Of a stretch of DNA of 64,000 nt, positions 1 to 64,000 are shown piece after piece (the stretch's first letter is position 1; each line of letters begins with the position of its first letter). This stretch comes from an uncultured Naasia sp. (GTDB taxonomy: Bacteria; Actinomycetota; Actinomycetes; Actinomycetales; Microbacteriaceae): positions 1 through 64,000 of the forward strand of contig CAJYYA010000014.1 of the NCBI GenBank assembly GCA_913778905.1, given 5' to 3'. The notes beneath the pieces were generated by a model. The model did not search any database and was not told the origin of the DNA. It saw nothing but the letters and a program-made list of their open reading frames with translations. The position numbers and the translations under genes are program-made.

Positions 1-394
<394 letters not shown>

Positions 395-539
395 ACACTC
401 CCACCCCTTTTGGGTGGGTTCGAGATATGAGTCTCGACCAAGACTGTGTGTTCGCGTCCACTTTGTGGTTCCCGATGTACGGGAACAAACCACACCACCG
501 CTCTTCGTGAGGGGTTGTGTGGGCTGAAACATCGAAAGT
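395..539 (+). other. 23S-5S internal transcribed spacer
   Basis: A 145-base spacer between 23S and 5S rRNA with no tRNA. It contains short inverted repeats, CCCACCC-TTTT-GGGTGGG at about 401-417 and GTTCCCG-ATGTA-CGGGAAC near 468-486, which probably form rRNA processing stems. No gene is seen. Confidence 0.7.
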
Positions 540-657
540 GTTTCGGCGGCTATAGCGAGAGGGAAACGCCCGGTCACATTCCGAACCCGGAAGCTAAGAC
601 TCTCAGCGCCGATGGTACTGCAGGGGGGACCCTGTGGGAGAGTAGGACACCGCCGGA
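540..657 (+). rRNA. rrf: 5S ribosomal RNA
   Basis: A sequence of about 118 bases begins GTTTCGGCGGCTATAGCG. It carries the conserved CCCGGTCACATTCCGAACCCGG loop region and ends GAGAGTAGGACACCGCCGGAC, whose end pairs with the start (GGCGG with CCGCC). It is the last gene of the rrn operon. Ends are estimated from pairing to within a few bases. Confidence 0.95.
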
Positions 658-718
658 CATCCATTACCCCGACACCACCAGAGCAGGTGGACGGACGGGG
701 ACAGCAAGACAAAGAAAG

Positions 719-742
719 GGCCACCCGAACGGGTGGCCTTTT
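719..742 (+). terminator. rrn operon intrinsic terminator
   Basis: A perfect hairpin of GGCCACCC and GGGTGGCC around a GAAC loop is followed directly by TTTT. It lies 60 bases after 5S rRNA and fits a rho-independent terminator. Confidence 0.9.
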
Positions 743-836
743 CGTCGTTAACCGCCGTCGGATCCAGTCGGATCTCTGGGGCAAGACCGCGGCGACCGAG
801 TCCTCAAAAGTGTCACAAAGCACTCTCCGGATGCCG

Positions 837-842
837 TATGAT
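837..842 (+). promoter_or_regulatory. Candidate -10 element for tRNA-Gln
   Basis: TATGAT lies 53 bases before the tRNA and is the only strong -10-like hexamer in the 150-base spacer. No good -35 is seen at 17 bases; TGTCAC at 811-816 is too far. Confidence 0.4.
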
Positions 843-894
843 TGACGACGGCTCCTGCGCCTGGCGTAGGTTCCACCAGGGTCTGGTACCCCGG

Positions 895-966
895 TGGGGT
901 ATGGTGTAATTGGCAACACGACTGATTCTGGTTCAGTTATTCTTGGTTCGAGTCCAGGTACCCCAG
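895..966 (+). tRNA. tRNA-Gln (anticodon CTG)
   Basis: The acceptor stem TGGGGTA (895-901) pairs with TACCCCA (959-965). The anticodon arm ACTGA-TTCTGGT-TCAGT places CTG at 928-930, reading codon CAG. The T-loop TTCGAGT is present and the discriminator base is G966. The CCA tail is encoded at 967-969. A terminator follows immediately. Confidence 0.96.
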
Positions 967-972
967 CCACAA

Positions 973-996
973 CCCCCGCTTACGAGCGGGGGTTTT
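973..996 (+). terminator. Intrinsic terminator after tRNA-Gln
   Basis: CCCCCGCT-TACG-AGCGGGGG is a perfect 8-bp stem followed by TTTT at 993-996, four bases beyond the encoded CCA. Confidence 0.9.
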
Positions 997-1107
997 CGCG
1001 TTAATGCGCACCCACGCGGGCCTGCATCGCCTCCGGCGCCGTCATCTGCCTGTAACGAGGGAAACACCGATTTAACGCCCGGGTAATCGCCGGGCAACGG
1101 GTGCTCG

Positions 1108-1143
1108 CCACGATGAGATCACACCACCTGTCGTTCGACAGGT
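1108..1143 (+). promoter_or_regulatory. Candidate operator region upstream of the guanidine-type operon
   Basis: Two elements are visible. CCACGATGAGATCA (1108-1121) occurs again, identical, at 9971-9984 ahead of the TetR gene of the same cluster. An inverted repeat ACCTGTCG-TT-CGACAGGT (1126-1143) follows. A role as the TetR binding site or shared promoter element is inference. No guanidine-I (ykkC) riboswitch signature is seen in 1000-1172. Confidence 0.45.
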
Positions 1144-1172
1144 ATTGACTCTCGCATCGCGGAAGGCCCGTC

Positions 1173-2819
1173 ATGAGTGCAACAGAACCCCCCTCGGTCA
1201 GCCCCGTGTCGTCGGCGCCGCCTTCGTCGTCGACGACGACCGTCTACCGTCAGGAGCTGCGACGCGGAGTCGGCTCCTTCTCGTCTTTCGCGGCGGGCTT
1301 CTCCTTCGTGTCCATCCTCACGACGGTGTTCCAGTTGTTCGGACTCGGCTTCGGCTTCGGGGGAGCGGCATTCTTCTGGACCTGGCCCCTGGTATTCGTC
1401 GGTCAGCTTCTCGTCGCGCTCAACTTCGCGCAGCTGGCCGCCCGCTGGCCCATCTCAGGATCGATCTTCCAGTGGTCGAGCCGCCTGGCCGGCACCACCT
1501 TCGGCTGGTTCACGGGCTGGACGATGATCATCGCGCAGACACTCACGGTCGCCGTCGCCGCCATCGCGGTCCAAGCCGTGCTCCCGGCCATCTGGGACGG
1601 TTTCCAGATCGTCGGCGGTCCCACGGCCGACCCGTCGCTCGCCTCACCGACCGGTGCGCAGAATGCCATCCTGCTCGGCGTGATCCTTCTGGCCATCACC
1701 ACGACGGTGAACATCCTCAGCGTGCGGCTCATGGCCCTCGCGACGAGTGTGGGGGTACTCGTCGAGATCGTCGGCGTGGTGATCCTCGTGGCGGCACTCT
1801 TCCTCCTCCCCGTGCGCGGGGCAGACGTCGTCTTCTCCACGGAGGGTGCCACTCCGACCGAGGATCCCTACATCTGGGCGTTCCTGGCGTCGTCGCTCAT
1901 GGCGGCGTACGTGCTGGTCGGATTCGACTCGGCAGGTGAGCTGGCGGAGGAGACCCACACTCCTCGCCGTACGGTGGCCCGCACCATCGTGACTGCCGTG
2001 GTCGTCTCCGGCCTCGGCGGAGCGCTTCTCATCATCGCCACCCTCGTCGCTGCCCCCAGCCTCACCGACGGCTCCCTCGCGACCGGAGGTATCGCCTACG
2101 TGGTGACCGAGCGGCTCGGGCCGGTGCTCGGGAGACTTCTGTTGGTGACGGTGGCCGTCGCGGTCTTCGCCTGCACTCTCGCGGTGCAGACGTCCGGTTC
2201 GCGCATGGTCTTCTCGATGGCCCGCGAGAAGTCGCTCCCGTTCTGGCGCACACTCGCCAAGGTTTCGCCTCGCACCGGCACACCGATCGCGACGAGCGTG
2301 GTCGTCGGTGTCGGAGCAGCTCTTGCGCTGGCCGTGAACTTCGGACAGAGCGCGATCTTCACAGCCCTCTCGAGCCTCTGCATCGCGATGCTCTACCTCG
2401 CGTATCTCGGGGTCACGCTCCCGCTCCTCGTGGCCCGCCTGCGGCGCACGGGGCCGGCGGTCGCCGACGGTATCGACGAGGACGGCAGGCCGCTCTTCAG
2501 CCTCGGACGCTGGGGCGTTCTGCTCAACGTCGTGGCGGTTCTCTACCAGCTCGTCATGATCGTCAATCTCGCCTGGCCTCGTGCGGAGATCTACGACCTC
2601 ACCGGCGAGACCTGGTGGCTGCAGTGGAGCGCTCTGCTCTTCATCGGTGCGACCTTCGCCGTCGGGATCCTCGTCCATCTGCGCAACCGCGCTCGAGACG
2701 GGGCCATCCGACTCGGTCACATCCCGCACAGCGCGGCGGACGCGTTCGGCGACCTGCTTGCCGCAGCGCCCGCCGACACCGACCGCAGCGACAACGGATC
2801 CGTTCGCGTCCAGGCCTGA
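1173..2819 (+). CDS. APC-superfamily permease, probable guanidine/urea-related importer
   Basis: The 548-residue product is a polytopic membrane protein of the amino acid-polyamine-organocation superfamily. A hydrophilic Ser/Pro-rich N-terminus of about 30 residues precedes the RRGVGSFSSFAAGFS segment typical of transmembrane helix 1 in this family. Hydrophobic helices run from about residue 40 to 505, then a short polar cytoplasmic tail. The ATG at 1173 is preceded by GGAAGG at 1160-1165. It is the first gene before the two DUF1989 genes, the carboxylase and allophanate hydrolase, so it most likely imports their substrate. Family and topology are read from the sequence. The substrate (guanidine, urea or a related compound) is inferred from context only. 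Confidence 0.88.
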   Translation: MSATEPPSVSPVSSAPPSSSTTTVYRQELRRGVGSFSSFAAGFSFVSILTTVFQLFGLGFGFGGAAFFWTWPLVFVGQLLVALNFAQLAARWPISGSIFQWSSRLAGTTFGWFTGWTMIIAQTLTVAVAAIAVQAVLPAIWDGFQIVGGPTADPSLASPTGAQNAILLGVILLAITTTVNILSVRLMALATSVGVLVEIVGVVILVAALFLLPVRGADVVFSTEGATPTEDPYIWAFLASSLMAAYVLVGFDSAGELAEETHTPRRTVARTIVTAVVVSGLGGALLIIATLVAAPSLTDGSLATGGIAYVVTERLGPVLGRLLLVTVAVAVFACTLAVQTSGSRMVFSMAREKSLPFWRTLAKVSPRTGTPIATSVVVGVGAALALAVNFGQSAIFTALSSLCIAMLYLAYLGVTLPLLVARLRRTGPAVADGIDEDGRPLFSLGRWGVLLNVVAVLYQLVMIVNLAWPRAEIYDLTGETWWLQWSALLFIGATFAVGILVHLRNRARDGAIRLGHIPHSAADAFGDLLAAAPADTDRSDNGSVRVQA

Positions 2820-2911
2820 ACCGCTCGGTTCGGCCGCCCCTCCGCGGTCGGACCGAGCCATTCTTCGCGCGCCCACCACGGACGCCCGCACCCGACAGAG
2901 AGACCACACTC

Positions 2912-3760
2912 GTGCACACGATCGCCGATGACCACACCACCGACAGCGTGCGGGCGGCCCGCGCCGACGCGCGCGCCCAAGCCGACCGGCGGTCCGAACA
3001 CATGCCCTACCGGCCGGCGTCCACCTCGCCGTTCGTCCCGGATGGTGTCCAGCCGTCCGCACTCACGTGGGCCGAAACGGTGGCACCGGGCGGGTACACG
3101 CACAGGGTGGTCGCGCGCGGAACCCGAGTCCGACTCGACGACCCCACCGGTCTCGCCTGCGCGCACATCGTCCTCTTCAACGCTCTCGAAACCTCCGAGA
3201 GGCTCAACGTCGCGGACACCGTCAAGATCCCCTGGCAGGCCTATCTCGGCGACGGGCATCCGTTGCTCTCCGGTGACGGCCGTGCCCTGGCGACGATCAC
3301 CGAGGACTCGTCGGGTCGTCACGACGCCTTCTGTGGAACCACGACGGACAGCGTGAGCGAGAGGAAGTACGGATCCGCGGCCCCCGAGGGACCCGCCCCG
3401 TCCGGTCGGTCGCGTTTCCTGCTGGCGGCGGCGAAGCACGGTCTCACCGGCCGAGACCTTCCACCGTCGGTCTCGTTCTTCCAAGGGGTACGAGTCGAGG
3501 AGGACGGGACGCTCCGCTTCACCGGAAGCGCAGGACCGGGAACCCACGTCGAGCTCGTCGCCGAACTGCCGCTCCTCATCCTGATCGTCAACGTCCCGCA
3601 CCCCCTCGACCCGGCTCCCCGGTACCGGGTCGGCCCGCTACGGGTGCACGCATGGCGGGGTGAACCGACCGGTCCGACGGACGAGCGCTTCACGCGCACG
3701 CCCGAACTCAACCGCGCCTATCTCAATTCGATCGACTACGCCGACGCCCGAGGGATCTGA
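2912..3760 (+). CDS. DUF1989 / urea amidolyase-associated protein 1 (carboxyguanidine deiminase-type subunit)
   Basis: The 282-residue protein belongs to the DUF1989 family that accompanies urea/guanidine carboxylases. Related two-gene pairs in Pseudomonas were shown to form carboxyguanidine deiminase, which releases ammonia from carboxyguanidine to give allophanate. Conserved blocks include APGGYTHRVVARGTRVRLDD, HIVLFNALETSERLN, the GRHDAFCGTT segment with His and Cys, and NVPHPLDP near the C-terminus. The GTG at 2912 is preceded by AGAGAG. An in-frame ATG at 2615 lies inside the permease gene and is rejected. The partner gene starts 3 bases downstream. The deiminase role is transferred from the family and not visible in the sequence itself. 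Confidence 0.85.
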   Translation: MHTIADDHTTDSVRAARADARAQADRRSEHMPYRPASTSPFVPDGVQPSALTWAETVAPGGYTHRVVARGTRVRLDDPTGLACAHIVLFNALETSERLNVADTVKIPWQAYLGDGHPLLSGDGRALATITEDSSGRHDAFCGTTTDSVSERKYGSAAPEGPAPSGRSRFLLAAAKHGLTGRDLPPSVSFFQGVRVEEDGTLRFTGSAGPGTHVELVAELPLLILIVNVPHPLDPAPRYRVGPLRVHAWRGEPTGPTDERFTRTPELNRAYLNSIDYADARGI

Positions 3761-3763
3761 TCC

Positions 3764-4582
3764 GTGACCGCCATTCCGACATCTCAGTCCGCCGCCCGGA
3801 GCGCCACCGCCTCGCCGGCCTCCGCTCTCCCCGTCCGCATCTTCTCGACCGCGAGGGGTGAGCTCGAATCGACGGTGCCCGTCGGGGCCGTCTACACCCC
3901 GGACACGGTTCTCGACTGGTCGGAGCCTCTTTCCGGCGGAACCGTCGTGAGTGACGACGAGGTCGCCCCCCTTGCGCCGTGGTCGGCGTTCGTCCTCGCG
4001 GGGCACACCCTCACCATCGTCGACGTCGGGGGCAATCAATCGGCCGACTTCCTCGTCTACAACGCCGCCGACACCGACGAGCGCTACTCGGTGCCTGACA
4101 CTCTGGCCGCGCAGGGAAACGCCTATCTACGCGAGGGCTCGGTGCTGGTCTCCAATGAGGGGCGCGCCCTCATGACCGTGACCGGCAACGAGATCGATCG
4201 ACAGGACACCATCGGTGGAGCCTGCTCCAAGGAGTCCAACACCCTGCGGTACGGGTTCCACACCGAGTTCCAGCACGGATGTCGGGAGAACTTCCTCGCC
4301 GAGGCGGGGCGTCACGGGTTGGGCGTGCGCGACCTGGTCTCTAACGTCAACTGGTTCATGAACGTGCCCGTCGAGGCGGACGGCTCACTCGGAATCGTCG
4401 ACGGCATCTCGGCACCCGGCAAGCGCGTCGCGCTTCGCGCCGAGATGGACGTGCTGGTGATCGTGTCGAACTGTCCGCAGATGAACAACCCCTGCAACGA
4501 CTTCAATCCCACCCCGTTGCGGATGATCGTGACGGCCGCGACGACATCGGCCGGGGCGGCCCGCACGGAGGGGCTGGCATGA
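3764..4582 (+). CDS. DUF1989 / urea amidolyase-associated protein 2 (carboxyguanidine deiminase-type subunit)
   Basis: This 272-residue DUF1989 protein is paralogous to its upstream neighbour. It carries the stronger family blocks: GGNQSADFLVYNAADTDER, GRALMTVTGNEIDRQDTIGG, ACSKESNTLRYGFH, QHGCRENF and CNDFNPTPLR. The conserved Cys and His residues are candidates for the catalytic or metal site. It probably forms a heteromeric carboxyguanidine deiminase with the preceding gene product. The GTG start is 3 bases after the upstream stop, and the gene ends in an ATGA overlap with the carboxylase, so all three are translationally coupled. The poorly conserved, Ala/Ser-rich first 30 residues leave the exact start less certain. 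Confidence 0.86.
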   Translation: MTAIPTSQSAARSATASPASALPVRIFSTARGELESTVPVGAVYTPDTVLDWSEPLSGGTVVSDDEVAPLAPWSAFVLAGHTLTIVDVGGNQSADFLVYNAADTDERYSVPDTLAAQGNAYLREGSVLVSNEGRALMTVTGNEIDRQDTIGGACSKESNTLRYGFHTEFQHGCRENFLAEAGRHGLGVRDLVSNVNWFMNVPVEADGSLGIVDGISAPGKRVALRAEMDVLVIVSNCPQMNNPCNDFNPTPLRMIVTAATTSAGAARTEGLA

Positions 4583-7500
4583 CCGGCTTCGACACGATCC
4601 TGATCGCCAACCGTGGCGAGATCGCGCGCCGCATCATCCGCTCCGCGAAGGCCCTGGGTCTGCGCACGGTCGCTGTCTACTCCGACGCCGACCGTGCCGC
4701 GCCTCACGTCCGTGAGGCGGATGTCGCCGTGCGTCTCGGCCCGGCCCCGGCGAAGGAGTCGTACCTCGACGTCGACCACTTGATCGAGGAGGCTCTGCGT
4801 CTCGGGGTCGGTGCGATCCACCCGGGGTACGGCTTCCTCTCCGAGAATCTCGACTTCGCGCGCCGTATCGAGTCGGAGGGCATCGTGTTCATCGGGCCGA
4901 CGCCCGATCAGATCGCCGCCTTCGGTGAGAAGCACACGGCGCGCGAACTCGCTCAGCGTGCCGGGGTGCCGATGCTGGCCGGCACGGGCCTGCTGGGGTC
5001 CGCGGACGAAGCGGTCGCGGAGGCCGAACGCATCGGCCTGCCCGTGATGCTCAAGGCCACCGGCGGCGGCGGCGGTATCGGCATGCAGGCGTGCTCGACT
5101 GCCGCGGAGGTGCGGGATGCTTACGCACGCGTCGCCCGTCTGGGAGAGAGGAACTTCGGATCGGCGGGCGTCTTCCTCGAGCGCCTCGTGCGCCCGGCCC
5201 GCCATGTCGAGGTCCAGCTGTTCGGCGCGGGCGACGGCCGGGTGGCCGTCATCGGCGACCGTGACTGCTCCCTGCAGCGGCGCAACCAGAAGGTGATCGA
5301 GGAGGCACCCGCACCGGCCCTTCCCGACGTCAAGCGCACACAGCTGCACGAGTCGGCCCGAGCCCTCGCGGCGTCGGTCCAGTACCGTTCCGCCGGGACG
5401 GTCGAGTTCGTCTACGACCCGATCCGCGAAGAGGCGTCGTTCCTCGAGGTGAACACGCGCCTGCAGGTCGAGCACCCCGTCACCGAGGAGGTCTACGGCG
5501 TCGACCTGGTCGAGATGATGATCCGCCTCGCCCGAGACGGTGCCGCGTCGATCGACGCCTCGGTCTTCACGACTCCCTTCGAACCCCGAGGCTGGGCTGT
5601 CGAGGCTCGGGTCTACGCCGAGGACCCCGCGAAGGGCGGGCTGCCGAGTTCAGGCCTCGTCACCCAGGCCGTCTTCCCCGGCACGGGCGCTCCCGTCCTC
5701 GACGGTATCCGCGTCGACGGCTGGATCGAGACGGGCCTCGACGTGTCGCCGCACTACGACCCCATGCTGGCGAAGGTGATCGCCGCGGCCCCCACGCGCG
5801 ATTCCGCGCTCGACCTGCTGCGCGAAGGACTCGACGTCAGTCGTGTCGACGGCGTCGTCACCAACCTGGGATTGCTGCGGTCGCTCACCGACGAGATCAC
5901 CCTGCGCGCCGCAACCCATTCCACCTCGACGCTCGAGTCCCCGGTCGACCCCGACCCGCGCATCGACGTGCTCGAGTCGGGCGCCATGACCACAGTGCAG
6001 GATCTGCCCGGCCGAACCGGCTACTGGCAGATCGGGGTCCCGCCGAGCGGTCCCATGGACGCGGTGTCCTTCGCGGAGGCCAATCTGTCGGTGGGCAACC
6101 CCGCCGGCGCACCGGGGCTCGAAATCACCGCGACCGGTCCGACGTTGCGCTTCAGCGTCGCGACGATGGTGGCCCTGACCGGGGCGCCCGTCAGCGCGTC
6201 GGTCGACGGGACGGAGGCGACCATGTGGGAGCCGTTCGAGGTTCCAGCAGGGGCCACCCTCTCGATCGGGACGCTTCACGGACCCGGCCAACGTTCCTAC
6301 CTCGCCGTCCGCGGAGGACTCGACGTGCCGCTCTACCTCGGGAGCGCGTCCACCTTCACACTGGGCGGTTTCGGTGGGCACGCCGGGCGGGCCCTCGTGC
6401 CGGGCGACGTGCTCCGGCCGGGATCCCCGGACTCGGATCAGCCACATCCCGCCTTCCCCGAGGGGGAGCGTCTGGGAGTGGTCCGAGGCGCGACGCCTCA
6501 CGACCGGCGACCCGCCATCACCTCCTCATGGCAGATCGGTGTCACCGAGGGTCCGCACGGGGCGCCCGACTTCTTCACCCGTGCCGACATGGACGTGTTC
6601 TACGCGACCGACTATTCGGTGCACTACAACTCCGCGCGCACCGGCGTCCGCCTCGACGGTCCCCGCCCCACCTGGGCACGCACCGACGGTGGTGAAGCGG
6701 GACTGCACCCGTCGAACATCCACGACAACCCCTACGCGATCGGGGCGATCGACTTCACAGGCGACACTCCCATCATCCTGGGCCCGGACGGACCGAGTCT
6801 CGGCGGGTTCGTCTGCCCCGCCGTCGTTGGCAGTGGAGAGCTCTGGAAGCTGGGGCAGCTCCGCCCCGGCGACACCGTGCGTTTCGTGCCCGTCCGGGAA
6901 GCGGATGCCGCGGCGCTCGCCGATCGGCGGTCCTCGCTCACGGTTCTGAGCTCGGGTGGTGACGGCGACGACGGTGTCATCGCCCGACTCGAGGCGGAGG
7001 AGGACCGGCCGTCGGTCACCTACCGCCGCGACGGCGACGACAATCTCCTCATCGAGTACGGCGATCTCACGCTCGACCTGGGCCTGCGGATGCGCGTGCA
7101 CGCGCTCATGACCCGACTCGACGAGCAGACGCCGAAGGGGGTCCGCGAACTGACCCCCGGCATCCGGTCCCTCCAGGTGAAGACCGATTCGGGTGAGCTC
7201 AAGGCCACGGAGCTCGCCGGACTCCTGCGCGAGATCGAGAGCGAGATCCCTGCGACGCGCGACCTCGTCGTGCCGTCCCGACGCGTGCGGTTGCCGCTCT
7301 CCTGGGACGATCCGGCTACCCACCTCGCCATCGAGCGGTACATGAACGGCGTCCGGTCGGACGCTCCGTGGACGCCGTCCAACATCGAGTTCATCCGGAG
7401 GATCAACGGTCTTGAGTCGGTGGACGACGTCTTCCGAACCGTCTTCGACGCGAGCTACCTCGTGCTGGGTCTCGGTGATGTGTATCTCGGCGCCCCCGTC

Positions 7501-8223
7501 GCGACCCCGCTCGATCCGCGACACCGTCTGGTCACGACCAAGTACAACCCCGCGCGAACGTGGACGGCCGAGAACTCGGTCGGCATCGGGGGCGCCTACA
7601 TGTGCATCTACGGCATGGAGGGCCCGGGCGGATATCAATTCGTCGGACGCACCGTGCAGATCTGGAACCGGTTCCGTCGTGGCGGGCTCTTCACCGAGAA
7701 CCCGTGGGCGCTCCGCTTCTTCGACCGGATCGAGTGGTACCCGGTCTCAGCCGACGAGCTTCTCGAGTTGCGTGCCGAGACCGACGCCGGTCGCGGCCCC
7801 TACGAGACCGAGGAGGGCAGTTTCGCGATCGCCGACTACGAGCGGTTCCTCGCTGAGAACGACCAGTCGATCTCGGAGTTCCGCGCGAGACAGGCCCGGG
7901 CGTTCGCCGAGGAGAAGGAGCGGTGGCGCGCATCCGGCGAGTTCGACGTGCGTGCCGACGCCGTCGTCGCTCCTCCCTCGGAGTCCGTCGTGGTGCCGCC
8001 GGGGTCGATCCCGGTACCCGCCCCCTTCACATCGACGGTGTGGCAGCTCGGTGTCATCCCGGGTCAGCGGGTGACGGCGGGCGAGAAGCTCGTGTCGCTC
8101 GAGGCCATGAAGATGGAGTCCTCCGTCCTCGCCCCTCGCGACGGCACCGTCGTCGAGATCTACACCCGCCCCGGTGAGCAGGTTGCTCCCGGGCAGATCC
8201 TTCTCGCGATCCAGGAGAACTGA
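4579..8223 (+). CDS. Biotin-dependent urea/guanidine carboxylase
   Basis: The 1214-residue single-chain enzyme has the order biotin carboxylase (about 1-450), AHS2/KipA-like (about 465-750), AHS1/KipI-like (about 780-1000) and C-terminal biotinyl domain (about 1140-1214). The ATP-grasp glycine loop is at 162-168 with K159 ahead of it, and the FLEVNTRLQVEHPVTE signature is at 288-303. The biotin acceptor is K1178 in EAMKME. It carboxylates urea to allophanate or guanidine to carboxyguanidine using ATP and bicarbonate. The two adjacent DUF1989 genes and absence of urease genes nearby favour guanidine, as in described Pseudomonas systems. It overlaps its neighbour by ATGA. Length and domain set match the family. 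Confidence 0.93.
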   Translation: MTGFDTILIANRGEIARRIIRSAKALGLRTVAVYSDADRAAPHVREADVAVRLGPAPAKESYLDVDHLIEEALRLGVGAIHPGYGFLSENLDFARRIESEGIVFIGPTPDQIAAFGEKHTARELAQRAGVPMLAGTGLLGSADEAVAEAERIGLPVMLKATGGGGGIGMQACSTAAEVRDAYARVARLGERNFGSAGVFLERLVRPARHVEVQLFGAGDGRVAVIGDRDCSLQRRNQKVIEEAPAPALPDVKRTQLHESARALAASVQYRSAGTVEFVYDPIREEASFLEVNTRLQVEHPVTEEVYGVDLVEMMIRLARDGAASIDASVFTTPFEPRGWAVEARVYAEDPAKGGLPSSGLVTQAVFPGTGAPVLDGIRVDGWIETGLDVSPHYDPMLAKVIAAAPTRDSALDLLREGLDVSRVDGVVTNLGLLRSLTDEITLRAATHSTSTLESPVDPDPRIDVLESGAMTTVQDLPGRTGYWQIGVPPSGPMDAVSFAEANLSVGNPAGAPGLEITATGPTLRFSVATMVALTGAPVSASVDGTEATMWEPFEVPAGATLSIGTLHGPGQRSYLAVRGGLDVPLYLGSASTFTLGGFGGHAGRALVPGDVLRPGSPDSDQPHPAFPEGERLGVVRGATPHDRRPAITSSWQIGVTEGPHGAPDFFTRADMDVFYATDYSVHYNSARTGVRLDGPRPTWARTDGGEAGLHPSNIHDNPYAIGAIDFTGDTPIILGPDGPSLGGFVCPAVVGSGELWKLGQLRPGDTVRFVPVREADAAALADRRSSLTVLSSGGDGDDGVIARLEAEEDRPSVTYRRDGDDNLLIEYGDLTLDLGLRMRVHALMTRLDEQTPKGVRELTPGIRSLQVKTDSGELKATELAGLLREIESEIPATRDLVVPSRRVRLPLSWDDPATHLAIERYMNGVRSDAPWTPSNIEFIRRINGLESVDDVFRTVFDASYLVLGLGDVYLGAPVATPLDPRHRLVTTKYNPARTWTAENSVGIGGAYMCIYGMEGPGGYQFVGRTVQIWNRFRRGGLFTENPWALRFFDRIEWYPVSADELLELRAETDAGRGPYETEEGSFAIADYERFLAENDQSISEFRARQARAFAEEKERWRASGEFDVRADAVVAPPSESVVVPPGSIPVPAPFTSTVWQLGVIPGQRVTAGEKLVSLEAMKMESSVLAPRDGTVVEIYTRPGEQVAPGQILLAIQEN

Positions 8224-8224
8224 C

Positions 8225-9955
8225 GTGGCCCGAATCTCCAGTGCGGCACGTGTGCGTGACGCGTACTCTCGCATCGCCGACCTCGACCGCCCGGAGATCT
8301 GGATCTCCCTCCGCGAGGAAGCGGAAGCCGTCGCCGAAGCGGCGGCCATCGACGCGCGACTCGACGCGGGGGAGCGCCTCCCCTTGGCGGGCCTGGTCGC
8401 AGCCGTGAAGGACAACATCGACGTCTCAGGGCTTCCCACGACTGCCGGAGCGCGGAGCTTCTCCTACGACCCGTCCGCCGACGCGACGGCGGTCGCCCGC
8501 CTCCGCGCTGCGGGGGCCGTGATCCTCGGGAAGACCAACCTCGACCAGTTCGCCACGGGGTTGGTCGGCACGCGAAGCCCCTTCGGCGCCGTCCGCAACG
8601 CGTGGGATCCCGCCCGCATCTCGGGCGGGTCGAGCTCTGGTTCGGCGGTCGCCGTCGCACTCGGCGTCGTCGACATCGCGCTCGGGACGGACACAGCCGG
8701 CTCCGGGCGGGTCCCCGCAGCGCTGAACGGGATCGTCGGCGTCAAGCCCACGCGAGGGGTGATCCCGGCGACGGGCGTCGTTCCCGCCTGCCGATCGCTG
8801 GACTGCGTCACGGTGTTCGCCCGAGAACTCCGTCTCGCCCGCACCGTGACTCGGATCATGACCGGCGTCGACGGACTCGATCCGCTCGGACGCGCGTGGT
8901 CGCCGCAGGCCGCGGCGGAGGCCGCGCTGCCCGCCGTGCCGCGTGTCGCCATCCCCACCCGCGAGCACCTCGAATCCCTGGCGGACGGGTGGGCCGAGGC
9001 GTTCCGAGCCGCCGTCGCCGGCCTCGCCGCGACCGGAGTCGAGATCGTCGAGGTCGACATCTCTCCGCTGCTCGCCGCCGCGAGCCTGCTCTACGAGGGA
9101 GCTTTCGTCGCCGAGCGCTACGCGGCGGTCGGCGACCACATCGACGCGCATGAAGAACTCATCGGATCCGATCTCGACCAGACGGTCGCGGGCATCGTGC
9201 TCGGAGGCGCGGAGCGGACGGCGGTCGAGCTGTTCCGCGATCGGGAGCGGCTCGACCGGCTCGGCGTCGCCGCGCGGGAGGCGCTCGCCGGCACGGATGC
9301 GCTCCTCACGCCGACGACGACCTGGCATCCGACGATCGATGAGCTGCGCGCGGATCCGGTGGGCGGGAACAGTCGGATGGGACGGTATACGAACTTCGCC
9401 AACCTCTTGGACATGGCGTCGCTGGCGGTGCCTGCGGGAGCGGTCGGCGGGTTGCCTTTCGGCGTCATGTTCACGGCACCCGCCTTCCACGACGAAGCCC
9501 TCGCTCAGCTCGCCGAGCGGATCGCGGCACCTCGGGTCGATCTGCTCGTCGTGGGCGCGCACCTCACGGGGCAGCCCCTCAACCATCAGCTGGTCACGGC
9601 CGGCGGAACCTTCGTCGAGGCCATCACGACGAGTCCCGACTACGCCCTGTTCGCACTCCCGACGACGCCACCCAAACCGGGGCTCCTGAAGGTTCTGAGC
9701 GAGGGAAGAGCGGTGGTCGGGGAGATCTGGTCGCTCCCGGCCGCCGGTTTCGGGGTGTTCGTCGATTCGCTGCCGTCGCCCATGACCATCGGGTCGGTGA
9801 CTCTCGACGACGGTCGCGTCGTGTCCGGCTTCCTCTGCGAACCCTTTGCCACACAGGATGCGCTCGACATCAGCGACCACGGTGGATGGCTGGCGTGGCG
9901 GGCAGCTTCTCAGTCTCCTCGGCCTCAGCAGCAGGCGCCGTCTCCCGCGTCATGA
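8225..9955 (+). CDS. atzF: Allophanate hydrolase
   Basis: The 576-residue protein has an N-terminal amidase-signature domain and a C-terminal AtzF-type domain. The Ser-cisSer-Lys triad is visible as K62 (VKDN), the serines of SGGSSSG at 133-139, and S160 in GTDTAGSG. It hydrolyses allophanate, the last step, giving ammonia and carbon dioxide. The C-terminal part (residues about 440-560, LLVVGAHLTGQPLN through the DISDHGGW region) matches allophanate hydrolase and not plain amidases. The GTG at 8225 has AGGAGA at 8213-8218 and lies one base after the carboxylase stop. An earlier in-frame ATG at 8174 would overlap the carboxylase biotinyl domain and is not preferred. Confidence 0.93.
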   Translation: MARISSAARVRDAYSRIADLDRPEIWISLREEAEAVAEAAAIDARLDAGERLPLAGLVAAVKDNIDVSGLPTTAGARSFSYDPSADATAVARLRAAGAVILGKTNLDQFATGLVGTRSPFGAVRNAWDPARISGGSSSGSAVAVALGVVDIALGTDTAGSGRVPAALNGIVGVKPTRGVIPATGVVPACRSLDCVTVFARELRLARTVTRIMTGVDGLDPLGRAWSPQAAAEAALPAVPRVAIPTREHLESLADGWAEAFRAAVAGLAATGVEIVEVDISPLLAAASLLYEGAFVAERYAAVGDHIDAHEELIGSDLDQTVAGIVLGGAERTAVELFRDRERLDRLGVAAREALAGTDALLTPTTTWHPTIDELRADPVGGNSRMGRYTNFANLLDMASLAVPAGAVGGLPFGVMFTAPAFHDEALAQLAERIAAPRVDLLVVGAHLTGQPLNHQLVTAGGTFVEAITTSPDYALFALPTTPPKPGLLKVLSEGRAVVGEIWSLPAAGFGVFVDSLPSPMTIGSVTLDDGRVVSGFLCEPFATQDALDISDHGGWLAWRAASQSPRPQQQAPSPAS

Positions 9956-9986
9956 CGACAGCCGTGTCGACCACGATGAGATCATC
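9956..9986 (+). promoter_or_regulatory. Candidate operator/promoter region of the TetR gene
   Basis: The 37-base gap before the TetR gene carries CGACA-GCCG-TGTCG (9956-9969). The repeated 14-mer CCACGATGAGATCA (9971-9984) follows, within which GATGA-GA-TCATC is an inverted repeat. The shared motif with 1108-1121 suggests autoregulation and control of the permease promoter by the same protein. This is inference. Confidence 0.45.
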
Positions 9987-9992
9987 AGGAGC

Positions 9993-10694
9993 ATGAGTCC
10001 GAATTCCGCGACCAACCGAGCCGGACGACCCCGAGTGAACGCCGAAGGGGTGCCCTCGGGGCTGTCCGGGAGAGAGCAGATCCTCGCGGCCGCCGCCGAG
10101 CTCTTCTCCGAATCCGGTTTCTCGGGGACCTCGACGCGGGCCATCGCCGAGAAGGTCGGCATCCGCCAGCAGTCGCTCTACTACCACTTCGCGGGGAAGG
10201 ACGAGATCCTCGCGGAGCTGCTCAGCGGGTCCGTGCGTCCGAGCATCGACTTCGTCGAGAGCATCGAGGCCCGTGTGCCGGGCGATGTGTCGCCCGCCGG
10301 CGCACTCTTCGCGCTGGCCAGCATCGATGCCGGAACACTCCGGGCCACGCCGCACAACATCGGGACGCTGTACCTCCTGCCCGAACTGCAGGACGACCGC
10401 TACGAGCAGTTCCGAAGACAGCGCGTGCAGCTGCGGCGCATCTACGGTCGTCTCGGTTCGGCTGCGGCGCACCCGGATGTGGCGTCGAGCCTGGGAGAGT
10501 CGCGACTCGGCGCGGTGCTCCTGCAACTCGCCGAGACGGTGATCCAGCTCCGACGCGACGACGAGGACACGAGCGGTCACGACGACGACACCATCGCGGC
10601 GTCGTGCCTGCGAGTCCTGGGCCTCGGTGGTGCGGAGGTCGAGACGGCCCGCGCCGAAGCCGCAGCCGTCCTGGCCGGACTCGCCGCCGACTGA
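9993..10694 (+). CDS. TetR/AcrR-family transcriptional regulator of the guanidine-type cluster
   Basis: The 233-residue protein has a TetR-type N-terminal DNA-binding domain at about residues 28-75. REQILAAAAELFSESGFSGTS leads into the helix-turn-helix STRAIAEKVGIRQQSLYYHFAGKDEI. The C-terminal ligand-binding domain is unrecognised. The ATG at 9993 is preceded by AGGAG at 9987-9991. It follows allophanate hydrolase by 37 bases and may be read from the operon, its own promoter or both. Sharing a 14-base upstream motif with the permease points to control of this cluster. Whether it represses or activates, and its ligand, cannot be read from the sequence. Confidence 0.88.
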   Translation: MSPNSATNRAGRPRVNAEGVPSGLSGREQILAAAAELFSESGFSGTSTRAIAEKVGIRQQSLYYHFAGKDEILAELLSGSVRPSIDFVESIEARVPGDVSPAGALFALASIDAGTLRATPHNIGTLYLLPELQDDRYEQFRRQRVQLRRIYGRLGSAAAHPDVASSLGESRLGAVLLQLAETVIQLRRDDEDTSGHDDDTIAASCLRVLGLGGAEVETARAEAAAVLAGLAAD

Positions 10695-10921
10695 GAGCGG
10701 CGTCGACCACCGACCGGTCCGGAGTCGCAACGCAAGCCCTCGGCAGAAGCTGGGACCCGTGTGGGTCGTTCGACCTCGTTGGGCGAATCGGGCGCCGATC
10801 GCGCCATGCGACACGCTGATGCGAATGGGACGCTCTTGGCTCGACTCCAGAGAGGTGGGGCGCCTCGATTCGCTGAGGTGGTGCGGCAGAGGCTCACCGA
10901 AGCACAAGATGGCAGTTCGAG
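10695..10921. other. Intergenic stretch without recognised gene
   Basis: About 227 bases between the TetR gene and the HsdR relic. No convincing gene, tRNA or repeat is seen on either strand. The small inverted repeat GCCGCCGAC-TGAGA-GCGGCG spanning the TetR stop could be a weak terminator. Confidence 0.4.
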
Positions 10922-11061
10922 CTAGGCGACGCCGGCTCGGTGCTTCACCTCGCCGAGGATGTTCACGATGTCGTCGACTTGGTCGTCGCTGAAGAGCTGG
11001 CTCGGGCCGGTCGGAGCGCGGTCGGTGAAGGGCGACTCGAAGAGGCGGGACGACGGGGCGG
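10922..11061 (-). pseudogene. Remnant of type I restriction enzyme HsdR C-terminus
   Basis: Reading the minus strand gives a 46-codon frame ending in TAG at 10922-10924. It contains RLFESPFTDRAPTGPSQ followed by LFSDDQVDDIVNILGEVKHRAGVA. This matches the typical extreme C-terminus of type I restriction endonuclease R subunits (ESPFTD, GP.QLF, VDDIV..L.EV). There is no start codon and no upstream HsdR sequence; the frame runs into the unrelated DUF1905 gene. It is therefore the tail of a gene whose body has been lost. The assignment rests on motif recall and was not checked by search. Confidence 0.7.
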
Positions 11062-11490
11062 TCAGGAAAGTTTGGCGACGACCGCGGCCACTCGGCGGGC
11101 GCGGGTATCAGCGGCCTTCGCCGCGGAGATGTTCGAGACATGGGCCTTGCGTGCGCTGGGAGGAAGGGCGTCGAAGGCGGCACGGACTCCGGCGTCCGCG
11201 AGTGCACCGGCGAGGTCCTCCGGCACGTCGACCGTACGCGGAGAGGTGTCGAGCTCGATGTCGACCGTCAGGGCCTCGCCGCCAGTGAGACCCGTGGCTG
11301 CCCGCCGTTCGGCCGAGAACGGGATCAGGCTCCGGCCGTCCATCGCGCCGATGGCGCTCGGGTAGGTGAAGCCATTCACCGTCACGGTCACCAGCGCTCG
11401 CCTCCCGCCGCCGAGCGCCGCGACGACCTCATCCGGAACCGGGATGCCGGTGTTGTTGCCCTTCTGCCAGAGCGAGGTCTCGTAACGCAT
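11062..11490 (-). CDS. DUF1905 / YdeI-OmpD-associated family protein
   Basis: This small soluble protein has 142 residues. The N-terminal half (residues about 1-85, opening MRYETSLWQKGNNTGIPVPDEVV and including RRALVTVTVNGFTYPSAIG) matches DUF1905. The C-terminal half (VPEDLAGALADAGVRAAFDALPP then SARKAHVSNISAAKAADTRARRV) matches the YdeI/OmpD-associated helical segment. Function is not established for this arrangement. The gene stands alone, between an HsdR relic and a surface-protein gene read in the same direction but separated by a strong hairpin. No clear Shine-Dalgarno sequence precedes the ATG at 11490. Confidence 0.85.
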   Translation of the reverse strand: MRYETSLWQKGNNTGIPVPDEVVAALGGGRRALVTVTVNGFTYPSAIGAMDGRSLIPFSAERRAATGLTGGEALTVDIELDTSPRTVDVPEDLAGALADAGVRAAFDALPPSARKAHVSNISAAKAADTRARRVAAVVAKLS

Positions 11491-11555
11491 TGCGGGAGTA
11501 TCGCAGGGGTCCGGTGACGAAACCAGAGGCGTTGCCTTCCCAGCGGGAACGGCGA

Positions 11556-11588
11556 GGGCGGGGCGGACCGTGGTGGTCCGCCCCGCCC
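11556..11588 (-). terminator. Strong hairpin downstream of the surface-protein gene
   Basis: A perfect 14-bp stem, GGGCGGGGCGGACC with GGTCCGCCCCGCCC, has a 5-base loop GTGGT. It sits 22 bases beyond the stop of the LAxTG surface-protein gene on the minus strand. No T-tract follows, as is common in high-GC actinobacteria. Confidence 0.7.
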
Positions 11589-11609
11589 TGCGTCAGCGGG
11601 TGCGCTCGC

Positions 11610-13703
11610 TCAGCCGCGACGCGCCCGGCTACGGCGGCCGGTCACCACGAGTCCCGCACCGGCTGCGAGAGCCAGAAGGCTCGCGATGATCGCAACACCC
11701 CAGCTGCCCCCGTCGAAGCCGGTCGACGCCAGGCCCCGGGAGGCGAGGTTGCCGGCTGCCGGCGCGACATCGTCGATCCCGATTGCTCCGTTGCCCAGGC
11801 CCGCGCCCGAACCCGTCGTGCCGTCCGAGCCCGGGACAGTCCCGCCGCCGCCCGTGCCCGGTTGGGTGCCGCCGCCGGCGCCGGGATCGACACCCGTATC
11901 CGGTATCTCGAGAGCATCCGCCGTGACGACCGCCGCGCGGACGTGGGACCCGACGCCCCGCTCGTCGTCGACATCCACAGCCGTGACCGTCACCGAACCG
12001 TCCGCCACACGAGACACCGTCGAACCCTCAGCAGTCGCGCCCAGAAGACGGCCCGATGCCGACGCGGCCTGCTTGTTGAGCGTCACGGTCATCGTGCGAC
12101 CCTCTACCGCGATCACCGTGTTGGGGGCGATGGCCCCGGCTGCGACCGGGGTGCCCGCGACGGTGCCGCCGCCGGTGGTCACCGAGATCTCCTTCGCGGT
12201 CACGACCAGCTTGACGTCGCTCAGCGCCACCTCGGCAGACGAACCGGGGTAGAGCGACAGCGAGCCCAGCGACACGGTCGACGCGTCGGCGGTGCTACTC
12301 GTGACCGCGTCCGTCACCTTGATCTGGCCGATCGCACCGTCTGCGATGGACGCGGAGTTCGCCGACTCGGGGGCGTTCGAGATAGTGCCGGAATCCGTGG
12401 ATCCCGCGACCGGACGAGCTGCGAGAGCAGCGGGGTCGACCGCCGAGGGGCCGTGGGCGTCGAGGGCGAAGGCGAAGCGCGGGGGCAGGACCGGATCCGT
12501 CGTCGGCTCGGGCGCCGGGCCCGGATCCGGGGTGACCGCGGGGGCCGTCCAGTGCACGGTGCCGAGACTGACCGACGGGTACGCACCCGTCAGGTCCTCG
12601 TAGCGGAGGGCCGTGATGAGGATGCTGCCGTCCGATTGCGTGACGCGCTCGTTCAGGTGCACCTTCACGCGAGGAACCCCGTTGGTGTCGAGCCCCGTGT
12701 AGAGATCGGTTCCGGTGTTGATCCAGACACCGTTCACGAAGACCGCTGAGAAGTCACGATCGAACGTGAGCTTCGAGCCGCCGTTGGCCGCCACATCCAG
12801 GTTCAGCCCGTACACGCGCAGCGCCGACCACATGTACTCCCCGACCGACGAGGTGTCCGGGATCTGCGTGAAGGAACCGATCCGCACCGCGCTGGAGCCG
12901 TCCTCGTTGTGCGAGACGGTGACATCAGTCGCCTTCGAGGCCGACCCCGCCGCGCGCACGTTCGCCGCCGTGACCGTTCCCGGCTCGGTCAGCCGCGGGG
13001 CCGAGGGGATCAGTGATGCGCCGGCCTGTGACGTGACCGAGACGCCCGACACGAGCGAATCCGCGGCGGCGTTCGTGGACGGGGTGCACGCCGCGGTGCC
13101 GAGACGGACGCGCCAGATCTCGGACCAGCCGGCCGCGGCCTCGATACGGAGGGCAGTCACCTGAACGCGACCCGACACGACGGACCGCTCGCCGATGAAG
13201 AGCTTGGTCGGGCCCCAGGTCGACGAGTTCGGCAGGTCGTAGGTGTATCCGTCGCTGAGCTTGGCGGCGTCGAGCACGTTCACGCCGTCGACCGTGAGGG
13301 TGTCGAAGCTGACGGCGGTGGTTCCGTCGGTGCCGCAGGTGGCCTCAAGGCCGGTGAACGTCACCGGTACGCGGTCACGGAGTTGGAACGTCCCGCTCTC
13401 CACTCGAGCCAGAGCGCCGTCCGCAGCCGCGCGAGTGCTCAGTCCCGCGGTTCGCGTCGTGTTGAGGCGGTAGACGTCACTCGTCGATGCGAGCGACCCC
13501 TCGACGGTCGGGCCGCTCACGTACTCGCTGAGCGGAGCCTGCGCCTGCAGGGTCCCGCCGTCGGAGTCCATCATCTGGATCCCGTAGGCGCTCGTGAGCG
13601 GGGCGTTCGCGGCCATGGCCGGGGGCGTCGCCGCCAACGCACCGGCCAGGCCTGCGAGGAGGACGCCGGCCGCCGCGAGGCGGAGGGGGGTACGGGGGAT
13701 CAT
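11610..13703 (-). CDS. Sortase-anchored (LAxTG) secreted surface protein of unknown function
   Basis: The 697-residue protein has a Sec signal peptide (RTPLRLAAAGVLLAGLAGALA, cleavage near residue 31). The C-terminal sorting signal is LASTG at 658-662, a hydrophobic helix and RRSRARRG tail. LAxTG is the form used by class E sortases of actinobacteria. Between them are two related beta-rich modules ending in CGTDGTT..SFDTLTVDGVNVL and VFVNGVWINTGTD segments, and a Pro/Gly-rich wall-spanning linker. No enzyme motif is recognised. The gene overlaps the upstream S53 protease gene by ATGA, so both are made together and probably act together outside the cell. It lies downstream of a Fur/Zur-like box. 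Confidence 0.8.
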   Translation of the reverse strand: MIPRTPLRLAAAGVLLAGLAGALAATPPAMAANAPLTSAYGIQMMDSDGGTLQAQAPLSEYVSGPTVEGSLASTSDVYRLNTTRTAGLSTRAAADGALARVESGTFQLRDRVPVTFTGLEATCGTDGTTAVSFDTLTVDGVNVLDAAKLSDGYTYDLPNSSTWGPTKLFIGERSVVSGRVQVTALRIEAAAGWSEIWRVRLGTAACTPSTNAAADSLVSGVSVTSQAGASLIPSAPRLTEPGTVTAANVRAAGSASKATDVTVSHNEDGSSAVRIGSFTQIPDTSSVGEYMWSALRVYGLNLDVAANGGSKLTFDRDFSAVFVNGVWINTGTDLYTGLDTNGVPRVKVHLNERVTQSDGSILITALRYEDLTGAYPSVSLGTVHWTAPAVTPDPGPAPEPTTDPVLPPRFAFALDAHGPSAVDPAALAARPVAGSTDSGTISNAPESANSASIADGAIGQIKVTDAVTSSTADASTVSLGSLSLYPGSSAEVALSDVKLVVTAKEISVTTGGGTVAGTPVAAGAIAPNTVIAVEGRTMTVTLNKQAASASGRLLGATAEGSTVSRVADGSVTVTAVDVDDERGVGSHVRAAVVTADALEIPDTGVDPGAGGGTQPGTGGGGTVPGSDGTTGSGAGLGNGAIGIDDVAPAAGNLASRGLASTGFDGGSWGVAIIASLLALAAGAGLVVTGRRSRARRG

Positions 13704-15487
13704 CGCTGTGCTCCGAACTCATCGAGGAACGCGGCACCACGAGGGATACCGAGTCCGGTGACGGGGTCCCAGCCAGCGCCCGACTGCAGGCTCTGCGGCT
13801 TGGTGTCCCACAGGTAAAGGGTTTCGAGCCAGAGCTGGCCCGTCTTGGGGCTGCGGCGGTACCAGGTGCCGGCCGATGCCGGGGTGATGTCGCGGATCGC
13901 GGAGTCGTCGCCCATCAGGTCGTAGAGGAATGGAGTCGCGAGACCGACCTTCACGCCAGTGCGGGCCTTCGCGATCGCGACGACCGAGGCGACCATCGGG
14001 GTCGCGAGACTCGTGCCGCCGTGCGCTTCGTAGGTGACGCCCGTGCCGGCCTGGTTCGGGACAGCGACGGTGAAGCCGGTATTCGGATCGGCGAGCGACG
14101 CGACGTCCGGGAGGAGTCGTTTCGTGCCCGCGACCGCCAGCTTTTCGCGCTGCCAGGTCGGGCGGTCGTAGAACTTCGACTCGCCGCCGCCGGCGCCGTA
14201 GATGAAGCCGGGCGGGATGATCCCGCCGTTCTGCGCGAAGCGGGTCTGCACCTCCCAGCCGGAGCTCACTGCGACGGAGTCGTCCCGGCCGAGCCCGATG
14301 CTGGCCCCGCCCACGGCGGTGATGTAGGGGCTGGATGCCGGGGAGGCGACGTCCGCCTCGCCCGCGTGGTCACCCGCGAGGGTGTAGTCGCCCTCGTTGC
14401 CGGTGGACGCGAAGACCGAGACGCCCCTTGCACCGGCCTCGACCAGGACGCGGTTGAGCAGCGTGCGATCGGCGTCGGTGTCGAGCTCCTCGGGACCTCC
14501 GAACGACAGTGAGACCACATCGGGACGCGGCGAGGCCTCGACGGCGTCGAGCACGCGCAGGTAGAGCGTCGATGCTTCGCAGTCGTTCGCGCCCCAATAG
14601 ACGATGTTCGCGTCGGGAGCCACCGCGCGGACGGCCTGCACATCGAGGTGCTGCTCGACGGTCCACGCCGCGGGGCCGCCGCAGCGCGAGTTGTCGGGAG
14701 CCGCCGGGGAGTTGTGCACGTACTGGCCGTTGGCGAACGCGGAAAGTCCTCGCGACGTGAAGTACGTGTCGGTGTTCGCCTGGACGCGCGCGTCGTCGAA
14801 GACGCCGACGATGGCGACCGTGGCGCCCTTTCCTGTCGCGTCGGATGGGAGCTCGTGGATCGCGCGCAGCTGTTGGGGGCCGTATCCGCAGAGTGCGTTC
14901 GACTTGTAGGTGACGTCGACGGATGCGGGCCAGGTCGAGGAGAGCTTCTCACCCCAGTAGGCGGCGCAGTCGTCGCTCACCGCGGGAGCGGCTTGAGCGG
15001 ACGGCTTCATGGCGTCGGTCGACACGAGGCCGGCGACGGTGTCGACCGCGGTGAGGTCGGCGGGAATGGAGAGATCACGGACCGGTGCTATCGCGGCGCG
15101 CCCGGCGACACGGGTCTCCGCGAACGAGGTGTCGAAAGCCGACGCGAGAGCGGCGTAGGAACCGCTCACGCCGAGGGCGGCGATGCTCGCGCGCCGGTCC
15201 GTGACGGTCAGACCTTCCGAGCTCAGCCACGCGATGGTGCGGTCGACCTCGGACGGGTCCGCGTGTTCGTTCAGCACGACGGTCGCGGCGGTGTTCCCGG
15301 TGGGAACAGTGTCAGTTGCATTGGCGCTCAGGTCAGCGGACCAGGACGGGGCCGAGCCGACGAGCGGGCGGCGTTCGGACGTGCTGTCGGCTGCAGAACT
15401 GCACGCGGTGAGAGCGGACGCCGCAAGTGCGGCCGCGATGAGGGCGGCGAGGGGAACCCGTCGCCGCGGATGGGGGATCTGATGCAT
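13700..15487 (-). CDS. Secreted S53 family (sedolisin / pro-kumamolisin type) serine-carboxyl peptidase lipoprotein
   Basis: The 595-residue protein begins with a lipoprotein signal ending LTAC (C29). A prodomain of the pro-kumamolisin type follows (about 55-165, with VVLNEHADPSEVDRTIAWLSS and SIAALGVSGSYAALASAFDTS). The peptidase domain shows the catalytic Glu-Asp pair E278 and D282 in TVEQHLD and the nucleophile S493 in GGTSLATP. The SLSFGG segment near 327-331 carries the usual surroundings of the fold. It should be an acid-active endopeptidase held at the outer membrane face. The start at 15487 has only a weak Shine-Dalgarno. It is coupled by ATGA overlap to the LAxTG surface-protein gene, and its promoter overlaps a Fur/Zur-like box. 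Confidence 0.9.
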   Translation of the reverse strand: MHQIPHPRRRVPLAALIAAALAASALTACSSAADSTSERRPLVGSAPSWSADLSANATDTVPTGNTAATVVLNEHADPSEVDRTIAWLSSEGLTVTDRRASIAALGVSGSYAALASAFDTSFAETRVAGRAAIAPVRDLSIPADLTAVDTVAGLVSTDAMKPSAQAAPAVSDDCAAYWGEKLSSTWPASVDVTYKSNALCGYGPQQLRAIHELPSDATGKGATVAIVGVFDDARVQANTDTYFTSRGLSAFANGQYVHNSPAAPDNSRCGGPAAWTVEQHLDVQAVRAVAPDANIVYWGANDCEASTLYLRVLDAVEASPRPDVVSLSFGGPEELDTDADRTLLNRVLVEAGARGVSVFASTGNEGDYTLAGDHAGEADVASPASSPYITAVGGASIGLGRDDSVAVSSGWEVQTRFAQNGGIIPPGFIYGAGGGESKFYDRPTWQREKLAVAGTKRLLPDVASLADPNTGFTVAVPNQAGTGVTYEAHGGTSLATPMVASVVAIAKARTGVKVGLATPFLYDLMGDDSAIRDITPASAGTWYRRSPKTGQLWLETLYLWDTKPQSLQSGAGWDPVTGLGIPRGAAFLDEFGAQR

Positions 15488-15529
15488 CGATCGCTTTCAG
15501 TGAGGAGCTGTGGCCGGACGGCCAGCAGC

Positions 15530-15554
15530 ACTCTACTGAGAATGAGAATCGTTA
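15530..15554 (-). promoter_or_regulatory. Promoter with Fur/Zur-like box upstream of the S53 protease operon
   Basis: On the minus strand a -10-like TAGAGT maps to 15535-15530. The plus-strand sequence TGAGAATGAGAATCGTTA (15537-15554) covers the spacer upstream of it. It contains the interrupted palindrome AATGA-GAA-TCGTT and resembles FUR-superfamily operators (Fur or Zur). It does not resemble the DtxR-type box found at 16889. A site here would block the promoter when metal is bound. Assignment to Zur or Fur is inference. Confidence 0.55.
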
Positions 15555-15600
15555 AGGAAACCGGTGTGAGTCGTCGAAGAACGCAATAGCGCGAAACGAC

Positions 15601-15637
15601 GCCCGGCCCGATTCGAATGTGTCGGACCGGGCCGGGC
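15601..15637. other. GC-rich intergenic hairpin
   Basis: GCCCGGCCCG (15601-15610) pairs perfectly with CGGGCCGGGC (15628-15637). It lies upstream of the S53 operon on one side and beside a palindromic repeat element on the other. No T-tract is present; it may be a terminator for readthrough from the minus-strand gene at 15849-16883. Confidence 0.5.
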
Positions 15638-15665
15638 GGGGGTCGGCTATCGATGGCGCACTCCG

Positions 15666-15818
15666 GCTGAACAAATGCAGGAGCCATCAAAACGAATGCA
15701 GGAGATCCGAGTTCACCGCCCTGCCAGGCCGGTGCGGATCCCGATGATTCCGGGCCCTTTATCCGGGAGGCGGAGCGAACGTCCTGCATATCGCTGGTGA
15801 CTCCTGCATTTGTTCAGC
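15666..15818. repeat. 153-bp nested palindromic intergenic element
   Basis: The ends are an 18-bp perfect inverted repeat, GCTGAACAAATGCAGGAG at 15666-15683 and its reverse complement at 15801-15818. A second, imperfect pair lies inside: CGAATGCAGGAG near 15693-15704 and CGTCCTGCATATCG near 15780-15793. ATGCAGGA is thus present four times, two in each orientation. There is no gene in it. It could be a REP/BIME- or MITE-like element or a structured regulatory region; copy number elsewhere in the genome is unknown. Confidence 0.65.
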
Positions 15819-15848
15819 AGCAGGCGCGGGATGGACGGGGCGGGCGGG

Positions 15849-16883
15849 TCAGTCGAGTGCGCTGGTGATTTCGGCGACCACCAAGCGGGCCGCGACCGGT
15901 CCCGCGTTGAGGAAGAACGGGTCGAGATCGACCTTCGTCGCGTGCTTCTCCTGTACTGCCGTGAGCGTCGGCCAGAGAGCGGCGCCCTCGATCAGCTTGA
16001 GACCGTCGCCGTTGCCCGCGTAGAAGATCCGATCGGCATCCGCGAGGTCGAGCTGCTCGGCGCTGATCTCCTGCGAGGTGTCGTCGAAGAGCTGCGACTC
16101 CGGGCGGCCCAGGCCGAGGTCCTGGGCGAGCCCGCCGGTGAACGACGGGAAGCCCATGATGCGGGTTCGATCGCCCGTCGTCTGGAGGAACGACACCGTC
16201 GGGGCGGGGGAGGGGAGCGTGGCTGCGAATACCGCCGCGGAGGACTGCAGATCGTCGAGCTGCTTCTGCGCATCGCCCTCGCGGCCGAGCGAGTCTGCGA
16301 TCAGGAGGAAGTCGCTCTTCCAGTTCACGCCGTTGCCGAGCGTGACGACGGTCGGCGCGATAGCAGATAGAGCGTCGTAGATCTCGGTGCCGCGCGTCGA
16401 GTTGATGAGGATGAGATCCGGCTTGGCCTGGGCGATCGCCTCCAGGTCGGGCTCGGTGCGCTCGCCGATGTCGGCCATCTCCGCGAGCGGGTCCGCGTAC
16501 TGCGGGAATTCGTCGGCGAGGTAGCCGGGCACGAGGTCGGCCTTCTTGGCGCGCGTCGCCGCGGCGGGCACGATGTCCAGCGACAGCAGCGCGTCGAGCT
16601 GTCCGGTTGAGACGACGGCGATGTGTTGCGGCTTCGTCGGGATCTCCGTCGTGCCGGCGTAATGGGTCACCGTGCGTGGGAAGGTGCCGTCCGCTTTCGT
16701 CGATCCCATGCCGTCCGCCATGGTTCGGGACACGACCCAGTCGCCTGACGAACCCGCCTCGGCGTCGGGGAGGGAGGCGGAGGGCGAGGTGGTCGTTGCG
16801 GCGCATCCGGCCAGGACCAGAGCAGTGGCGAGGATGGCGAGAGATCGAATGGCCGTGGTGGTGCGGGATTGAGATCTAGTCAC
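15849..16883 (-). CDS. Iron-siderophore ABC transporter substrate-binding lipoprotein
   Basis: The 344-residue lipoprotein has a signal ending VLAGC (C27) and a periplasmic-binding-protein type III fold as in FecB/FhuD. Family landmarks include HIAVVSTGQLDALLSLDIVP near 88-107, GERTEPDLEAIAQAKPDLIL near 138-157, and the C-terminal FYAGNGDGLKLIEGAALWPTL segment. It captures an Fe(III)-siderophore or haem-like ligand for the FecCD permeases encoded divergently at 16908. The GTG at 16883 lies only 24 bases from the divergent permease start, and the gap is an iron box, so it is probably iron-repressed. No ATPase gene adjoins the set. Confidence 0.88.
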   Translation of the reverse strand: MTRSQSRTTTAIRSLAILATALVLAGCAATTTSPSASLPDAEAGSSGDWVVSRTMADGMGSTKADGTFPRTVTHYAGTTEIPTKPQHIAVVSTGQLDALLSLDIVPAAATRAKKADLVPGYLADEFPQYADPLAEMADIGERTEPDLEAIAQAKPDLILINSTRGTEIYDALSAIAPTVVTLGNGVNWKSDFLLIADSLGREGDAQKQLDDLQSSAAVFAATLPSPAPTVSFLQTTGDRTRIMGFPSFTGGLAQDLGLGRPESQLFDDTSQEISAEQLDLADADRIFYAGNGDGLKLIEGAALWPTLTAVQEKHATKVDLDPFFLNAGPVAARLVVAEITSALD

Positions 16884-16907
16884 TCGGATTAGGTTAGCCT
16901 AACCTGA
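16884..16907. promoter_or_regulatory. DtxR/IdeR iron box in a 24-bp divergent promoter
   Basis: TTAGGTTAGCCTAACCTGA (16889-16907) matches the actinobacterial DtxR/IdeR operator consensus at essentially every position. It fills the gap between two divergent GTG starts at 16883 and 16908. The palindrome centre contains TAGCCT on the plus and TAGGCT on the minus strand, both fitting TAnnnT -10 elements at leaderless-transcript spacing. Iron-bound regulator would block both promoters at once. The box itself is clear; the -10 assignments are inference. Confidence 0.9.
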
Positions 16908-17936
16908 GTGACCGACGTGAAGCCGCCTGACGTAGGGGAATCCGGACGCCGGACGGCCGGTCGAGCGATCGCCGCGACAGTCGTCCTGGGAGCCGCCCTG
17001 GCCGGAGCCGTGGTCCTGAGTCTTGCCATCGGCTCGCGATTCGTCCCGTTCGGCGACGTCGTCGGCGCCCTCTTCGCGCACTCCGACACCCCAGCGGCGA
17101 TCATCGTGCAGCAACTGCGCGTCCCTCGAACACTCACCGCGGTGATGGCGGGCTCGGCGTTGGGTGTCGCGGGAGTGCTCATGCAGGCGATCACGCGCAA
17201 TCCGCTCGCGGATCCGGGGCTGCTCGGGGTCAACGCAGGCGCATCCGCGGCGGTGGTCGTCGCCATCGGCTTCCTCGGCGTGGGGACCGCGAGCGGTTAC
17301 ATCTGGTTCGCACTGGGCGGGGCTGCGGTCGCGGCGACCGTCGTCTATCTGGTGGGGCAGTCCAGGCGGCGGGACGACCCCGTCGGGATGATCCTCGCGG
17401 GTGTCGCGCTCGGGGCGTGCCTCAGCTCGTTCGTCGGCATCGTCACCCTCCTCGACGAGGACACCTTCGAGTCGTTCCGGTTCTGGGTGGTGGGGTCGTT
17501 CGAGCGACGCGAGCTCGACGTCTTCCTGTCGCTGGTTCCCTTCGTCGCCGCGGGCCTGCTGCTGGCCGTGCTGTTCGCTCGGAGTCTCAACCAGCTCATG
17601 TTGGGCGACGACCTCGCCCGTTCCCTCGGCGTGGACCCGGTCGTCGTGACCATCGGTGCCGGCCTCGCGATCACTCTGTTGTGCGGAGCGGCGACCGCCG
17701 CGGCAGGGCCGCTCGCCTTCATCGGTCTGCTCGTCGCCCACACGATCCGCCGCCTCGCCGGCCCCGACCTTCGCGTCACGGTTCCGCTCGCCGCCCTCGC
17801 CGGAGCGGTTCTCGCGGTGCTGAGCGACGTGGTGGGCCGCGTCATCGCCCCACCAGGGGAGGTGGAGGCAGGCATCGTCGCCGCTTTCCTCGGCGCCCCC
17901 GTGCTCCTCATCCTGATCTCGCGGATCCGACGATGA
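16908..17936 (+). CDS. FecCD-family iron-siderophore ABC transporter permease
   Basis: The 342-residue polytopic membrane protein belongs to the BtuC/FecC family. Recognisable blocks are RVPRTLTAVMAGSALGVAGVLMQAITRNPLADPGLLGVNAGA (about 67-108), the GMILAGVALGACLSS helix, and AAAGPLAFIGLLVAHTIRRLAGPD near 264-287. The last includes the loop that contacts the ATPase. The GTG at 16908 begins immediately after the iron box with no Shine-Dalgarno, so translation is probably leaderless. It ends in an ATGA overlap with the second permease gene, with which it should form the heterodimeric membrane channel. Confidence 0.93.
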   Translation: MTDVKPPDVGESGRRTAGRAIAATVVLGAALAGAVVLSLAIGSRFVPFGDVVGALFAHSDTPAAIIVQQLRVPRTLTAVMAGSALGVAGVLMQAITRNPLADPGLLGVNAGASAAVVVAIGFLGVGTASGYIWFALGGAAVAATVVYLVGQSRRRDDPVGMILAGVALGACLSSFVGIVTLLDEDTFESFRFWVVGSFERRELDVFLSLVPFVAAGLLLAVLFARSLNQLMLGDDLARSLGVDPVVVTIGAGLAITLLCGAATAAAGPLAFIGLLVAHTIRRLAGPDLRVTVPLAALAGAVLAVLSDVVGRVIAPPGEVEAGIVAAFLGAPVLLILISRIRR

Positions 17937-18955
17937 CCGCCGTACCGCGGCTCGATCGCGCTCGCGCCGCCGGGCGCCGCAGGTACGTGACGGTGCTGGT
18001 GGTTCTCGTCGTCGCCGCCGCCGTGGGGGCCGTCGTGGCGCTGACCACCGGCTCGTTCCAGGCGAGCCCGGCCGATGTCCTCGCCGCACTTCTCGGCGGC
18101 GGCGACGGCAGCGACCGCCTGATCGTGGTCGACATGCGGCTGCCGAGGGCGCTCGCCGCGCTCATCATCGGCGCGGGCCTCGGGATAGCCGGCATGGTCT
18201 TCCAGACGCTCTCGCGGAACCCGCTCGGGAGTCCGGATCTGGTCGGCTTCAGCGCCGGGTCCGCCACCGGCGCGCTCGTGTGCCTGGTCATCGTGACGCC
18301 TGCCGGCAACCCGGCGGTCGGGGCGTGGTCGGGCGGCCTCGTCGCGCTCGGGCTGGTCTTCTGGCTCGCCCGTGGAAGCGGCCTGGCCCGCGACCGGACG
18401 ATCCTCGCGGGTGTCGCTCTGGCGGCCCTCTTCGTGGCGGTCAACGACTACCTGCTCACTCGGGCGCCCCTCGAGATCGCCCGCTCCGCGTCGCTGTGGC
18501 TCCATGGCAGTCTCACCGCGGTGAGCTGCGGCGACGTCGCCTTCCTGGCGCTCGTCATCCCGCCGATACTCGCCGGTATCGCCCTGCTCCGCCGTCCGTT
18601 GCGGATGCTCGAGCTGGGGGAGGAGTCCGCCGGGGCGCTGGGGGTGCGCACCGGACTGACGCAGACGCTTCTCGTGATCCTCGCGGTCGGGCTCACCGGA
18701 ACGGCGACCGCTGTGGCTGGTCCCATCGGCTTCGTCGCGCTCACCGCTCCCCAGATCGCGCGACGGGCGGTGGGCGGTGCGGGGATCCCCATGGCCGCCT
18801 CGGGAGCGATGGGAGCTGTGCTGCTGCTGCTCGCAGACGTGCTCGCGCAACGTGCTCTCGCGCCGCTGCAGATCCCGGTCGGGCTCGTCACCGGCGCCCT
18901 CGGCGGCGCCTACCTCTTCTGGGTCATCGCGCGCTCGGCGACTTCCAAGCGCTGA
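17933..18955 (+). CDS. FecCD-family iron-siderophore ABC transporter permease (second subunit)
   Basis: This 340-residue protein is paralogous to the preceding permease. The family blocks are RLPRALAALIIGAGLGIAGMVFQTLSRNPLGSPDLVGFSAGS (about 67-108), RTILAGVALAALFVAVNDYLL, and AVAGPIGFVALTAPQIARRAVGG near 262-284. The ATG at 17933 is coupled by ATGA to its partner. After this gene the direction changes. No FepC-type ATPase gene follows, so the transporter must use an ATPase encoded elsewhere, which is seen in other actinobacteria. Confidence 0.93.
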   Translation: MTAVPRLDRARAAGRRRYVTVLVVLVVAAAVGAVVALTTGSFQASPADVLAALLGGGDGSDRLIVVDMRLPRALAALIIGAGLGIAGMVFQTLSRNPLGSPDLVGFSAGSATGALVCLVIVTPAGNPAVGAWSGGLVALGLVFWLARGSGLARDRTILAGVALAALFVAVNDYLLTRAPLEIARSASLWLHGSLTAVSCGDVAFLALVIPPILAGIALLRRPLRMLELGEESAGALGVRTGLTQTLLVILAVGLTGTATAVAGPIGFVALTAPQIARRAVGGAGIPMAASGAMGAVLLLLADVLAQRALAPLQIPVGLVTGALGGAYLFWVIARSATSKR

Positions 18956-19022
18956 ATGACGCCGCTCACACGAGAGCGGCTATCGAATTCCGGCACGCGG
19001 GGGCCGCGAGCCAGAAGCGAGA

Positions 19023-19664
19023 TCAGAGGTTGATGGACTCAGACGGGTTAAGCGGGAAGAATTCCCCGCCGCCCTTCTCGGTGGCGCTCTTGATGCGGTC
19101 GAAGTGGATGTTCTTGCCCGCCTGCGACAGCACCATGTCGTGCATGGGGAAACTCCGCTTCGGTGCGACCGCGAGCACGAAGTCGATCACCTCGCCGATC
19201 TTTAGCCAGGGAGCCCCTGCAGGAGTCGCCAGGGTGTCGATGACGACGTCCTCCGGTACGAACAGTGAGTCGCCGGGGTAGTAGACCGTGTCGTTGACGA
19301 GCACGCCGACGTTGTCGATGACGGGGATCGAGGAGTGGATGACGGCGTGCTCGCCGCCGAAGAACCGCAGTGCGAACGGCCCGGCATCGGCCCGGTCACC
19401 GGGCGCAACCACCTGGACGTCGAACTCGTCGCCTGTCGCAGCCGCTACGCCCGCGGGGCCGTAAATCGTAGCGCCGGGACTTTTCGCCAGGATCCGCCGC
19501 AGCTGCTCCGGGGTCCAGTGGTCCGGGTGCTCGTGCGTGATCACGATCGCGACAACGTCGCCCGCATCCGTGACCGGGGTGGTCAGGTTGCCGGGATCCA
19601 GGATGAGCGAACGTCCGGAAAGCTTGAAGACGAGGGTGGCGTGTTCAAGCTTGGTGATCTGCAT
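19023..19664 (-). CDS. Metallo-beta-lactamase-fold hydrolase (UlaG-like)
   Basis: The 213-residue MBL-fold protein has the metal-binding signature HEHPDHW at 44-50. The N-terminus, MQITKLEHATLVFKLSGRSLILDPG, is typical of the L-ascorbate-6-phosphate lactonase/YtnP-like branch. A further His near HAVIHSS and Asp in YYPGDSLF fit the second metal site. The substrate is unknown. It stands alone between the iron transporter (opposite strand) and an unrelated gene. On the minus strand TATCTG lies about 8 bases before the ATG without a good Shine-Dalgarno, so translation may be leaderless. Confidence 0.85.
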   Translation of the reverse strand: MQITKLEHATLVFKLSGRSLILDPGNLTTPVTDAGDVVAIVITHEHPDHWTPEQLRRILAKSPGATIYGPAGVAAATGDEFDVQVVAPGDRADAGPFALRFFGGEHAVIHSSIPVIDNVGVLVNDTVYYPGDSLFVPEDVVIDTLATPAGAPWLKIGEVIDFVLAVAPKRSFPMHDMVLSQAGKNIHFDRIKSATEKGGGEFFPLNPSESINL

Positions 19665-19731
19665 GGGTTCATCAGATACCCGGAGTCTGGGTGGTGTCTC
19701 GAAGTGCCCTGGGCGCGTCGCTTTTCTGTGA

Positions 19732-20802
19732 TCAGTCCCAGGTCAGCACGGGCGAGCCCGAACTGAAGTCGACGAACGGTGAGCCGAGGCTGGGACCGAA
19801 GACGAGGTCGCCTGACACTCGACCCCCGTCGACGTCGAACTCACCGGTCACCGTCACCACCCCGATGTAGTCGCCGCGTACCTGCAACGGGGCGCCGTAA
19901 CGGATGTCCGGCTCGAGCGAGTCGAGCGTCGCCCGGCCCTCCGCGCTGAGGCTGCGCGTCAGAGTGCCGTCGACGGGCCGGCTGCCGTCCGACAGGGTTT
20001 CCGGAATGTCGAGTCCGCATCCGGCGATCAGCGACTTCGACGCGAGGCAAGCGGCTGCCGCATCCTGGACGGTGGAGCGGAAGAGGGCGAGTCCCTCGTC
20101 GGAGAGTGCGACGTCGAGGTCCGACAGCGAAGGGAAGGCGTAGCCGTCGCTCACCGTGAGTGTGGTCGCGCCCGACAGCACGAAGTTCGGAGTGGTGGTC
20201 GTCAGTTCATAAGTGCCGGGGAACACTTCTGTTGACTCTCCCACGCTCTCGCCGTTCAGCTCGAGGTCGAGTCCGTCGAAGCGCGAGAGGTCGACCTCGG
20301 CGATGGCGTTGTCGATGAGCCACGTTCCCTCGGACTTGTACTCGCTCACCCGGAAGACCGCGTCGACCGGCTTCGCGCCCATCGTGAACGACGCGCGAAC
20401 CTCGGTCGAGAAATCCGCATCAGCGGGTTCGGTGACGGAGATGTCCGAAATCGGTGCCAGCGCGTTCGACGCGGCCAGCGCGTCGTCGGTGAGCAGAGCC
20501 GTGTCGGAGGGCGGGGTCTGGACGTACTCGAGCGCCTTCTCCGCATCCGACGCTGCGAGGGCCTGCAGATAGGCCTCGACCACGGCTGCGGGTCCCTGGT
20601 TCGACTCGCCCCCGGCTGAGTATCCAGCGAGCCCTGACGAGCGGCTCTGCCCGATGACCAGGGCCATGACGACCGAGATCACGACGACGAGGAGGGCGAT
20701 ACCCCCGCCGACGATGCCGAGCAATGCTCCGGTGCTCATGCCCTTCGGTGAGGCGGTCGGAGCGGCCTCCGACGACGTAGACGGGCTGCTGGTGTCGGAC
20801 AT
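19732..20802 (-). CDS. Membrane-anchored extracytoplasmic protein of unknown function
   Basis: The 356-residue protein has a cytoplasmic Ser/Thr/Pro-rich N-terminus and one transmembrane helix at about 26-50 (LLGIVGGGIALLVVVISVVMALVIG). A large extracytoplasmic region follows. Residues about 70-165 (AAVVEAYLQALAASDAEKALEYV then WLIDNAIAEVDLS) resemble NTF2-like/DUF4878-type modules found in actinobacterial lipoproteins and membrane proteins. No catalytic motif is seen. C252 and C262 (approximate) could form a disulfide. GAGGAG lies just before the ATG at 20802. It is divergent from the kinase-family gene at 20926 and has no partner to suggest its role. Confidence 0.7.
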   Translation of the reverse strand: MSDTSSPSTSSEAAPTASPKGMSTGALLGIVGGGIALLVVVISVVMALVIGQSRSSGLAGYSAGGESNQGPAAVVEAYLQALAASDAEKALEYVQTPPSDTALLTDDALAASNALAPISDISVTEPADADFSTEVRASFTMGAKPVDAVFRVSEYKSEGTWLIDNAIAEVDLSRFDGLDLELNGESVGESTEVFPGTYELTTTTPNFVLSGATTLTVSDGYAFPSLSDLDVALSDEGLALFRSTVQDAAAACLASKSLIAGCGLDIPETLSDGSRPVDGTLTRSLSAEGRATLDSLEPDIRYGAPLQVRGDYIGVVTVTGEFDVDGGRVSGDLVFGPSLGSPFVDFSSGSPVLTWD

Positions 20803-20925
20803 GAATCTCCTCGCTCAGGTCGGTCGCAGGTCACTCTGTCGGCAGATGGTGAGTGCGCGCCGAGATTCCTCACAGGGGGCGTGTGAGGATCGGACCCACC
20901 GGGCGCGCTCGGCCAAGATGACGGG

Positions 20926-21870
20926 ATGGTCACTCGGCGCCGAGTCGTTCTCGCGGTCAATCCGTCCGCTTCGTTCGGGCGTCGGGCCGGTGCGGGCGAG
21001 GAGGCCGAGCGCCGCTTGACCGTTGCCGGTTTCGACGTGCGTCGAATCGCCGCGCCGGACATCCGTGCACTGGAGGCGGCGGTGCGGCGAGCGCTCGCCG
21101 CCGGTGCGGATGCGCTGGTCGTGGTCGGCGGAGACGGCATGGTGCACCTCGGGGTGGGTGTCGTCGCAGGAACCGGTACGCCGCTCGGAATCGTGCCGAC
21201 CGGCACGGGGAACGATTTCGCCCGGGTCGTCGGCTACGCCGCAGGCGACCCGACGAGGTCGATCGATCAGCTGATAGAAGCGTTGCGTGGCCCGACGCGT
21301 ACGGTCGACGCGATGCTTGTCACGGTCGAGAACCGCCATGTCTGGGCCGCGGGAGTCGTGTCCTGCGGCTTCGACGCGAAGGTGAACGAGCGTGCCAACA
21401 GCATGCGGCGACCGCGCGGGGCCAGCCGATACGTGTTCGCTCTTCTCCGCGAACTCGCCGCACTGCGCCCGATCCGCTACGCCGTCTCACGCGACCGTCG
21501 TTCCCCCGAGGCGATGGATTCGCTGCTGCTGGCCGTCGCGAACAGTTCGTCTCTGGGCGGGGGCATGCGGATCGCACCCGGTGCCGATCCGGCCGACGGG
21601 TTGCTCGACATCGTGGCGGTGATGCCGATGAAGCGGATCCGGTTCCTGCAGCTCTTTCCTCGCGTCTTCCAGGGCACCCACGTGGACCTGGAGGAGGTTC
21701 AGGTCGAGCGGGCGGGGATGGTGACGATCGACGCGCAGGGCGTGGTCGCCTATGCGGACGGCGAGCGTCTCGGTCGGCTTCCGGTGCGGGTCGACATCGT
21801 TCCGGATGCCCTGCACCTGCTCGATCCGAGTGGAAGCGGTGTCGGGTCGCCGGACCCCGGCGTCTCCTGA
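20926..21870 (+). CDS. Diacylglycerol/lipid kinase family protein
   Basis: The 314-residue protein has the DAGK catalytic domain. VVLAVNPSA is near the N-terminus, the nucleotide-binding GGDG is at 68-71 and PTGTGNDFAR at 91-100. The C-terminal beta-sandwich domain carries SLGGGMRIAPGADPADGLLDIV and the closing YADGERLGRLPVRVDIVPDAL segment. Members phosphorylate diacylglycerol, sphingoid bases or related polyprenyl/lipid alcohols with ATP; the lipid used here is unknown. It is a single gene followed by tRNA-Glu. The ATG at 20926 has no obvious Shine-Dalgarno sequence. Confidence 0.93.
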   Translation: MVTRRRVVLAVNPSASFGRRAGAGEEAERRLTVAGFDVRRIAAPDIRALEAAVRRALAAGADALVVVGGDGMVHLGVGVVAGTGTPLGIVPTGTGNDFARVVGYAAGDPTRSIDQLIEALRGPTRTVDAMLVTVENRHVWAAGVVSCGFDAKVNERANSMRRPRGASRYVFALLRELAALRPIRYAVSRDRRSPEAMDSLLLAVANSSSLGGGMRIAPGADPADGLLDIVAVMPMKRIRFLQLFPRVFQGTHVDLEEVQVERAGMVTIDAQGVVAYADGERLGRLPVRVDIVPDALHLLDPSGSGVGSPDPGVS

Positions 21871-21933
21871 CACTGCGGAACGGGTGCGGCGGCTGCTCGG
21901 GCCCCTCGATTCGCGTCCGGCGCCGCTTTCCCC

Positions 21934-21939
21934 TATAGT
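21934..21939 (+). promoter_or_regulatory. -10 element for tRNA-Glu
   Basis: TATAGT lies 33 bases before the tRNA start, in an otherwise GC-rich spacer. TTCGCG at about 21910-21915 is a weak -35 candidate at 18-base spacing. Confidence 0.6.
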
Positions 21940-21972
21940 CATTCAGGCGCTCGGCTTGCTGAGCACGACTAG

Positions 21973-22045
21973 GGCCCCATCGTTTAGCGGCCTAGGACGT
22001 CGCCCTCTCACGGCGGTAACGCGGGTTCGAATCCCGCTGGGGTCA
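21973..22045 (+). tRNA. tRNA-Glu (anticodon CTC)
   Basis: The acceptor stem GGCCCCA (21973-21979) pairs with TGGGGTC (22038-22044) with one G-T pair. The anticodon arm TCGCC-CTCTCAC-GGCGG places CTC at 22007-22009, reading GAG. The T arm GCGGG-TTCGAAT-CCCGC is perfect. CCA is not encoded. Confidence 0.96.
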
Positions 22046-22050
22046 CAGAA

Positions 22051-22092
22051 AGAAGAAGCGGATCACCCAACAGGGTGGTCCGCTTCTTCTTT
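22051..22092 (+). terminator. Terminator after tRNA-Glu
   Basis: An 18-bp stem with one wobble pair (22051-22068 with 22073-22090) has an AACA loop. The descending arm ends CTTCTTCTTT. The symmetric A- and T-rich flanks let it also serve the minus-strand TetR gene that ends at 22161. Confidence 0.85.
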
Positions 22093-22160
22093 GTGGTGGC
22101 CTCGATTCCTCAGCCGGCGCGGCGCCGACACGCAGCCGTGTCGGTTCCGCAGGGTAGTGA

Positions 22161-22784
22161 TCAGGCCCCGGCGAGTCGGAGTGCCATCTCGCCGTACTGC
22201 CGTTGCAGCTGTGCCAGCGACAGGCGGCCATTCGGTCGGTACCAGGCAGCCACTCCCGAGGCCATGGCAAGGATCGCGCGGGCCGTGATGACCGAGTCGG
22301 ATGTCGAGAATGCGCCGGATTCCATGCCCCGTTCAAGCACGGCCCGGAACAGTTTCTCCTCCTCGTCTCGCATGGCGACGATGATGCTGCGCCCCGGCTC
22401 CTCCAGGCTGCGAAGCTCCGAGTTGCCGACGAATGCCTCGGCCTGATGGCCGGTGTGGTACTCGACGATCGACTCGACCATGCTTCGAAGCTGCGCGGGC
22501 TCATCGCCCTGATGGGCGTCATGCTGCGCCCGGATCGCCACGAGATTGTCCTGCATGGCGCCGGACATGATGTGGACGAGCATGTCCTGCTTCGATGCGA
22601 AGTGATGGTACACCGCCGCTACGGTGACGTCCGCACCCGACGCGATGTCGCGGACGGAGGCGGCGCCGTAACCGACGGTGTAGAAGGAGTGCAGCGCGGA
22701 GGCGATGATCGGCCCGGGGCCCATTCGCGTCGCACGACGGCGCACTGGCGCGTCCGAATCGATCTCGGTGTCGGTACTGGCCAT
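22161..22784 (-). CDS. TetR-family regulator of the alicyclic catabolic regulon
   Basis: The 207-residue protein has a TetR helix-turn-helix at about residues 25-70 (IIASALHSFYTVGYGAASV, then RDIASGADVTVAAVYHHFASK). The C-terminal part resembles the TetR C-terminal domain of regulators of acyl-CoA and aromatic catabolism. It is divergent from the catabolic operon at 22937. The 149-base gap holds two copies of an operator-like motif that recurs before two further operons of the locus. It is therefore the best candidate for the regulator of all three, probably a repressor released by a CoA-thioester intermediate. The ligand is inference. Confidence 0.88.
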   Translation of the reverse strand: MASTDTEIDSDAPVRRRATRMGPGPIIASALHSFYTVGYGAASVRDIASGADVTVAAVYHHFASKQDMLVHIMSGAMQDNLVAIRAQHDAHQGDEPAQLRSMVESIVEYHTGHQAEAFVGNSELRSLEEPGRSIIVAMRDEEEKLFRAVLERGMESGAFSTSDSVITARAILAMASGVAAWYRPNGRLSLAQLQRQYGEMALRLAGA

Positions 22785-22844
22785 CGATGGATACCCAATC
22801 TGTAGACGACTCTGTCCACTGTACTGCTGTCAAGCTCGCCTCAC

Positions 22845-22896
22845 TCTAGCGAGCGTTCGATCAGTTATTGACCATTTCCTAACGCTCGTTTAGTCT
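22845..22896 (+). promoter_or_regulatory. Divergent promoter with two operator copies, first catabolic operon
   Basis: A TTGACC -35 (22868-22873) is separated by 17 bases from a TAGTCT -10 (22891-22896). CCTAACGCTCGTTTAG (22878-22893) lies between and over them. A second copy, TCGAACGCTCGCTAGA, is on the minus strand at 22860-22845, facing the TetR gene. The same motif recurs at 31033-31048 and 35422-35437. Position over the promoter fits repression. Confidence 0.7.
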
Positions 22897-22936
22897 CGCT
22901 TCCACCAGGGACGACGACGTCGAAAGGAGTCCGGTG

Positions 22937-23311
22937 ATGCTGCCGATAACACTGCTCAGCGCTGACGCGCTCGCCGTGGCCGGCGAGAGCAGCGACGACC
23001 GCGTCACCCTCATCGACACCCCCGATGTGTTCGCTGGAGTCAAGACCTTCCAGCCGGGAGAAGTCTTCCCCAATCACTTCCACGAAGGCTATGACGAGTT
23101 CTTCGCCGTGCTCGAAGGAGTGATCGTGGTCTGGCAGGGCCGGGCGGTCCGATCGGAGCTGCGGGCAGGTGCGTCGCTTCTGTGCATGCGCGGTTCTCAC
23201 CACTGTCTGGTCAACGAATCCGGCGGGGTGACGCGTCTGCTTTACGCCAAGGTTCCGATGATCCAGGACGACACCCACTGGGTCGAGTGGGCACCGGGTG
23301 GTGCGGCATGA
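22937..23311 (+). CDS. Cupin-domain protein
   Basis: The 124-residue single-domain cupin has the first metal-binding motif NHFHEGYDEFFAVLEG near residues 47-62 and the second, weaker GSHHCLVNESG near 93-103. Metal ligands appear to be H48, H50, E54 and a later His. It may be a small dioxygenase, isomerase or ligand-binding protein; cupin fold alone does not decide. AAAGGAG at 22923-22929 favours the ATG at 22937 over the GTG at 22934. It is the first gene of the TetR-controlled operon and overlaps the next gene by ATGA. Confidence 0.85.
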   Translation: MLPITLLSADALAVAGESSDDRVTLIDTPDVFAGVKTFQPGEVFPNHFHEGYDEFFAVLEGVIVVWQGRAVRSELRAGASLLCMRGSHHCLVNESGGVTRLLYAKVPMIQDDTHWVEWAPGGAA

Positions 23312-24147
23312 CGCGCTTCGGATCGATGCTGGTGGACGGTCGTCCGCGAGCCTTCCGCGAGGAGGGTGCGCACGCCGTGCTGCTCGACGCCGCGGATGTC
23401 GCCGATCTGCTCAGACGGCCGCAGCTCCAGCAGACCGACGGGGAGCGCAGGCCTCGCCCTGACGACTCCGAACTGCTCACGCCTATCGCCCGCCCCGGAA
23501 AGATCGTGTGCGTGGGGCTCAACTACCACGAGCATGCGCGCGAAGTGGGCAAGCAGGCCCCGGCCCATCCCACCCTGTTCGCCAAATTCGCGACGGCGCT
23601 GGTGGGCCCGGGAGACGACATCGAACTCCCCGCGGCGGAGGTCAGCGAGAAGGTCGACTGGGAGGCGGAGCTGGTCATCGTCGTCGGACGGACCACTCGC
23701 GATGCGGACGAGTCGCAGGCGGCGGACGCCGTCTTCGGCTACACCGCCATGAACGACGTCTCCGTCCGCGACTGGCAGAAGCGCACCGAGGAGTGGTTGC
23801 AGGGCAAGACCTTCGACCGGACGACCCCGCTCGGCCCCGTCGTGGTGACGGCCGACGAGGTCGATGTCTCTGCCGGTATGACGGTCGCGACGATGGTGAA
23901 CGGCGACACCCTGCAGAACGGGTCGACGTCCGACCTCATCTTCACGCCTGTCGACATCGTCCGCTACATCACGAGCTTCATGACGCTGGAGCCCGGAGAC
24001 ATCATCGCGACAGGGACGCCCGCCGGTGTCGGCGCGGCGCGTTCACCGCAGCGCTTCCTCGCGGACGGCGACGTGCTGGTGACGGAGATCGAAGGCGTGG
24101 GACGTATGACGAACCGTCTCGTGCGCAGGGGGAGTGGAAAGCGATGA
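23308..24147 (+). CDS. Fumarylacetoacetate hydrolase family protein
   Basis: The 279-residue protein belongs to the FAH superfamily. KIVCVGLNYHEHAREVG is near 64-80, and the metal-binding acidic cluster is in VDWEAELVIVVGR near 110-122. Further landmarks are GYTAMNDVSVRDWQ, GKTFDRTTPLGPVVVT, and ATGTPAGVG near the C-terminus. Members cleave C-C bonds of 1,3-dicarbonyl compounds or act as hydratases and decarboxylases with Mg2+ or Mn2+. In this context it may open or hydrolyse a diketone intermediate; that is inference. It is coupled to both neighbours by ATGA overlaps. The in-frame ATG at 23182 lies inside the cupin gene and is not used. Confidence 0.9.
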   Translation: MTRFGSMLVDGRPRAFREEGAHAVLLDAADVADLLRRPQLQQTDGERRPRPDDSELLTPIARPGKIVCVGLNYHEHAREVGKQAPAHPTLFAKFATALVGPGDDIELPAAEVSEKVDWEAELVIVVGRTTRDADESQAADAVFGYTAMNDVSVRDWQKRTEEWLQGKTFDRTTPLGPVVVTADEVDVSAGMTVATMVNGDTLQNGSTSDLIFTPVDIVRYITSFMTLEPGDIIATGTPAGVGAARSPQRFLADGDVLVTEIEGVGRMTNRLVRRGSGKR

Positions 24148-25016
24148 GTGCGCAGTCCGGAGCGCCGGAGAACCGCTTCCGACCGCTCGACTCGGGTGAT
24201 CGGTCGGTCGTCGTCCTCGATTCGGCCACCCATGCCCATCGTCATGCCACGACGACGGACGCGGCGCCCCGCACCGAGGTCATCGTGAACGCGTCGTACG
24301 CAGGGGTCTACTGCGCACGTCTCCTCGAGGAGGCGCAGCCGGCGGCGATCATCGGACTCGACTGCGGCATCGGCAAGGACGGCGCCGGCATCTCGGGACT
24401 GTGGTTCTTCGAGGCGCTCCGGATCCCTGCCGCGGCCGTCCGCATCGAGGACGTCGAACACGGAAACGGTGCCGACATGTGGGAATGCGGCATCATCTCG
24501 CGCGTCAACGGCTACGCCGAGGCGGTAGGGGTCAGGCCCGGCATGGGCATCCAGGACGCCGCCGCGATTCTGCTCGAGGCGGGCGTCGGAACGGCAATCG
24601 ACCCGACCAACCGCGAAGTCGTCGCCACCTTCGGAGATCACGCCGTCGTGTGCACGAACTCCATCGCCGACGCCCTCCCCGAGGATCGCGACACCAACGT
24701 GCTCTGCACCGCAGGTCACACCGGCCGCAGCGTCATCGACTACATCATCGGATCCCGGCCGTGGGGGTTCATCTGCTCGGACGGCGCGATGGGGAAGAAC
24801 GAGTCCGGACTCGCCGCCCTCGAGCCCGCCGCCGCGGCGGGCATCCCGGGGGCGGCGGTATCCGCGGCGACCGCGCGCATGGGCGACGGCCACAGCACTT
24901 ACTTCGACGGCATCGTCACGGCCTGCAACCGCCTCGCGGCGGCGGCGGGCGTGCGCGTCGGACAGACGGCGATGGAGGCGGCGCGTCTCCTGGCGATTCG
25001 AAAGGACGAGCAGTGA
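24144..25016 (+). CDS. Conserved protein of unknown family in the catabolic operon
   Basis: I do not recognise the family of this 290-residue soluble protein. It has a Gly-rich central part, with AAIIGLDCGIGKDGAGISG near 72-90, RIEDVEHGNGADMWECGIISR near 100-120 and GFICSDGAMGKNESGLAALEPA near 212-233. It has several Cys, two of them in LDCGIG and WECG. The pattern of short conserved Gly/Asp/Cys motifs suggests an enzyme and not a structural protein. It is coupled by ATGA to the FAH-family gene and by GTGA to the ketosteroid-dehydrogenase-like gene, so it should act between those steps. Confidence 0.75.
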   Translation: MSAQSGAPENRFRPLDSGDRSVVVLDSATHAHRHATTTDAAPRTEVIVNASYAGVYCARLLEEAQPAAIIGLDCGIGKDGAGISGLWFFEALRIPAAAVRIEDVEHGNGADMWECGIISRVNGYAEAVGVRPGMGIQDAAAILLEAGVGTAIDPTNREVVATFGDHAVVCTNSIADALPEDRDTNVLCTAGHTGRSVIDYIIGSRPWGFICSDGAMGKNESGLAALEPAAAAGIPGAAVSAATARMGDGHSTYFDGIVTACNRLAAAAGVRVGQTAMEAARLLAIRKDEQ

Positions 25017-26638
25017 AGTACTGGAATCTCCCCGAGGGGGCGGATGCCACCGCATTCGACGTCGTGGTCGTCGGCTCCGGCGCGGGAGCTCTCGTCGGCG
25101 CGCTCGTCGCGGCGACGAGTGGGAAGCGCGTCGTCGTGCTGGAGAAGGCCGACCTGCTCGGCGGCACGTCGGCGATCTCGGGCGGCACGCTCTGGGTTGC
25201 GAACAACCCGTACATGCTCGAGCGCGGGCTCACCGACAGCGTCGAAGCAGGTATCCGCTATCTGGAGCAGGTCTCGCAGGGGCACACGCCCGCCCCGGTC
25301 CTGCGCGCGGTGGTGGAGCGCGGGCCCGACATGCTCGAATTCGCCGCCGAGCACGCGGGGCTCACCTTCACCTCGGTCGACGACTATCCCGATTACCGGC
25401 CCGACCTCGAGGGTTCGGTCCCCGGCGGGCGCTCCCTCGATCCCGCGTTCTTCGACTCGAACACCCTCGGGCGACTGAAAGAGGCTCTGCGGCCGGATCG
25501 CCGTATGCCGTTCTCCATGCAGGAGTACGAGCAGTGGGTGGCGTTCACCCGCTTCCCCTGGGATCTGCTGAAGGAGCGTTTCGACGGAGGTCTCGTCTCG
25601 CGCGGTAATGCGGTGGTCGCACCGCTACTGAAGGCCGCGGACGAAGCGGGTGTCGTATTGGTCACCGGCGCACGCGCCGACCGCCTGATCGTCGACGACG
25701 GGCGCGTCGTGGGAGTCGTCGCCGAGGGGACAGAGTTCCGCGCGTCCGCGGGGGTGCTGCTGGCATGTGGCGGCTTCGAATGGGACCACGACATGGCGAA
25801 GCAGTTCCTCGGCGGCCCGCTCATGGCCCGTTGCTCGCCGCCCTTCAACACCGGCGACGGAATCCGCATGGCGCAGCGGCTCGGGGTGGCGCTCGGCAAC
25901 ATGCGGGAGGCCTTCTGGTCGCCGATGTCGGTGATCCCCGGAGATCTCTGCGACGGCGAACAACTCGGCACCCTGCTGCGCTTCGAGCGCCAGGGGCCGG
26001 GGTCCATCATCGTCGACAAGCACGGCAAGCGCTTCGTCAACGAGTCGCAGAACTACAACGACATGACGCGCGCCTTCCACGCCGTCGACCCCGTCGGTCA
26101 CGGATACGAGCACCTCCCCGCTCACGTGATCGTCGACGACGAGTACATGGCCCAGTACGGCTACCTCACCTACCGGTCGGGCGATGAGACGCCCGAGTGG
26201 ATGTGGCGGGACGAGACCCTCGAGGGGCTCGCCGCGCAGATCGGGCTGCCCGAGGGCGCCCTCACCGAGACGGTTGAGCGCTTCAATCGATTCGCGGTCG
26301 CGGGCGTCGACGAGGACTTCACGCGCGGTGGCAACGACTACGACCAGTATTGGGGCGACGGTACCCGGGGCTATCCGAACCGCTCGCTCGCGCCGCTCAC
26401 CCGCGGCCCGTATTACGCGGTGCAGGTCGTCCCCGGTGCGTTCGGCACCAACGGCGGCATCGTGACCGACGAGAGGGGCCGCGCCATCGACGTCGACGGC
26501 GAGCCCATCGCGGGGCTCTACGCGGCGGGCAACACCACGGCCCACCCCTCCGGCGGCGGCTACCCGGGGGCGGGCGGCACGCTCGGCCCCGGTATGACCA
26601 TGGCCTACATCGCCGGAACCGAACTCGCCGCGTCGTGA
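25013..26638 (+). CDS. FAD-dependent 3-ketosteroid-Delta1-dehydrogenase-like flavoprotein
   Basis: The 541-residue flavoprotein belongs to the succinate dehydrogenase/fumarate reductase flavoprotein superfamily, KstD branch. The dinucleotide-binding VVVVGSGAGALVGALVAA is at about 18-35, followed by LLGGTSAISGGTLW. At the C-terminus GGGYPGAGGTLGPGMT places Y517 and G521 where KstD enzymes use Tyr and Gly to polarise the substrate ketone. It probably desaturates a cyclic ketone alpha-beta to the carbonyl. The GTG at 25013 overlaps the upstream stop (GTGA). Steroid specificity cannot be read from sequence; smaller cyclohexanone-type substrates are equally possible. Confidence 0.87.
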   Translation: MKYWNLPEGADATAFDVVVVGSGAGALVGALVAATSGKRVVVLEKADLLGGTSAISGGTLWVANNPYMLERGLTDSVEAGIRYLEQVSQGHTPAPVLRAVVERGPDMLEFAAEHAGLTFTSVDDYPDYRPDLEGSVPGGRSLDPAFFDSNTLGRLKEALRPDRRMPFSMQEYEQWVAFTRFPWDLLKERFDGGLVSRGNAVVAPLLKAADEAGVVLVTGARADRLIVDDGRVVGVVAEGTEFRASAGVLLACGGFEWDHDMAKQFLGGPLMARCSPPFNTGDGIRMAQRLGVALGNMREAFWSPMSVIPGDLCDGEQLGTLLRFERQGPGSIIVDKHGKRFVNESQNYNDMTRAFHAVDPVGHGYEHLPAHVIVDDEYMAQYGYLTYRSGDETPEWMWRDETLEGLAAQIGLPEGALTETVERFNRFAVAGVDEDFTRGGNDYDQYWGDGTRGYPNRSLAPLTRGPYYAVQVVPGAFGTNGGIVTDERGRAIDVDGEPIAGLYAAGNTTAHPSGGGYPGAGGTLGPGMTMAYIAGTELAAS

Positions 26639-26673
26639 CGCGCACCACCACCACACGAGGAAGCAAGGAAGAC

Positions 26674-27111
26674 ATGGCAGACGAACTCCGCTGGGACGAG
26701 CGACCGCAGGTGACCAAGGCGGGTGAGGAGGACACCCAGACGATGCAGTCGGGCGGCGCCATCCGCGTGTCGGGCGTCGGTCCGCAGCACACCCCTGCGA
26801 CCAAGATCTGGTTCGGCCAGGTGTCGAACACTCCGGGGTACCGCTCCCTGCCGCACCATCACGGTGAGGCCGAGACGGGCGGATACGTGCTCCGCGGAAC
26901 GGCTCGCATCTACTTCGGCGAGAACTACGCCGAATACCTCGACATGAAGCAGGGCGACTGGGTCTGGGTGCCGCCGTTCATGCCCCACGTCGAGGCCAAC
27001 ATGTCGACGACCGAAGATCTGGTCTGGCTCACGACCCGCACCCCTGACAACCTCGTCTTCAACCTCGACGAGGTGTCCGACGAGATCCTCGAGGGTTACC
27101 GCCGAGCCTGA
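26674..27111 (+). CDS. Cupin-domain protein
   Basis: The 145-residue cupin has motif 1, LPHHHGEAETGGYVLRGTARI near 59-79, and motif 2, GDWVWVPPFMPHVEANM near 96-112. All four usual metal ligands appear present (two His and Glu in motif 1, His in motif 2). AAGGAAG precedes the ATG at 26674. Unlike most genes here it is separated from its neighbours (35 bases upstream, 71 downstream) but read in the same direction. Possible roles are a ring-cleaving or decarboxylating small cupin or a sensor. No specific family is recognised. Confidence 0.85.
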   Translation: MADELRWDERPQVTKAGEEDTQTMQSGGAIRVSGVGPQHTPATKIWFGQVSNTPGYRSLPHHHGEAETGGYVLRGTARIYFGENYAEYLDMKQGDWVWVPPFMPHVEANMSTTEDLVWLTTRTPDNLVFNLDEVSDEILEGYRRA

Positions 27112-27182
27112 ACCCGCCCTCCCCCCCCGACTCGACACTCTTCACCCGCGCCCCGAAGCGGCGCCTATCAAAGGAGATAGTT

Positions 27183-28133
27183 ATGACCGAAGCAGCCAAC
27201 GTCCGCGACCTGCTCGCGAACTCACCGACCAACTGGGGTCGCTGGGGCGATCAGGACGAACTCGGTGCCGTCAACATCCTCACTCCCGAGCTCGTTCTCA
27301 AGGCCGTCGGCTCCGTCCGCAGTGGCAAGGTCTTCACGCTCGGTGGTGAGTTCGGCACCGGTAACGACCCCATCTGGCCCGGGCGAGCTCAAACTCAGCG
27401 CTACAACACCCAGGACCGCAGCTCCTACACGGCGGGGAAGAAGGTCACGAATCCCGGCGGTACGGAATACGCCGACGACTACGTCGCCATGTTCCTGCAG
27501 GGGGCCACCCACTACGACGCGCTGGGCCATGTCTGGTACGACGACCAGGTCTACAACGGCTACCCCGCCTCGAGCACCACCCACGGCATGGAGAAGGCCT
27601 CGGTCCTGCCCATCGCCCGTCACGGGATCGTCGGCCGCGGTGTGCTTCTCGACATGGCCCGCCACTTCGGCGTCGACTACCTCGACAAGGGCACCGCCAT
27701 TGGTCTCGACGACGTGCTCGCCTGCCTCGAGAAGCAGAAGGTCGAGATCGGGAAGGGATCGATCCTGCTGGTCCGCACCGGCGAGATCGGCAGCTATTAC
27801 TCGCGCGAGCAGGGCGAGTTCTACGCCGACTTCATCGAACCGGGCCTCAACTTCAGCCCCGAGCTCGTGCAGTGGTTCGCTGACAACGACGTCGTCAGCC
27901 TGGCGACCGACACCATCGGCAACGAGCGCACCGTCCACGAATCCGGGGCCGCGTTCGTCCTCCACGCCGCCCTCATGCGCAACCTCGGGATCGCGTTCGC
28001 GGAGATCCTCTCGCTCGACGCGCTCGCCGCCGACTGCGCCGAAGACGGACAGTACGACTTCCTCTACTCCGCCGGCCCCATCAAGATCGCCAACGCGACG
28101 GGAGCCCCGGTCAACCCCATCGCTGTCAAATGA
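27183..28133 (+). CDS. Cyclase family protein (kynurenine formamidase-like metal hydrolase)
   Basis: The 316-residue protein belongs to the cyclase family (PF04199). It carries WGRWGDQDELGAVNILTPE near 19-37 and the metal-binding QGATHYDALGH near 104-114, the HxD core used by kynurenine formamidase and isatin hydrolase. A late acidic segment, VSLATDTIGNERTVHESG, is typical of the long subfamily. Known members hydrolyse cyclic amides, lactones or diketone-type rings. AAAGGAG at 27170-27176 sets the ATG. It ends in an ATGA overlap with the acyl-CoA ligase gene, which suggests that it opens the ring to a free acid that is then activated with CoA; this order is inference. Confidence 0.88.
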   Translation: MTEAANVRDLLANSPTNWGRWGDQDELGAVNILTPELVLKAVGSVRSGKVFTLGGEFGTGNDPIWPGRAQTQRYNTQDRSSYTAGKKVTNPGGTEYADDYVAMFLQGATHYDALGHVWYDDQVYNGYPASSTTHGMEKASVLPIARHGIVGRGVLLDMARHFGVDYLDKGTAIGLDDVLACLEKQKVEIGKGSILLVRTGEIGSYYSREQGEFYADFIEPGLNFSPELVQWFADNDVVSLATDTIGNERTVHESGAAFVLHAALMRNLGIAFAEILSLDALAADCAEDGQYDFLYSAGPIKIANATGAPVNPIAVK

Positions 28134-29785
28134 CATCCGTCTATGCCGCGGCGCCCTGGATGAAGGTCTGGGGCGATACGACGGGATTCCACGACATGGA
28201 CGCGGCGGTGTCCGTCCGCGACGTGTTCCTCGCTCGCCGAGCCCAGTCGCCCGATGCTCTCGCCGTGGCCTATTTCGACGCGACCTGGTCCAACGAACGT
28301 CTCGACCGGGAGGCGGACGCCGTGGCGGCCGCCCTCCGCGAGGCGGGTGTGGGGCACGGCGACGCGGTCGGCCTCTACCTGCAGAACGTGCCGGAGTTCG
28401 TGACGAGTGCGCTCGCGGTCTGGAAGCTCGGCGCTGCCATCGTGCCCATCAATGTCATGTATCGCGAGCGCGAACTGGGTCACATCGTGCGCGACTCGGG
28501 TCTGGTCGCGATCGTCGCGCTCGACGAGCTGCTGCCGATCATCGACGCTGTCCGCCCCGAGTCCTCCCTGCGCATCGTGATCACGACGAACGGTCTCCGG
28601 GCGCTCGCCGGGGCCGAGCGCCCCTCGGTTCTGCAGCAGGTCGCGGACGTGTCGAGAGACGGGTCCGTGTGGTACGGCGACATCCTCGAGCGCTACGCCG
28701 ACGCGCAGGTGGACGCCGTCCCGTTGACCCGAGACCACCTGGCCTTCATCGCCTACACCTCGGGGACGACGGGCACGCCGAAGGGGGCGATGCTGACGCA
28801 CGGCAACGTGCTGTTCAGCAGTCAGTCCTTCCAGAGCATGCGTCGCATCGATTCCTCGGATGTGACTTTCGCGATGGCTCCGCTATTCCATGTGACCGGG
28901 CTCATCTGCAGTCTGTCCCTGAGTCTGCTCTCGGGCGCTGCTCTCGTGCTGGGTTATCGCTTCGACGTGTCGACGATCCTGCGACTGATCGATGAATACA
29001 AGGTCACGTTCACCGTCGGAGCCACCACGGTGTTCCTGTCCTTCCTCGAGCACCCCGAGATCGGGACGACCGACATCTCGTCGCTCACGAAGATCATCTG
29101 CGGCGGAGCCCCCATCCCGCCGAGTGTCATCGAGCGCTACCGCAGCGCGACGGGCGTGTACCTGCACAACGGGTACGGACTCACCGAGACGACGTCCCCG
29201 ACGTTCGGAACCCCGCTCGGCGCACAGAGTCCCGTGTCTGCATCGGGTTCGCTCGCCCTCGGCGTTCCGCTGCCGGATACCGAGGCCAAGCTCCTCGGCG
29301 ACGACGACCAGGAGGTTCCCCTCGGAGAGCCGGGAGAGCTCGTCGTCCGCGGGCGTCACGTCATGGCGGGTTACTGGAACAACCCTGCTGAAACCGCGGC
29401 TCAGCTCTCCGACGGCTGGCTTCGGACGGGCGACATGGCGACGATGGACGAGAACGGTTGGTTCTATCTGGTCGATCGCAAGAAGGATCAGATCAATGCC
29501 TCGGGCTTCAAGGTCTGGCCGCAGGAGGTGGAGGAGGTGCTATACGAGCATCCAGCCGTCCGCGAGGCGGGGGTGGTCGGGGTTCCCGACGAGTACCGCG
29601 GTGAGACGGTCAAGGCTTTCGTCAGCCTGCGGGGTGGTGCCTCGGTGGAGGCCGATGAGCTGGTCGCGTTCTGCCGGGAACGGCTCGCCGCTTTCAAGGT
29701 GCCCCGGATCGTCGAGTTCCTCGACGACCTGCCCAAGACCGTGACGGGGAAGATCACCCGCAAGTCGCTTCGCGAGTTGTCCTAG
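28130..29785 (+). CDS. Acyl-CoA synthetase (AMP-forming ligase)
   Basis: The 551-residue ANL-superfamily enzyme has the phosphate-binding YTSGTTGTPKG near residues 209-219. YGLTETT near 349-355 and GWLRTGDMATMDENGWFYLVDRKKD near 427-451 are also present, with the C-terminal catalytic lysine in TVTGKITRK. It forms an acyl-adenylate and then an acyl-CoA thioester. The substrate is probably the ring-opened acid from the upstream cyclase-family hydrolase. It overlaps the cyclase gene by ATGA and the following dehydrogenase by one base (TAG/GTG). Confidence 0.93.
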   Translation: MTSVYAAAPWMKVWGDTTGFHDMDAAVSVRDVFLARRAQSPDALAVAYFDATWSNERLDREADAVAAALREAGVGHGDAVGLYLQNVPEFVTSALAVWKLGAAIVPINVMYRERELGHIVRDSGLVAIVALDELLPIIDAVRPESSLRIVITTNGLRALAGAERPSVLQQVADVSRDGSVWYGDILERYADAQVDAVPLTRDHLAFIAYTSGTTGTPKGAMLTHGNVLFSSQSFQSMRRIDSSDVTFAMAPLFHVTGLICSLSLSLLSGAALVLGYRFDVSTILRLIDEYKVTFTVGATTVFLSFLEHPEIGTTDISSLTKIICGGAPIPPSVIERYRSATGVYLHNGYGLTETTSPTFGTPLGAQSPVSASGSLALGVPLPDTEAKLLGDDDQEVPLGEPGELVVRGRHVMAGYWNNPAETAAQLSDGWLRTGDMATMDENGWFYLVDRKKDQINASGFKVWPQEVEEVLYEHPAVREAGVVGVPDEYRGETVKAFVSLRGGASVEADELVAFCRERLAAFKVPRIVEFLDDLPKTVTGKITRKSLRELS

Positions 29786-30990
29786 TGGCCGCGGGAGTCG
29801 AGGCGGCCGACGACGGCACTGCGCTGACGGCCAAATCGGACCTCTTCCAGACGGAAAGTCTCCTGACCGACGTCGAGAGGGCGACCAGGAAGCGCATCGC
29901 GCGCTTCAACAGGGAGCACGCGGCCGAGGGCGCCGCGGCGCGCTGGACAGAGGGCCGGATGGCGCTCGAGCTCGTTCCCGAACTCACGTCGCTGGAGGTC
30001 TACGGAGGAGGGGTCGACGGCTACGGCTGCTCGGGCCTCGGCGATGTCACCGACGGGCTCATCGCCGCCGAGCTCGCCAAGGTCGACTTCGGCCTTTCCG
30101 CATTCTTCGGGATCCACGGGGTCCTCTCGCTGCGAGCGATCTCGTCGCTCGGTACCGATGAGCAGAAGGAACGGTGGCTACCCGGCATGGCTCGGGGCGA
30201 GCTCGTCGGGGCGCTCGGCATCACCGAGCCGGACCACGGCAGCGACACCTCGGGCATCGAGACCACCGCCCGAGTCGTCGACGGTGGTTACCGCCTCACG
30301 GGACGTAAGCGGTGGGTCGGCAACGCCTCCATCGCCGACATCGTGGTCGTCTTCGCGAAGGACGAGACGGGAGCGCTCGGCGCTTTCGTGGTGGACGGGA
30401 AGGCGGAAGACTTCTCTGCTGTTCCGATCGAGGGCAAGATCGGCATGCGCTCCTCGTGGCCGACCGACATCGTCATGACCGACGTGTTCGTCCCTGCGTC
30501 CGATCGGCTCACGGGTGGCGACGGCGGGCATCAGATCGCCGGCACCTTCAACGCCGTACGGCCGATCGCGGCCTGGCAGGCCCTCGGCCTCTCGATCGGC
30601 GCGTTCGAGACCGTCGTGGAGTACGTCGGACGCCGAATGCAGTTCGGGCGCCCGCTCGCGGGCTTCCAGTTGGTGCAGGAGGGGCTGGCCGAGATGGCGG
30701 TGCTCATCTCGTCGATGCGGCTCACCTGCCTGCAGACGAGTCGGGCGCTCGAGAACGGGACGCTGACGCACGTCACAGCGAGCGCCGCGAAGATGCTGTG
30801 CGCTCGGATGGGGCGTCAGGTGGTCGCGCGGGCCCGTGACCTGATGGGGGGCAACGGCATGCTCGCCCAACATGTCGTCGGGCGGCATTTCGCCGACATG
30901 GAGGCCGTCTTCACCTACGACGGCACCGACCACATCCAGAGCCTCATCGTCGGCAAGTACATCACCGGCCTGTCCGCTCTTCGCGGGTGA
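29785..30990 (+). CDS. Acyl-CoA dehydrogenase (glutaryl-CoA dehydrogenase-like)
   Basis: The 401-residue FAD-dependent acyl-CoA dehydrogenase has GALGITEPDHGSDTSGIETTA near 147-167 and GRKRWVGNASIADI near 173-186. MQFGRPLAGFQLVQ lies near 287-300 and ARDLMGGNGMLAQHVVGRHFADMEA near 350-374. The catalytic-base motif, usually TYEGT, reads TYDGTDHIQ with D379 in place of Glu. The rest of the domain is intact. It should introduce a 2,3 double bond into the CoA thioester. The GTG at 29785 overlaps the ligase stop by one base. The unusual Asp may lower or alter activity. Confidence 0.9.
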   Translation: MAAGVEAADDGTALTAKSDLFQTESLLTDVERATRKRIARFNREHAAEGAAARWTEGRMALELVPELTSLEVYGGGVDGYGCSGLGDVTDGLIAAELAKVDFGLSAFFGIHGVLSLRAISSLGTDEQKERWLPGMARGELVGALGITEPDHGSDTSGIETTARVVDGGYRLTGRKRWVGNASIADIVVVFAKDETGALGAFVVDGKAEDFSAVPIEGKIGMRSSWPTDIVMTDVFVPASDRLTGGDGGHQIAGTFNAVRPIAAWQALGLSIGAFETVVEYVGRRMQFGRPLAGFQLVQEGLAEMAVLISSMRLTCLQTSRALENGTLTHVTASAAKMLCARMGRQVVARARDLMGGNGMLAQHVVGRHFADMEAVFTYDGTDHIQSLIVGKYITGLSALRG

Positions 30991-30996
30991 GGGTGC

Positions 30997-31051
30997 TTGA
31001 CAGTGCCCGCCCCCGCATCACACCATCTCAGAACAAGCGTTCGCTTAGAAA
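30997..31051 (+). promoter_or_regulatory. Promoter and operator copy, second catabolic operon
   Basis: TTGACA (30997-31002) lies 18 bases before a weak -10, CACCAT (31021-31026). ACAAGCGTTCGCTTAG (31033-31048) follows, with AAGCG-TT-CGCTT as a perfect inverted repeat. It shares the CGCTTAG half-site and AAA flank with the copy at 35422. Placement just downstream of the promoter fits repression. It marks a promoter internal to the long gene string. Confidence 0.65.
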
Positions 31052-31085
31052 GCGAATCCAGCTCACTGTCGCGCAAAGAGGTTCC

Positions 31086-31853
31086 GTGATCACCACCGAC
31101 GTCACCGACGGCGTAGCCCTGCTGACCATCGACCGGTCGCACGTGCTCAACGCCCTCGACGCGGCGACCCTGCACGAGCTCGCCGACACCTTCGCCGAGC
31201 TCGACGCGCGCAGCGATGTCGCGGTCATCATCCTGACGGGTGCAGGGGAGCGGGCGTTCTCGGTCGGAGGGGACCTCGCCGAGATGGCCGAGCCCCGAGG
31301 GGTCGCCGAGGCGTTGCGTCTGCCCATGCAGCGAGTGCTCGACGACATCGCGCGATCGAGCACGCCGACCATCGCCGCCGTGAACGGCTACGCGCTCGGT
31401 GGGGGCCTGGAACTCGCTCTAGCCTGCGACATCCGCATCGCGGGCGAGCGTGCGACCTTCGCACTGCCCGAGCTGACCTGGTCGCTTCTCCCCGCCGCCG
31501 GTGGCATCACGCGGCTCACGCGCCTGGTCGGTGCCGGGCGTGCGCTGGAGATGATCCTGACGGGTCGTACGGTGCGGGCCGACGAGGCCCTGTCCGTGGG
31601 AATCGTGAGCTCGGTCGTGCGCGACGCCGATCTGCTCGACGTCGCGCGGGCGACCGCCGAGACCGTGGCCACGAAGGCCCCCATCGCCGTTCGTGTCGCC
31701 CGCATGACCGTCCGCGTCGCCGCCCAGAGCGACTCCGACACCGCGCTACTCGCCGAGAGCCTCGCGCTCGCGGCGATCCATGGAACGGCCGACCGGGCCG
31801 AAGGTACGTCCTCCTTCGTGGAGAAGCGTCCCGCACGATTCGAAGGAAGATGA
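31086..31853 (+). CDS. Enoyl-CoA hydratase/isomerase family protein
   Basis: The 255-residue crotonase-fold protein has an oxyanion-hole segment FSVGGDLAEM at 58-67 and NGYALGGGLELALACDIRIAG at 100-120. Both catalytic glutamates of hydratases are present, E109 (GLELALACD) and E129 (LPELTW). It should hydrate the 2-enoyl-CoA made by the acyl-CoA dehydrogenase. The GTG at 31086 has AAAGAGG at 31075-31081 and lies just after its own promoter; an upstream in-frame GTG at 30987 would run through that promoter and is rejected. It overlaps the next gene by ATGA. Confidence 0.92.
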   Translation: MITTDVTDGVALLTIDRSHVLNALDAATLHELADTFAELDARSDVAVIILTGAGERAFSVGGDLAEMAEPRGVAEALRLPMQRVLDDIARSSTPTIAAVNGYALGGGLELALACDIRIAGERATFALPELTWSLLPAAGGITRLTRLVGAGRALEMILTGRTVRADEALSVGIVSSVVRDADLLDVARATAETVATKAPIAVRVARMTVRVAAQSDSDTALLAESLALAAIHGTADRAEGTSSFVEKRPARFEGR

Positions 31854-32734
31854 CGATGACGATCGACAGAGTGCTCGTGGTGGGCGCCGGGGCCATGGGC
31901 GCGCAAATCGCGCTGCTCGGAGCCCTCGGCGGCATGAGCGTCCATCTGCACGACGTGCGGGCAGAGGGGTTGCTCAACGCCGAGCAGTCCCTCCGCTCGC
32001 GCCTCGCTCGCCGGGTCGCGAAGGGGGACATGTCTCAGGAAGAGATGGATGCCGCTTTCGCGCGGCTGGTGTTCACGGGCGACCTCGCTGCGGGGGCGGT
32101 GGACGCGCAACTCGTCATCGAAGCCATCATCGAAGACCTCGAGGCCAAGGTCGAGCTCTTCCGTTCCCTCAGCGCCCTCGTGACGGACGCGTGCATCTTC
32201 GCCTCCAACTCCTCGAGCATCGTCGCGTCGATCCTCGGGGAGCGCTCGGATCGTCCCGATCGCGTCTGCAACATGCACTTCTTCAATCCGCCCCTCGTCA
32301 TGGAGTGCGTCGAGGTCGTCGCGCGAGACGGACTCGCTCCCGACGTCATCCCGGCGGTCCTCGACGTCTGCCGGCGGATGGGGCGCTCGCCGGTGCGACT
32401 CGACCGAGAGATCCCGGGGTTCGTCGCCAATCGCATCGTGAGCGCCGTCGTCGCCGAGGCGGCCGCGCTGGTGGAGGGCGGGTACGCCACCGTCGAAGCG
32501 GTCGACGAGATCTGCCGCACTGCTCTGCGATACCCCATGGGCCCGTTCGAATTGCTCGACATGGCGGGCCTCGACGTCAATCGCCAGATGCAGCAGCTCA
32601 TCTTCGAGCAGACCGGTGATCAGAGAGATCAGCCCGTCGCGGCCGTCACCCGGCTCGTCGATCAGGGGCGACTGGGTCGCAAGTCCGGCGCGGGTTTCTA
32701 TGACTACACGGAGACGACAGGAGGTGCGGCATGA
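31850..32734 (+). CDS. 3-hydroxyacyl-CoA dehydrogenase
   Basis: The 294-residue NAD-dependent enzyme has the Rossmann motif VLVVGAGAMGAQIA at 8-21. The catalytic region FASNSSSI and MHFFNPPLVMECVEVV supplies H143 and E155, the usual His-Glu pair. The C-terminal dimerisation domain includes PGFVANRIVSAVVAEAAAL and ends GRKSGAGFYDY. It oxidises the 3-hydroxyacyl-CoA to 3-oxoacyl-CoA. Both ends overlap neighbours by ATGA. Length is normal for the family. Confidence 0.93.
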   Translation: MTMTIDRVLVVGAGAMGAQIALLGALGGMSVHLHDVRAEGLLNAEQSLRSRLARRVAKGDMSQEEMDAAFARLVFTGDLAAGAVDAQLVIEAIIEDLEAKVELFRSLSALVTDACIFASNSSSIVASILGERSDRPDRVCNMHFFNPPLVMECVEVVARDGLAPDVIPAVLDVCRRMGRSPVRLDREIPGFVANRIVSAVVAEAAALVEGGYATVEAVDEICRTALRYPMGPFELLDMAGLDVNRQMQQLIFEQTGDQRDQPVAAVTRLVDQGRLGRKSGAGFYDYTETTGGAA

Positions 32735-33126
32735 CGACCGCAGGTCGGATCGAGGAGTCGCCGCGCGCGACGTTCCTCGCCTACGCCGCTAGGGGGCAGC
32801 TCGGGTATCAGGTGGCTAAGGGATCGGGGCGCCCCGTCTTCTTCCCCCGTGTGACCGAGCCTGTGACAGGAGACACCGACCTCGAGTGGCGGGTCTCGAT
32901 GGGTATCGGGACCGTGTACGCGACGACCACCGTCCGCCCCCGGGGCGACGAGCCGCACAACGTCTCGATGGTCGATCTGGATGAGGGATTCCGGATGATG
33001 TCGACCGTCACCGGGACGGCGCCCGACGACGTCCGCGTCGGGCAGAGGGTCCGTCTCGTGATGCTGCCTCTCGGCCCGGATGGGGCCGAACTACCCGCCT
33101 TCGAACTCCTCGAGGAGAAGTCATGA
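32731..33126 (+). CDS. DUF35 OB-fold protein, partner of the thiolase-like protein, lacking zinc-ribbon cysteines
   Basis: The 131-residue protein follows the DUF35/ChsH2 C-terminal layout. An N-terminal helix and the position of the rubredoxin-like zinc ribbon (LGYQVAKGSGRPVFFPRV, about 26-43) precede an OB-fold with GTVYATTTVRPRG and VGQRVRLVML. Related proteins normally carry four Cys in the ribbon; this one has no Cys at all. DUF35 proteins pair with thiolases or Ltp2-type aldolases and help bind the acyl-CoA. The overlap with the thiolase-like gene (ATGA) fits a complex. Without zinc the ribbon must fold differently or be lost. Confidence 0.82.
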   Translation: MTTAGRIEESPRATFLAYAARGQLGYQVAKGSGRPVFFPRVTEPVTGDTDLEWRVSMGIGTVYATTTVRPRGDEPHNVSMVDLDEGFRMMSTVTGTAPDDVRVGQRVRLVMLPLGPDGAELPAFELLEEKS

Positions 33127-34283
33127 CCGAATCGCTGCGAGGCCGCACCGCCATCGTCGGTGTCGCCGAATCCGATCTCGGCGAGGTCGCTCCCGGAACC
33201 ACGCCGGCGGACCTCATGGGGCAGGCGGCTGTGCGCGCGCTCGATGATGCGGGTATCGAGCTCTCCGAGGTCGACGGCCTGTTCGCCGCGGGTACACAGA
33301 TGATGATGGGCTCGCTGAGTCTCGGTGAGTATCTCGGCATCAATGCCCGCTACTCGGACGGGTCCAACACCGGTGGTTCGTCGTTCGAAGCCCACCTGCA
33401 CCACGCCGAGGCCGCCATTGCCGCGGGTCTCTGCGACGTCGCGCTCATCGCCTATGGCAGCACCCAACGGTCGCTTCTGAAATCGGGTGGGGTGATCCCG
33501 CAGGAGGCACCGAACCCGTACGAAGAGCCCTACTCGCCCATGATGCCCATCAGCGCGTACGCCCTCGCTGCGTCGCGGCACATGCATCAGTACGGCACGA
33601 CCCGTGAGCATCTGGCTCGGGTCGCCGTCGCCGCCCGGGAGTGGGCGGTCATGAATCCGGTGGCCTGGTCACGCAAGCCCATGAGCCTCGAGGAGGCGCT
33701 CGCCGCGCCGATGATCAGCGACCCGCTGAGTGTGAAGGACTGCTGCCTGCTCACCGACGGCGGTGGTGCGGTCGTCGTGACCTCGGCCGAACGTGCGAAG
33801 GACACGAAGAAGTCACCGGTGTTCGTGCTCGGCAGCGGGGAGGCGCAGAGCCATCTGCACATCTCCAGCATGCCCGATTTCACGACCACCCCGGCCGTGC
33901 AATCGGGTGAGCGCGCTTTCGAGGCCGCGGGTCTCGGGATCGCCGATATTGATGTCGTCGAGCTCTACGACGCGTTCACGATCAACACGCTGTTGTTCCT
34001 CGAGGACCTCGGATTCTGCGGCAAGGGCGAGGCCGGCGCGTTCGTCACCGACGTCGGCATCGGCCCCGGTGGCGGACTTCCGGTCAACACCAACGGGGGC
34101 GGGCTCTCCTATGCGCACCCGGGCATGTACGGCCTACTACTCCTCGTCGAGGCCGTCCGCCAGATCCGCGGTGAGAGCGGCGACCGGCAGGTGGCCGATT
34201 GCGATGTGGCGCTCGTCAACGGCAACGGCGGTTTCCTCTCGAGCCAGTGCACGACGATCCTCGGCAGTGAGGCCACCCTGTGA
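33123..34283 (+). CDS. Thiolase-superfamily (SCP2/Ltp2-like) protein without the nucleophilic cysteine
   Basis: The 386-residue protein has the fold landmarks of the non-specific lipid-transfer thiolase branch: VGVAESDLGEVAPG, SDGSNTGGSSFEAHLHHAEAAI at 79-100, and LPVNTNGGGLSYAHPGMYG with the conserved His. At the position of the acylated Cys the sequence reads GGSSF, so classical thiolysis is unlikely. Ltp2 aldolases of steroid side-chain degradation also lack this Cys and pair with a DUF35 protein, as here. A retro-aldol C-C cleavage role is therefore plausible but unproven. It is coupled to both neighbours by overlaps. Confidence 0.85.
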   Translation: MTESLRGRTAIVGVAESDLGEVAPGTTPADLMGQAAVRALDDAGIELSEVDGLFAAGTQMMMGSLSLGEYLGINARYSDGSNTGGSSFEAHLHHAEAAIAAGLCDVALIAYGSTQRSLLKSGGVIPQEAPNPYEEPYSPMMPISAYALAASRHMHQYGTTREHLARVAVAAREWAVMNPVAWSRKPMSLEEALAAPMISDPLSVKDCCLLTDGGGAVVVTSAERAKDTKKSPVFVLGSGEAQSHLHISSMPDFTTTPAVQSGERAFEAAGLGIADIDVVELYDAFTINTLLFLEDLGFCGKGEAGAFVTDVGIGPGGGLPVNTNGGGLSYAHPGMYGLLLLVEAVRQIRGESGDRQVADCDVALVNGNGGFLSSQCTTILGSEATL

Positions 34284-34621
34284 GTGCGCTCGAGTTGCGC
34301 ACCTATCGAGCGGCCGAGGGCAAGCGCGAGGCCCTCCTCGCCCGGTTCCGCGATCACACCATCGCCCTGTTCGAGAAGCACGGCATGCGGTCCGGGGGTT
34401 ACTGGCGGGATGAGGCCGACCCCGATGTGCTCGTCTATCTCATCCGGCACGTGGGAGATCCGTCCGCGAACTGGCAGGCCTTCAGGGATGATCCCGAGTG
34501 GCAACGGGTCGCCGCGGAATCCTCCATCGATGGTCCTCTCGCGGTCGAGATCCTCTCGTCCTACCTCGTCGACACGGAGCTGACAGGGGTGTCGCCGCTC
34601 GACCGCCTTCGAGACAGGTGA
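34280..34621 (+). CDS. NIPSNAP-family protein
   Basis: The 113-residue protein has the ferredoxin-like NIPSNAP pattern. LELRTYRAAEGKREALLARFRDHT is at 4-27, then LFEKHGMRSGGYW, and a second half with LVYLIRHVGDPSANWQAFRDDPEW. Members of unknown biochemical role often sit in catabolic operons for aromatics, terpenes and steroids. The GTG at 34280 overlaps the thiolase-like stop, and the gene ends in a GTGA overlap with the SDR gene. Confidence 0.83.
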   Translation: MSALELRTYRAAEGKREALLARFRDHTIALFEKHGMRSGGYWRDEADPDVLVYLIRHVGDPSANWQAFRDDPEWQRVAAESSIDGPLAVEILSSYLVDTELTGVSPLDRLRDR

Positions 34622-35358
34622 CGGTCGCGGTCGTCACGGGCGCTGCGCGAGGTATCGGAGCCGCGATCGCCGTCCGGCTGGCTCGCGACGGTATGGATGT
34701 GGCCGTCGTCGATCTGACGGATTCTTCCGACACCGAACGAGACGTTTCGGCGCTGGGTCGGCGGGCGTCCGGGGTGGGTGCGGACGTCACGTGCGCCAAG
34801 GATGTCGACGCGGCGTTCCATCGGATCGAGCAGGACCTCGGTCCGGTGCAGGTGCTCGTCAACAACGCGGGCGTGACGCGCGACGCGTTGCTCTTCCGCA
34901 TGTCCGAGAAGGAGTGGAGCGCCGTCCTCGACGTGCATCTCACGGGCGCCTTCCTGATGACGAGGCGCGCCCAGGCCGGCATGGTGGAGGCCGGCTGGGG
35001 CCGGATCGTCAGCCTGTCGAGTGTGGCCGCCCACGGCAATCGCGGCCAGGTCAACTACTCGGCAGCAAAGGCGGGAATAATCGGTTTCGCGCGCACAGCC
35101 GCCCTGGAGCTGGGGCCTTTCGGGATCACCAGCAACGTCGTGGCGCCCGGGTACATCGATACGCCCATGCTCCGTGCGGTGGCGGATCGGACCGGCCGGG
35201 AATGGGGTCCCTATGCGGCCGCTGCGGTCGCAGACCTCCCCGTCCGGCGAATGGGGACGAGCGAGGACGTCGCGGCCGCCGTCGCCTTCCTCGCTTCGCG
35301 TGAGGCCTCCTACATCACGGGTGAAGTGCTCAACGTCGGCGGCGGTCTGCGGGTCTGA
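34618..35358 (+). CDS. SDR-family oxidoreductase (FabG-like)
   Basis: This classical short-chain dehydrogenase has 246 residues. The nucleotide-binding VTGAARGIGAAIA is near the N-terminus, NNAG is followed by VTRDALLFRMSEKEW, and the catalytic YSAAK is near residue 148. The C-terminal GEVLNVGGG is normal. The NNAGVTRDALLFRM and PLGPFGITSNVVAPGYIDT-like segments favour the 3-oxoacyl-ACP/CoA reductase type. It may reduce a ketone or oxidise an alcohol on the pathway. The start is a GTG overlapping the NIPSNAP stop, so it is translationally coupled. It is the last gene of the second operon. Confidence 0.9.
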   Translation: MTVAVVTGAARGIGAAIAVRLARDGMDVAVVDLTDSSDTERDVSALGRRASGVGADVTCAKDVDAAFHRIEQDLGPVQVLVNNAGVTRDALLFRMSEKEWSAVLDVHLTGAFLMTRRAQAGMVEAGWGRIVSLSSVAAHGNRGQVNYSAAKAGIIGFARTAALELGPFGITSNVVAPGYIDTPMLRAVADRTGREWGPYAAAAVADLPVRRMGTSEDVAAAVAFLASREASYITGEVLNVGGGLRV

Positions 35359-35380
35359 CCTTGATGGACGGCTCGGGCTA

Positions 35381-35440
35381 TTGACAGCGCCTCAGTCGAT
35401 CGTGTTTAGTGGCCGAACGTACCGAACGCTCGCTTAGAAA
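35381..35440 (+). promoter_or_regulatory. Promoter and operator copy, third catabolic operon (transporter)
   Basis: TTGACA (35381-35386), 18 bases, then TTTAGT (35405-35410) form a good housekeeping-type promoter. CCGAACGCTCGCTTAG with an AAA flank (35422-35440) lies just downstream. It shares most positions with the copies at 31033 and 22878. This links the importer to the catabolic genes in one regulon. Confidence 0.75.
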
Positions 35441-35517
35441 TATGCAAGGCCGACATCGAAGCAGCGAGCTTCACCTCACAGCAGATGACCGCGATGACGC
35501 GGCTCGAAAGGACGATG

Positions 35518-36828
35518 ATGTCTGTTATTTCGAAGGCTGGTCGGCGCACGCTGACCGGTTTCGTCGCGGGGGTGGCGATCTTCGCCCTCGCTGCCTGTGC
35601 CTCCGGCGGAGACACCACCCCGGCCGCCACCTCCACCTCCGACGTCGAGGGTGATGTCATCGCCTTCTCCGGCGCCGACACCGAGAACCTGGGTGGCGAC
35701 CTCACCATCCCCGTCGGTCTCGACGTGGCCCTCTCCGGTCAGGGAGCGTACTTCGGCGACGTCATGGTCAAGGGCGCCCAGCTGGCGGCCGACCAGATCA
35801 AGGCCGCCGGTGGTCCGACCTTCGAGTTGAGCGTCAAGGACCACAAGTCCGGCGACGCCCAGGCCGGCGTGCAGACCACCCGCGAGTTCTCGCAGGAGGG
35901 CGTGCACATGGCCCTGTACTCCTACATCGCAGTGCTCGGATCCGCGCTTCAGCCCATCGAGCAGTACAAGATCCTGTCCCTCGACGGCGGCGGCGGGACG
36001 CAGGAGTTCGCGAAGGGCATGCCGTACTTCTACGGCACCCGTGCCCTCCCGCCGAACGACACCTTCGTCGGCACCGCGAAGTACATCGCGGAGGCCATGC
36101 CCGACATCAAGAAGGTCGCCATCATCATCGGCGACACGGGCGCGGAGAACACGGCCGACTCGGTCGCGAAGGCCACCGATGAGCTCGAAGCGAACGGCAT
36201 CGAACTGGTCGACACCGAGATCGTGACCTACGGCGGTACCGACTTCTCGAGCGCGGTCAACAAGATCGTCGCGACCGACGCGCAGATGGTCATCTCCGTG
36301 CAGTACGGGACCGACGGCGGCTACTTCCTCAAGCAGCTGCGCGCAGCCGGATCCGACCTCCCCGTCATCGGTGTGGAGTTCATCCCGGACGTCGCCGACA
36401 TCGCCGGCTCGGCTGCGGATGGCTTCATGTTCTCGCTCGACTACTTCGACGCCACCAACCCGTCGAACCAGTGGGCCAAGTACATGGTGGACACGGCCAA
36501 GGAGGCCTACCCGGACCTGACAGTCGACTTCTATTTCGCGAACTACTACCAGGACATGTTCAAGCTCTGGACCACGGTCCAGCGCACGCTCAAGGCGGGC
36601 GGTGACGTCAACAGCGGCGAGGACCTCCTCAAGGCCTTCGAGTCGAACCTGACCTTCGCCTCGGTCTACGGCGGAACCCCGGAGGACCTGAGCGGTGAGG
36701 AGTCGATCGACGCCGACTCGCACAGCCTCGAGACCCGCGAGATGGGCGTCTTCGTCTACAAGAACGGGGAGATCAGCCGACTGGCCACCTACGGCATCGG
36801 CGGAACCGACTTCAGTCTCACCAACTAG
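35518..36828 (+). CDS. ABC transporter substrate-binding lipoprotein (branched-chain-amino-acid type)
   Basis: The 436-residue lipoprotein has a signal peptide ending FALAAC (C27). A Leu/Ile/Val-binding type I periplasmic fold follows, with IPVGLDVALSGQGAYFGDVMVKGAQLAADQI at about 62-92 and later VAIIIGDTGAENT and VISVQYGTDGGYFLKQLR. GAAAGGA at 35506-35512 favours the ATG at 35518 over 35515 or an ATG at 35485. In catabolic clusters such proteins often bind aromatic or alicyclic acids instead of amino acids. The TetR-type operator upstream and the position beside the degradation genes support uptake of the pathway substrate. Confidence 0.92.
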   Translation: MSVISKAGRRTLTGFVAGVAIFALAACASGGDTTPAATSTSDVEGDVIAFSGADTENLGGDLTIPVGLDVALSGQGAYFGDVMVKGAQLAADQIKAAGGPTFELSVKDHKSGDAQAGVQTTREFSQEGVHMALYSYIAVLGSALQPIEQYKILSLDGGGGTQEFAKGMPYFYGTRALPPNDTFVGTAKYIAEAMPDIKKVAIIIGDTGAENTADSVAKATDELEANGIELVDTEIVTYGGTDFSSAVNKIVATDAQMVISVQYGTDGGYFLKQLRAAGSDLPVIGVEFIPDVADIAGSAADGFMFSLDYFDATNPSNQWAKYMVDTAKEAYPDLTVDFYFANYYQDMFKLWTTVQRTLKAGGDVNSGEDLLKAFESNLTFASVYGGTPEDLSGEESIDADSHSLETREMGVFVYKNGEISRLATYGIGGTDFSLTN

Positions 36829-36832
36829 TCGA

Positions 36833-36870
36833 AGCCGGTGTGCGGGCCCTGCGCGGCCCGCACACCGGCT
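36833..36870 (+). terminator. Hairpin between binding-protein and permease genes
   Basis: A perfect 16-bp stem, AGCCGGTGTGCGGGCC (36833-36848) with 36855-36870, has a 6-base loop CTGCGC. It begins 5 bases after the binding-protein stop, with no T-tract. It probably attenuates readthrough or protects the upstream mRNA so that the binding protein is made in excess of the permease. Confidence 0.75.
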
Positions 36871-36889
36871 CCTCTCGAAAGCGATCAAC

Positions 36890-37795
36890 GTGGATCTCAC
36901 CCTCATCGGGCAGCTCGTGCTCAACGGACTCATCACCGGAGTGCAGCTCGCCGTCCTGGGACTCGGAATGTCCCTCATCCTCAACGTGGCGCAGCGATTC
37001 CACTTCGCCTACTCGCTGACGATCACGCTCGCGGCCTTCGTCGCCGCTCTCCTCGGTCAGGCGGGTGTGCCGGGTCCAGTGGCCGCCATCGCCGGCGTCG
37101 TCGCCGCAGCCGTACTCGGCGGGCTCATCGAACTCGTGCTCTACCGCCCGCTGGCCCGCCGTTCCGGTGAGGCCGCACTGCTCCCCATCTTCGTCACGGC
37201 TCTCGGGCTCGCCATTGGCGGGCAGAGCCTCATCCAGTTCGTCTGGGCCCGAGAGGCGACCTCGATCGCGTTCGAGCTTGTTCCGGTCACGATCATCGCG
37301 CTGCCCTTCGGACTGCGGATGACCACCTTCGACCTCACCGCGCTCATCGTCTTCGGCCTCGTGGCAGCAGCCGGCGTCGTCGCCTTGCGCTACACGCGCT
37401 TCGGTCAGATCGTGCGCGGCGTGCGGGTCAACCCCTCGATGGCGAAGGTCGTGGGCATCCGACCCGAGTCGGTCTTCGTCGCCATCTTCGTGGTCGCGTC
37501 GGCCGGTTCCGGTCTCTACGGGGTCTTCGCGGCGGCGCGCTATTCGGCCACGCCGTCCATGGGATACGACCCCATGTTTTCCGCGTTTGTGATCGCCTTC
37601 CTCGCCGGGGCAACGGCGCCCGGCCTCCGCGTGGTGATCGTCGGCCTCACGCTCGGGATCGTCCAGGTGGTCAGCGCCCTCGTCATCCCCTCGAACCTGA
37701 CCAACATCGTGATCTTCGGCCTCCTCTTCGTCTACCTCCTGCTCAAGGGCAGTGGTGTCATCCGTTTGACCCCCGTCATGGCAGCGAGGAGCTGA
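36890..37795 (+). CDS. livH: LivH-type ABC transporter permease
   Basis: The 301-residue polytopic membrane protein belongs to the branched-chain amino acid permease family, LivH branch. It starts near NGLITGVQLAVLGLGMSLILNVAQRFHFAYS and has GGLIELVLYRPLARRSGEAALLPIFVTALGLAI. The ATPase-contact loop RVNPSMAKVVGIRPESVFVAIF is also present. The GTG at 36890 has only a weak Shine-Dalgarno (GAAAG). It follows a strong hairpin and precedes the fused LivM-LivG gene by 4 bases. It forms half of the transport channel. Confidence 0.93.
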   Translation: MDLTLIGQLVLNGLITGVQLAVLGLGMSLILNVAQRFHFAYSLTITLAAFVAALLGQAGVPGPVAAIAGVVAAAVLGGLIELVLYRPLARRSGEAALLPIFVTALGLAIGGQSLIQFVWAREATSIAFELVPVTIIALPFGLRMTTFDLTALIVFGLVAAAGVVALRYTRFGQIVRGVRVNPSMAKVVGIRPESVFVAIFVVASAGSGLYGVFAAARYSATPSMGYDPMFSAFVIAFLAGATAPGLRVVIVGLTLGIVQVVSALVIPSNLTNIVIFGLLFVYLLLKGSGVIRLTPVMAARS

Positions 37796-37799
37796 GGTC

Positions 37800-39536
37800 A
37801 TGGAATTCTGGATCGGTTACCTCGACCAGGCGCTCATCTTCGCGATGTTCGCCGTGTCCCTCAATGTGCTCATCGGCTATGCGGGCATCTTCTCGATCGG
37901 GTCTGCGGCGTTCGGAGCGTTCGGAGGATACTCGACGGCCCTCGTGCTTCTCGGCCAGGGCATGCCCGCGCTGCCGGCCCTTCTGATCGGTGCCGTCATC
38001 GGGGGAGCGGCGTCCCTCCTCATCAGCGGCCCCATCCTCAAGCTCAGCGCCGAGTACGTCATGCTGATGACGCTCTCGCTCTCGATCCTCACCGTCACCG
38101 TCATCGTCGCCTCACCGCAGCTGGGGAGCCAACAGGGCCTCATCGGGCTCCCTCTGCCGAACTTCGGTGGGAGCGATCTGCTGCTCCCGAGCGACTACGT
38201 GCCCTGGCTCGCGATCTTCCTCGCAGTCGCCGTGGCCATCTGCTGGATCATCGCGGAGTCGCCTCTCGGACGACTTCTCCGCGCGGCGAAGGACGACACG
38301 GTGGCCGTGCGGTCGCTCGGCAAGAACCCGCTCGGCGTGCAGCTCTTCACCTTCGGCGTCATGGCAGCCATCACCGCCTTCGCGGGCGGACTCCTCGTCC
38401 TATACAACGGCATCGCGGCCCCGAGTCTGTTCTCGCTGGACCAGACCATGCTCGTGTTCGCGATGGTGATCGTGGGCGGCACCGCGTCGTTGCCGGGATC
38501 CATCGTCGGCGCCATCCTCATCGTGGCGGTCTCACCCGTGCTGCAGCAGGTGCTCAAACTGCGCCCCGAAGACTCCGCACTCATCCGACCGGTCGTGTTC
38601 GGACTCCTCCTCATCCTCATCATGCGCTTCCGGCCCGTGGGTCTCATCCCCGAGCGCCGCAGGGTGCTGCGTCCGCGGGATGCCACGGGGAAGGGCGGCC
38701 CCTCGGCGGAGGAGGCGCGTCCGACCCACACCGGCGACGCCGCGGAGGTCGCGCCGCGCAAGAGCGGCGAGCGACCCGAGCCCGTCGTCGTCATCGAGGG
38801 CATCGACAAGAGCTTCGGAGGCGTTCACGCCGTCCGCGATCTGTCCCTTCAGCTTCGTCGCGGCGAGATCACCGCGCTGGTCGGCCCGAACGGGGCCGGC
38901 AAGAGCACGGTCTTCAACCTCATCACGGGCGAGCTCCGCCCGGACGCCGGGGTCGTCCACCTCGGCGGGACGGACATCACCCGGTGGACACCGGAGCGCG
39001 TGGCCCGCGCGGGCATGGTTCGCTCCTTCCAAGATCTCCGTGTATTCGGCTCGCTGACCCCGCTCGAGAATGTCGTGATGGCCGGCAGGCCACACGCGGG
39101 GGAGAACCCGGCGCTGCTTTTCTTCGCGCCCCTGCGTTGGCGTCGACAGGAGCGCGAATTCGCCAAGACCGCTGCGGAGTGGCTGACATTCGTCGGTCTC
39201 GATCCCGAGATCCGCACGGCCACGAGTGCGTTGTCCTTCGCCCAGCAGAAGCAGGTCGCCTTCGCTCGCGTGCTCGCCACCGGGGCCGAGATATTCCTGC
39301 TCGACGAGCCGCTGTCGGGCATCGAGGGCAGCGCTGCCGAGGAGCTGTTGGCCCTCATCGAGAGGATGCGCGATCTCGGTCACACCATCTGCATCGTCGA
39401 GCACAGCATCCAGGCCATCAGTCGTCTCGCCGACTGGGGCTACTTCATGGAGAACGGGACGGTGACCGCCGAGGGGCGCATCCACGACCTTCTCGCTGAC
39501 ACACGACTCGCGGAGGCGTACTTTGGCATCTCTTGA
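37800..39536 (+). CDS. Fused LivM permease - LivG ATPase of the ABC transporter
   Basis: The 578-residue protein joins a LivM-type membrane domain (about 1-285, FAVSLNVLIGYAGIFSIGSAAFGAFGGY and AAKDDTVAVRSLGKNPLGVQLF) to a LivG-type ATPase (about 325-578). A charged linker of about 40 residues separates them. The ATPase has Walker A GPNGAGKST and Walker B IFLLDEPLSGIEG. Its signature reads LSFAQQ instead of LSGGQ. Such fusions occur in other actinobacterial and proteobacterial Liv-type systems. The ATG is 4 bases after livH. It overlaps livF by 14 bases. Confidence 0.93.
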   Translation: MEFWIGYLDQALIFAMFAVSLNVLIGYAGIFSIGSAAFGAFGGYSTALVLLGQGMPALPALLIGAVIGGAASLLISGPILKLSAEYVMLMTLSLSILTVTVIVASPQLGSQQGLIGLPLPNFGGSDLLLPSDYVPWLAIFLAVAVAICWIIAESPLGRLLRAAKDDTVAVRSLGKNPLGVQLFTFGVMAAITAFAGGLLVLYNGIAAPSLFSLDQTMLVFAMVIVGGTASLPGSIVGAILIVAVSPVLQQVLKLRPEDSALIRPVVFGLLLILIMRFRPVGLIPERRRVLRPRDATGKGGPSAEEARPTHTGDAAEVAPRKSGERPEPVVVIEGIDKSFGGVHAVRDLSLQLRRGEITALVGPNGAGKSTVFNLITGELRPDAGVVHLGGTDITRWTPERVARAGMVRSFQDLRVFGSLTPLENVVMAGRPHAGENPALLFFAPLRWRRQEREFAKTAAEWLTFVGLDPEIRTATSALSFAQQKQVAFARVLATGAEIFLLDEPLSGIEGSAAEELLALIERMRDLGHTICIVEHSIQAISRLADWGYFMENGTVTAEGRIHDLLADTRLAEAYFGIS

Positions 39537-40278
39537 CACGGCGGCCGTTCCGGCTGCCGCACCGACGTCGCAGGTTCCCCGCCTGGAATTGAAGGGACTG
39601 TCGGCCGGGTACGGTTCGAAACAGATCGTCTTCGACCTCGATCTCGTGGTCCAGCCCGCTCAGATCACCGTCCTGCTCGGACACAACGGAGCCGGGAAGA
39701 CCACGACCATCTCGACGGCTTTCGGGCTGATCGATCCCAAAGCCGGCGAGATCCTGCTCGATGGGGAACGCATCGACCGCGGGTCCACGCGAGACCGCGT
39801 GCGTGCGGGCGTCGGATTCGTGCCGTCGGAGCGCTTCGTCTTCCCGGCGCTCACGGTCGAGGAGAACCTCAATATGGGTGCCTTCACCGAGAAGGACGCC
39901 GCCAGACGGCGGGAGCGCCGCGAGTGGGTGCTCGACAAGTGGCCGATCCTCGCCGAGCGGCGGACTCAGCTCGCGGGCACGATGTCCGGCGGTCAGCGCC
40001 GCATGCTGAGTCTCGGTATCGCCCTCATGGCATCGCCCAAGCTTCTTCTCTTGGACGAGCCGTCGCTGGGTCTCGCCCCCGTCGTGGTCGATCAGCTCTT
40101 CGACGACCTCCGCCGGCTCGCCGATGAGGACGGGCTCTCGGTGCTCCTCGTCGAGCAGAGCGTGGCCAAGGCCCTCCGTGTCTCGGACGAGGCCTACGTG
40201 ATGCGCTCAGGTCGGGTCATCGCGCGCGAATCGGCGGCCGAGCTCGCCGCCCGGCCGAGTCTCTGGGATCTGTTCTGA
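39523..40278 (+). CDS. livF: LivF-type ABC transporter ATPase
   Basis: The 251-residue ATPase has Walker A GHNGAGKTT near 53-61, signature MSGGQRR near 150-156, and Walker B LLLLDEPSLGLAP near 171-183. The start is a TTG at 39523 preceded by GGAGG at 39512-39516, inside the end of the LivM-LivG gene. No ATG or GTG fits the conserved N-terminus as well. It forms the second nucleotide-binding domain of the transporter with the LivG part of its neighbour. Confidence 0.92.
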   Translation: MASLDTAAVPAAAPTSQVPRLELKGLSAGYGSKQIVFDLDLVVQPAQITVLLGHNGAGKTTTISTAFGLIDPKAGEILLDGERIDRGSTRDRVRAGVGFVPSERFVFPALTVEENLNMGAFTEKDAARRRERREWVLDKWPILAERRTQLAGTMSGGQRRMLSLGIALMASPKLLLLDEPSLGLAPVVVDQLFDDLRRLADEDGLSVLLVEQSVAKALRVSDEAYVMRSGRVIARESAAELAARPSLWDLF

Positions 40279-40316
40279 TCCCGATCCCCATCCGCTGAAG
40301 AACGAAGGAGTCAGAG

Positions 40317-41408
40317 ATGGCAGGCAAGGTACTCATCCTCGGGGCATCCGGGATCGTCGGGTCGGCGAGCATCGAGCGATTCGCCCGCGAGGGCTGGGAC
40401 GTGGTGGCGGCATCGCGCCGCGCCCCCGAGTTCGTCGACGAGTCGATCTACAGCTTCCTCCCCGTCGACCTCTCGTCGGCCGACGCGACGAGGGAAGCGC
40501 TCGCCTCGGTGCCGGACGTGACGCACGTGGTCTACGCGGCGCTCTATGAGATGCCCGGCCTCATCGAGGGCTGGCGCAACGAGCAGCAGATCGCCCGAAA
40601 CCGCCTCATGCTCGAGAACGTCCTCGCCGGTCTCGACGCGGCCGGCGCGAAGATCCAGCACATCAGCGTGCTGCAGGGCACCAAGGCGTACGGCGTGCAC
40701 ATCCAGCCCATGCGCGTGCCGGCCAAGGAGTCGCAGCCGCGCGTCGAGCACCGGAACTTCTACTGGGAGCAGGAGGACATGCTCAAGGCCTGGGCTCCCG
40801 AGCGGGGCGCAGCCTGGACGATCCTCCGTCCGCAGTTCGTATTCGGGCTCTCCACCGGGGCGACCATGAACCTCGTGCCCATCATCGGCATCTACGGCGC
40901 GATCCTGAGGCACCGCGGCGAGCCCTTCACCTACCCGGGCGGAGCGTCCTACGTAGCCGAGGCCGTCGACGCCCGCCTGCTCGCCGGTGCTCTCGAATGG
41001 GCCGCCGACGCGGAGGCCGCTCGCAACGAGACCTTCAACGTCACGAACGGCGACGTCTTCGAGTGGCGCGACCTCTGGCCCGCGCTCGCCGGTGAGATGG
41101 GCCTCGAGACCGGACCGGACTCACCACGCCAGCTGGCCGTGTGGCTGCTCGAAGAGGAGCAGGAGAAGACCTGGGCCGAGATCGTCGAAGCCCACGACCT
41201 CGAACGCACGACCATTGCACAGCTGGTCGGCGAATCCCACCACTACGCCGACTTCGCATTCGCCTACGGCTCGGACGGTCGCAACAGCTCGCCCGCGTTC
41301 GTCAGCACGGTCAAGCTCCGCCAGGCGGGTTTCACCGAGGTCATCGACACCGAGCAGATGTTCATCGACCTGCTCCGCGGACTGCGGCAGCACCGCATCC
41401 TCCCCTGA
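40317..41408 (+). CDS. PRISE-type SDR (progesterone 5-beta-reductase/iridoid synthase-like enone reductase)
   Basis: The 363-residue atypical SDR has LILGASGIVGSASIERF at the N-terminus and a VLQGTKAYGVH segment supplying K123. The diagnostic NFYWEQEDML supplies Y149, matching the Lys/Tyr pair of plant progesterone 5-beta-reductase and iridoid synthase. The ILRPQFVFG segment follows as expected. These enzymes reduce the C=C bond of enones with NADPH. With a KstD-like desaturase in the same regulon, a cyclic enone intermediate is likely. GAAGGAG precedes the ATG. It follows livF by 38 bases. Confidence 0.87.
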   Translation: MAGKVLILGASGIVGSASIERFAREGWDVVAASRRAPEFVDESIYSFLPVDLSSADATREALASVPDVTHVVYAALYEMPGLIEGWRNEQQIARNRLMLENVLAGLDAAGAKIQHISVLQGTKAYGVHIQPMRVPAKESQPRVEHRNFYWEQEDMLKAWAPERGAAWTILRPQFVFGLSTGATMNLVPIIGIYGAILRHRGEPFTYPGGASYVAEAVDARLLAGALEWAADAEAARNETFNVTNGDVFEWRDLWPALAGEMGLETGPDSPRQLAVWLLEEEQEKTWAEIVEAHDLERTTIAQLVGESHHYADFAFAYGSDGRNSSPAFVSTVKLRQAGFTEVIDTEQMFIDLLRGLRQHRILP

Positions 41409-41440
41409 ACCGCGCCAACCCCGAAAGTAAGGAGAATCAC

Positions 41441-42199
41441 ATGTCAGGAAAGCTGGAAGGCCGTGTCGCATTCGTCACGGGAGCGGGCTCCGGGATGGGA
41501 CAGGCCATCTCCTACCGCTTCGCCGATGAGGGAGCAAAGGTCGTCGCCGTCGACGTCAACCCCGAGACGGCAGCGGCCACGGCCGCGACCATCGTCGAGC
41601 GCGGTGGGGAAGCGGTCTCCGCGGGAGCGGATGTCCGCGACAAGGAGCAGGTCGCCGCCGCGGTCAAGGTCGGTCTCGATGCCTTCGGCGGATACTCGAC
41701 GCTCATCCTCAACGCGGGGATCTTCGACAACCAGACTCCGCTGTTGGAGTGCGATGACGACCTCTGGGAGCGCGTCATCGGCATCAACCTGCTCTCCGCG
41801 TACATCGTCACCAAGGCCGTGCTGCCCCACATCATCGAGGGCGGCGGCGGGACCGTGGTGACCACCGCCTCAGTGGCGTCCTTCCTCGCAGGCTCGGGAG
41901 GAGCGGCCTATACGACGTCGAAGCACGGCATCCTCGGGTTCACCAAGCAGCTCGCGCTCGACTACGCCTCGAAGAACGTGCGCGCCAACGCGATCTGCCC
42001 CGGAGCCGTCGATACGGGTCTGACCCGTCCGTTCTGGGAGGCCGACCCCTCTTCGCTCGAACTCTTCTCAGCGGTTCCCGCTCGCCGGGTGGGCGACGCG
42101 GACGACATCGCACGTCTCGCGGTGTTCCTCGCGAGCGACGACTCGTCATTCATCTACGGGCACGGTGTCGTCATCGACGGCGGCTTCATGCTCACCTGA
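41441..42199 (+). CDS. SDR-family oxidoreductase
   Basis: The 252-residue classical SDR has VTGAGSGMGQAISYRFA near 13-29, the NAG motif in LILNAGIFDNQTPLLE, catalytic Ser in TTASVASF and YTTSK near 154-158. NAICPGAVDT follows, and the C-terminus is GVVIDGGFMLT. It is probably an alcohol or ketone dehydrogenase of the pathway. TAAGGAG at about 41428-41434 fixes the ATG. The in-frame ATG at 41141 lies within the PRISE gene. It is the last enzyme gene of the third operon before the MFS transporter. Confidence 0.92.
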   Translation: MSGKLEGRVAFVTGAGSGMGQAISYRFADEGAKVVAVDVNPETAAATAATIVERGGEAVSAGADVRDKEQVAAAVKVGLDAFGGYSTLILNAGIFDNQTPLLECDDDLWERVIGINLLSAYIVTKAVLPHIIEGGGGTVVTTASVASFLAGSGGAAYTTSKHGILGFTKQLALDYASKNVRANAICPGAVDTGLTRPFWEADPSSLELFSAVPARRVGDADDIARLAVFLASDDSSFIYGHGVVIDGGFMLT

Positions 42200-42219
42200 C
42201 CCGATCCGGACTCGCAGAC

Positions 42220-43410
42220 GTGAGGAGCCCACGGACGCCGCGCTCGCCACTGCACGGGGGGCATCACCGTTCGTGGGCTTCCTCGTCTCGCCAACTCGCC
42301 GCCGTCGCATCGTTGACCGTAGCGATCGCCTACCTTCCACAACCGCTCCTGGCGTCCATGGCCGAGGGCCTCGGAGTCGGGGTGGGCGACGCGGGAGCGA
42401 TCGTCGTCGCGGCCCAGCTCGGCTACGCGTTGGGGATTCTGCTGCTCGTGCCGCTCTCGGATGGCCTTCGGCCGCGTAGACAGATACCCGTCCAGATCTG
42501 TCTCAGCGCGGGAGCACTGCTCGTGGCAGCCGCCGCCCACAGTCTGTGGATCGCCTGCATCGCAGTGTTCTTGGCCGGCTTCTTCACGAACTCCGCGCAA
42601 ATCATCGTGGCGACGGTGGCTCGTCACGGTCCGGTGTCGGGAGTGGCGCCCTCCATCGCGCTGATCGGGTCGGGCGTTCTCGTCGGCATCTTCGGAGGGC
42701 GCTTGGTGGCCACGATCGTCGAGGAAGCCCACGGATGGCGTGCCGTATACGTCGTGTTCGCTGTGTTGGCGCTCGGGGCTGCGCTGTGGCAACTGCGTCT
42801 GATCGGCCCGGACATCGCTCCCGAGAACGTTCGGTGGCGCGGCGCGTTCGTGTCCACTTTCTCCAGAGCATTGACACGTGTGCCCGAGTCGGGGAGAGCA
42901 GGCATATGCCAAGGGCTCGTCTTCGTCGCGTTCAACTCGGTCTGGGCGACGGTCGCGGCAGGCATCCCGGGGGGAGGGGGAGCCCCTGCCGTGTTCGGGA
43001 TCGTCGTTGCACTGGTCGGCTTGCTGACGGCGGGGCTGGTGCCCGTCGCCCGGCGAGTCGGGCTGCGCTGGGCCTTGGGAGGCGTCGTCGCGGGATGCGT
43101 GGTACTGGCGATCGGTTCCGAATCCGCGCCCGCCGTGGTGACGGGTCTCCTGCTTGTCACTCTCGGGGGGCAGGTGTGTCAAGTGACCCACCAGGCAGCC
43201 CTGCTGCGTTCGGCCGGCGATCAGGCGGGAGCGGTGAACACCCTCTATCTGTTCATCGTCTTCCTGGGAGGCGCGGTGGGAGCCGGGGTGGGCGCTGCCC
43301 TTCTCGCGATGTGGGGTTTCGGGGCGGTCGCCCTGTTCGCGACAGCCGCTGCCGTGCTCAGCTGTCTCATCCTCCTGCTCCCGGGGGAGCGCTCGACCGC
43401 GACCCGCTGA
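42220..43410 (+). CDS. MFS transporter
   Basis: The 396-residue major facilitator protein has about 12 hydrophobic segments and the loop 2-3 motif LSDGLRPRRQIPVQ near 79-92. It resembles drug/metabolite exporters of the DHA1 type. The GTG at 42220 lies 20 bases after the SDR gene; GTG or other codons slightly downstream could also serve, because the first 25 residues are polar and poorly conserved. It may export an intermediate or import a substrate of the catabolic locus, or be unrelated. No operator copy precedes it. Confidence 0.85.
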   Translation: MRSPRTPRSPLHGGHHRSWASSSRQLAAVASLTVAIAYLPQPLLASMAEGLGVGVGDAGAIVVAAQLGYALGILLLVPLSDGLRPRRQIPVQICLSAGALLVAAAAHSLWIACIAVFLAGFFTNSAQIIVATVARHGPVSGVAPSIALIGSGVLVGIFGGRLVATIVEEAHGWRAVYVVFAVLALGAALWQLRLIGPDIAPENVRWRGAFVSTFSRALTRVPESGRAGICQGLVFVAFNSVWATVAAGIPGGGGAPAVFGIVVALVGLLTAGLVPVARRVGLRWALGGVVAGCVVLAIGSESAPAVVTGLLLVTLGGQVCQVTHQAALLRSAGDQAGAVNTLYLFIVFLGGAVGAGVGAALLAMWGFGAVALFATAAAVLSCLILLLPGERSTATR

Positions 43411-43520
43411 TACGGTCCGCAGGGGTTCGGGAACCTGTCGGACGCGGCACGTAAGCTCTCGCATCGGCCTGCGGGCCGACGCGCGACATCCGCCCCACCG
43501 GCGGCTCACGAGAGGATCCC

Positions 43521-44555
43521 ATGGACGGCACCCAAGTCCCGATCGCATTCCAGATCGGCGCCTACGTCGTCCTCGGAGTGATCCTCGTCGCCGACCTGGT
43601 GCTGGCCTACCGGCGACCGCACGTGCCGTCGACGCGGGAATCATCGCTGTGGGTCGGGTTCTACGTCGCGCTCGCGCTCATCTTCGCGGGGATCCTGTTC
43701 GCCATCGCGGGCGGCGAGACCGCAGGACAGTTCGTCGCGGGCTGGCTCACCGAGTACAGCCTCAGCATCGACAACCTGTTCGTATTCGTCATCATCATGG
43801 CGAGCTTCAAGGTGCCGAAGAAGTATCAGCAGGAGATCCTGATGGTCGGCATCATCCTGGCGCTGGTGTTCCGGGGTGTCTTCATCGCGTTGGGCTCGGC
43901 GATCATCGAGAACTTCAGCGCCGTGTTCTATCTGTTCGGCGCGTTCCTCATCTACACCGCGATCACGCAGGCGTTCGGCAAGGAGGACGACGACTCGTCC
44001 GACAGCTTCCTCATCCGCTTCCTGCGCAAGCGGATCCCGATCACCGAGGAGTATGACCGGAACAAGCTGCGCACCGAGGTCGACGGCAAGAAGGTGCTGA
44101 CGCCCGTCATCCTGGTCTTCGTCTCGCTGGGGGCCACCGACCTGCTCTTCGCGCTCGACTCGATCCCCGCGATCTTCGGCATCACGACCAGTCCGTTCCT
44201 GGTCTTCACGGCCAACATCTTCGCCCTCATGGGCCTGCGCCAGCTCTACTTCCTGCTCGGCGACCTGATCGACAAGCTCGTCTATCTCAAGTACGGCATC
44301 GCGTTCATCCTCGCCTTCATCGGCGTGAAGCTCGTCCTGCACGCTCTCCACGAGAACGAGCTGCCGTTCATCAATGGCGGGGAGGGCGTCGAATGGGCCC
44401 CGGAGATCGGCACTTTGACCTCTCTCGGCGTCATCATCGGTGCGATGGCCGTCGCCACGATCGCGAGCCTGGTGAAGATGAAGCGCGATCCGTCCCTGCC
44501 CGACCCGAAGGACGCGGTGCGCTCCTCGGCGCCCACCGACGAAACACCTCGCTGA
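43521..44555 (+). CDS. TerC family integral membrane protein
   Basis: The 344-residue membrane protein has TerC features: WLTEYSLSIDNLFVFVIIMASFKVP near 74-98, FYLFGAFLIYTAITQAF, and the conserved FVSLGATDLLFALDSIPAIFGIT near 197-219. Asp residues within the helices are thought to bind metal. Members (Alx/MeeF-like) are linked to manganese export or metal insertion during protein secretion. GAGAGGA precedes the ATG. It is a single gene between the catabolic locus and the signalling locus. No manganese riboswitch of the yybP-ykoY type is recognisable upstream. Confidence 0.93.
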   Translation: MDGTQVPIAFQIGAYVVLGVILVADLVLAYRRPHVPSTRESSLWVGFYVALALIFAGILFAIAGGETAGQFVAGWLTEYSLSIDNLFVFVIIMASFKVPKKYQQEILMVGIILALVFRGVFIALGSAIIENFSAVFYLFGAFLIYTAITQAFGKEDDDSSDSFLIRFLRKRIPITEEYDRNKLRTEVDGKKVLTPVILVFVSLGATDLLFALDSIPAIFGITTSPFLVFTANIFALMGLRQLYFLLGDLIDKLVYLKYGIAFILAFIGVKLVLHALHENELPFINGGEGVEWAPEIGTLTSLGVIIGAMAVATIASLVKMKRDPSLPDPKDAVRSSAPTDETPR

Positions 44556-44575
44556 CCGGCGCGTGTCGGGGAATG

Positions 44576-44581
44576 TAGCGT
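44576..44581 (+). promoter_or_regulatory. -10 element for leaderless PP2C gene
   Basis: TAGCGT (TAnnnT) lies 6 bases before the ATG at 44588. No Shine-Dalgarno sequence is present. The spacing puts the transcription start at or next to the start codon. Confidence 0.55.
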
Positions 44582-44587
44582 GTAGCC

Positions 44588-45433
44588 ATGTCGACCGGAG
44601 CTGACGCGCGCAAGCGCGTGGAGTTGCCCGGCGGATCCACCGCCGAGGTCAGGATCGTCGGACACACCGACACGGGGCACGTCCGTCGCGCCAACGAGGA
44701 TTCCTTCCTCGCCCGCTTCCCGCTCGGCATCGTCGCCGACGGCATGGGCGGGCACGAGCACGGGGCCCGGGCGAGCAATGCCATCGTCGAAACCCTCGCC
44801 CGCCTGGTCGGCGACAGCCTGCCGACCGCTGACGACGTGATCGGCGCCCTCCACGACGCCAACGAGCGTGTGCTCGGAGACGCCGGCGCCGAGCATCGCT
44901 CGGGCAGCACCGTGACAGGGGTCTGCCTCATCCAGGACGCCCACGGCGCCGACGTGAACTGGCTCGTCGTCAACGTCGGCGACTCGCGCGTCTACAGCTG
45001 GGACGGCCGGTATCTCGAGCAGATCAGCGTCGACCATTCGCTCGTGCAGGAACTCGTCGACGAGGGGCTGATCACCGCCGATCAGGCGTCGTGGCACCCC
45101 GATCGCAATGTCATCACGCGCGCCGTGGGCACCGACGTGCTCGTCGACATCGATGTCTGGCTCCTCCCCGCGAACGGGTCGCAGACGTTCCTCGTCTGTT
45201 CGGACGGCATCACGAAAGAGCTCGGCGACGCTCAGATCGCGTCCATCCTCGCGGCCCACGACCACGAAGACGTCACGGTCGCCGAAGCCCTCGTCGAGGC
45301 GGCCCTCGCGGTCGGTGGGCGCGACAACGCGACAGCGGTCGTCGTGGAGTTCGAGCGCGACGCGGCCTTCGACGATCACACGACGGGGCAGCGCTCGCCC
45401 GCGATCCTGGAAGACACCCGGCCTCGCGGCTGA
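44588..45433 (+). CDS. PP2C-family Ser/Thr protein phosphatase
   Basis: The 281-residue phosphatase has the PPM metal motifs RRANEDSF near 34-41, VADGMGGHEHG near 49-59, and NVGDSRVYSWDGRYLEQISVDHS near 135-157. FLVCSDGITKEL and GGRDNATAVVVEF complete the set. The Asp ligands for two Mn2+/Mg2+ ions are all present. It should reverse phosphorylation by the kinase encoded at 46719. It is the first gene of the signalling locus and appears leaderless. It is cytoplasmic, with no membrane segment. Confidence 0.94.
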   Translation: MSTGADARKRVELPGGSTAEVRIVGHTDTGHVRRANEDSFLARFPLGIVADGMGGHEHGARASNAIVETLARLVGDSLPTADDVIGALHDANERVLGDAGAEHRSGSTVTGVCLIQDAHGADVNWLVVNVGDSRVYSWDGRYLEQISVDHSLVQELVDEGLITADQASWHPDRNVITRAVGTDVLVDIDVWLLPANGSQTFLVCSDGITKELGDAQIASILAAHDHEDVTVAEALVEAALAVGGRDNATAVVVEFERDAAFDDHTTGQRSPAILEDTRPRG

Positions 45434-45459
45434 CGACCGAGAACGACACGGGACGATTG

Positions 45460-46722
45460 ATGGGGACGAACGTGGAAACGACGCGGGACGACGACTGGGG
45501 TGCGAGCTACACGGTGGCGGACACCGGATGGCTCCTCCTGGCGCGCCCGGGCTCGGCCCTGCTCATCGACTCCGCCGACGACGCGTCGACGGACGCGCTC
45601 GGCGAGGCGCTCGCGGCCGCGGATCCGGGTGGAGCCGTGCTCGGTCGGTTGCTCGCCTCGGGTCTCGCAGGACTGCCGTCGTTCGCTTTCGCCGAGACGA
45701 CGGGCACCGGGTGGCGCGTCATGGTGCGCGGAACAGCATCGGTTCTCACCGGCGACGAGCGGGTCGACGGCGGCGACTACACGACCTGGGCCGAGCGGCT
45801 GCTCTCCGGTGACGAGATCTCGCTGCAGGGAGGGCCCGCCTCCGGCGGTCGTCGACTGCGCCTCCGCGACGGGGTCGTTCCGACGAACTCGGTGACGTTG
45901 CGCTCCGGCCGCGCTCCGGCCACAGCGCCCGTCGCGGTCGGGTCCGTCGAGGAACCGGCGCAGCCCGCGACCAGTTCTGTCGACCCGGAGGCGGCCTCCG
46001 TCGCCGCGCCCGAGTCCGCCGCTGCCGAGCCCGCCACCGAGCCCGAGCCCGCTCCGATCATCACCGTCCCGCCGATCGTCGCGGCTCCGCCTGCGCCGAC
46101 CCCGGTCTCGGAGAACACCATCGCCGAATTCACCTCGTCGGGACCGGGCGACGCCTACGCCCATCTGTTCGAAGAGACGGTCGTGCGCCCCATCGAATCG
46201 GCGGCGGTCCGCGAACCCGACGAGACGGAGGAGTCGGCACCCTCTGCAGCTCCGATGGATTCGGGAGAGCACGACGGCATGACCGTCCTCAGCGGTGATC
46301 TCCAGAAGCTCCGTCAGCAGGCCGCAGCGGAGAACGCGCAGCGCGGCGGGGGAGCAGCGGGCGCCGACAAGACGCCGCGTCTGGTCCTGGTGTTCTCGAC
46401 CGGCCAGCGCGAGGCGCTCACGGGATCCGTCATCGTCGGCCGGTCGCCTTCGGCGTCCAAGGTCTCGGCGGGCAGCATCCCGCGCCTCGTCGCCATCCCC
46501 GACGACCCCGACCTGTCTCGCAGTCACGCCCGCGTCGATCTGAGCGGCGACTCCGCCGTCGTCACCGACCTGCATTCCGTCAACGGCACGAGCATCCAGC
46601 TCCCCGGCCAGGCACCGCAACGCCTCCGCGCCGGTGTGCCGTCGACCGTCCTGGCGGGGACCGTCATCGATCTCGGCGGCGGCCTCACCATCACCGTGAC
46701 GGATGAGGCGGATCTCGGATGA
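45460..46722 (+). CDS. FHA-domain protein with candidate phospho-acceptor threonine
   Basis: The 420-residue protein has an N-terminal domain of unknown family (about 10-155) and a Pro/Ala/Glu-rich linker. The C-terminal FHA domain (about 305-415) shows VIVGRSPSASK, then DPDLSRSHARVDL and HSVNGTSIQL, the phosphothreonine-binding GR, SRSH and NGT motifs. EETVVRP at 238-244 resembles the kinase target site of GarA/Odhl-like proteins, with T240 as acceptor. It probably binds the phosphorylated kinase and is itself a substrate. The ATG at 45460 is chosen; a GTG 12 bases on is possible. It overlaps the kinase gene by ATGA. Confidence 0.87.
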   Translation: MGTNVETTRDDDWGASYTVADTGWLLLARPGSALLIDSADDASTDALGEALAAADPGGAVLGRLLASGLAGLPSFAFAETTGTGWRVMVRGTASVLTGDERVDGGDYTTWAERLLSGDEISLQGGPASGGRRLRLRDGVVPTNSVTLRSGRAPATAPVAVGSVEEPAQPATSSVDPEAASVAAPESAAAEPATEPEPAPIITVPPIVAAPPAPTPVSENTIAEFTSSGPGDAYAHLFEETVVRPIESAAVREPDETEESAPSAAPMDSGEHDGMTVLSGDLQKLRQQAAAENAQRGGGAAGADKTPRLVLVFSTGQREALTGSVIVGRSPSASKVSAGSIPRLVAIPDDPDLSRSHARVDLSGDSAVVTDLHSVNGTSIQLPGQAPQRLRAGVPSTVLAGTVIDLGGGLTITVTDEADLG

Positions 46723-48431
46723 GGCGGCTTCCTCAAACCCCGCCTGAGCTGCGCGGGTACAGCTTCGTCAAACTGCTCGGGACCGGCGGATTCTCCGACG
46801 TGTTCCTCTACGAACAGGCGCTGCCGAAGCGCAACGTCGCGGTCAAGGTGCTGCTGGCCGACGATCTGGCGCCCGCCTCGCGCGACGCGTTCGTCGCCGA
46901 GGCAAACCTCATGGCCCAGCTGTCGGCGCATCCTTACATCGTCACGATCTTCCACGCCGACGTGACCGACGACGAACGCCCCTACTTCGTCATGGAGTAC
47001 TGCTCCGGGCCCAGCCTCGCCGAGCGGTACAAGCGCGAGACGTTCTCGGTCTCCGATGCCCTGCGCATCGGGGTGCGGCTGTCGGGGGCCATCGCGACCG
47101 CGCACGCGGCCGGGATCCTCCACCGCGACATCAAGCCCGGCAACGTGCTCACCAACGACTACGGCTGGCCCGCGCTCACCGACTTCGGCATCTCGTCGAG
47201 CCTCGAGGAGGAGCTGCCGGTCCACACGACGACGGCCGGCACCGGTCTCGAGGCCGGGGGCACCACCGGGGGCGGCGCGTCCGTCGGCCTGAGCGTGCCC
47301 TGGTCGCCGTCAGAGATGTTCGAGGACGACCCCCAGCCCGACGTCCGCAGCGACGTCTTCTCGCTCGCCGCCACCATCTGGACCCTCCTCGCCGGCCGGT
47401 CGCCGTTCGAGATCCCGGGCCGTTCGAACGGCACGCTCGACCTCATCGGGCGGATCGAACGCGGCGCCATCACGCCACTCGGTCGCGACGATGTGCCGCG
47501 CTCGCTGGTGGCCGTGCTGCAGAAGGGCATGTCGCTGCGCAGTGCCGACCGTTTCGCGACGGCGATCGACTTCGGACGGGCCCTGCAGCGCGTCGAGCTG
47601 GAGCTCGGCTACTCGCCGACCACCATCGAGGTCCCGAACCTCGAGCTCGAACAGGTCGCCGTCGACGGCGGCGAGGATGGCGACGAGACCCGGGTTCGTT
47701 CAGTCGCGACCATCGAAGCCCAGCCGCTCGCCCCTGCGTCGCCGACGATGCCCGGTCGGATCGAGGCTCCCGCCTCCCCGCCGTCCGAGGAGCCCACGCG
47801 CGCGCGAAGCGTCACGACCATCCAGCCCGAGTCGATCCCTCGAACGGACGCGTCGGAGGTCGTCGATCGGACTCAGCTGCGGCGTCCGGCGACGCCCGCC
47901 TCCGAGGACACCGTCGCCCGGCCCCGTGTGCCGGTTCCGCCGCCTCCCGCAGCGCCCGCTCCCACCGAGGCCCCGCCGGAAGCGAGCCCCGATCCTGCAC
48001 GCCGGCGCTCGCGCCGCGGTCTCGTGACGACGCTCGTGATCGTCGGCGCGCTCGTGGTGGTCGGCGGTGGCGTCACGGCGGCGATCCTCAGCACGGGGGT
48101 TCCCGAGCCGGAGACGACGAACCAGGCGAGCGGCGGCACCGGAGGAGACCCCGCCGACGCGATCGTGGGCGGCGGCGTCCCGGCTCCGACCGACGGTGCG
48201 GCGACCCGCGGCGACGGCAACACCTCCGTGACCTTCGTCTGGAAGAACCCCGCCCCTCAGGACGGCGACGCCTACCGGTGGTGGAGGTCGGAGCAGCCGG
48301 GGTCGGTCAATGCGACGAAGGAGGCCCTCGCCACCATCGCTCCCGTCGACCCTGCTTCGCGCGTCTGCATCACCGTCGAGCTCCTGCGCGGCGGCAAGAC
48401 CGGCACACCTGCGGAGTTCTGCAACCCGTGA
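46719..48431 (+). CDS. Membrane-anchored Ser/Thr protein kinase (PknB-type)
   Basis: The 570-residue kinase has the glycine loop LLGTGGFSDVF near 18-28, catalytic K43, HRDIKPGN at 135-142 and DFG at 155-157. The kinase domain ends near 290. A linker follows with two similar segments, TRVRSVATI (324-332) and TRARSVTTI (360-368), and a basic stretch. The transmembrane helix is at about 434-457. The extracytoplasmic tail of about 110 residues lacks PASTA repeats and has two Cys. It should sense or dock to the surface and phosphorylate the neighbouring FHA proteins. Both ends are coupled by overlaps. Confidence 0.94.
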   Translation: MRRLPQTPPELRGYSFVKLLGTGGFSDVFLYEQALPKRNVAVKVLLADDLAPASRDAFVAEANLMAQLSAHPYIVTIFHADVTDDERPYFVMEYCSGPSLAERYKRETFSVSDALRIGVRLSGAIATAHAAGILHRDIKPGNVLTNDYGWPALTDFGISSSLEEELPVHTTTAGTGLEAGGTTGGGASVGLSVPWSPSEMFEDDPQPDVRSDVFSLAATIWTLLAGRSPFEIPGRSNGTLDLIGRIERGAITPLGRDDVPRSLVAVLQKGMSLRSADRFATAIDFGRALQRVELELGYSPTTIEVPNLELEQVAVDGGEDGDETRVRSVATIEAQPLAPASPTMPGRIEAPASPPSEEPTRARSVTTIQPESIPRTDASEVVDRTQLRRPATPASEDTVARPRVPVPPPPAAPAPTEAPPEASPDPARRRSRRGLVTTLVIVGALVVVGGGVTAAILSTGVPEPETTNQASGGTGGDPADAIVGGGVPAPTDGAATRGDGNTSVTFVWKNPAPQDGDAYRWWRSEQPGSVNATKEALATIAPVDPASRVCITVELLRGGKTGTPAEFCNP

Positions 48432-49159
48432 CACCGCCGCTGAAGGTCGAATACTGCGGCGAGTGGTTCACCGTCGACGGGTCGATCGAGTTCGGGATCG
48501 GGCGCGAGGCCGAGCTGACGATCGACGAGAACCCCTACCTGCACCGCCGATTCCTGCTGCTGCGCCACGAATACGGGATGTGGTGGCTCGTCAATGCGGG
48601 TGCGCTCCTCTCCGCCACGGTCACCGATGCATCGGGGCTCGTGCAGGCCTGGTTGGCGCCCGGCGCGAAGCTCCCCCTGGTCTTCCCGGTCATGCACGTC
48701 ATGTTCAGCGCCGGGTCGACGACGTACGACTTCACGATCCACCTCGAGAGCGACTTCTTCGACACCGCGGCCACCGCGCAGGAAGCCGGAGGGTCGACGA
48801 CCATCGTCCCGGTCACGCTGACGACGAGTCAGCGTCGCCTGGTGGTCGCACTCGCGGAGCACGTGCTCACCCAGAACGTGCCGGGGCGCGGCACCATCCC
48901 GACCTCCGCGGAGGCCGCGGAACGTCTGGGGTGGACCATGACGACCTACAACCGCAAGCTCGACAACGTATGCGAGAAGCTCGACCGGCTCGGGGTACAG
49001 GGACTGCGGGGCGGACGCGGCAAGTTGGCGACCAACCGGCGGGCGCGGCTGGTCGAGTACGCCGTGGCGACCCATCTCGTGGGGCCCGAGGATCTCGCTC
49101 TCCTCGACCATAACGATCCAGTGAATTCTCAGGATGGGGAGCTCTCCCCATCGCCATAA
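48428..49159 (+). CDS. Degenerate FHA-like protein with C-terminal winged-helix domain
   Basis: The 243-residue protein appears to have two domains. The N-terminal half (EFGIGREAELTIDENPYLHRRFLLL, about 20-44) follows the FHA beta-sandwich layout but lacks the Ser of the SxxH motif, so phosphothreonine binding is doubtful. The C-terminal half (LTTSQRRLVVALAEHVLTQ, AEAAERLGWTMTTYNRKLDNVCEKLDRLGV) looks like a winged helix-turn-helix of the LuxR/GerE-like or OmpR-like type. It may couple kinase signalling to transcription. The GTG overlaps the kinase stop by GTGA. It precedes the giant surface-protein gene. Confidence 0.75.
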   Translation: MTPPLKVEYCGEWFTVDGSIEFGIGREAELTIDENPYLHRRFLLLRHEYGMWWLVNAGALLSATVTDASGLVQAWLAPGAKLPLVFPVMHVMFSAGSTTYDFTIHLESDFFDTAATAQEAGGSTTIVPVTLTTSQRRLVVALAEHVLTQNVPGRGTIPTSAEAAERLGWTMTTYNRKLDNVCEKLDRLGVQGLRGGRGKLATNRRARLVEYAVATHLVGPEDLALLDHNDPVNSQDGELSPSP

Positions 49160-49241
49160 TCCACAGGTGCGGGGTACGTTCGAGAGTCGTTCGTGTACAG
49201 ATGTGTCGACACGCGTCTAGCTGACTGGGAGAAAGACACGT

Positions 49242-52200
49242 ATGAGGTTCACGTCGTGGCTGCGCGAGCGCAAGACGCTCGCGTCCACGGTGACGCTCGC
49301 GCTGATCGCCGGCATCCCCGTCACCTTCGCGGTCCTGCACCAGGGTTTCCCCATCACGGACGCGGACCTGACCACGCGTGACGTGTGGGTCACCAACGGC
49401 GACCGCCTGCTCGCCGGGCGACTCAATCGGCAGATCGAGGAGCTCAACGGCGCCGTCGAGACCTCGAGTCGCGCCATCGACGTGCTCCAGAACGGCGCCG
49501 ACGTCTTCCTCGTGGATGCCGAGAACGCGTCCGTCGAGCGCATCGACCCCGCCTTCACGACCCTCGTCCAGAAGGCCGACCTCCCCGCCGGAGCCCAGCT
49601 GGCGTTCGGCGGCAAGACCCTCGGCATCCTGGACCCCGCCGACGGCCGCGCCTGGGCCGTCAGCGTCGAGAACGAACTGAGCTTCGACCCGCTGACCCTG
49701 GAGCCCGACGTCAAGGCCGGGGCCGACGCCTCGATCGCCGTCTCGGAGAAGGGTGAACTGTTCGTCGCGTCACCGGCGGAGAAGGCGCTGTTCTCGATGG
49801 AGAAGGTGGGCGACGCCCCCGACAAGCGCGAGCTCGACATCTCCGGGCCGGTCCAGATGGCCACGGTCGGCGAGGTCCCGGTCATGCTCGACACGGCCGC
49901 CAACGAGGTCGTCCGCCAGGACGGATCGCGCGTGTCGCTCCCCGCCACGGGTCTCGCGATCCAGCAGTCCGGCGCGAAGAACGACTTCGTGCTGGTGGCC
50001 GGATCCGACGCGCTCCTGCGGGTTCCGCTCAGCGGCTCCGACGTGGTGAGCACCCCTGCCGACGTGGCGCGTCCCGCCGACGACGAGAAGGGCGTTGCCC
50101 GGCCCGTCTGGCTCGACGGGTGCGCCCATGCGGCCTGGGCGGACTCCTCTCGCTATCTCCGTGTCTGCGACGGCAGCGATCCTGCCGCCTTCGACATCGA
50201 GCAGTCGACCGCTGGACAGCAGCTGACGTTCCGGGTCAACGGCTCGGTCATCGCGCTCAACAACATCGACAACGGCAACACCTGGGTCCTCAAGGACTCC
50301 CTGCGCCTCGTCGACAACTGGGACGAGGTGACCCCTCCGAAGGAGGAGGACAACCAGGAGGGCGACCAGAAGTCGACCCGCAAGTCCTACGAGGACATCC
50401 TGGCCGACCGCACCGAGCAGAACCGACCCCCGACGGCCGAGGACGACGACTTCGGTGTCCGACCGGGCCGCACGACGATCCTCCCCGTGCTCGACAACGA
50501 CACGGACCCCGACGGCGACGTGCTGACCATCACCGACTTCACGCAGCTGCCGCCCGACATCGGCCGGATCGACGAGATCGACGACGGTCGGGCCCTGCAG
50601 TTCACCGCGGGCACGGCGACCATCGGGACGGCCTCGTTCCGCTACACCGTGTCGGACGGGCGGCCCGGTGGCGTCGACGAGGCGCTGGTCAACGTGCGCG
50701 TCGTACCTCTCGAGGTCAACAACCCGCCCGTGCAGAAGCGCGTCGCATCGCAGGCACTCGAGGCCGGCCAGACGCTCAGCTACAACGCGCTCACCGACTG
50801 GATCGACCCGGACGGCGACGACATCTTCCTCGACGCCGCATCGGCCACGTCGGCGGACGGAGTGCGCTCCACGCCCGACGGATTCGTCACGTTCGAGCAC
50901 CGTTCCGGAGAGCTCGGCCTCAAGGAGGTCGGCCTCGTCGTCTCCGACGGGCAGCTGACCGCCGAGGGCGCCTTCAACGTCGATGTCCAGCCGCCGGGAA
51001 CGCTCAAGCCCATCGCGACGGCCGACTACATCCGCCTGTTCGTGAACGAGGTCGGCGAACTCGAGCCCCTCGCGAACGACCTCTCGCCCTCGGGTGCCCC
51101 GATCTCGTTGGTCGGCGTCGACAAGGTCGATCCGGCGTTGACCGTCCAAGCGAACCCCGACTCCGGCAAGGTGTCGATCTCGGGTGCGCGGGCGGGCGAT
51201 TACGAGTTCACGTATTCGATCGCCGCGGGCGGGCAGACCTCCACGGGTATCGTCCGCGTGAGCCTCGTCGAGAACCCGGCCGATCCGCTGCCTCCCATCG
51301 CGGTCAAGGACACCGCGTTCCTCCGCGTCGGCGAGCCGGTCACGGTCAAGGTCCTTGCCAACGACGTGTCGCCCAGCGGTCGCGTGCTCGGGATCCAATC
51401 GGTGGACACCTCCGCGGCGGCCGCGGGTCTCTCCGTCGAGGTGCTCGGCAACACGCTCATCCGTGTGAGCTCCAGCACCGCCCTCGACGCGCAGACGCAG
51501 TTCACCTACACGGTCTCCGACGGTCAATCGACTGCTCTCGCGGGTGTCACGGTCGTGCCCGTCCCGCCGGTCGTGCAGCGACAGCCGCCCGTCGCGGTCG
51601 ACGACAAGGTCACGGTACGGGCCGGTGACATCGCCCGCGTGCCGGTGCTCGACAACGACTACCACCCCGATCAGGCGACCCTCATCCTCGAGCCCGACCT
51701 CGTCGAGACGGACAACATCGGCGACGGCGCGCTCGCGTTCGTCTCCGAGGGGACCGTGCGCTATCAGGCGCCGAGTGAACCGGGCCAGTACTCGGCGGTC
51801 TACCGTGTGGCCGACCGCTACGGCGAGTCCGCGACGGCCACGGTGACCTTCGTCGTCACCGCTCCCGACGCCGAGGGCAACCGGCCGCCCGTCCCCGTCA
51901 CGCAGACCGGGCGTACGTTCGCCGGCTCCACCATCCGCGTCGACGTGCCGCTCGACGGCATCGACCCGGACGGCGACTCCGTGCTGCTGACCGGTCTCAA
52001 TCAGGCTCCCCAGCTGGGCCGCATCGTCGAGACGGGCACCACCTACTTCGTCTACGAGGCGTACGACACGTCGGCCGGAACGGATTCGTTCACCTATCAG
52101 GTCGAGGACACGTTCGGGCTCCGCGCGTTCGGGACGGTCCGGATCGGCGTGATCCCGCGACCCGCCGAGGCCCTGGCGCCCATCGCCGTCGACGACGCGG

Positions 52201-54782
52201 TCGAGGTCCGCCCGGGCAAGACCGTCTCGGTTCCCGTGCTCGACAACGACTCCGACCCCAACGGATACACGCTGAAGCTCAGCGAGGAACTCGTCCAGGT
52301 CGACCCGGGTATCGAGGCCTCCGTGGAGGGGTCCCGCGTCATCGTCAAGGCGCCCGAGGCCGAGGGCGGATACGTCGCGCGCTACGAGATCACCAACGGT
52401 CACGGCGGCGTCGACCAGGGCTTCGTGCAGGTCCGAGTCACGCCAGACGCCGCGATCCTCCCGCCGACCGCGATCGACCACTACGTCGACCAGGACCAGG
52501 TGAAGGTCACCGATCCGATCGAGGTCGACGTCCGCAAGGGGGCCTTCAACCCGAACGGCCGCGACTCCGACCTCGTCATCAGCTTCGAGGGCGCCAACGC
52601 GGGCAATGCGTCGATCGGCGACGACGGCAAGGTGCGCGTCACACCGGGGGAGAAGCGAATCGCCATCGCGTACCGCCTCACCGACGAGCCCAACGAGCTC
52701 AGCGCGACCGCGTTCATCATCGTTCCGCCCGAGGTCAGCGCGAGCTACGCGCCACCGCCCTATATCCGGCCGGACGCGATCCCGCAGGCTCTCGAGATGA
52801 ACGAGACCAAGCAGTGGGCGCTCGCCGACATCGTCGTCGCGCCGTCGGGCCGCCCGGTCAAGATCACCGACGCCTCGACCGTGACGGCGTCGAACGGGCA
52901 GGGATCGTCGTTCGTCAACGAGACGACCCTCACCTACACGCCGCCGCGCGACTTCCGCGGAAGTGCCGCCATCGTCTTCGAGGTCACGGACGGGAACTCG
53001 AAGGACGACCCGAACGGCAACATCGCGCTCCTGACCCTGCCACTGCAGGTCGGCAACCCCGACTTCAGCGACACCCCGCCGACCTTCACCCCCGCCGACA
53101 TCTCCGTCGAGGCGGGCGAGGCGCCCGTGACCTTCGACCTCCGGTCCGCGACGGCCCATCCCAACCCGTCGGTCATCGGGCAGGTCACCTACACGGGCTT
53201 GTCCGGTGCGACGCGCGACATCTCGGCGAGCCTCAGCGGGTCGCAGCTGCAGGTGTCCGCACCCCTCGGCGTGCAGCCGGGCGCCAGCACCACCCTCACC
53301 TTCGAGTTGAAGTACCGGGACTTCACGGTGCCCGGCAGCATGAAGGTCACGGTCGTGTCGTCTTCGCGTCCGCGCCCGCAGGCCGTGGACGACGAGGCCA
53401 AGGGCCAGCGCAGTCGCACGAGCGTGGTCAACGTGCTCGCCAACGACTTCAACCCCTTCCCGGATCAGCCCCTCACGCTGCTCGACGCGAAGGTCGAGAA
53501 CGCGGGTGCCTCGGCAGCCAGCGTGCGCTTCAACCCGGGCGGCGACGTCACGGTCGTGCCCGGTTCGTCCTTCATCGGTGTCGTCAGCGTGCTGTACCGC
53601 ATCGGCGATGCGACGAAGGATCCGAACCGCGAGACGCAGGGTCGCCTGCTCCTCAACGTGCGCGACGTCCCGTCGAAGGTGGCGACGCCCACCATCCAGC
53701 GCGAGGGCGACCAGGAAGTCACCATCGCCTGGCGGACGCCGGCGACGAACGGCGAACCCATCGAGCACTACACGGTGAGCTACGACGGGAAGAGCGTGCA
53801 GGTCCCCGCCACTCAGGCGACCTACACGGCGACGGGCTTGAAGAACGGCACGTCCTACACCTTCCGCGTGAGCGCGACCAACGTGCTGGGCGACGGCGAG
53901 GCCTCCGACCAGAGCGCCGTGGCGGTGCCCTACGGAAAGCCGTCGACTCCGGGCACGCCCACCCTCTCGGCGACGACCGACGGTTCCGGCAACCTCACGA
54001 TGACCTGGCCCGCCTCGAACGGCAACGGTCGCGACGTGCAGAAGTATCAGTGGGTCATCGGCGGCCAGAGCGGCGAGGTCGCGGGCAACGCCACATCGGT
54101 CACGACGCGGATCGGCGTCGGCGACAGTGCGACCGGATACGTCACGGCTGTCGGCCCGGGTGGGTCCAGCGGCCGATCGAATGCCAGCAATGCCGCGACT
54201 CCGACACCGGGGCAGCCCGGCAACCCGCGAGCGAGCACCGGCAACCAGGGTGACCGCACCGTCACGCTCAACTGGAATGCCGCCGACGCGTACGGCAACG
54301 GGGTCGGCAACTACGTCCTCAACATCTCGAACGTCGGCGAGGTCACGGTCGGCGGAAACCAGACGAGCTACCAGTTCCAGGGCAACTTCGGCACGTCCTA
54401 CACGTTCACCGTCGTCGCTGTCACGAAGAACGTCGCCGGTCCCCGGTCGGGCACGTCGAACGCGGCGACTCCCGCGGACATCCCGCCGGCCCGCCCGAGC
54501 GGACAGGTGGCCAAGGGCGGTCCGGCACCGTACTGCAACGGGTGCCGTTACGTCGTCCTGGACTACCAGAACTTCACCCCCGGCAGCTACCGCATCACCA
54601 CCGAGATCAACGGCAACTATGGGCTGTCCGAGAACAGTTACGACCTCGGGGTCAGTGGTAGCAAGCAGATCCTGAACGGGCTCGGCCAGCGCAACAACGA
54701 CCGGATCCGCATCCGCGCCATCAACAATGCGACCGGCGAGACCTTCTATTCCGACTACACGACCAACTGGGACAACCTCTAG
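49242..54782 (+). CDS. Giant membrane-anchored protein with tandem Ig-like and three fibronectin type III domains
   Basis: The 1846-residue protein has one N-terminal membrane helix (about 12-33) without cleavage site and a beta-rich region (about 40-370). Tandem cadherin/VCBS-like Ig modules (about 390-1475) follow, marked by repeats such as PVLDNDTDPDGD, VLANDVSPSGR, VLDNDSDPNGY and VLANDFNPFPDQ. Three FnIII domains lie at about 1480-1565, 1566-1650 and 1651-1745. The tail contains CNGC (1765-1768). The Asp-rich linkers may bind calcium. GGGAGAAAG precedes the ATG, and a perfect palindrome GTGTCGACAC lies at 49203-49212 upstream. It is probably a surface fibre or adhesin whose assembly involves the MoxR-DUF58-transglutaminase-like genes that follow. 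Confidence 0.88.
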   Translation: MRFTSWLRERKTLASTVTLALIAGIPVTFAVLHQGFPITDADLTTRDVWVTNGDRLLAGRLNRQIEELNGAVETSSRAIDVLQNGADVFLVDAENASVERIDPAFTTLVQKADLPAGAQLAFGGKTLGILDPADGRAWAVSVENELSFDPLTLEPDVKAGADASIAVSEKGELFVASPAEKALFSMEKVGDAPDKRELDISGPVQMATVGEVPVMLDTAANEVVRQDGSRVSLPATGLAIQQSGAKNDFVLVAGSDALLRVPLSGSDVVSTPADVARPADDEKGVARPVWLDGCAHAAWADSSRYLRVCDGSDPAAFDIEQSTAGQQLTFRVNGSVIALNNIDNGNTWVLKDSLRLVDNWDEVTPPKEEDNQEGDQKSTRKSYEDILADRTEQNRPPTAEDDDFGVRPGRTTILPVLDNDTDPDGDVLTITDFTQLPPDIGRIDEIDDGRALQFTAGTATIGTASFRYTVSDGRPGGVDEALVNVRVVPLEVNNPPVQKRVASQALEAGQTLSYNALTDWIDPDGDDIFLDAASATSADGVRSTPDGFVTFEHRSGELGLKEVGLVVSDGQLTAEGAFNVDVQPPGTLKPIATADYIRLFVNEVGELEPLANDLSPSGAPISLVGVDKVDPALTVQANPDSGKVSISGARAGDYEFTYSIAAGGQTSTGIVRVSLVENPADPLPPIAVKDTAFLRVGEPVTVKVLANDVSPSGRVLGIQSVDTSAAAAGLSVEVLGNTLIRVSSSTALDAQTQFTYTVSDGQSTALAGVTVVPVPPVVQRQPPVAVDDKVTVRAGDIARVPVLDNDYHPDQATLILEPDLVETDNIGDGALAFVSEGTVRYQAPSEPGQYSAVYRVADRYGESATATVTFVVTAPDAEGNRPPVPVTQTGRTFAGSTIRVDVPLDGIDPDGDSVLLTGLNQAPQLGRIVETGTTYFVYEAYDTSAGTDSFTYQVEDTFGLRAFGTVRIGVIPRPAEALAPIAVDDAVEVRPGKTVSVPVLDNDSDPNGYTLKLSEELVQVDPGIEASVEGSRVIVKAPEAEGGYVARYEITNGHGGVDQGFVQVRVTPDAAILPPTAIDHYVDQDQVKVTDPIEVDVRKGAFNPNGRDSDLVISFEGANAGNASIGDDGKVRVTPGEKRIAIAYRLTDEPNELSATAFIIVPPEVSASYAPPPYIRPDAIPQALEMNETKQWALADIVVAPSGRPVKITDASTVTASNGQGSSFVNETTLTYTPPRDFRGSAAIVFEVTDGNSKDDPNGNIALLTLPLQVGNPDFSDTPPTFTPADISVEAGEAPVTFDLRSATAHPNPSVIGQVTYTGLSGATRDISASLSGSQLQVSAPLGVQPGASTTLTFELKYRDFTVPGSMKVTVVSSSRPRPQAVDDEAKGQRSRTSVVNVLANDFNPFPDQPLTLLDAKVENAGASAASVRFNPGGDVTVVPGSSFIGVVSVLYRIGDATKDPNRETQGRLLLNVRDVPSKVATPTIQREGDQEVTIAWRTPATNGEPIEHYTVSYDGKSVQVPATQATYTATGLKNGTSYTFRVSATNVLGDGEASDQSAVAVPYGKPSTPGTPTLSATTDGSGNLTMTWPASNGNGRDVQKYQWVIGGQSGEVAGNATSVTTRIGVGDSATGYVTAVGPGGSSGRSNASNAATPTPGQPGNPRASTGNQGDRTVTLNWNAADAYGNGVGNYVLNISNVGEVTVGGNQTSYQFQGNFGTSYTFTVVAVTKNVAGPRSGTSNAATPADIPPARPSGQVAKGGPAPYCNGCRYVVLDYQNFTPGSYRITTEINGNYGLSENSYDLGVSGSKQILNGLGQRNNDRIRIRAINNATGETFYSDYTTNWDNL

Positions 54783-54821
54783 GACCGCGCCGCGGACCCT
54801 GTGAGAGCGAGAGAGAGCGAC

Positions 54822-55790
54822 ATGCCCGTAACCCAAGAGCAGGCCGACTGGTTCCACGGCGCCTTCGACAGCCTGGTGGCGAACATCGACCAGGCCATCC
54901 TGGGCAAGCGCGAGGTCATCCGCCTCGTCGTGACCACCATGCTGTCGGGCGGGCACATGCTGCTCGAGGACTTCCCGGGAACCGGCAAGACCGTGCTCGC
55001 CAAGGCGCTCGCGAACACCATCGACGGCTCGCACTCGCGTATCCAGTTCACCCCCGACCTGCTGCCCTCCGACGTCACCGGTGTGACGATCTACGACCAG
55101 GGCAAGGGGATCTTCGAATTCCACAAGGGACCGATCTTCGCCTCGGTGATGCTCGCGGACGAGATCAACCGCGCCAGCCCCAAGACGCAGAGCGCACTGC
55201 TCGAAGTCATGGAGGAGGGCGTCGTGACGGTCGACGGCGTCGGCCACGAGGTGCCGAGCCCGTTCATGGTCATCGCGACACAGAACCCCGTCGAGCAGGC
55301 CGGAACCTACAAGCTCCCCGAGGCGCAGCTCGACCGCTTCCTCATGAAGACCTCGCTCGGCTACCCCGATCACCGCACGACGGTGTCGCTGCTGCTCGAC
55401 TCCCAGAACCGCGCCCGCGCCTCCAAGATCTCGCCCATCATCGCGGGGTCGTCCATCGTGTCGATGGCGCAGCTCGCGAGCGAGGTGCACGTCGAGTCGA
55501 GCGTGATGGAGTACGTGAGCGAGATCGTCACCGCGACGCGTTCCGACAAGGACGTGGCGCTCGGTGTCAGCATGCGCGGGGCCCTCGCCCTCGCGCGCGC
55601 CATCAAGACCTGGGCCATCGCCGCGGGTCGCACCTACGCGACCCCCGATGACGTCCGCGATCTGGCGGTGCCCGTCCTCGCGCACCGTCTCATCCTCGAC
55701 CCCGAATCCGACTTCGCCGGCGTCACCGCCGCCGACGTCATCTCACGAGTCCTGGTCGACATCGCACCCCCGGCGACCCGCGCGGCATGA
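54822..55790 (+). CDS. MoxR-family AAA+ ATPase
   Basis: The 322-residue AAA+ ATPase has Walker A DFPGTGKT at 50-57 and Walker B MLADEINRASPKTQSALLEVMEE. Sensor 1 is in FMVIATQNPVEQAGTYKLPEAQLDRF, and the C-terminal lid domain is normal. MoxR proteins act as chaperone-like remodelling factors, usually with VWA or DUF58 partners, as here. The ATG at 54822 follows GAGAGA; an in-frame GTG at 54801 is less likely. It overlaps the DUF58 gene by ATGA. Confidence 0.94.
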   Translation: MPVTQEQADWFHGAFDSLVANIDQAILGKREVIRLVVTTMLSGGHMLLEDFPGTGKTVLAKALANTIDGSHSRIQFTPDLLPSDVTGVTIYDQGKGIFEFHKGPIFASVMLADEINRASPKTQSALLEVMEEGVVTVDGVGHEVPSPFMVIATQNPVEQAGTYKLPEAQLDRFLMKTSLGYPDHRTTVSLLLDSQNRARASKISPIIAGSSIVSMAQLASEVHVESSVMEYVSEIVTATRSDKDVALGVSMRGALALARAIKTWAIAAGRTYATPDDVRDLAVPVLAHRLILDPESDFAGVTAADVISRVLVDIAPPATRAA

Positions 55791-57211
55791 CGCAGGTGGT
55801 TCCGCCCGTCGAGGGCGAACGCCCCGACGGGGGCGCCGAGGAGCGCGCAGCGGAGACGCCGTCGCGCCGTGCTGCCCGCCGTCCGGCGAGCGAGGAGAAG
55901 GGCGCGAAGCGTCGGAACCCGGGTGCCGCGCGCCGCGGGGCGACCGCTCGCCGCGGCCGAGCGCGCGCCGCCGCGAAGATCGGGCCCTCCGCGTTCGCCC
56001 GCGCACTCCACGGTCCGGCCGTACTGGTCGGCTCCGGGTGGCGCGCCCTCGCACGACTGCTCGGGCCGGTCCTCGCCACCGTCAGCGCGCTCGGCTGGGT
56101 CGTCCTGCTCGCCGCAGCCGCGACGCTGGTCGCGGGCTACCTGCTGGGATGGCACGAACTGGTCTTCCTCGGCTTCACCCTCGCCGCCGCGCTCGTCGTG
56201 GCGGCCGCCTACCTCTTCGGGCGCAGCGACTACAGCGTGTCCATCGAGCTCTCGCCGACCCGCGTCGTCGCGGGGGGCCGCGCCCTCGGCCGTCTGGTCA
56301 TCACGGGTCGACGGAAGCGCAGCGCGCCGAGCCGCATCGAGCTGCCGGTCGGGCAGGGACTCGCGGAGTTCATCGTCCCGGGCATCGGCGCGGGGGAGTC
56401 GCACGAGGAGCTCTTCGCCGTCCCGACCAATCGTCGGGCCGTCATCGTCGCCGGACCGGCCGTGTCGGTCCGCGGGGATCAGCTGGGGCTCGTTCGTCGC
56501 GTCCTGCGCCTCACCGAAGAAGTCGAGCTGTTCGTCCACCCCAAGACGACACGTCTCGATTCGAGTGCCGCCGGGCTGGTCCGCGACCTCGAGGGCGAGA
56601 CGAGCAAGAAGATCACCAACAACGACATCTCGTTCCACGCCCTGCGCGCCTACGAGCCCGGCGACGATCGTCGGTACGTGCACTGGCGCACCTCGGCCCG
56701 CACGGGTCAGCTCATGGTGCGGCAGTTCGAGGAGACCCGGCGATCGCAGCTCACGATCATCCTCGCGACCGACCGGCGTCACTACGCGGACGACGACGAG
56801 TTCGAGCTGGCCGTCTCGGTTGCCGCGTCGCTGGCGGGTCAGGTCATCCGCAACGGCACCCGGCTCGACGTCGTGACCGACACCATGCAGCTGCGCACCC
56901 GCAGCGTGACGTCGATGCTCGACGACTCGTGCAGGATCGAGCAGACCGACACCGGTCTCTCAGCTCGTGACGCCGTGAGGGCCGCCACCTCTCGGCTCGC
57001 GGCACCCAGCGTCGCCATGGTCGTCGCCGGATCCCGGTTCGGGGTGTCCGACTACCGCGCCATCGAGGTGCTGTACGGCGTGGACACCGAGACCATCGGG
57101 TTCCGCATCGACGCGAGCGAACCGTCGCGGATCCTGTCCGTCGCGGGCCTCAACATCCTCTCCGTCGCCGCTCTCACCGACCTCCCCCGACTCGTCAGGC
57201 GGGTGACATGA
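55787..57211 (+). CDS. DUF58 domain membrane protein (MoxR partner)
   Basis: The 474-residue protein has a long basic cytoplasmic N-terminus (about 1-70, Arg/Ala-rich) and two membrane helices at about 95-145. A cytoplasmic region follows carrying the DUF58 signature YEPGDDRRYVHWRTSARTGQLMVRQFEET near 288-316. VWA-like features follow in LTIILATDRR. DUF58-MoxR-transglutaminase triplets are widespread and are thought to act in surface or polysaccharide-related assembly. It is coupled by ATGA to both moxR and the transglutaminase-like gene. Confidence 0.9.
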   Translation: MTQVVPPVEGERPDGGAEERAAETPSRRAARRPASEEKGAKRRNPGAARRGATARRGRARAAAKIGPSAFARALHGPAVLVGSGWRALARLLGPVLATVSALGWVVLLAAAATLVAGYLLGWHELVFLGFTLAAALVVAAAYLFGRSDYSVSIELSPTRVVAGGRALGRLVITGRRKRSAPSRIELPVGQGLAEFIVPGIGAGESHEELFAVPTNRRAVIVAGPAVSVRGDQLGLVRRVLRLTEEVELFVHPKTTRLDSSAAGLVRDLEGETSKKITNNDISFHALRAYEPGDDRRYVHWRTSARTGQLMVRQFEETRRSQLTIILATDRRHYADDDEFELAVSVAASLAGQVIRNGTRLDVVTDTMQLRTRSVTSMLDDSCRIEQTDTGLSARDAVRAATSRLAAPSVAMVVAGSRFGVSDYRAIEVLYGVDTETIGFRIDASEPSRILSVAGLNILSVAALTDLPRLVRRVT

Positions 57212-59622
57212 GCACCACGCCGCCCGTCCCGAGTCAGGTTCCGGGCGTGCCCGGCCGCGCTCCGGCCGCCGAGGCGTCGACGAAGCCACGTGCGCCGCTG
57301 GCCTGGCCGAGCACCCGCTCGTGGATCGACATCGCCGTCATCGCCGTGCTGTCGGTCCTCGGCATGGTCGGGCTCACCACGTCGTTCGCGGACCCCCTCT
57401 ACCTGGTCGCCGGCATCGGCGGCATCCTCGTCGGCGCGCTCGTCGCCCTGCTGGGCACGGCCTTGCGCTGGCCGGTCGTCGTCACTGTGCTGGCCGGCAT
57501 CGTCGCCTACTTCCTGCTCGGCAGCCCGCTCGCGATGCCGAACGAGGCGCTGTTCGTGATCCTGCCGAGCCTGCAGACGCTGTCCGGCCTCGCCGTCGGC
57601 GCTGTGTTCGGCTGGGCCGACCTCGTCACGCTTCGCGCGCCCGTCAGCCTGCCGTACTACGTGACCGCCGTGCCCTATGTGTCCGGGTGGCTGATCATGC
57701 TCGTGAGCGTGCTGCTCGCACTGCGCTGGTTGCCCGGGCGCGGCGGGGCGTGGCGGACCGCCGCCGTGCTCGCGGGCCCGCTCGTCCTGTACGTGGTCGG
57801 CGTGCTGCTCGGCACGGAACAGCCGTTCTTCGCGGGCGTCCGCGGCGTCCTGTTCGCCGCCATCGCGCTGGTCTGGATGAGCTGGCGTCGACGAGACTCG
57901 GCTCGGGTCGCCCAGGCCGCCAACGCCGCGGTGCGCCGCCGCCGCATCGTCGGCACGGCCATCGTGGTGGCCGCCGCCGTGCTGCTCGGCGCTGGCAGCG
58001 GACTGCTCTTCGCGCCCGCATCCGACGCCCGCTACGTGCTGCGCGACGAGATCCAGCCGCCGCTCGAGCCGCTCGACTATCCGAGCCCGCTCGCCGGCTT
58101 CCGCACCTACACGAAGGATCTCAAGGAGACGGACCTCTTCACCGTGACGGGGCTCGCGGAGGGCGAGCGCGTGCGCACCGCGACCATGGACAGCTACAAC
58201 GGCGTCATCTGGAACGTCGCCGGGGCCGAGGAGTCGAGCGACGGATCGGGCGAGTTCAGCCTCGTCGGCCGCAGCGTCCCGGTGCCCGCTGTAGCCGAGG
58301 GGGCGAGTCCCGTGAACCTCGACGTCACCATCAGCGGCTACAGCGATGTCTGGTTGCCCGACTCCGGGTACGCCACCTCCTTCGGGATGACCCGCGAGCA
58401 GTTGGCGGCTCTCCGTTACAACCCGTCGACGGGAACGGCCGTCATGACCGACGGCCTCACGACGGGGGAGACCTACTCGGTAGCGGCCCTCGTGCCCCCG
58501 ACTCTGACAGATGCGGACCTCGCCGATGTGCCGGTCGCGACCACCCAGCTCGCGCCGGTCGACAACGTCCCCGACATCGTGACGGCCAGAGCCCTCGAGT
58601 TCGCCGGGGCCGCGACGACTCCCATCGAGAAGCTCCGCAACATCGAGACCCGACTGAAGACCACGGGCTTCCTCAGTCACGGCACCGCCTCCGACTCGGC
58701 CCCGTCGCGGGCGGGCCACGGCGCCGACCGCATCAACGAGCTGCTGACGCTCGACCCGATGGTCGGCGACCAGGAGCAGTACGCCTCGGCCTTCGCGCTC
58801 ATGGCGCGCAGCCTCGACTACCCCGCACGGGTCGTGATGGGTTTCGCCCCGCAGGTGCCCGCGGGCGGTGGCCCCGTCACGGTGACGGGCGACGACGTGA
58901 CGGCGTGGGTCGAGGTCGCGTTCGAAGGCAAGGGGTGGGTGGCATTCGACCCCACACCGGACGACACCGATGTGCCGCAGAGCCAGGTGCCGAAGCCGCA
59001 GACCGAGCCGCAGCCGCAGGTCCGACAGCCTCCGCGCGCCGACAACGAGCAGGAAGACCTCGTCAACCCTACGGACATCGAGGAGAACGACACCGACGAC
59101 GAATCGCCCTTCAGCATCCCCGGATGGGTCGTCGTCCTGGCGCTGAGCATCCTCATCCCTCTCCTCATCGTCCTCGGGCCGGTGCTCGTCATCGCTCTGA
59201 TCAAGCGTCGTCGGGAACGACGCAGGCGGTCGGCCGAGGCCGGTCACGAGCGCGCGGCAGGTGCCTGGGCGGAGTTGCTGGATCGCTACACCGAGCTCGG
59301 CTATCCCGTCCCCGCTCGACTGACGCGGACGCTCACGGCGCGCGAGCTGGAACAGCGCGTGCCGGGGGTGGAGAACGGAGCGCTCGTGTCACTCGCGCAC
59401 CGGACGGACGACGCCGTGTTCGGCGGAGGGGAGGTCTCGCCCGAGGCCGCCGAGAAGGTCTGGACCGAAGCGGAGGGTGCCGCCGCCGCCGCGACGGCGG
59501 CGCAGACCCGCGTCAAGCGACTGCTGCGGCTCTACCGGCTCCGGTCCCTCATGGAGCGCTACGGTGCGCTCGTCCGACGGGCGGAGAACGGACCGGGTCC
59601 GAAGCGCCGAGACGACTCGTGA
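57208..59622 (+). CDS. TgpA-like membrane protein with catalytically degenerate transglutaminase domain
   Basis: The 804-residue protein has about seven membrane helices (about 30-265), then an extracytoplasmic transglutaminase-like domain (about 450-585). A Pro/Gln-rich linker, one more membrane helix (about 640-670) and a cytoplasmic tail complete it. In the core motif the nucleophile position, usually GxCxxFASA, reads GDQEQYASA with Q522. The catalytic His of HAWVEV is T565. The Asp in FDPTP (D581) is kept. The domain is therefore likely non-catalytic and may bind peptides. It overlaps DUF58 by ATGA. Confidence 0.9.
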   Translation: MSTTPPVPSQVPGVPGRAPAAEASTKPRAPLAWPSTRSWIDIAVIAVLSVLGMVGLTTSFADPLYLVAGIGGILVGALVALLGTALRWPVVVTVLAGIVAYFLLGSPLAMPNEALFVILPSLQTLSGLAVGAVFGWADLVTLRAPVSLPYYVTAVPYVSGWLIMLVSVLLALRWLPGRGGAWRTAAVLAGPLVLYVVGVLLGTEQPFFAGVRGVLFAAIALVWMSWRRRDSARVAQAANAAVRRRRIVGTAIVVAAAVLLGAGSGLLFAPASDARYVLRDEIQPPLEPLDYPSPLAGFRTYTKDLKETDLFTVTGLAEGERVRTATMDSYNGVIWNVAGAEESSDGSGEFSLVGRSVPVPAVAEGASPVNLDVTISGYSDVWLPDSGYATSFGMTREQLAALRYNPSTGTAVMTDGLTTGETYSVAALVPPTLTDADLADVPVATTQLAPVDNVPDIVTARALEFAGAATTPIEKLRNIETRLKTTGFLSHGTASDSAPSRAGHGADRINELLTLDPMVGDQEQYASAFALMARSLDYPARVVMGFAPQVPAGGGPVTVTGDDVTAWVEVAFEGKGWVAFDPTPDDTDVPQSQVPKPQTEPQPQVRQPPRADNEQEDLVNPTDIEENDTDDESPFSIPGWVVVLALSILIPLLIVLGPVLVIALIKRRRERRRRSAEAGHERAAGAWAELLDRYTELGYPVPARLTRTLTARELEQRVPGVENGALVSLAHRTDDAVFGGGEVSPEAAEKVWTEAEGAAAAATAAQTRVKRLLRLYRLRSLMERYGALVRRAENGPGPKRRDDS

Positions 59623-59667
59623 CGGCGGGCGGCCAGGCCCCCTAGTGGGGCGCAGAGGCCGCCCGTC

Positions 59668-59673
59668 TATAGT
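59668..59673 (+). promoter_or_regulatory. -10 element for leaderless FHA gene
   Basis: TATAGT lies 6 bases before the GTG at 59680, with no Shine-Dalgarno sequence. The spacing predicts a transcript starting at the start codon. The identical hexamer serves tRNA-Glu at 21934. Confidence 0.65.
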
Positions 59674-59679
59674 CGGAAC

Positions 59680-60240
59680 GTGGCTGACAGCGGATTCATC
59701 GTGCCGCCGCCGGGGCTGCTCCCCGAGCCGGTGCAGGCTCCCTCGCGTTCCGAGGTGCCCGAGGTGTCCGGCCCGGCCCCCATCTTCTTCACCACCCTCC
59801 CCGGGGGTGCACCTCCGGCCGCGCCCGAGCCGGACGAAACTGCCGCCGAGGCGGTCGCGGAGGTCGCCGCCGACGCCCCGCCGACGGACGTCGCGGGACC
59901 CGAGGACCACACGGGATGGATCCTCGCGGGAGACGGTGTCTCGCTCGACACCGTCCCGCCCGTGCTCGTGCTGGGCCGCGAGCCCGTCAGTTCCGAGGAT
60001 GGCGCCGCTCTCATCGCGGTCTCCGGTGCGGGTACGGTCTCGAAAACCCACGCGATCATCCGGTTCGACGGCGAGACGCTCAGCGTCGAAGACCTCGGCT
60101 CCACCAACGGGACCGCAGTCACCGTCGCGGGAAAGCGCACCGTTCTGGACGCCCGGACCCCGTTCGTGGTCGGCGACGACGCGGAGCTCCGCCTGGGCGA
60201 CGCCCGACTCGACCTCCGACGGGCGATGCTCGACCACTGA
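59680..60240 (+). CDS. FHA-domain protein
   Basis: The 186-residue protein has a Pro/Ala/Glu-rich N-terminal half and a C-terminal FHA domain (about 85-180). Motifs are VLVLGREPV, GTVSKTHAIIRF and DLGSTNGTAVTV, with the Arg, Ser and Asn contacts for phosphothreonine all present. It is cytoplasmic and presumably recognises a phosphorylated member of this locus. The GTG at 59680 appears leaderless behind TATAGT. It is separated by 57 bases from the transglutaminase-like gene, so it has its own promoter. Confidence 0.9.
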   Translation: MADSGFIVPPPGLLPEPVQAPSRSEVPEVSGPAPIFFTTLPGGAPPAAPEPDETAAEAVAEVAADAPPTDVAGPEDHTGWILAGDGVSLDTVPPVLVLGREPVSSEDGAALIAVSGAGTVSKTHAIIRFDGETLSVEDLGSTNGTAVTVAGKRTVLDARTPFVVGDDAELRLGDARLDLRRAMLDH

Positions 60241-60422
60241 CGGGCATCCGAACTTTCGGACTTCCCATGACGGGCTCCGTTGACCTCTCCCGATGCGGAC
60301 GCCGGGCATAGCCTGAGCGCACGCCTCCTCTCGCCGAATTCGCCACCACCTGGCGCGCCGATCCGCTCGCGATCGTCGCGATCCTCGGCGCAGCCATCGC
60401 CTATCTCGCAGCGGTACGGCGC

Positions 60423-61205
60423 GTGCGCGCCGAAGGGCAGAGGTGGCCTCTTCGCCGCACGATCGGGTTCTTCGTCCTCGGGCTGGGGTCCTACGCCGTC
60501 ATCGAGCTCGGCTTCCTCGGGGTGTGGTCGAACGAGCTGCGATGGGCGTTCACGACCCGGATCGCGCTGCTCATCTTCGTCGTGCCCGCCGGTGTGGCCG
60601 CGGGTGCCCCGCTCGAACTCTTCCGTCGCGCGGGAGGGGAGCGTGCGGAGGCCGTGTTGGAGAGGGCTCTGGCGTCTCGTCTCGTGCGTCTGGGCGGTAA
60701 CGCCATGGTCGCCACCATCGTCATCGCGGCGGTCTTCTGCCTGTTCCTGACGCCCGTCGCCGGTGTGTTGAGGACCACTCCCTGGGTGAACGAGGGGCTC
60801 GGGCTCCTCGTGCCGATCGTCGGAATGGGCATGGTGCTGCCGATGAGCGCCTTCGGCACCATGCGCACGAGCCTGTTCATCGCGATCGAGTTCCTGCTCG
60901 CGTTCTTCGAGCTGCTGATCGATGCGATCCCCGGCATCCTGCTGCGGTTGAACGACACGGTCGTCGACTCCGTCTCGACACTGGGCGCCACACCCGGGTG
61001 GTGGCCCTCGCCGCTGCACGATCAGCACCTCGCGGGCGACTTCCTGTGGTTCATCGGCGAGGCGGCCGACGTGCCGATCCTCGTGCTCCTCCTCATCCGG
61101 TGGATGCGGCACGACCGATCCGAGGCGAAGGCCTTCGACGAGCTCGACGACGACGCCCACGAGCAGCTCATGCGCGCCCACCTGCGAGGCGGCGGAGTCG
61201 GCTGA
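60423..61205 (+). CDS. CtaG-like (caa3 cytochrome oxidase assembly) membrane protein, start unresolved
   Basis: From the GTG at 60423 this encodes 260 residues of a polytopic protein of the CtaG/DUF1404-like cytochrome c oxidase assembly family. Landmarks are LELGFLGVWSNELRWAFTTRIALL-type helices and a C-terminal HDQHLAGDFLWFIGEAADVPILVLLL. The same frame upstream to a TAG at 60309 reads LAEFATTWRADPLAIVAILG followed by AAIAYLAAVRRV, clearly the family N-terminus and first helix, but has no ATG, GTG or TTG. The true start is therefore a non-standard codon, or a frameshift joins it to the TTG at 60280 in another frame. The role is inferred from family only. Confidence 0.75.
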   Translation: MRAEGQRWPLRRTIGFFVLGLGSYAVIELGFLGVWSNELRWAFTTRIALLIFVVPAGVAAGAPLELFRRAGGERAEAVLERALASRLVRLGGNAMVATIVIAAVFCLFLTPVAGVLRTTPWVNEGLGLLVPIVGMGMVLPMSAFGTMRTSLFIAIEFLLAFFELLIDAIPGILLRLNDTVVDSVSTLGATPGWWPSPLHDQHLAGDFLWFIGEAADVPILVLLLIRWMRHDRSEAKAFDELDDDAHEQLMRAHLRGGGVG

Positions 61206-61382
61206 AGCCTCGATGCGAGGTGCCTCGACCACTCCGTGTCGACCATCTCTCGGTTCCTGATGGACATGGGTATTCGATGGGGAGTGGTGCCCATTCCGTC
61301 ACATGGTGGGGCACCGTAGATTGGTCTCACTCGGTCACCTGTGAGGGCCGGCCCCACGAACACAACCAGGGAGTGATCAACA

Positions 61383-61679
61383 ATGCCGAACGTCAACGTC
61401 ACCTACAGCGACATGACCGATGCCGCCAACCGTCTTATCGCCGGTAAGGACGACATCACCGCCAAGCTCACCGAGCTGCAGTCTCTCGTCAACGGACTCG
61501 TCCAGGGCGGCTTCGTCACCGACGCGGCGTCCGGTGCGTTCCACTCGTCCTACGAGCAGTTCACCAAGGGCACGACCGACGCCGTCGCCGGTCTCGACGG
61601 GATGTCGCAGTTCCTGACGCGCGCCGCGGACGCCATGCAGAACCTCGACAGCGAGCTCGCCAAGGGCATCGGCGGCTGA
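61383..61679 (+). CDS. WXG100/ESAT-6-like small secreted protein
   Basis: The 98-residue all-helical protein has two helices split by a central turn, as in WXG100 proteins. The turn reads GGFVTDAASGAF near residues 42-53, so the Trp-X-Gly is replaced by FVT. ANRLIAGKDDITAKLTELQS precedes it, and the second helix contains YEQFTKGTTDAVAGLDGMSQFL, typical of the family. Such proteins are exported by type VII or related systems, but no EccC/FtsK-type ATPase is in the window. AGGGAGTG precedes the ATG. A strong terminator follows, so it is a single-gene unit. Confidence 0.85.
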   Translation: MPNVNVTYSDMTDAANRLIAGKDDITAKLTELQSLVNGLVQGGFVTDAASGAFHSSYEQFTKGTTDAVAGLDGMSQFLTRAADAMQNLDSELAKGIGG

Positions 61680-61701
61680 GCCGTCCCCACACACGACGAA
61701 G

Positions 61702-61733
61702 AGCGGCCCGGATCCCACAGGATCCGGGCCGCT
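61702..61733 (+). terminator. Terminator after the WXG100-like gene
   Basis: A 14-bp perfect stem, AGCGGCCCGGATCC (61702-61715) with 61720-61733, has a CACA loop. Further partial pairing of CACGACGAA with TTCGTGTCG flanks it. It lies 22 bases after the stop and can also serve the convergent minus-strand gene ending at 61783. Confidence 0.85.
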
Positions 61734-61782
61734 TCGTGTCGTTCCAGCGTCCGTGGCGAGTGCGCCGACGACGAGTATCGCG

Positions 61783-62667
61783 TCAGATGATGCTCTCGCC
61801 CCGTCCGATGCGCTCGCCCGCGCGCCAATACTGGGTGGCGAGAACGGCGCCCAGCGCGACGAGCAGCAGCCCGCCCGCCACCATGGCGAAGAAGGCGGTC
61901 GAGGCGCCATCGTCGTCGGCGACGTAGGGGAGCAGCGTCACCGAGAAGGCGACGAGGGTGCCGCCGATGCCCGCGAGCCACAGGTCGAAGCGCCAGCGGT
62001 AGGTGATCCAGCGCCAGAGACGGTTGCTCTCCCCGCTGTCGAGGCGATCCGGGTGGCGGGCCATGACCCCCGCCCAGACGGCCTTCTTGAGGAGGGAGAC
62101 GAGAGCTGCGGCGGAGGCTCCGAAACCGAGGGCGCCGTAGATGACCCAGGACTGGCCGAAGTCGCCGCCGGACGGATCCGAGTACGGCCAGGCGCCCGTC
62201 ACCCAGGATGCGGCGGGAGCGCCCACGAGGAAACCGCTCACGATGAGGCCGAGCACCGCCCATAGCGCGTGCCAGCCGTAGGAGAGCGCTCCGAAACGGG
62301 AGACGATCGATCCCGTCGAGCGCACGGGTGAGTTCTCCAGGGAACTGAGAGCGAGCGATCCCCGCCGGACCTGCTCGCCGAGCACGAGACCGGTGAGCGC
62401 GAACAGCACGAGCATCGCGGGGACCAGCAGGACACCGAGTTCGAGTGCCGGCCGCAGCGTCTCGAGGACTTCGATGCTCGCGCCCGATCGGCGGGCGCTG
62501 TCGGCAGCGGAGATGAGGAGCCCTCCGCCGATCAGCGTGAGCAGGATGACGGCGAGGATCCCGCCTCCGATGAGGGAGATGATGGTGCCCGCGCGGCGCT
62601 CGTTGGTGCCCTTCCGGATCAGGAGGGCGGCGGCCTCCGCCTCGGACAGTTGCGCTCTGGCCGCCAT
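61783..62667 (-). CDS. Polytopic membrane protein of unknown function
   Basis: The 294-residue protein has about six to eight hydrophobic segments: GTIISLIGGGILAVILLTLIG, LELGVLLVPAMLVLFALTGLVLG, WHALWAVLGLIVSGFLVG and later helices. A short charged N-terminus (LSEAEAAALLIRKGTNERRAG) resembles a cytoplasmic cap. No family is recognised. It is convergent with the WXG100-like gene and 51 bases downstream of the unknown gene pair on the same strand, so it may belong with them. Only a weak Shine-Dalgarno precedes the ATG at 62667. Confidence 0.7.
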   Translation of the reverse strand: MAARAQLSEAEAAALLIRKGTNERRAGTIISLIGGGILAVILLTLIGGGLLISAADSARRSGASIEVLETLRPALELGVLLVPAMLVLFALTGLVLGEQVRRGSLALSSLENSPVRSTGSIVSRFGALSYGWHALWAVLGLIVSGFLVGAPAASWVTGAWPYSDPSGGDFGQSWVIYGALGFGASAAALVSLLKKAVWAGVMARHPDRLDSGESNRLWRWITYRWRFDLWLAGIGGTLVAFSVTLLPYVADDDGASTAFFAMVAGGLLLVALGAVLATQYWRAGERIGRGESII

Positions 62668-62718
62668 GAGAACCCCCTCGGCTTCGACCGTGCAGATGTC
62701 GGGAAGTGCCCTTCGAGA

Positions 62719-63336
62719 CTAGCTCGACGTCTCCTGCGACGACCGGCGCCAGGTGAGCGAATCGACGATGGAGTCGAAAAGCGTGAGCCACAGGTCGACG
62801 TCGGCGGCCATCGGAGCCGAGACGGTGATGACGAGCAGACGGTCCGAGTCGGGGTAGGGGATCCAGAACTGCGACCGGGCGCTCGGGAGCTCCTCCTCGC
62901 CGACCGTCACCGAACCCACCTCCTGCACCCGCGCGACCGGGCCCATCCGGTGCTCCACGATCTCAGCGCCGGGGAACGCGGCGGCCAGAGCCGCGGCGCG
63001 ATCCTCGCGGGGGAAAGTGCCTCCCGCGGCGGGCCACCGGTCGTCGATCGTGACGAGCGAGCCGGGGAAGGGAACGCCGGGGAGGATCTCCATGGCCAGA
63101 TACATGGCGTCGGCGCCGGTCTGCCGGGCCTGCTGCGCGGTGGCGAGCAGGTCGTCGACGGCGCCGCGTCGCTGGCGGGCGAGGCGATCGTCGCGGCCGA
63201 CACGAGCGGTCACCGTGCGCTTGATGCGCTCGCGCAGCTGCTGGTCGTCCTCCGAGAAGGGCAGGGCGAGCCAGGACCCGGGGAAGAGCAACGTGTAGTC
63301 GGCCGTGGGCTGGACGAGCTGGCGGGGATCGGTCAT
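62719..63336 (-). CDS. Protein of unknown function (coupled pair, second gene)
   Basis: This soluble 205-residue protein is of unrecognised family. It opens with TADYTLLFPGSWLALPFSEDD near 10-30, followed by a charged helical region and a beta-rich C-terminus (SARSQFWIPYPDSDRLLVITVSAP). The start is the ATG at 63336, which overlaps the upstream stop (ATGA); an in-frame ATG at 63384 lies in the upstream gene. Its neighbour has a similar layout (PESWEPMPLGEE near the N-terminus, VPFPETGR later), so the two may be diverged paralogues. Location beside a WXG100 gene suggests, weakly, a link to that secretion route. Confidence 0.7.
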   Translation of the reverse strand: MTDPRQLVQPTADYTLLFPGSWLALPFSEDDQQLRERIKRTVTARVGRDDRLARQRRGAVDDLLATAQQARQTGADAMYLAMEILPGVPFPGSLVTIDDRWPAAGGTFPREDRAAALAAAFPGAEIVEHRMGPVARVQEVGSVTVGEEELPSARSQFWIPYPDSDRLLVITVSAPMAADVDLWLTLFDSIVDSLTWRRSSQETSS

Positions 63337-63956
63337 CGGGTCTCCTCCGCCTGGATCTCGAGTCCGGCGACGAATTCGAAGCACTGCTGGGGCATGTTCG
63401 TGAAGGAGCCGAGCCCTTCGGCGGAGAAGATGAACTGCACGACCTCGGACGTGGCCGGCGGGAACACCGTGATGACCACGCGCTCTTCCAACTGCGCCGC
63501 CTCAGGGTCGTCCGTCGTGTGGGCGATGAGGTTGTGCGAACCGACCACGTCGCCGGCGTCGATCGAGCTCCGCCACGTCGAGACCGAGTAGTAGCTCTCC
63601 TCTCCGGAGGTGCGGTCGGCGTAGGAGGCGAGGAAGGCCTCGTACTCGTCAGGCGAGCCGACACCCGCCCGGTCGGTGAGGAGGAAGATCATGGCCGCGC
63701 TCGCGCGCCCGGTCTCCGGGAACGGGACCCAGACGGCCGCGCGGATCCGCGGATCATCCATCGAGGCGAACTGCGCCTGCGCGGCGGTGAGCTCCATCGC
63801 CAGCATCCGCTCGCCGAACTCATCGGCCGGGACCAGCCGTGCTGCGAGCTCGTCGGCCCACTGCGGGGGAGCTTCCTCCCCGAGCGGCATGGGCTCCCAC
63901 GACTCGGGCAGCGCCACCTTGAAGTCGGAGATCTCGCGGTCGAGTCGTTCGGTCAC
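63333..63956 (-). CDS. Protein of unknown function (coupled pair, first gene)
   Basis: The 207-residue soluble protein has DREISDFKVALPESWEPMPLGEE at the N-terminus, a helical ADEFGERMLAMELTAAQAQFAS segment, and beta-rich AAVWVPFPETGRASAAMIFLL. The C-terminal EERVVITVFPPATSEVVQFIFSAEG is also beta-rich. No known family is recognised. The GTG at 63956 is used; the upstream region lies at the window edge, so a preceding gene of the same operon cannot be excluded. It overlaps the following gene by ATGA. Confidence 0.7.
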   Translation of the reverse strand: MTERLDREISDFKVALPESWEPMPLGEEAPPQWADELAARLVPADEFGERMLAMELTAAQAQFASMDDPRIRAAVWVPFPETGRASAAMIFLLTDRAGVGSPDEYEAFLASYADRTSGEESYYSVSTWRSSIDAGDVVGSHNLIAHTTDDPEAAQLEERVVITVFPPATSEVVQFIFSAEGLGSFTNMPQQCFEFVAGLEIQAEETR

Positions 63957-64000
63957 GGCACGATCCTCTCAGGAGTCAGTTGTGGGCCTGGTGCGTCGTC

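Follow-up and report, generated by a model that had tools for sequence, protein, structure and literature searches.

A gene module related to the bifidobacterial PFNA operon beside type VII secretion (T7SS) genes in an uncultured Naasia sp. and other actinobacteria

The window analyzed here is a stretch of 64,000 nucleotides from an uncultured Naasia sp. In it, genes for a transmembrane kinase, a phosphatase and FHA proteins stand next to the gene for a giant Ig-like/Fn3 surface protein, and these are followed by MoxR, DUF58, transglutaminase-like and WXG100 genes (Table 1). The question is whether these genes work together, and in what kind of system. Eight plus-strand genes, from 44588 to 59622, are joined by 4-nt overlaps or short gaps, which agrees with the one-direction run described in an earlier note on this DNA. 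The PP2C, FHA, kinase, MoxR, DUF58, transglutaminase-like and WXG100 families named there were all matched in Pfam. Two FHA readers had also been placed before the giant. Of the genes before the giant, only FHA1 matches Pfam FHA; the second FHA gene lies 3' of the transglutaminase-like gene. The CtaG-like gene was rejected as a member of the system, as no copy was seen in the other fetched neighbourhoods. O1, O2 and O3 have no Pfam match at E 0.1.

Table 1. Positions of the genes in and just past the window, with the evidence for each.
Feature	Position	Strand	Evidence
PP2C-type Ser/Thr phosphatase	44588..45433	+	Pfam PP2C_2; NCBIfam Stp1-like, below cut-off
FHA1	45460..46722	+	C-terminal FHA domain, Pfam FHA 28 bits
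Transmembrane Ser/Thr kinase	46719..48431	+	Pfam Pkinase 1e-31; HRD and DFG present
FHA-like and HTH protein (FHA-HTH)	48428..49159	+	Model pLDDT 82; FHA matches in PDB; linkage
Giant surface protein, 1846 aa	49242..54782	+	Pfam 9 Big_9 and 2 fn3 stretches; propeller model pLDDT 92, PDB matches
MoxR AAA+ ATPase	54822..55790 (alternative start: GTG at 54801)	+	AAA_3 7e-62
DUF58 protein	55787..57211	+	DUF58 8e-13; hydrophobic segments by reading
TgpA-like membrane protein (TGM), degenerate transglutaminase domain	57208..59622	+	Transglut_core 1e-16; active-site check
FHA2	59680..60240	+	Pfam FHA 33 bits
CtaG-like	60423-61205		Pfam search
WXG100 protein	61383..61679	+	Pfam WXG100 9e-16; TIGR03930 39.5 bits, below its cut-off
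O1, membrane protein	61783..62667	-	Position: downstream of T7SS-signal gene
O2	62719..63384	-	Homologue after T7SS-signal-type gene in genome G070 as well
O3	63333..63956	-	Homologue after T7SS-signal-type gene in genome G070 as well
T7SS-signal-domain gene, 3' end in window	63976..64000; whole: contig C14 63976-65373	-	PF21725 36.1 bits (cut-off 27)
EssC-type ATPase, N-terminal FHA, just past window	contig C14 65827-70488	-	

By reading, FHA1 has the GR, SxxH and NG residues, and the extracellular domain of the kinase has an Fn3-like look. The tail of the kinase is conserved among 100 kinases. The FHA-HTH protein, described earlier as a degenerate FHA with an HTH, has no Pfam match, but the best PDB matches of its model are solved FHA domains. 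This protein is a candidate phospho-responsive regulator. Its homologues are frequent neighbours of EssC or of the giant.

The giant has an N-terminal transmembrane segment (by reading), a beta-propeller, 9 Big_9 domains and Fn3 repeats; no transmembrane segment was read at its C-terminus. The N-terminus has matches at E <= 0.001 in 55 of the 119 genomes of the window's order. Named loci with the giant module include those of Microbacterium, Herbiconiux, Arthrobacter and Cellulomonas. A published "cytokine-receptor" WSxS-like motif was considered as a sign of host contact. With a loose pattern, the motif is also observed in 19/48 giants outside the Bifidobacterium-like genomes (f4) and in 22/63 named giants besides that of B. 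xylocopae. Being so widespread, the motif does not indicate host contact.

The genes for MoxR, DUF58 and TGM are found on the same strand, within 9-11 kb downstream, for 50 of 56 giants (58 fetched segments), and this placement is more than chance. TgpA-type trios likewise have MoxR, DUF58 and transglutaminase families in a row, but here the catalytic Cys is missing. It is absent from all 134 aligned copies, one further row, a broken piece with a gap at the Cys position, having been left out. The designation pseudo-transglutaminase is therefore upheld. In the same alignment the His is kept in 87 copies and the third residue is Asp in 83; thus, the Cys alone is lost throughout. In the window's TGM, the Cys is replaced by Gln and the His by Thr. 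The "transglutaminase" of TGM is predicted to be incapable of the usual Cys chemistry, and the relatives that keep His and Asp may have another chemistry. No close relatives of this MoxR were found in viral contigs by a search that reached close relatives only.

A similar gene set is the PFNA operon of Bifidobacterium, which consists of pkb2, fn3, aaa-atp, duf58, tgm, prpC, a hypothetical gene and fha, and which has been published as "found only in bifidobacteria". Sequence comparison indicates that the core of the present locus (kinase, giant Ig/Fn3 protein, MoxR, DUF58, transglutaminase-like protein, PP2C and FHA) is homologous to this operon. PP2C, the kinase and the giant correspond to PrpC, Pkb2 and FN3, respectively. 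The order of kinase, fn3 giant, MoxR, DUF58 and tgm on one strand is shared, and the giants are similar in size with fn3 domains in both. The identity between the B. xylocopae locus (L229) and the window is 49% for MoxR, 31% for TGM, 31% for DUF58 and 28% for the giant. Unlike PFNA, the window has one extra gene, that for FHA-HTH, between the kinase and the giant; PP2C and FHA1 are upstream, with WXG100 and a T7SS ATPase in the vicinity. The window's genome also belongs to another family than the Bifidobacterium-like genomes. The earlier claim that such a system is not characterised is not supported, as PFNA has the same core and its Pkb2 is reported (PMC8430577) to phosphorylate the MoxR of PFNA in B. 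longum. In the present locus, the kinase may control fibre assembly.

T7SS loci in general have an EccC/EssC ATPase and a WXG100 protein. Both are present at this locus, the EssC with a score below the TIGR03928 cut-off. It is from the linkage to the T7SS ATPase and to the T7SS-signal protein, which the earlier note had missed, that the WXG100 gene gains its meaning: it is part of a T7SS locus, and its product is probably a T7SS substrate or core partner. WXG100-like genes adjoin EssC at the loci looked at, mostly under Pfam's cut-off. WXG100 was excluded from the PFNA block proper; where found, it accompanies EssC. The N-terminus of EssC has a ubiquitin-like look by reading (compare EsaB/YukD), and two relatives have no such Pfam match. 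In the window's own genome, there was no match to EccB (T7SSa) at E 1e-5 or to the EssB pseudokinase (T7SSb) at E 0.01. The FHA domains of the linked EssCs have GR and SxxH in 17 of 17 read, and NG in 15 of the 17. An intact FHA was considered as a special feature of kinase-linked EssCs, but GR and SxxH are also seen in 16 of 18 readable EssCs of other types and are thus not peculiar to the present system.

The linkage recurs in other genomes. Among the 119 genomes of the order, the FHA-HTH protein is found at >=200 bits in 44 and the EssC N-terminus at >=245 bits in 32, the next best genome reaching 124 bits. The FHA-HTH gene is also present in 29 of the 32 genomes with the clade-type EssC; the two are <=25 kb apart in 23 of these 29 and <=5 kb apart in 17. 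Of the 27 genomes that hold both this EssC and the giant, 17 have them <=25 kb apart; in the remaining 10 the distance is >25 kb or the two lie on different contigs. The position of EssC varies: it may follow the FHA-HTH gene or TGM, or it may be convergent, the arrangement found here. The linked EssCs form one clade (42 rows, SH-aLRT 100). Four more genomes (G036, G066, G078 and G095) have an EssC/EccC of another type at a distance of ~25 kb or less from the giant. Among 20 neighbourhoods of other-type EssCs, some of them cut by contig ends, none has the kinase, PP2C or FHA-HTH gene of this family. With the genes placed behind the giants as above, this recurrent EssC linkage gives a positive result in the neighbourhood survey proposed in the earlier note: the blocks are linked in relatives. 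The linkage of EssC to the module is well supported, although the genomes are related and the p-values for linkage are therefore too strong.

A published actinobacterial T7SS with a kinase and an Ig-like giant is T7SSd (Garrett, Higginson and Palmer 2024, PMC11217815). Its ATPase bears an FHA domain in which the phosphothreonine residues are conserved, and its large Ig-like protein is believed to cross the envelope. No phosphatase is among its five published core components, and the main text has no mention of MoxR, DUF58 or transglutaminase. The kinase, the FHA-bearing ATPase with phosphothreonine-binding residues and the large Ig-like protein are shared with the present locus. Unlike the T7SSd core, the locus has a PP2C phosphatase; TsdI of T7SSd has a C-terminal transmembrane segment, and the giant here has none by reading. 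The EssC clade excludes the EssC of G078, a stand-in judged T7SSd-like by gene content, in a tree without published T7SSd sequences. PppA is the PP2C phosphatase of the threonine phosphorylation pathway of type VI secretion (T6SS). This pathway (PpkA, PppA, Fha) likewise has a membrane kinase, a PP2C phosphatase and an FHA reader around a secretion machine, but the T6SS is another machine and the likeness is by analogy only; the analogy is also raised in the T7SSd discussion (PMC11217815). A literature search, which did not extend to subscription papers and preprints, found nothing joining PFNA or MoxR-DUF58 with T7SS.

The adjacency of the giant's gene set and the T7SS genes suggests a joint function. 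On balance, the locus is rather likely to be a T7SS variant of actinobacteria in which a kinase, a phosphatase and FHA readers form a switch, and in which MoxR, DUF58 and an inactive transglutaminase assemble a giant that spans the envelope. The part of this based on sequence comprises the module homology, the conserved linkage, the EssC clade and the loss of the transglutaminase Cys; for the mechanism, we infer the following. The locus would be part of a T7SS island, with the EssC-type ATPase and the T7SS-signal protein just outside the window. The extracellular domain of the kinase would sense the envelope, the kinase would phosphorylate partners, and PP2C would remove the phosphorylation. 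FHA1, FHA2, the FHA-HTH protein and the FHA of EssC would read the mark, and this reading would switch secretion and expression, much as in the T6SS pathway. MoxR, DUF58 and the degenerate transglutaminase would form a membrane-bound machine that assembles the giant, and the giant, membrane-anchored and wall-spanning, would serve as a contact fibre or as a conduit scaffold for T7SS substrates. In the Bifidobacterium-like genomes, the same module stands without the clade-type ATPase. In its most specific form, the proposal is a T7SS subtype of Actinomycetota not named in PMC11217815, in which secretion is gated by the switch with the mark read by the ATPase, the MoxR-DUF58-degenerate-transglutaminase machine builds the giant as a contact or conduit element, and the bifidobacterial "immune-sensing" PFNA is the module freed from the secretion ATPase. 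Its probability is roughly 0.45.

Alternatively, the locus may be an operon for a surface adhesin and signalling that stands alone, a proposal made for the bifidobacterial PFNA, with T7SS only a frequent neighbour. The clade-type EssC is absent from 28 of 55 giant genomes, and from 7/7 of the Bifidobacterium-like ones; a fragment of B. longum FN3 is reported to bind TNF-alpha (PMC10688814). However, EssC linkage is observed in several gene orders and families. Second copies in G000, G020 and G051 have an FtsK/EssC-like ATPase within the same gene run, and behind each of three EssCs of f13 lie a propeller-Fn3 giant, a MoxR and a DUF58 of its own. Some genera of the named module loci are free-living, which also argues against this alternative, and it appears unlikely.

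It is still less probable that the locus combines two independent modules: a T7SS under phospho-regulation (kinase, PP2C, FHAs, FHA-HTH and EssC) and, with a function unrelated to it, an envelope machine made of MoxR, DUF58, TGM and the giant. Two genomes, G058 and G085, have FHA-HTH and EssC without a detected giant, which also speaks against the T7SS-variant reading. G058 has FHA, PP2C, FHA, FHA-HTH and EssC, and in G114 the kinase, FHA-HTH and EssC are 0.5 Mb from the giant. In G085, TGM-like and PP2C genes adjoin EssC. Against the division, both halves are together at many loci, and the B. longum MoxR is reported to be phosphorylated by the module's own kinase (PMC8430577). Inherited synteny without functional meaning is very improbable: the genomes have a common ancestry whereas the linkage p-values presume independence, but order and orientation vary between families and the genes remain together.

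PFNA has been investigated as a sensor of host immunity in bifidobacteria and was stated to occur nowhere else; the present findings recast it as a module of many other actinobacteria, often found together with T7SS. The system may be a Gram-positive counterpart to the phosphorylation switch of the T6SS, and the role of MoxR-DUF58 pairs becomes testable through a secretion read-out.

The run of eight co-directional genes from 44588 to 59622 described in the earlier note was borne out by gene calls, Pfam and NCBIfam. Next come a further FHA gene (FHA2) and genes for a CtaG-like and a WXG100 protein. By reading, the kinase has HRD and DFG, MoxR has Walker motifs, and FHA1 and FHA2 both have GR, SxxH and NG residues. 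The giant Ig/Fn3 surface protein begins with a hydrophobic segment, followed by a modelled domain (pLDDT 92), nine Big_9 and two fn3 stretches. The modelled domain resembles beta-propellers in PDB: an archaeal surface-layer YVTN propeller, virginiamycin B lyase and BamB. The FHA-HTH protein had no match in the Pfam search. The best PDB matches to its model (pLDDT 82) are FHA domains, with Rv1747 FHA-1 at the top (E 7e-6). Its C-terminus is helical, with a helix-turn-helix by reading, and the regulators VqmA and RhlR are weak matches, at ranks 36 and 50 of the PDB list. A TerC-family gene lies upstream of the phosphatase gene in the window and in both g2 genomes (G020 and G051).

Locations of the genes and loci discussed
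Feature	Location	Strand	Remark
TerC-family gene	43521-44555		
PP2C	44588-45433		
FHA1	45460-46722		
Kinase	46719-48431		
FHA-HTH	48428-49159		
Giant	49242-54782		
TGM (TgpA-like transglutaminase-like)	57208-59622		MoxR and DUF58 between giant and TGM
FHA2	59680-60240		
T7SS-signal protein	between window and EssC		465 residues; PF21725, 36 bits (cut-off 27)
EssC	contig C14 65827-70488	minus	1.8 kb beyond window end
Second PFNA-like copy (L034)	window's genome (G000), contig C23 85365-103362		same run: 865-aa FtsK/EssC-like ATPase, zinc-ribbon FHA protein
T7SSd-like locus (L145, L146)	G078 contig C2 391000-410000		WXG100, kinase, Ig-like protein, EssC
L073/L144	G066 contig C45		PFNA-type giant, MoxR, DUF58, TGM adjoin T7SSa-like EccC; EccB on same contig
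L234, L237, L239	three f13 genomes		EssC, Fn3-repeat giant with C-terminal hydrophobic segment, MoxR, DUF58

In the 135-row TGM alignment, the catalytic Cys position is occupied by D in 98 rows, E in 14, A in 9, S in 8, G in 4 and Q in 1, with one gap. Cys is absent from all 134 rows other than the gap row, which supports the proposal of a pseudo-transglutaminase. The scan pattern accepted any residue at this position, and a 15-row alignment was also made. Because His (87 rows) and Asp (83 rows) are often retained, relatives with both may have some other activity. The relevant passages of PMC8430577 regard the Tgm of the bifidobacterial PFNA operon as an enzyme and presume it to be a cysteine protease.

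MoxR, DUF58 and TGM lie downstream of 50 of the 56 giants on the same strand in 58 fetched segments. The six exceptions are two giants in G118 with the trio on the opposite side, two lacking a MoxR call (G018 and G065), and two that stand alone (G005 contig C11 and G114). Among 80 named loci, which were selected by TGM, the trio is behind the giant in 66 of 67 cases. A common alternative order is giant, MoxR, DUF58, TGM, FHA, PP2C, FHA1, kinase, FHA-HTH and EssC. The earlier note would have given up its proposal if the blocks were unlinked in relatives; this neighbourhood survey did not refute linkage.

A known relative of the locus, the PFNA operon of bifidobacteria, consists of pkb2, fn3, aaa-atp, duf58 and tgm, with prpC, a hypothetical gene and fha in some species; passages of PMC8430577 report phosphorylation of the MoxR protein by Pkb2 and co-transcription in B. 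longum GT15. The first 393 residues of the giant matched 55 of the 119 genomes of the order and 29 of 55 genera (E <= 0.001); three of these genomes match more weakly than 1e-4 and some matches are fragments. The window's own genome has a second giant on contig C23, where the 865-aa ATPase has no FHA match. In both G020 and G051, the second copy has a similar ATPase at its end. The TGM motif alignment yielded at least 591 stretches in genome contigs, of which at least 588 are relatives. The 80 best of these are named and come from, among others, Microbacterium, Herbiconiux, Agreia, Subtercola, Cryobacterium, Georgenia, Occultella, Cellulomonas, Arthrobacter and Bifidobacterium xylocopae. The published exclusivity of PFNA to bifidobacteria is contradicted here. 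The B. xylocopae giant is 28% identical to that of the window, and its top seven matches among fetched segments are the seven f4 genomes, so f4 is taken as Bifidobacterium-like. Of 246 genomes sampled across the phylum, 10 have the FHA-HTH protein, including four from classes other than the window's. Such loci also occur in records titled Bifidobacteriaceae MAG (L230, closest matches outside f4), Planococcus sp. (L233) and Microthrixaceae MAG (L196), whose contigs are possibly mislabelled or mis-binned. In Microbacterium sp. NIBRBAC000506063 (L206), each frame of the giant, TGM and EssC is broken up, by decay or sequencing error.

The commonest additional neighbour of the module is an FtsK-like ATPase (9 loci). 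NCBIfam assigns all six that were scanned to T7SS EssC/EccC, five under the curated cut-offs and the G066 one over the EccC cut-offs; two of four scanned for it have a Pfam FHA domain. TIGR03928 has matches in 117 of the 119 genomes, a spread probably due to FtsK-type proteins that also score; the query was therefore the first 500 residues of EssC from the window's genome. This found 32 of 119 genomes at 245 bits or more, the next genome scoring 124 bits. The giant, FHA-HTH and EssC are carried by 55, 44 and 32 genomes, respectively; 40 have giant and FHA-HTH, 29 FHA-HTH and EssC, and 27 giant and EssC. Distances of 25 kb or less were observed in 32/40, 23/29 (5 kb or less in 17/29) and 17/27, respectively, where one or two are expected under a placement model whose p-values ignore shared ancestry. 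EssC/EccC of other types lie about 25 kb or less from a giant in G036, G066, G078 and G095. In some Microbacterium loci (L174, L199, L213, L217 and L226), a frame with an FHA domain separates the FHA-HTH gene from the EssC frame, which looks as though the FHA of EssC were encoded separately.

In a quick midpoint-rooted tree of 67 EssC-type rows, a branch with SH-aLRT 100 separates the 33 linked rows (16 of them taken from TGM-selected loci), G112 and another 8 clade-type rows from the G066 and G095 rows and the T7SSd-like G078 row. The next group is three f13 EssCs (support 81). As these are followed by a giant, propeller-like by reading only, MoxR and DUF58, a second lineage of EssC also seems to be associated with the module, here in a diverged version. 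Around 20 EssCs of other types, in neighbourhoods that are partly truncated at contig ends, none of this family's kinase, PP2C or FHA-HTH genes was found. An FHA special to kinase-linked EssCs was ruled out, as GR and SxxH are present in 16 of 18 other-type EssCs with a readable N-terminus. The G078 locus, whose Ig-like protein has 1798 aa and two terminal hydrophobic segments, is ~23 kb from the PFNA locus of the same Bifidobacterium-like genome.

Neither EccB nor EssB was found in searches of the window's genome; EccB matches are in 19 of 119 genomes, 15 above the cut-off. Garrett and colleagues (PMC11217815) describe T7SSc to T7SSj, report that several of these types have kinases, phosphatases and FHA proteins, and compare T7SS regulation with T6SS regulation. 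In T7SSd, phosphothreonine residues are conserved in the ATPase, and the Ig-like TsdI (1654 residues) may span the envelope. Since both are in that paper, neither an Ig giant at a T7SS nor the notion of a phospho-switch is new. Its main text has no mention of MoxR, DUF58 or transglutaminase, and the EssC clade may be present, unnamed, in the trees of its supplementary data. Our literature search found no paper linking PFNA with T7SS. The parts of the locus are ordinary; the whole is unusual and conserved. Of the corrections to the earlier note, the one of most use is to consider the locus together with the T7SS genes outside the window.
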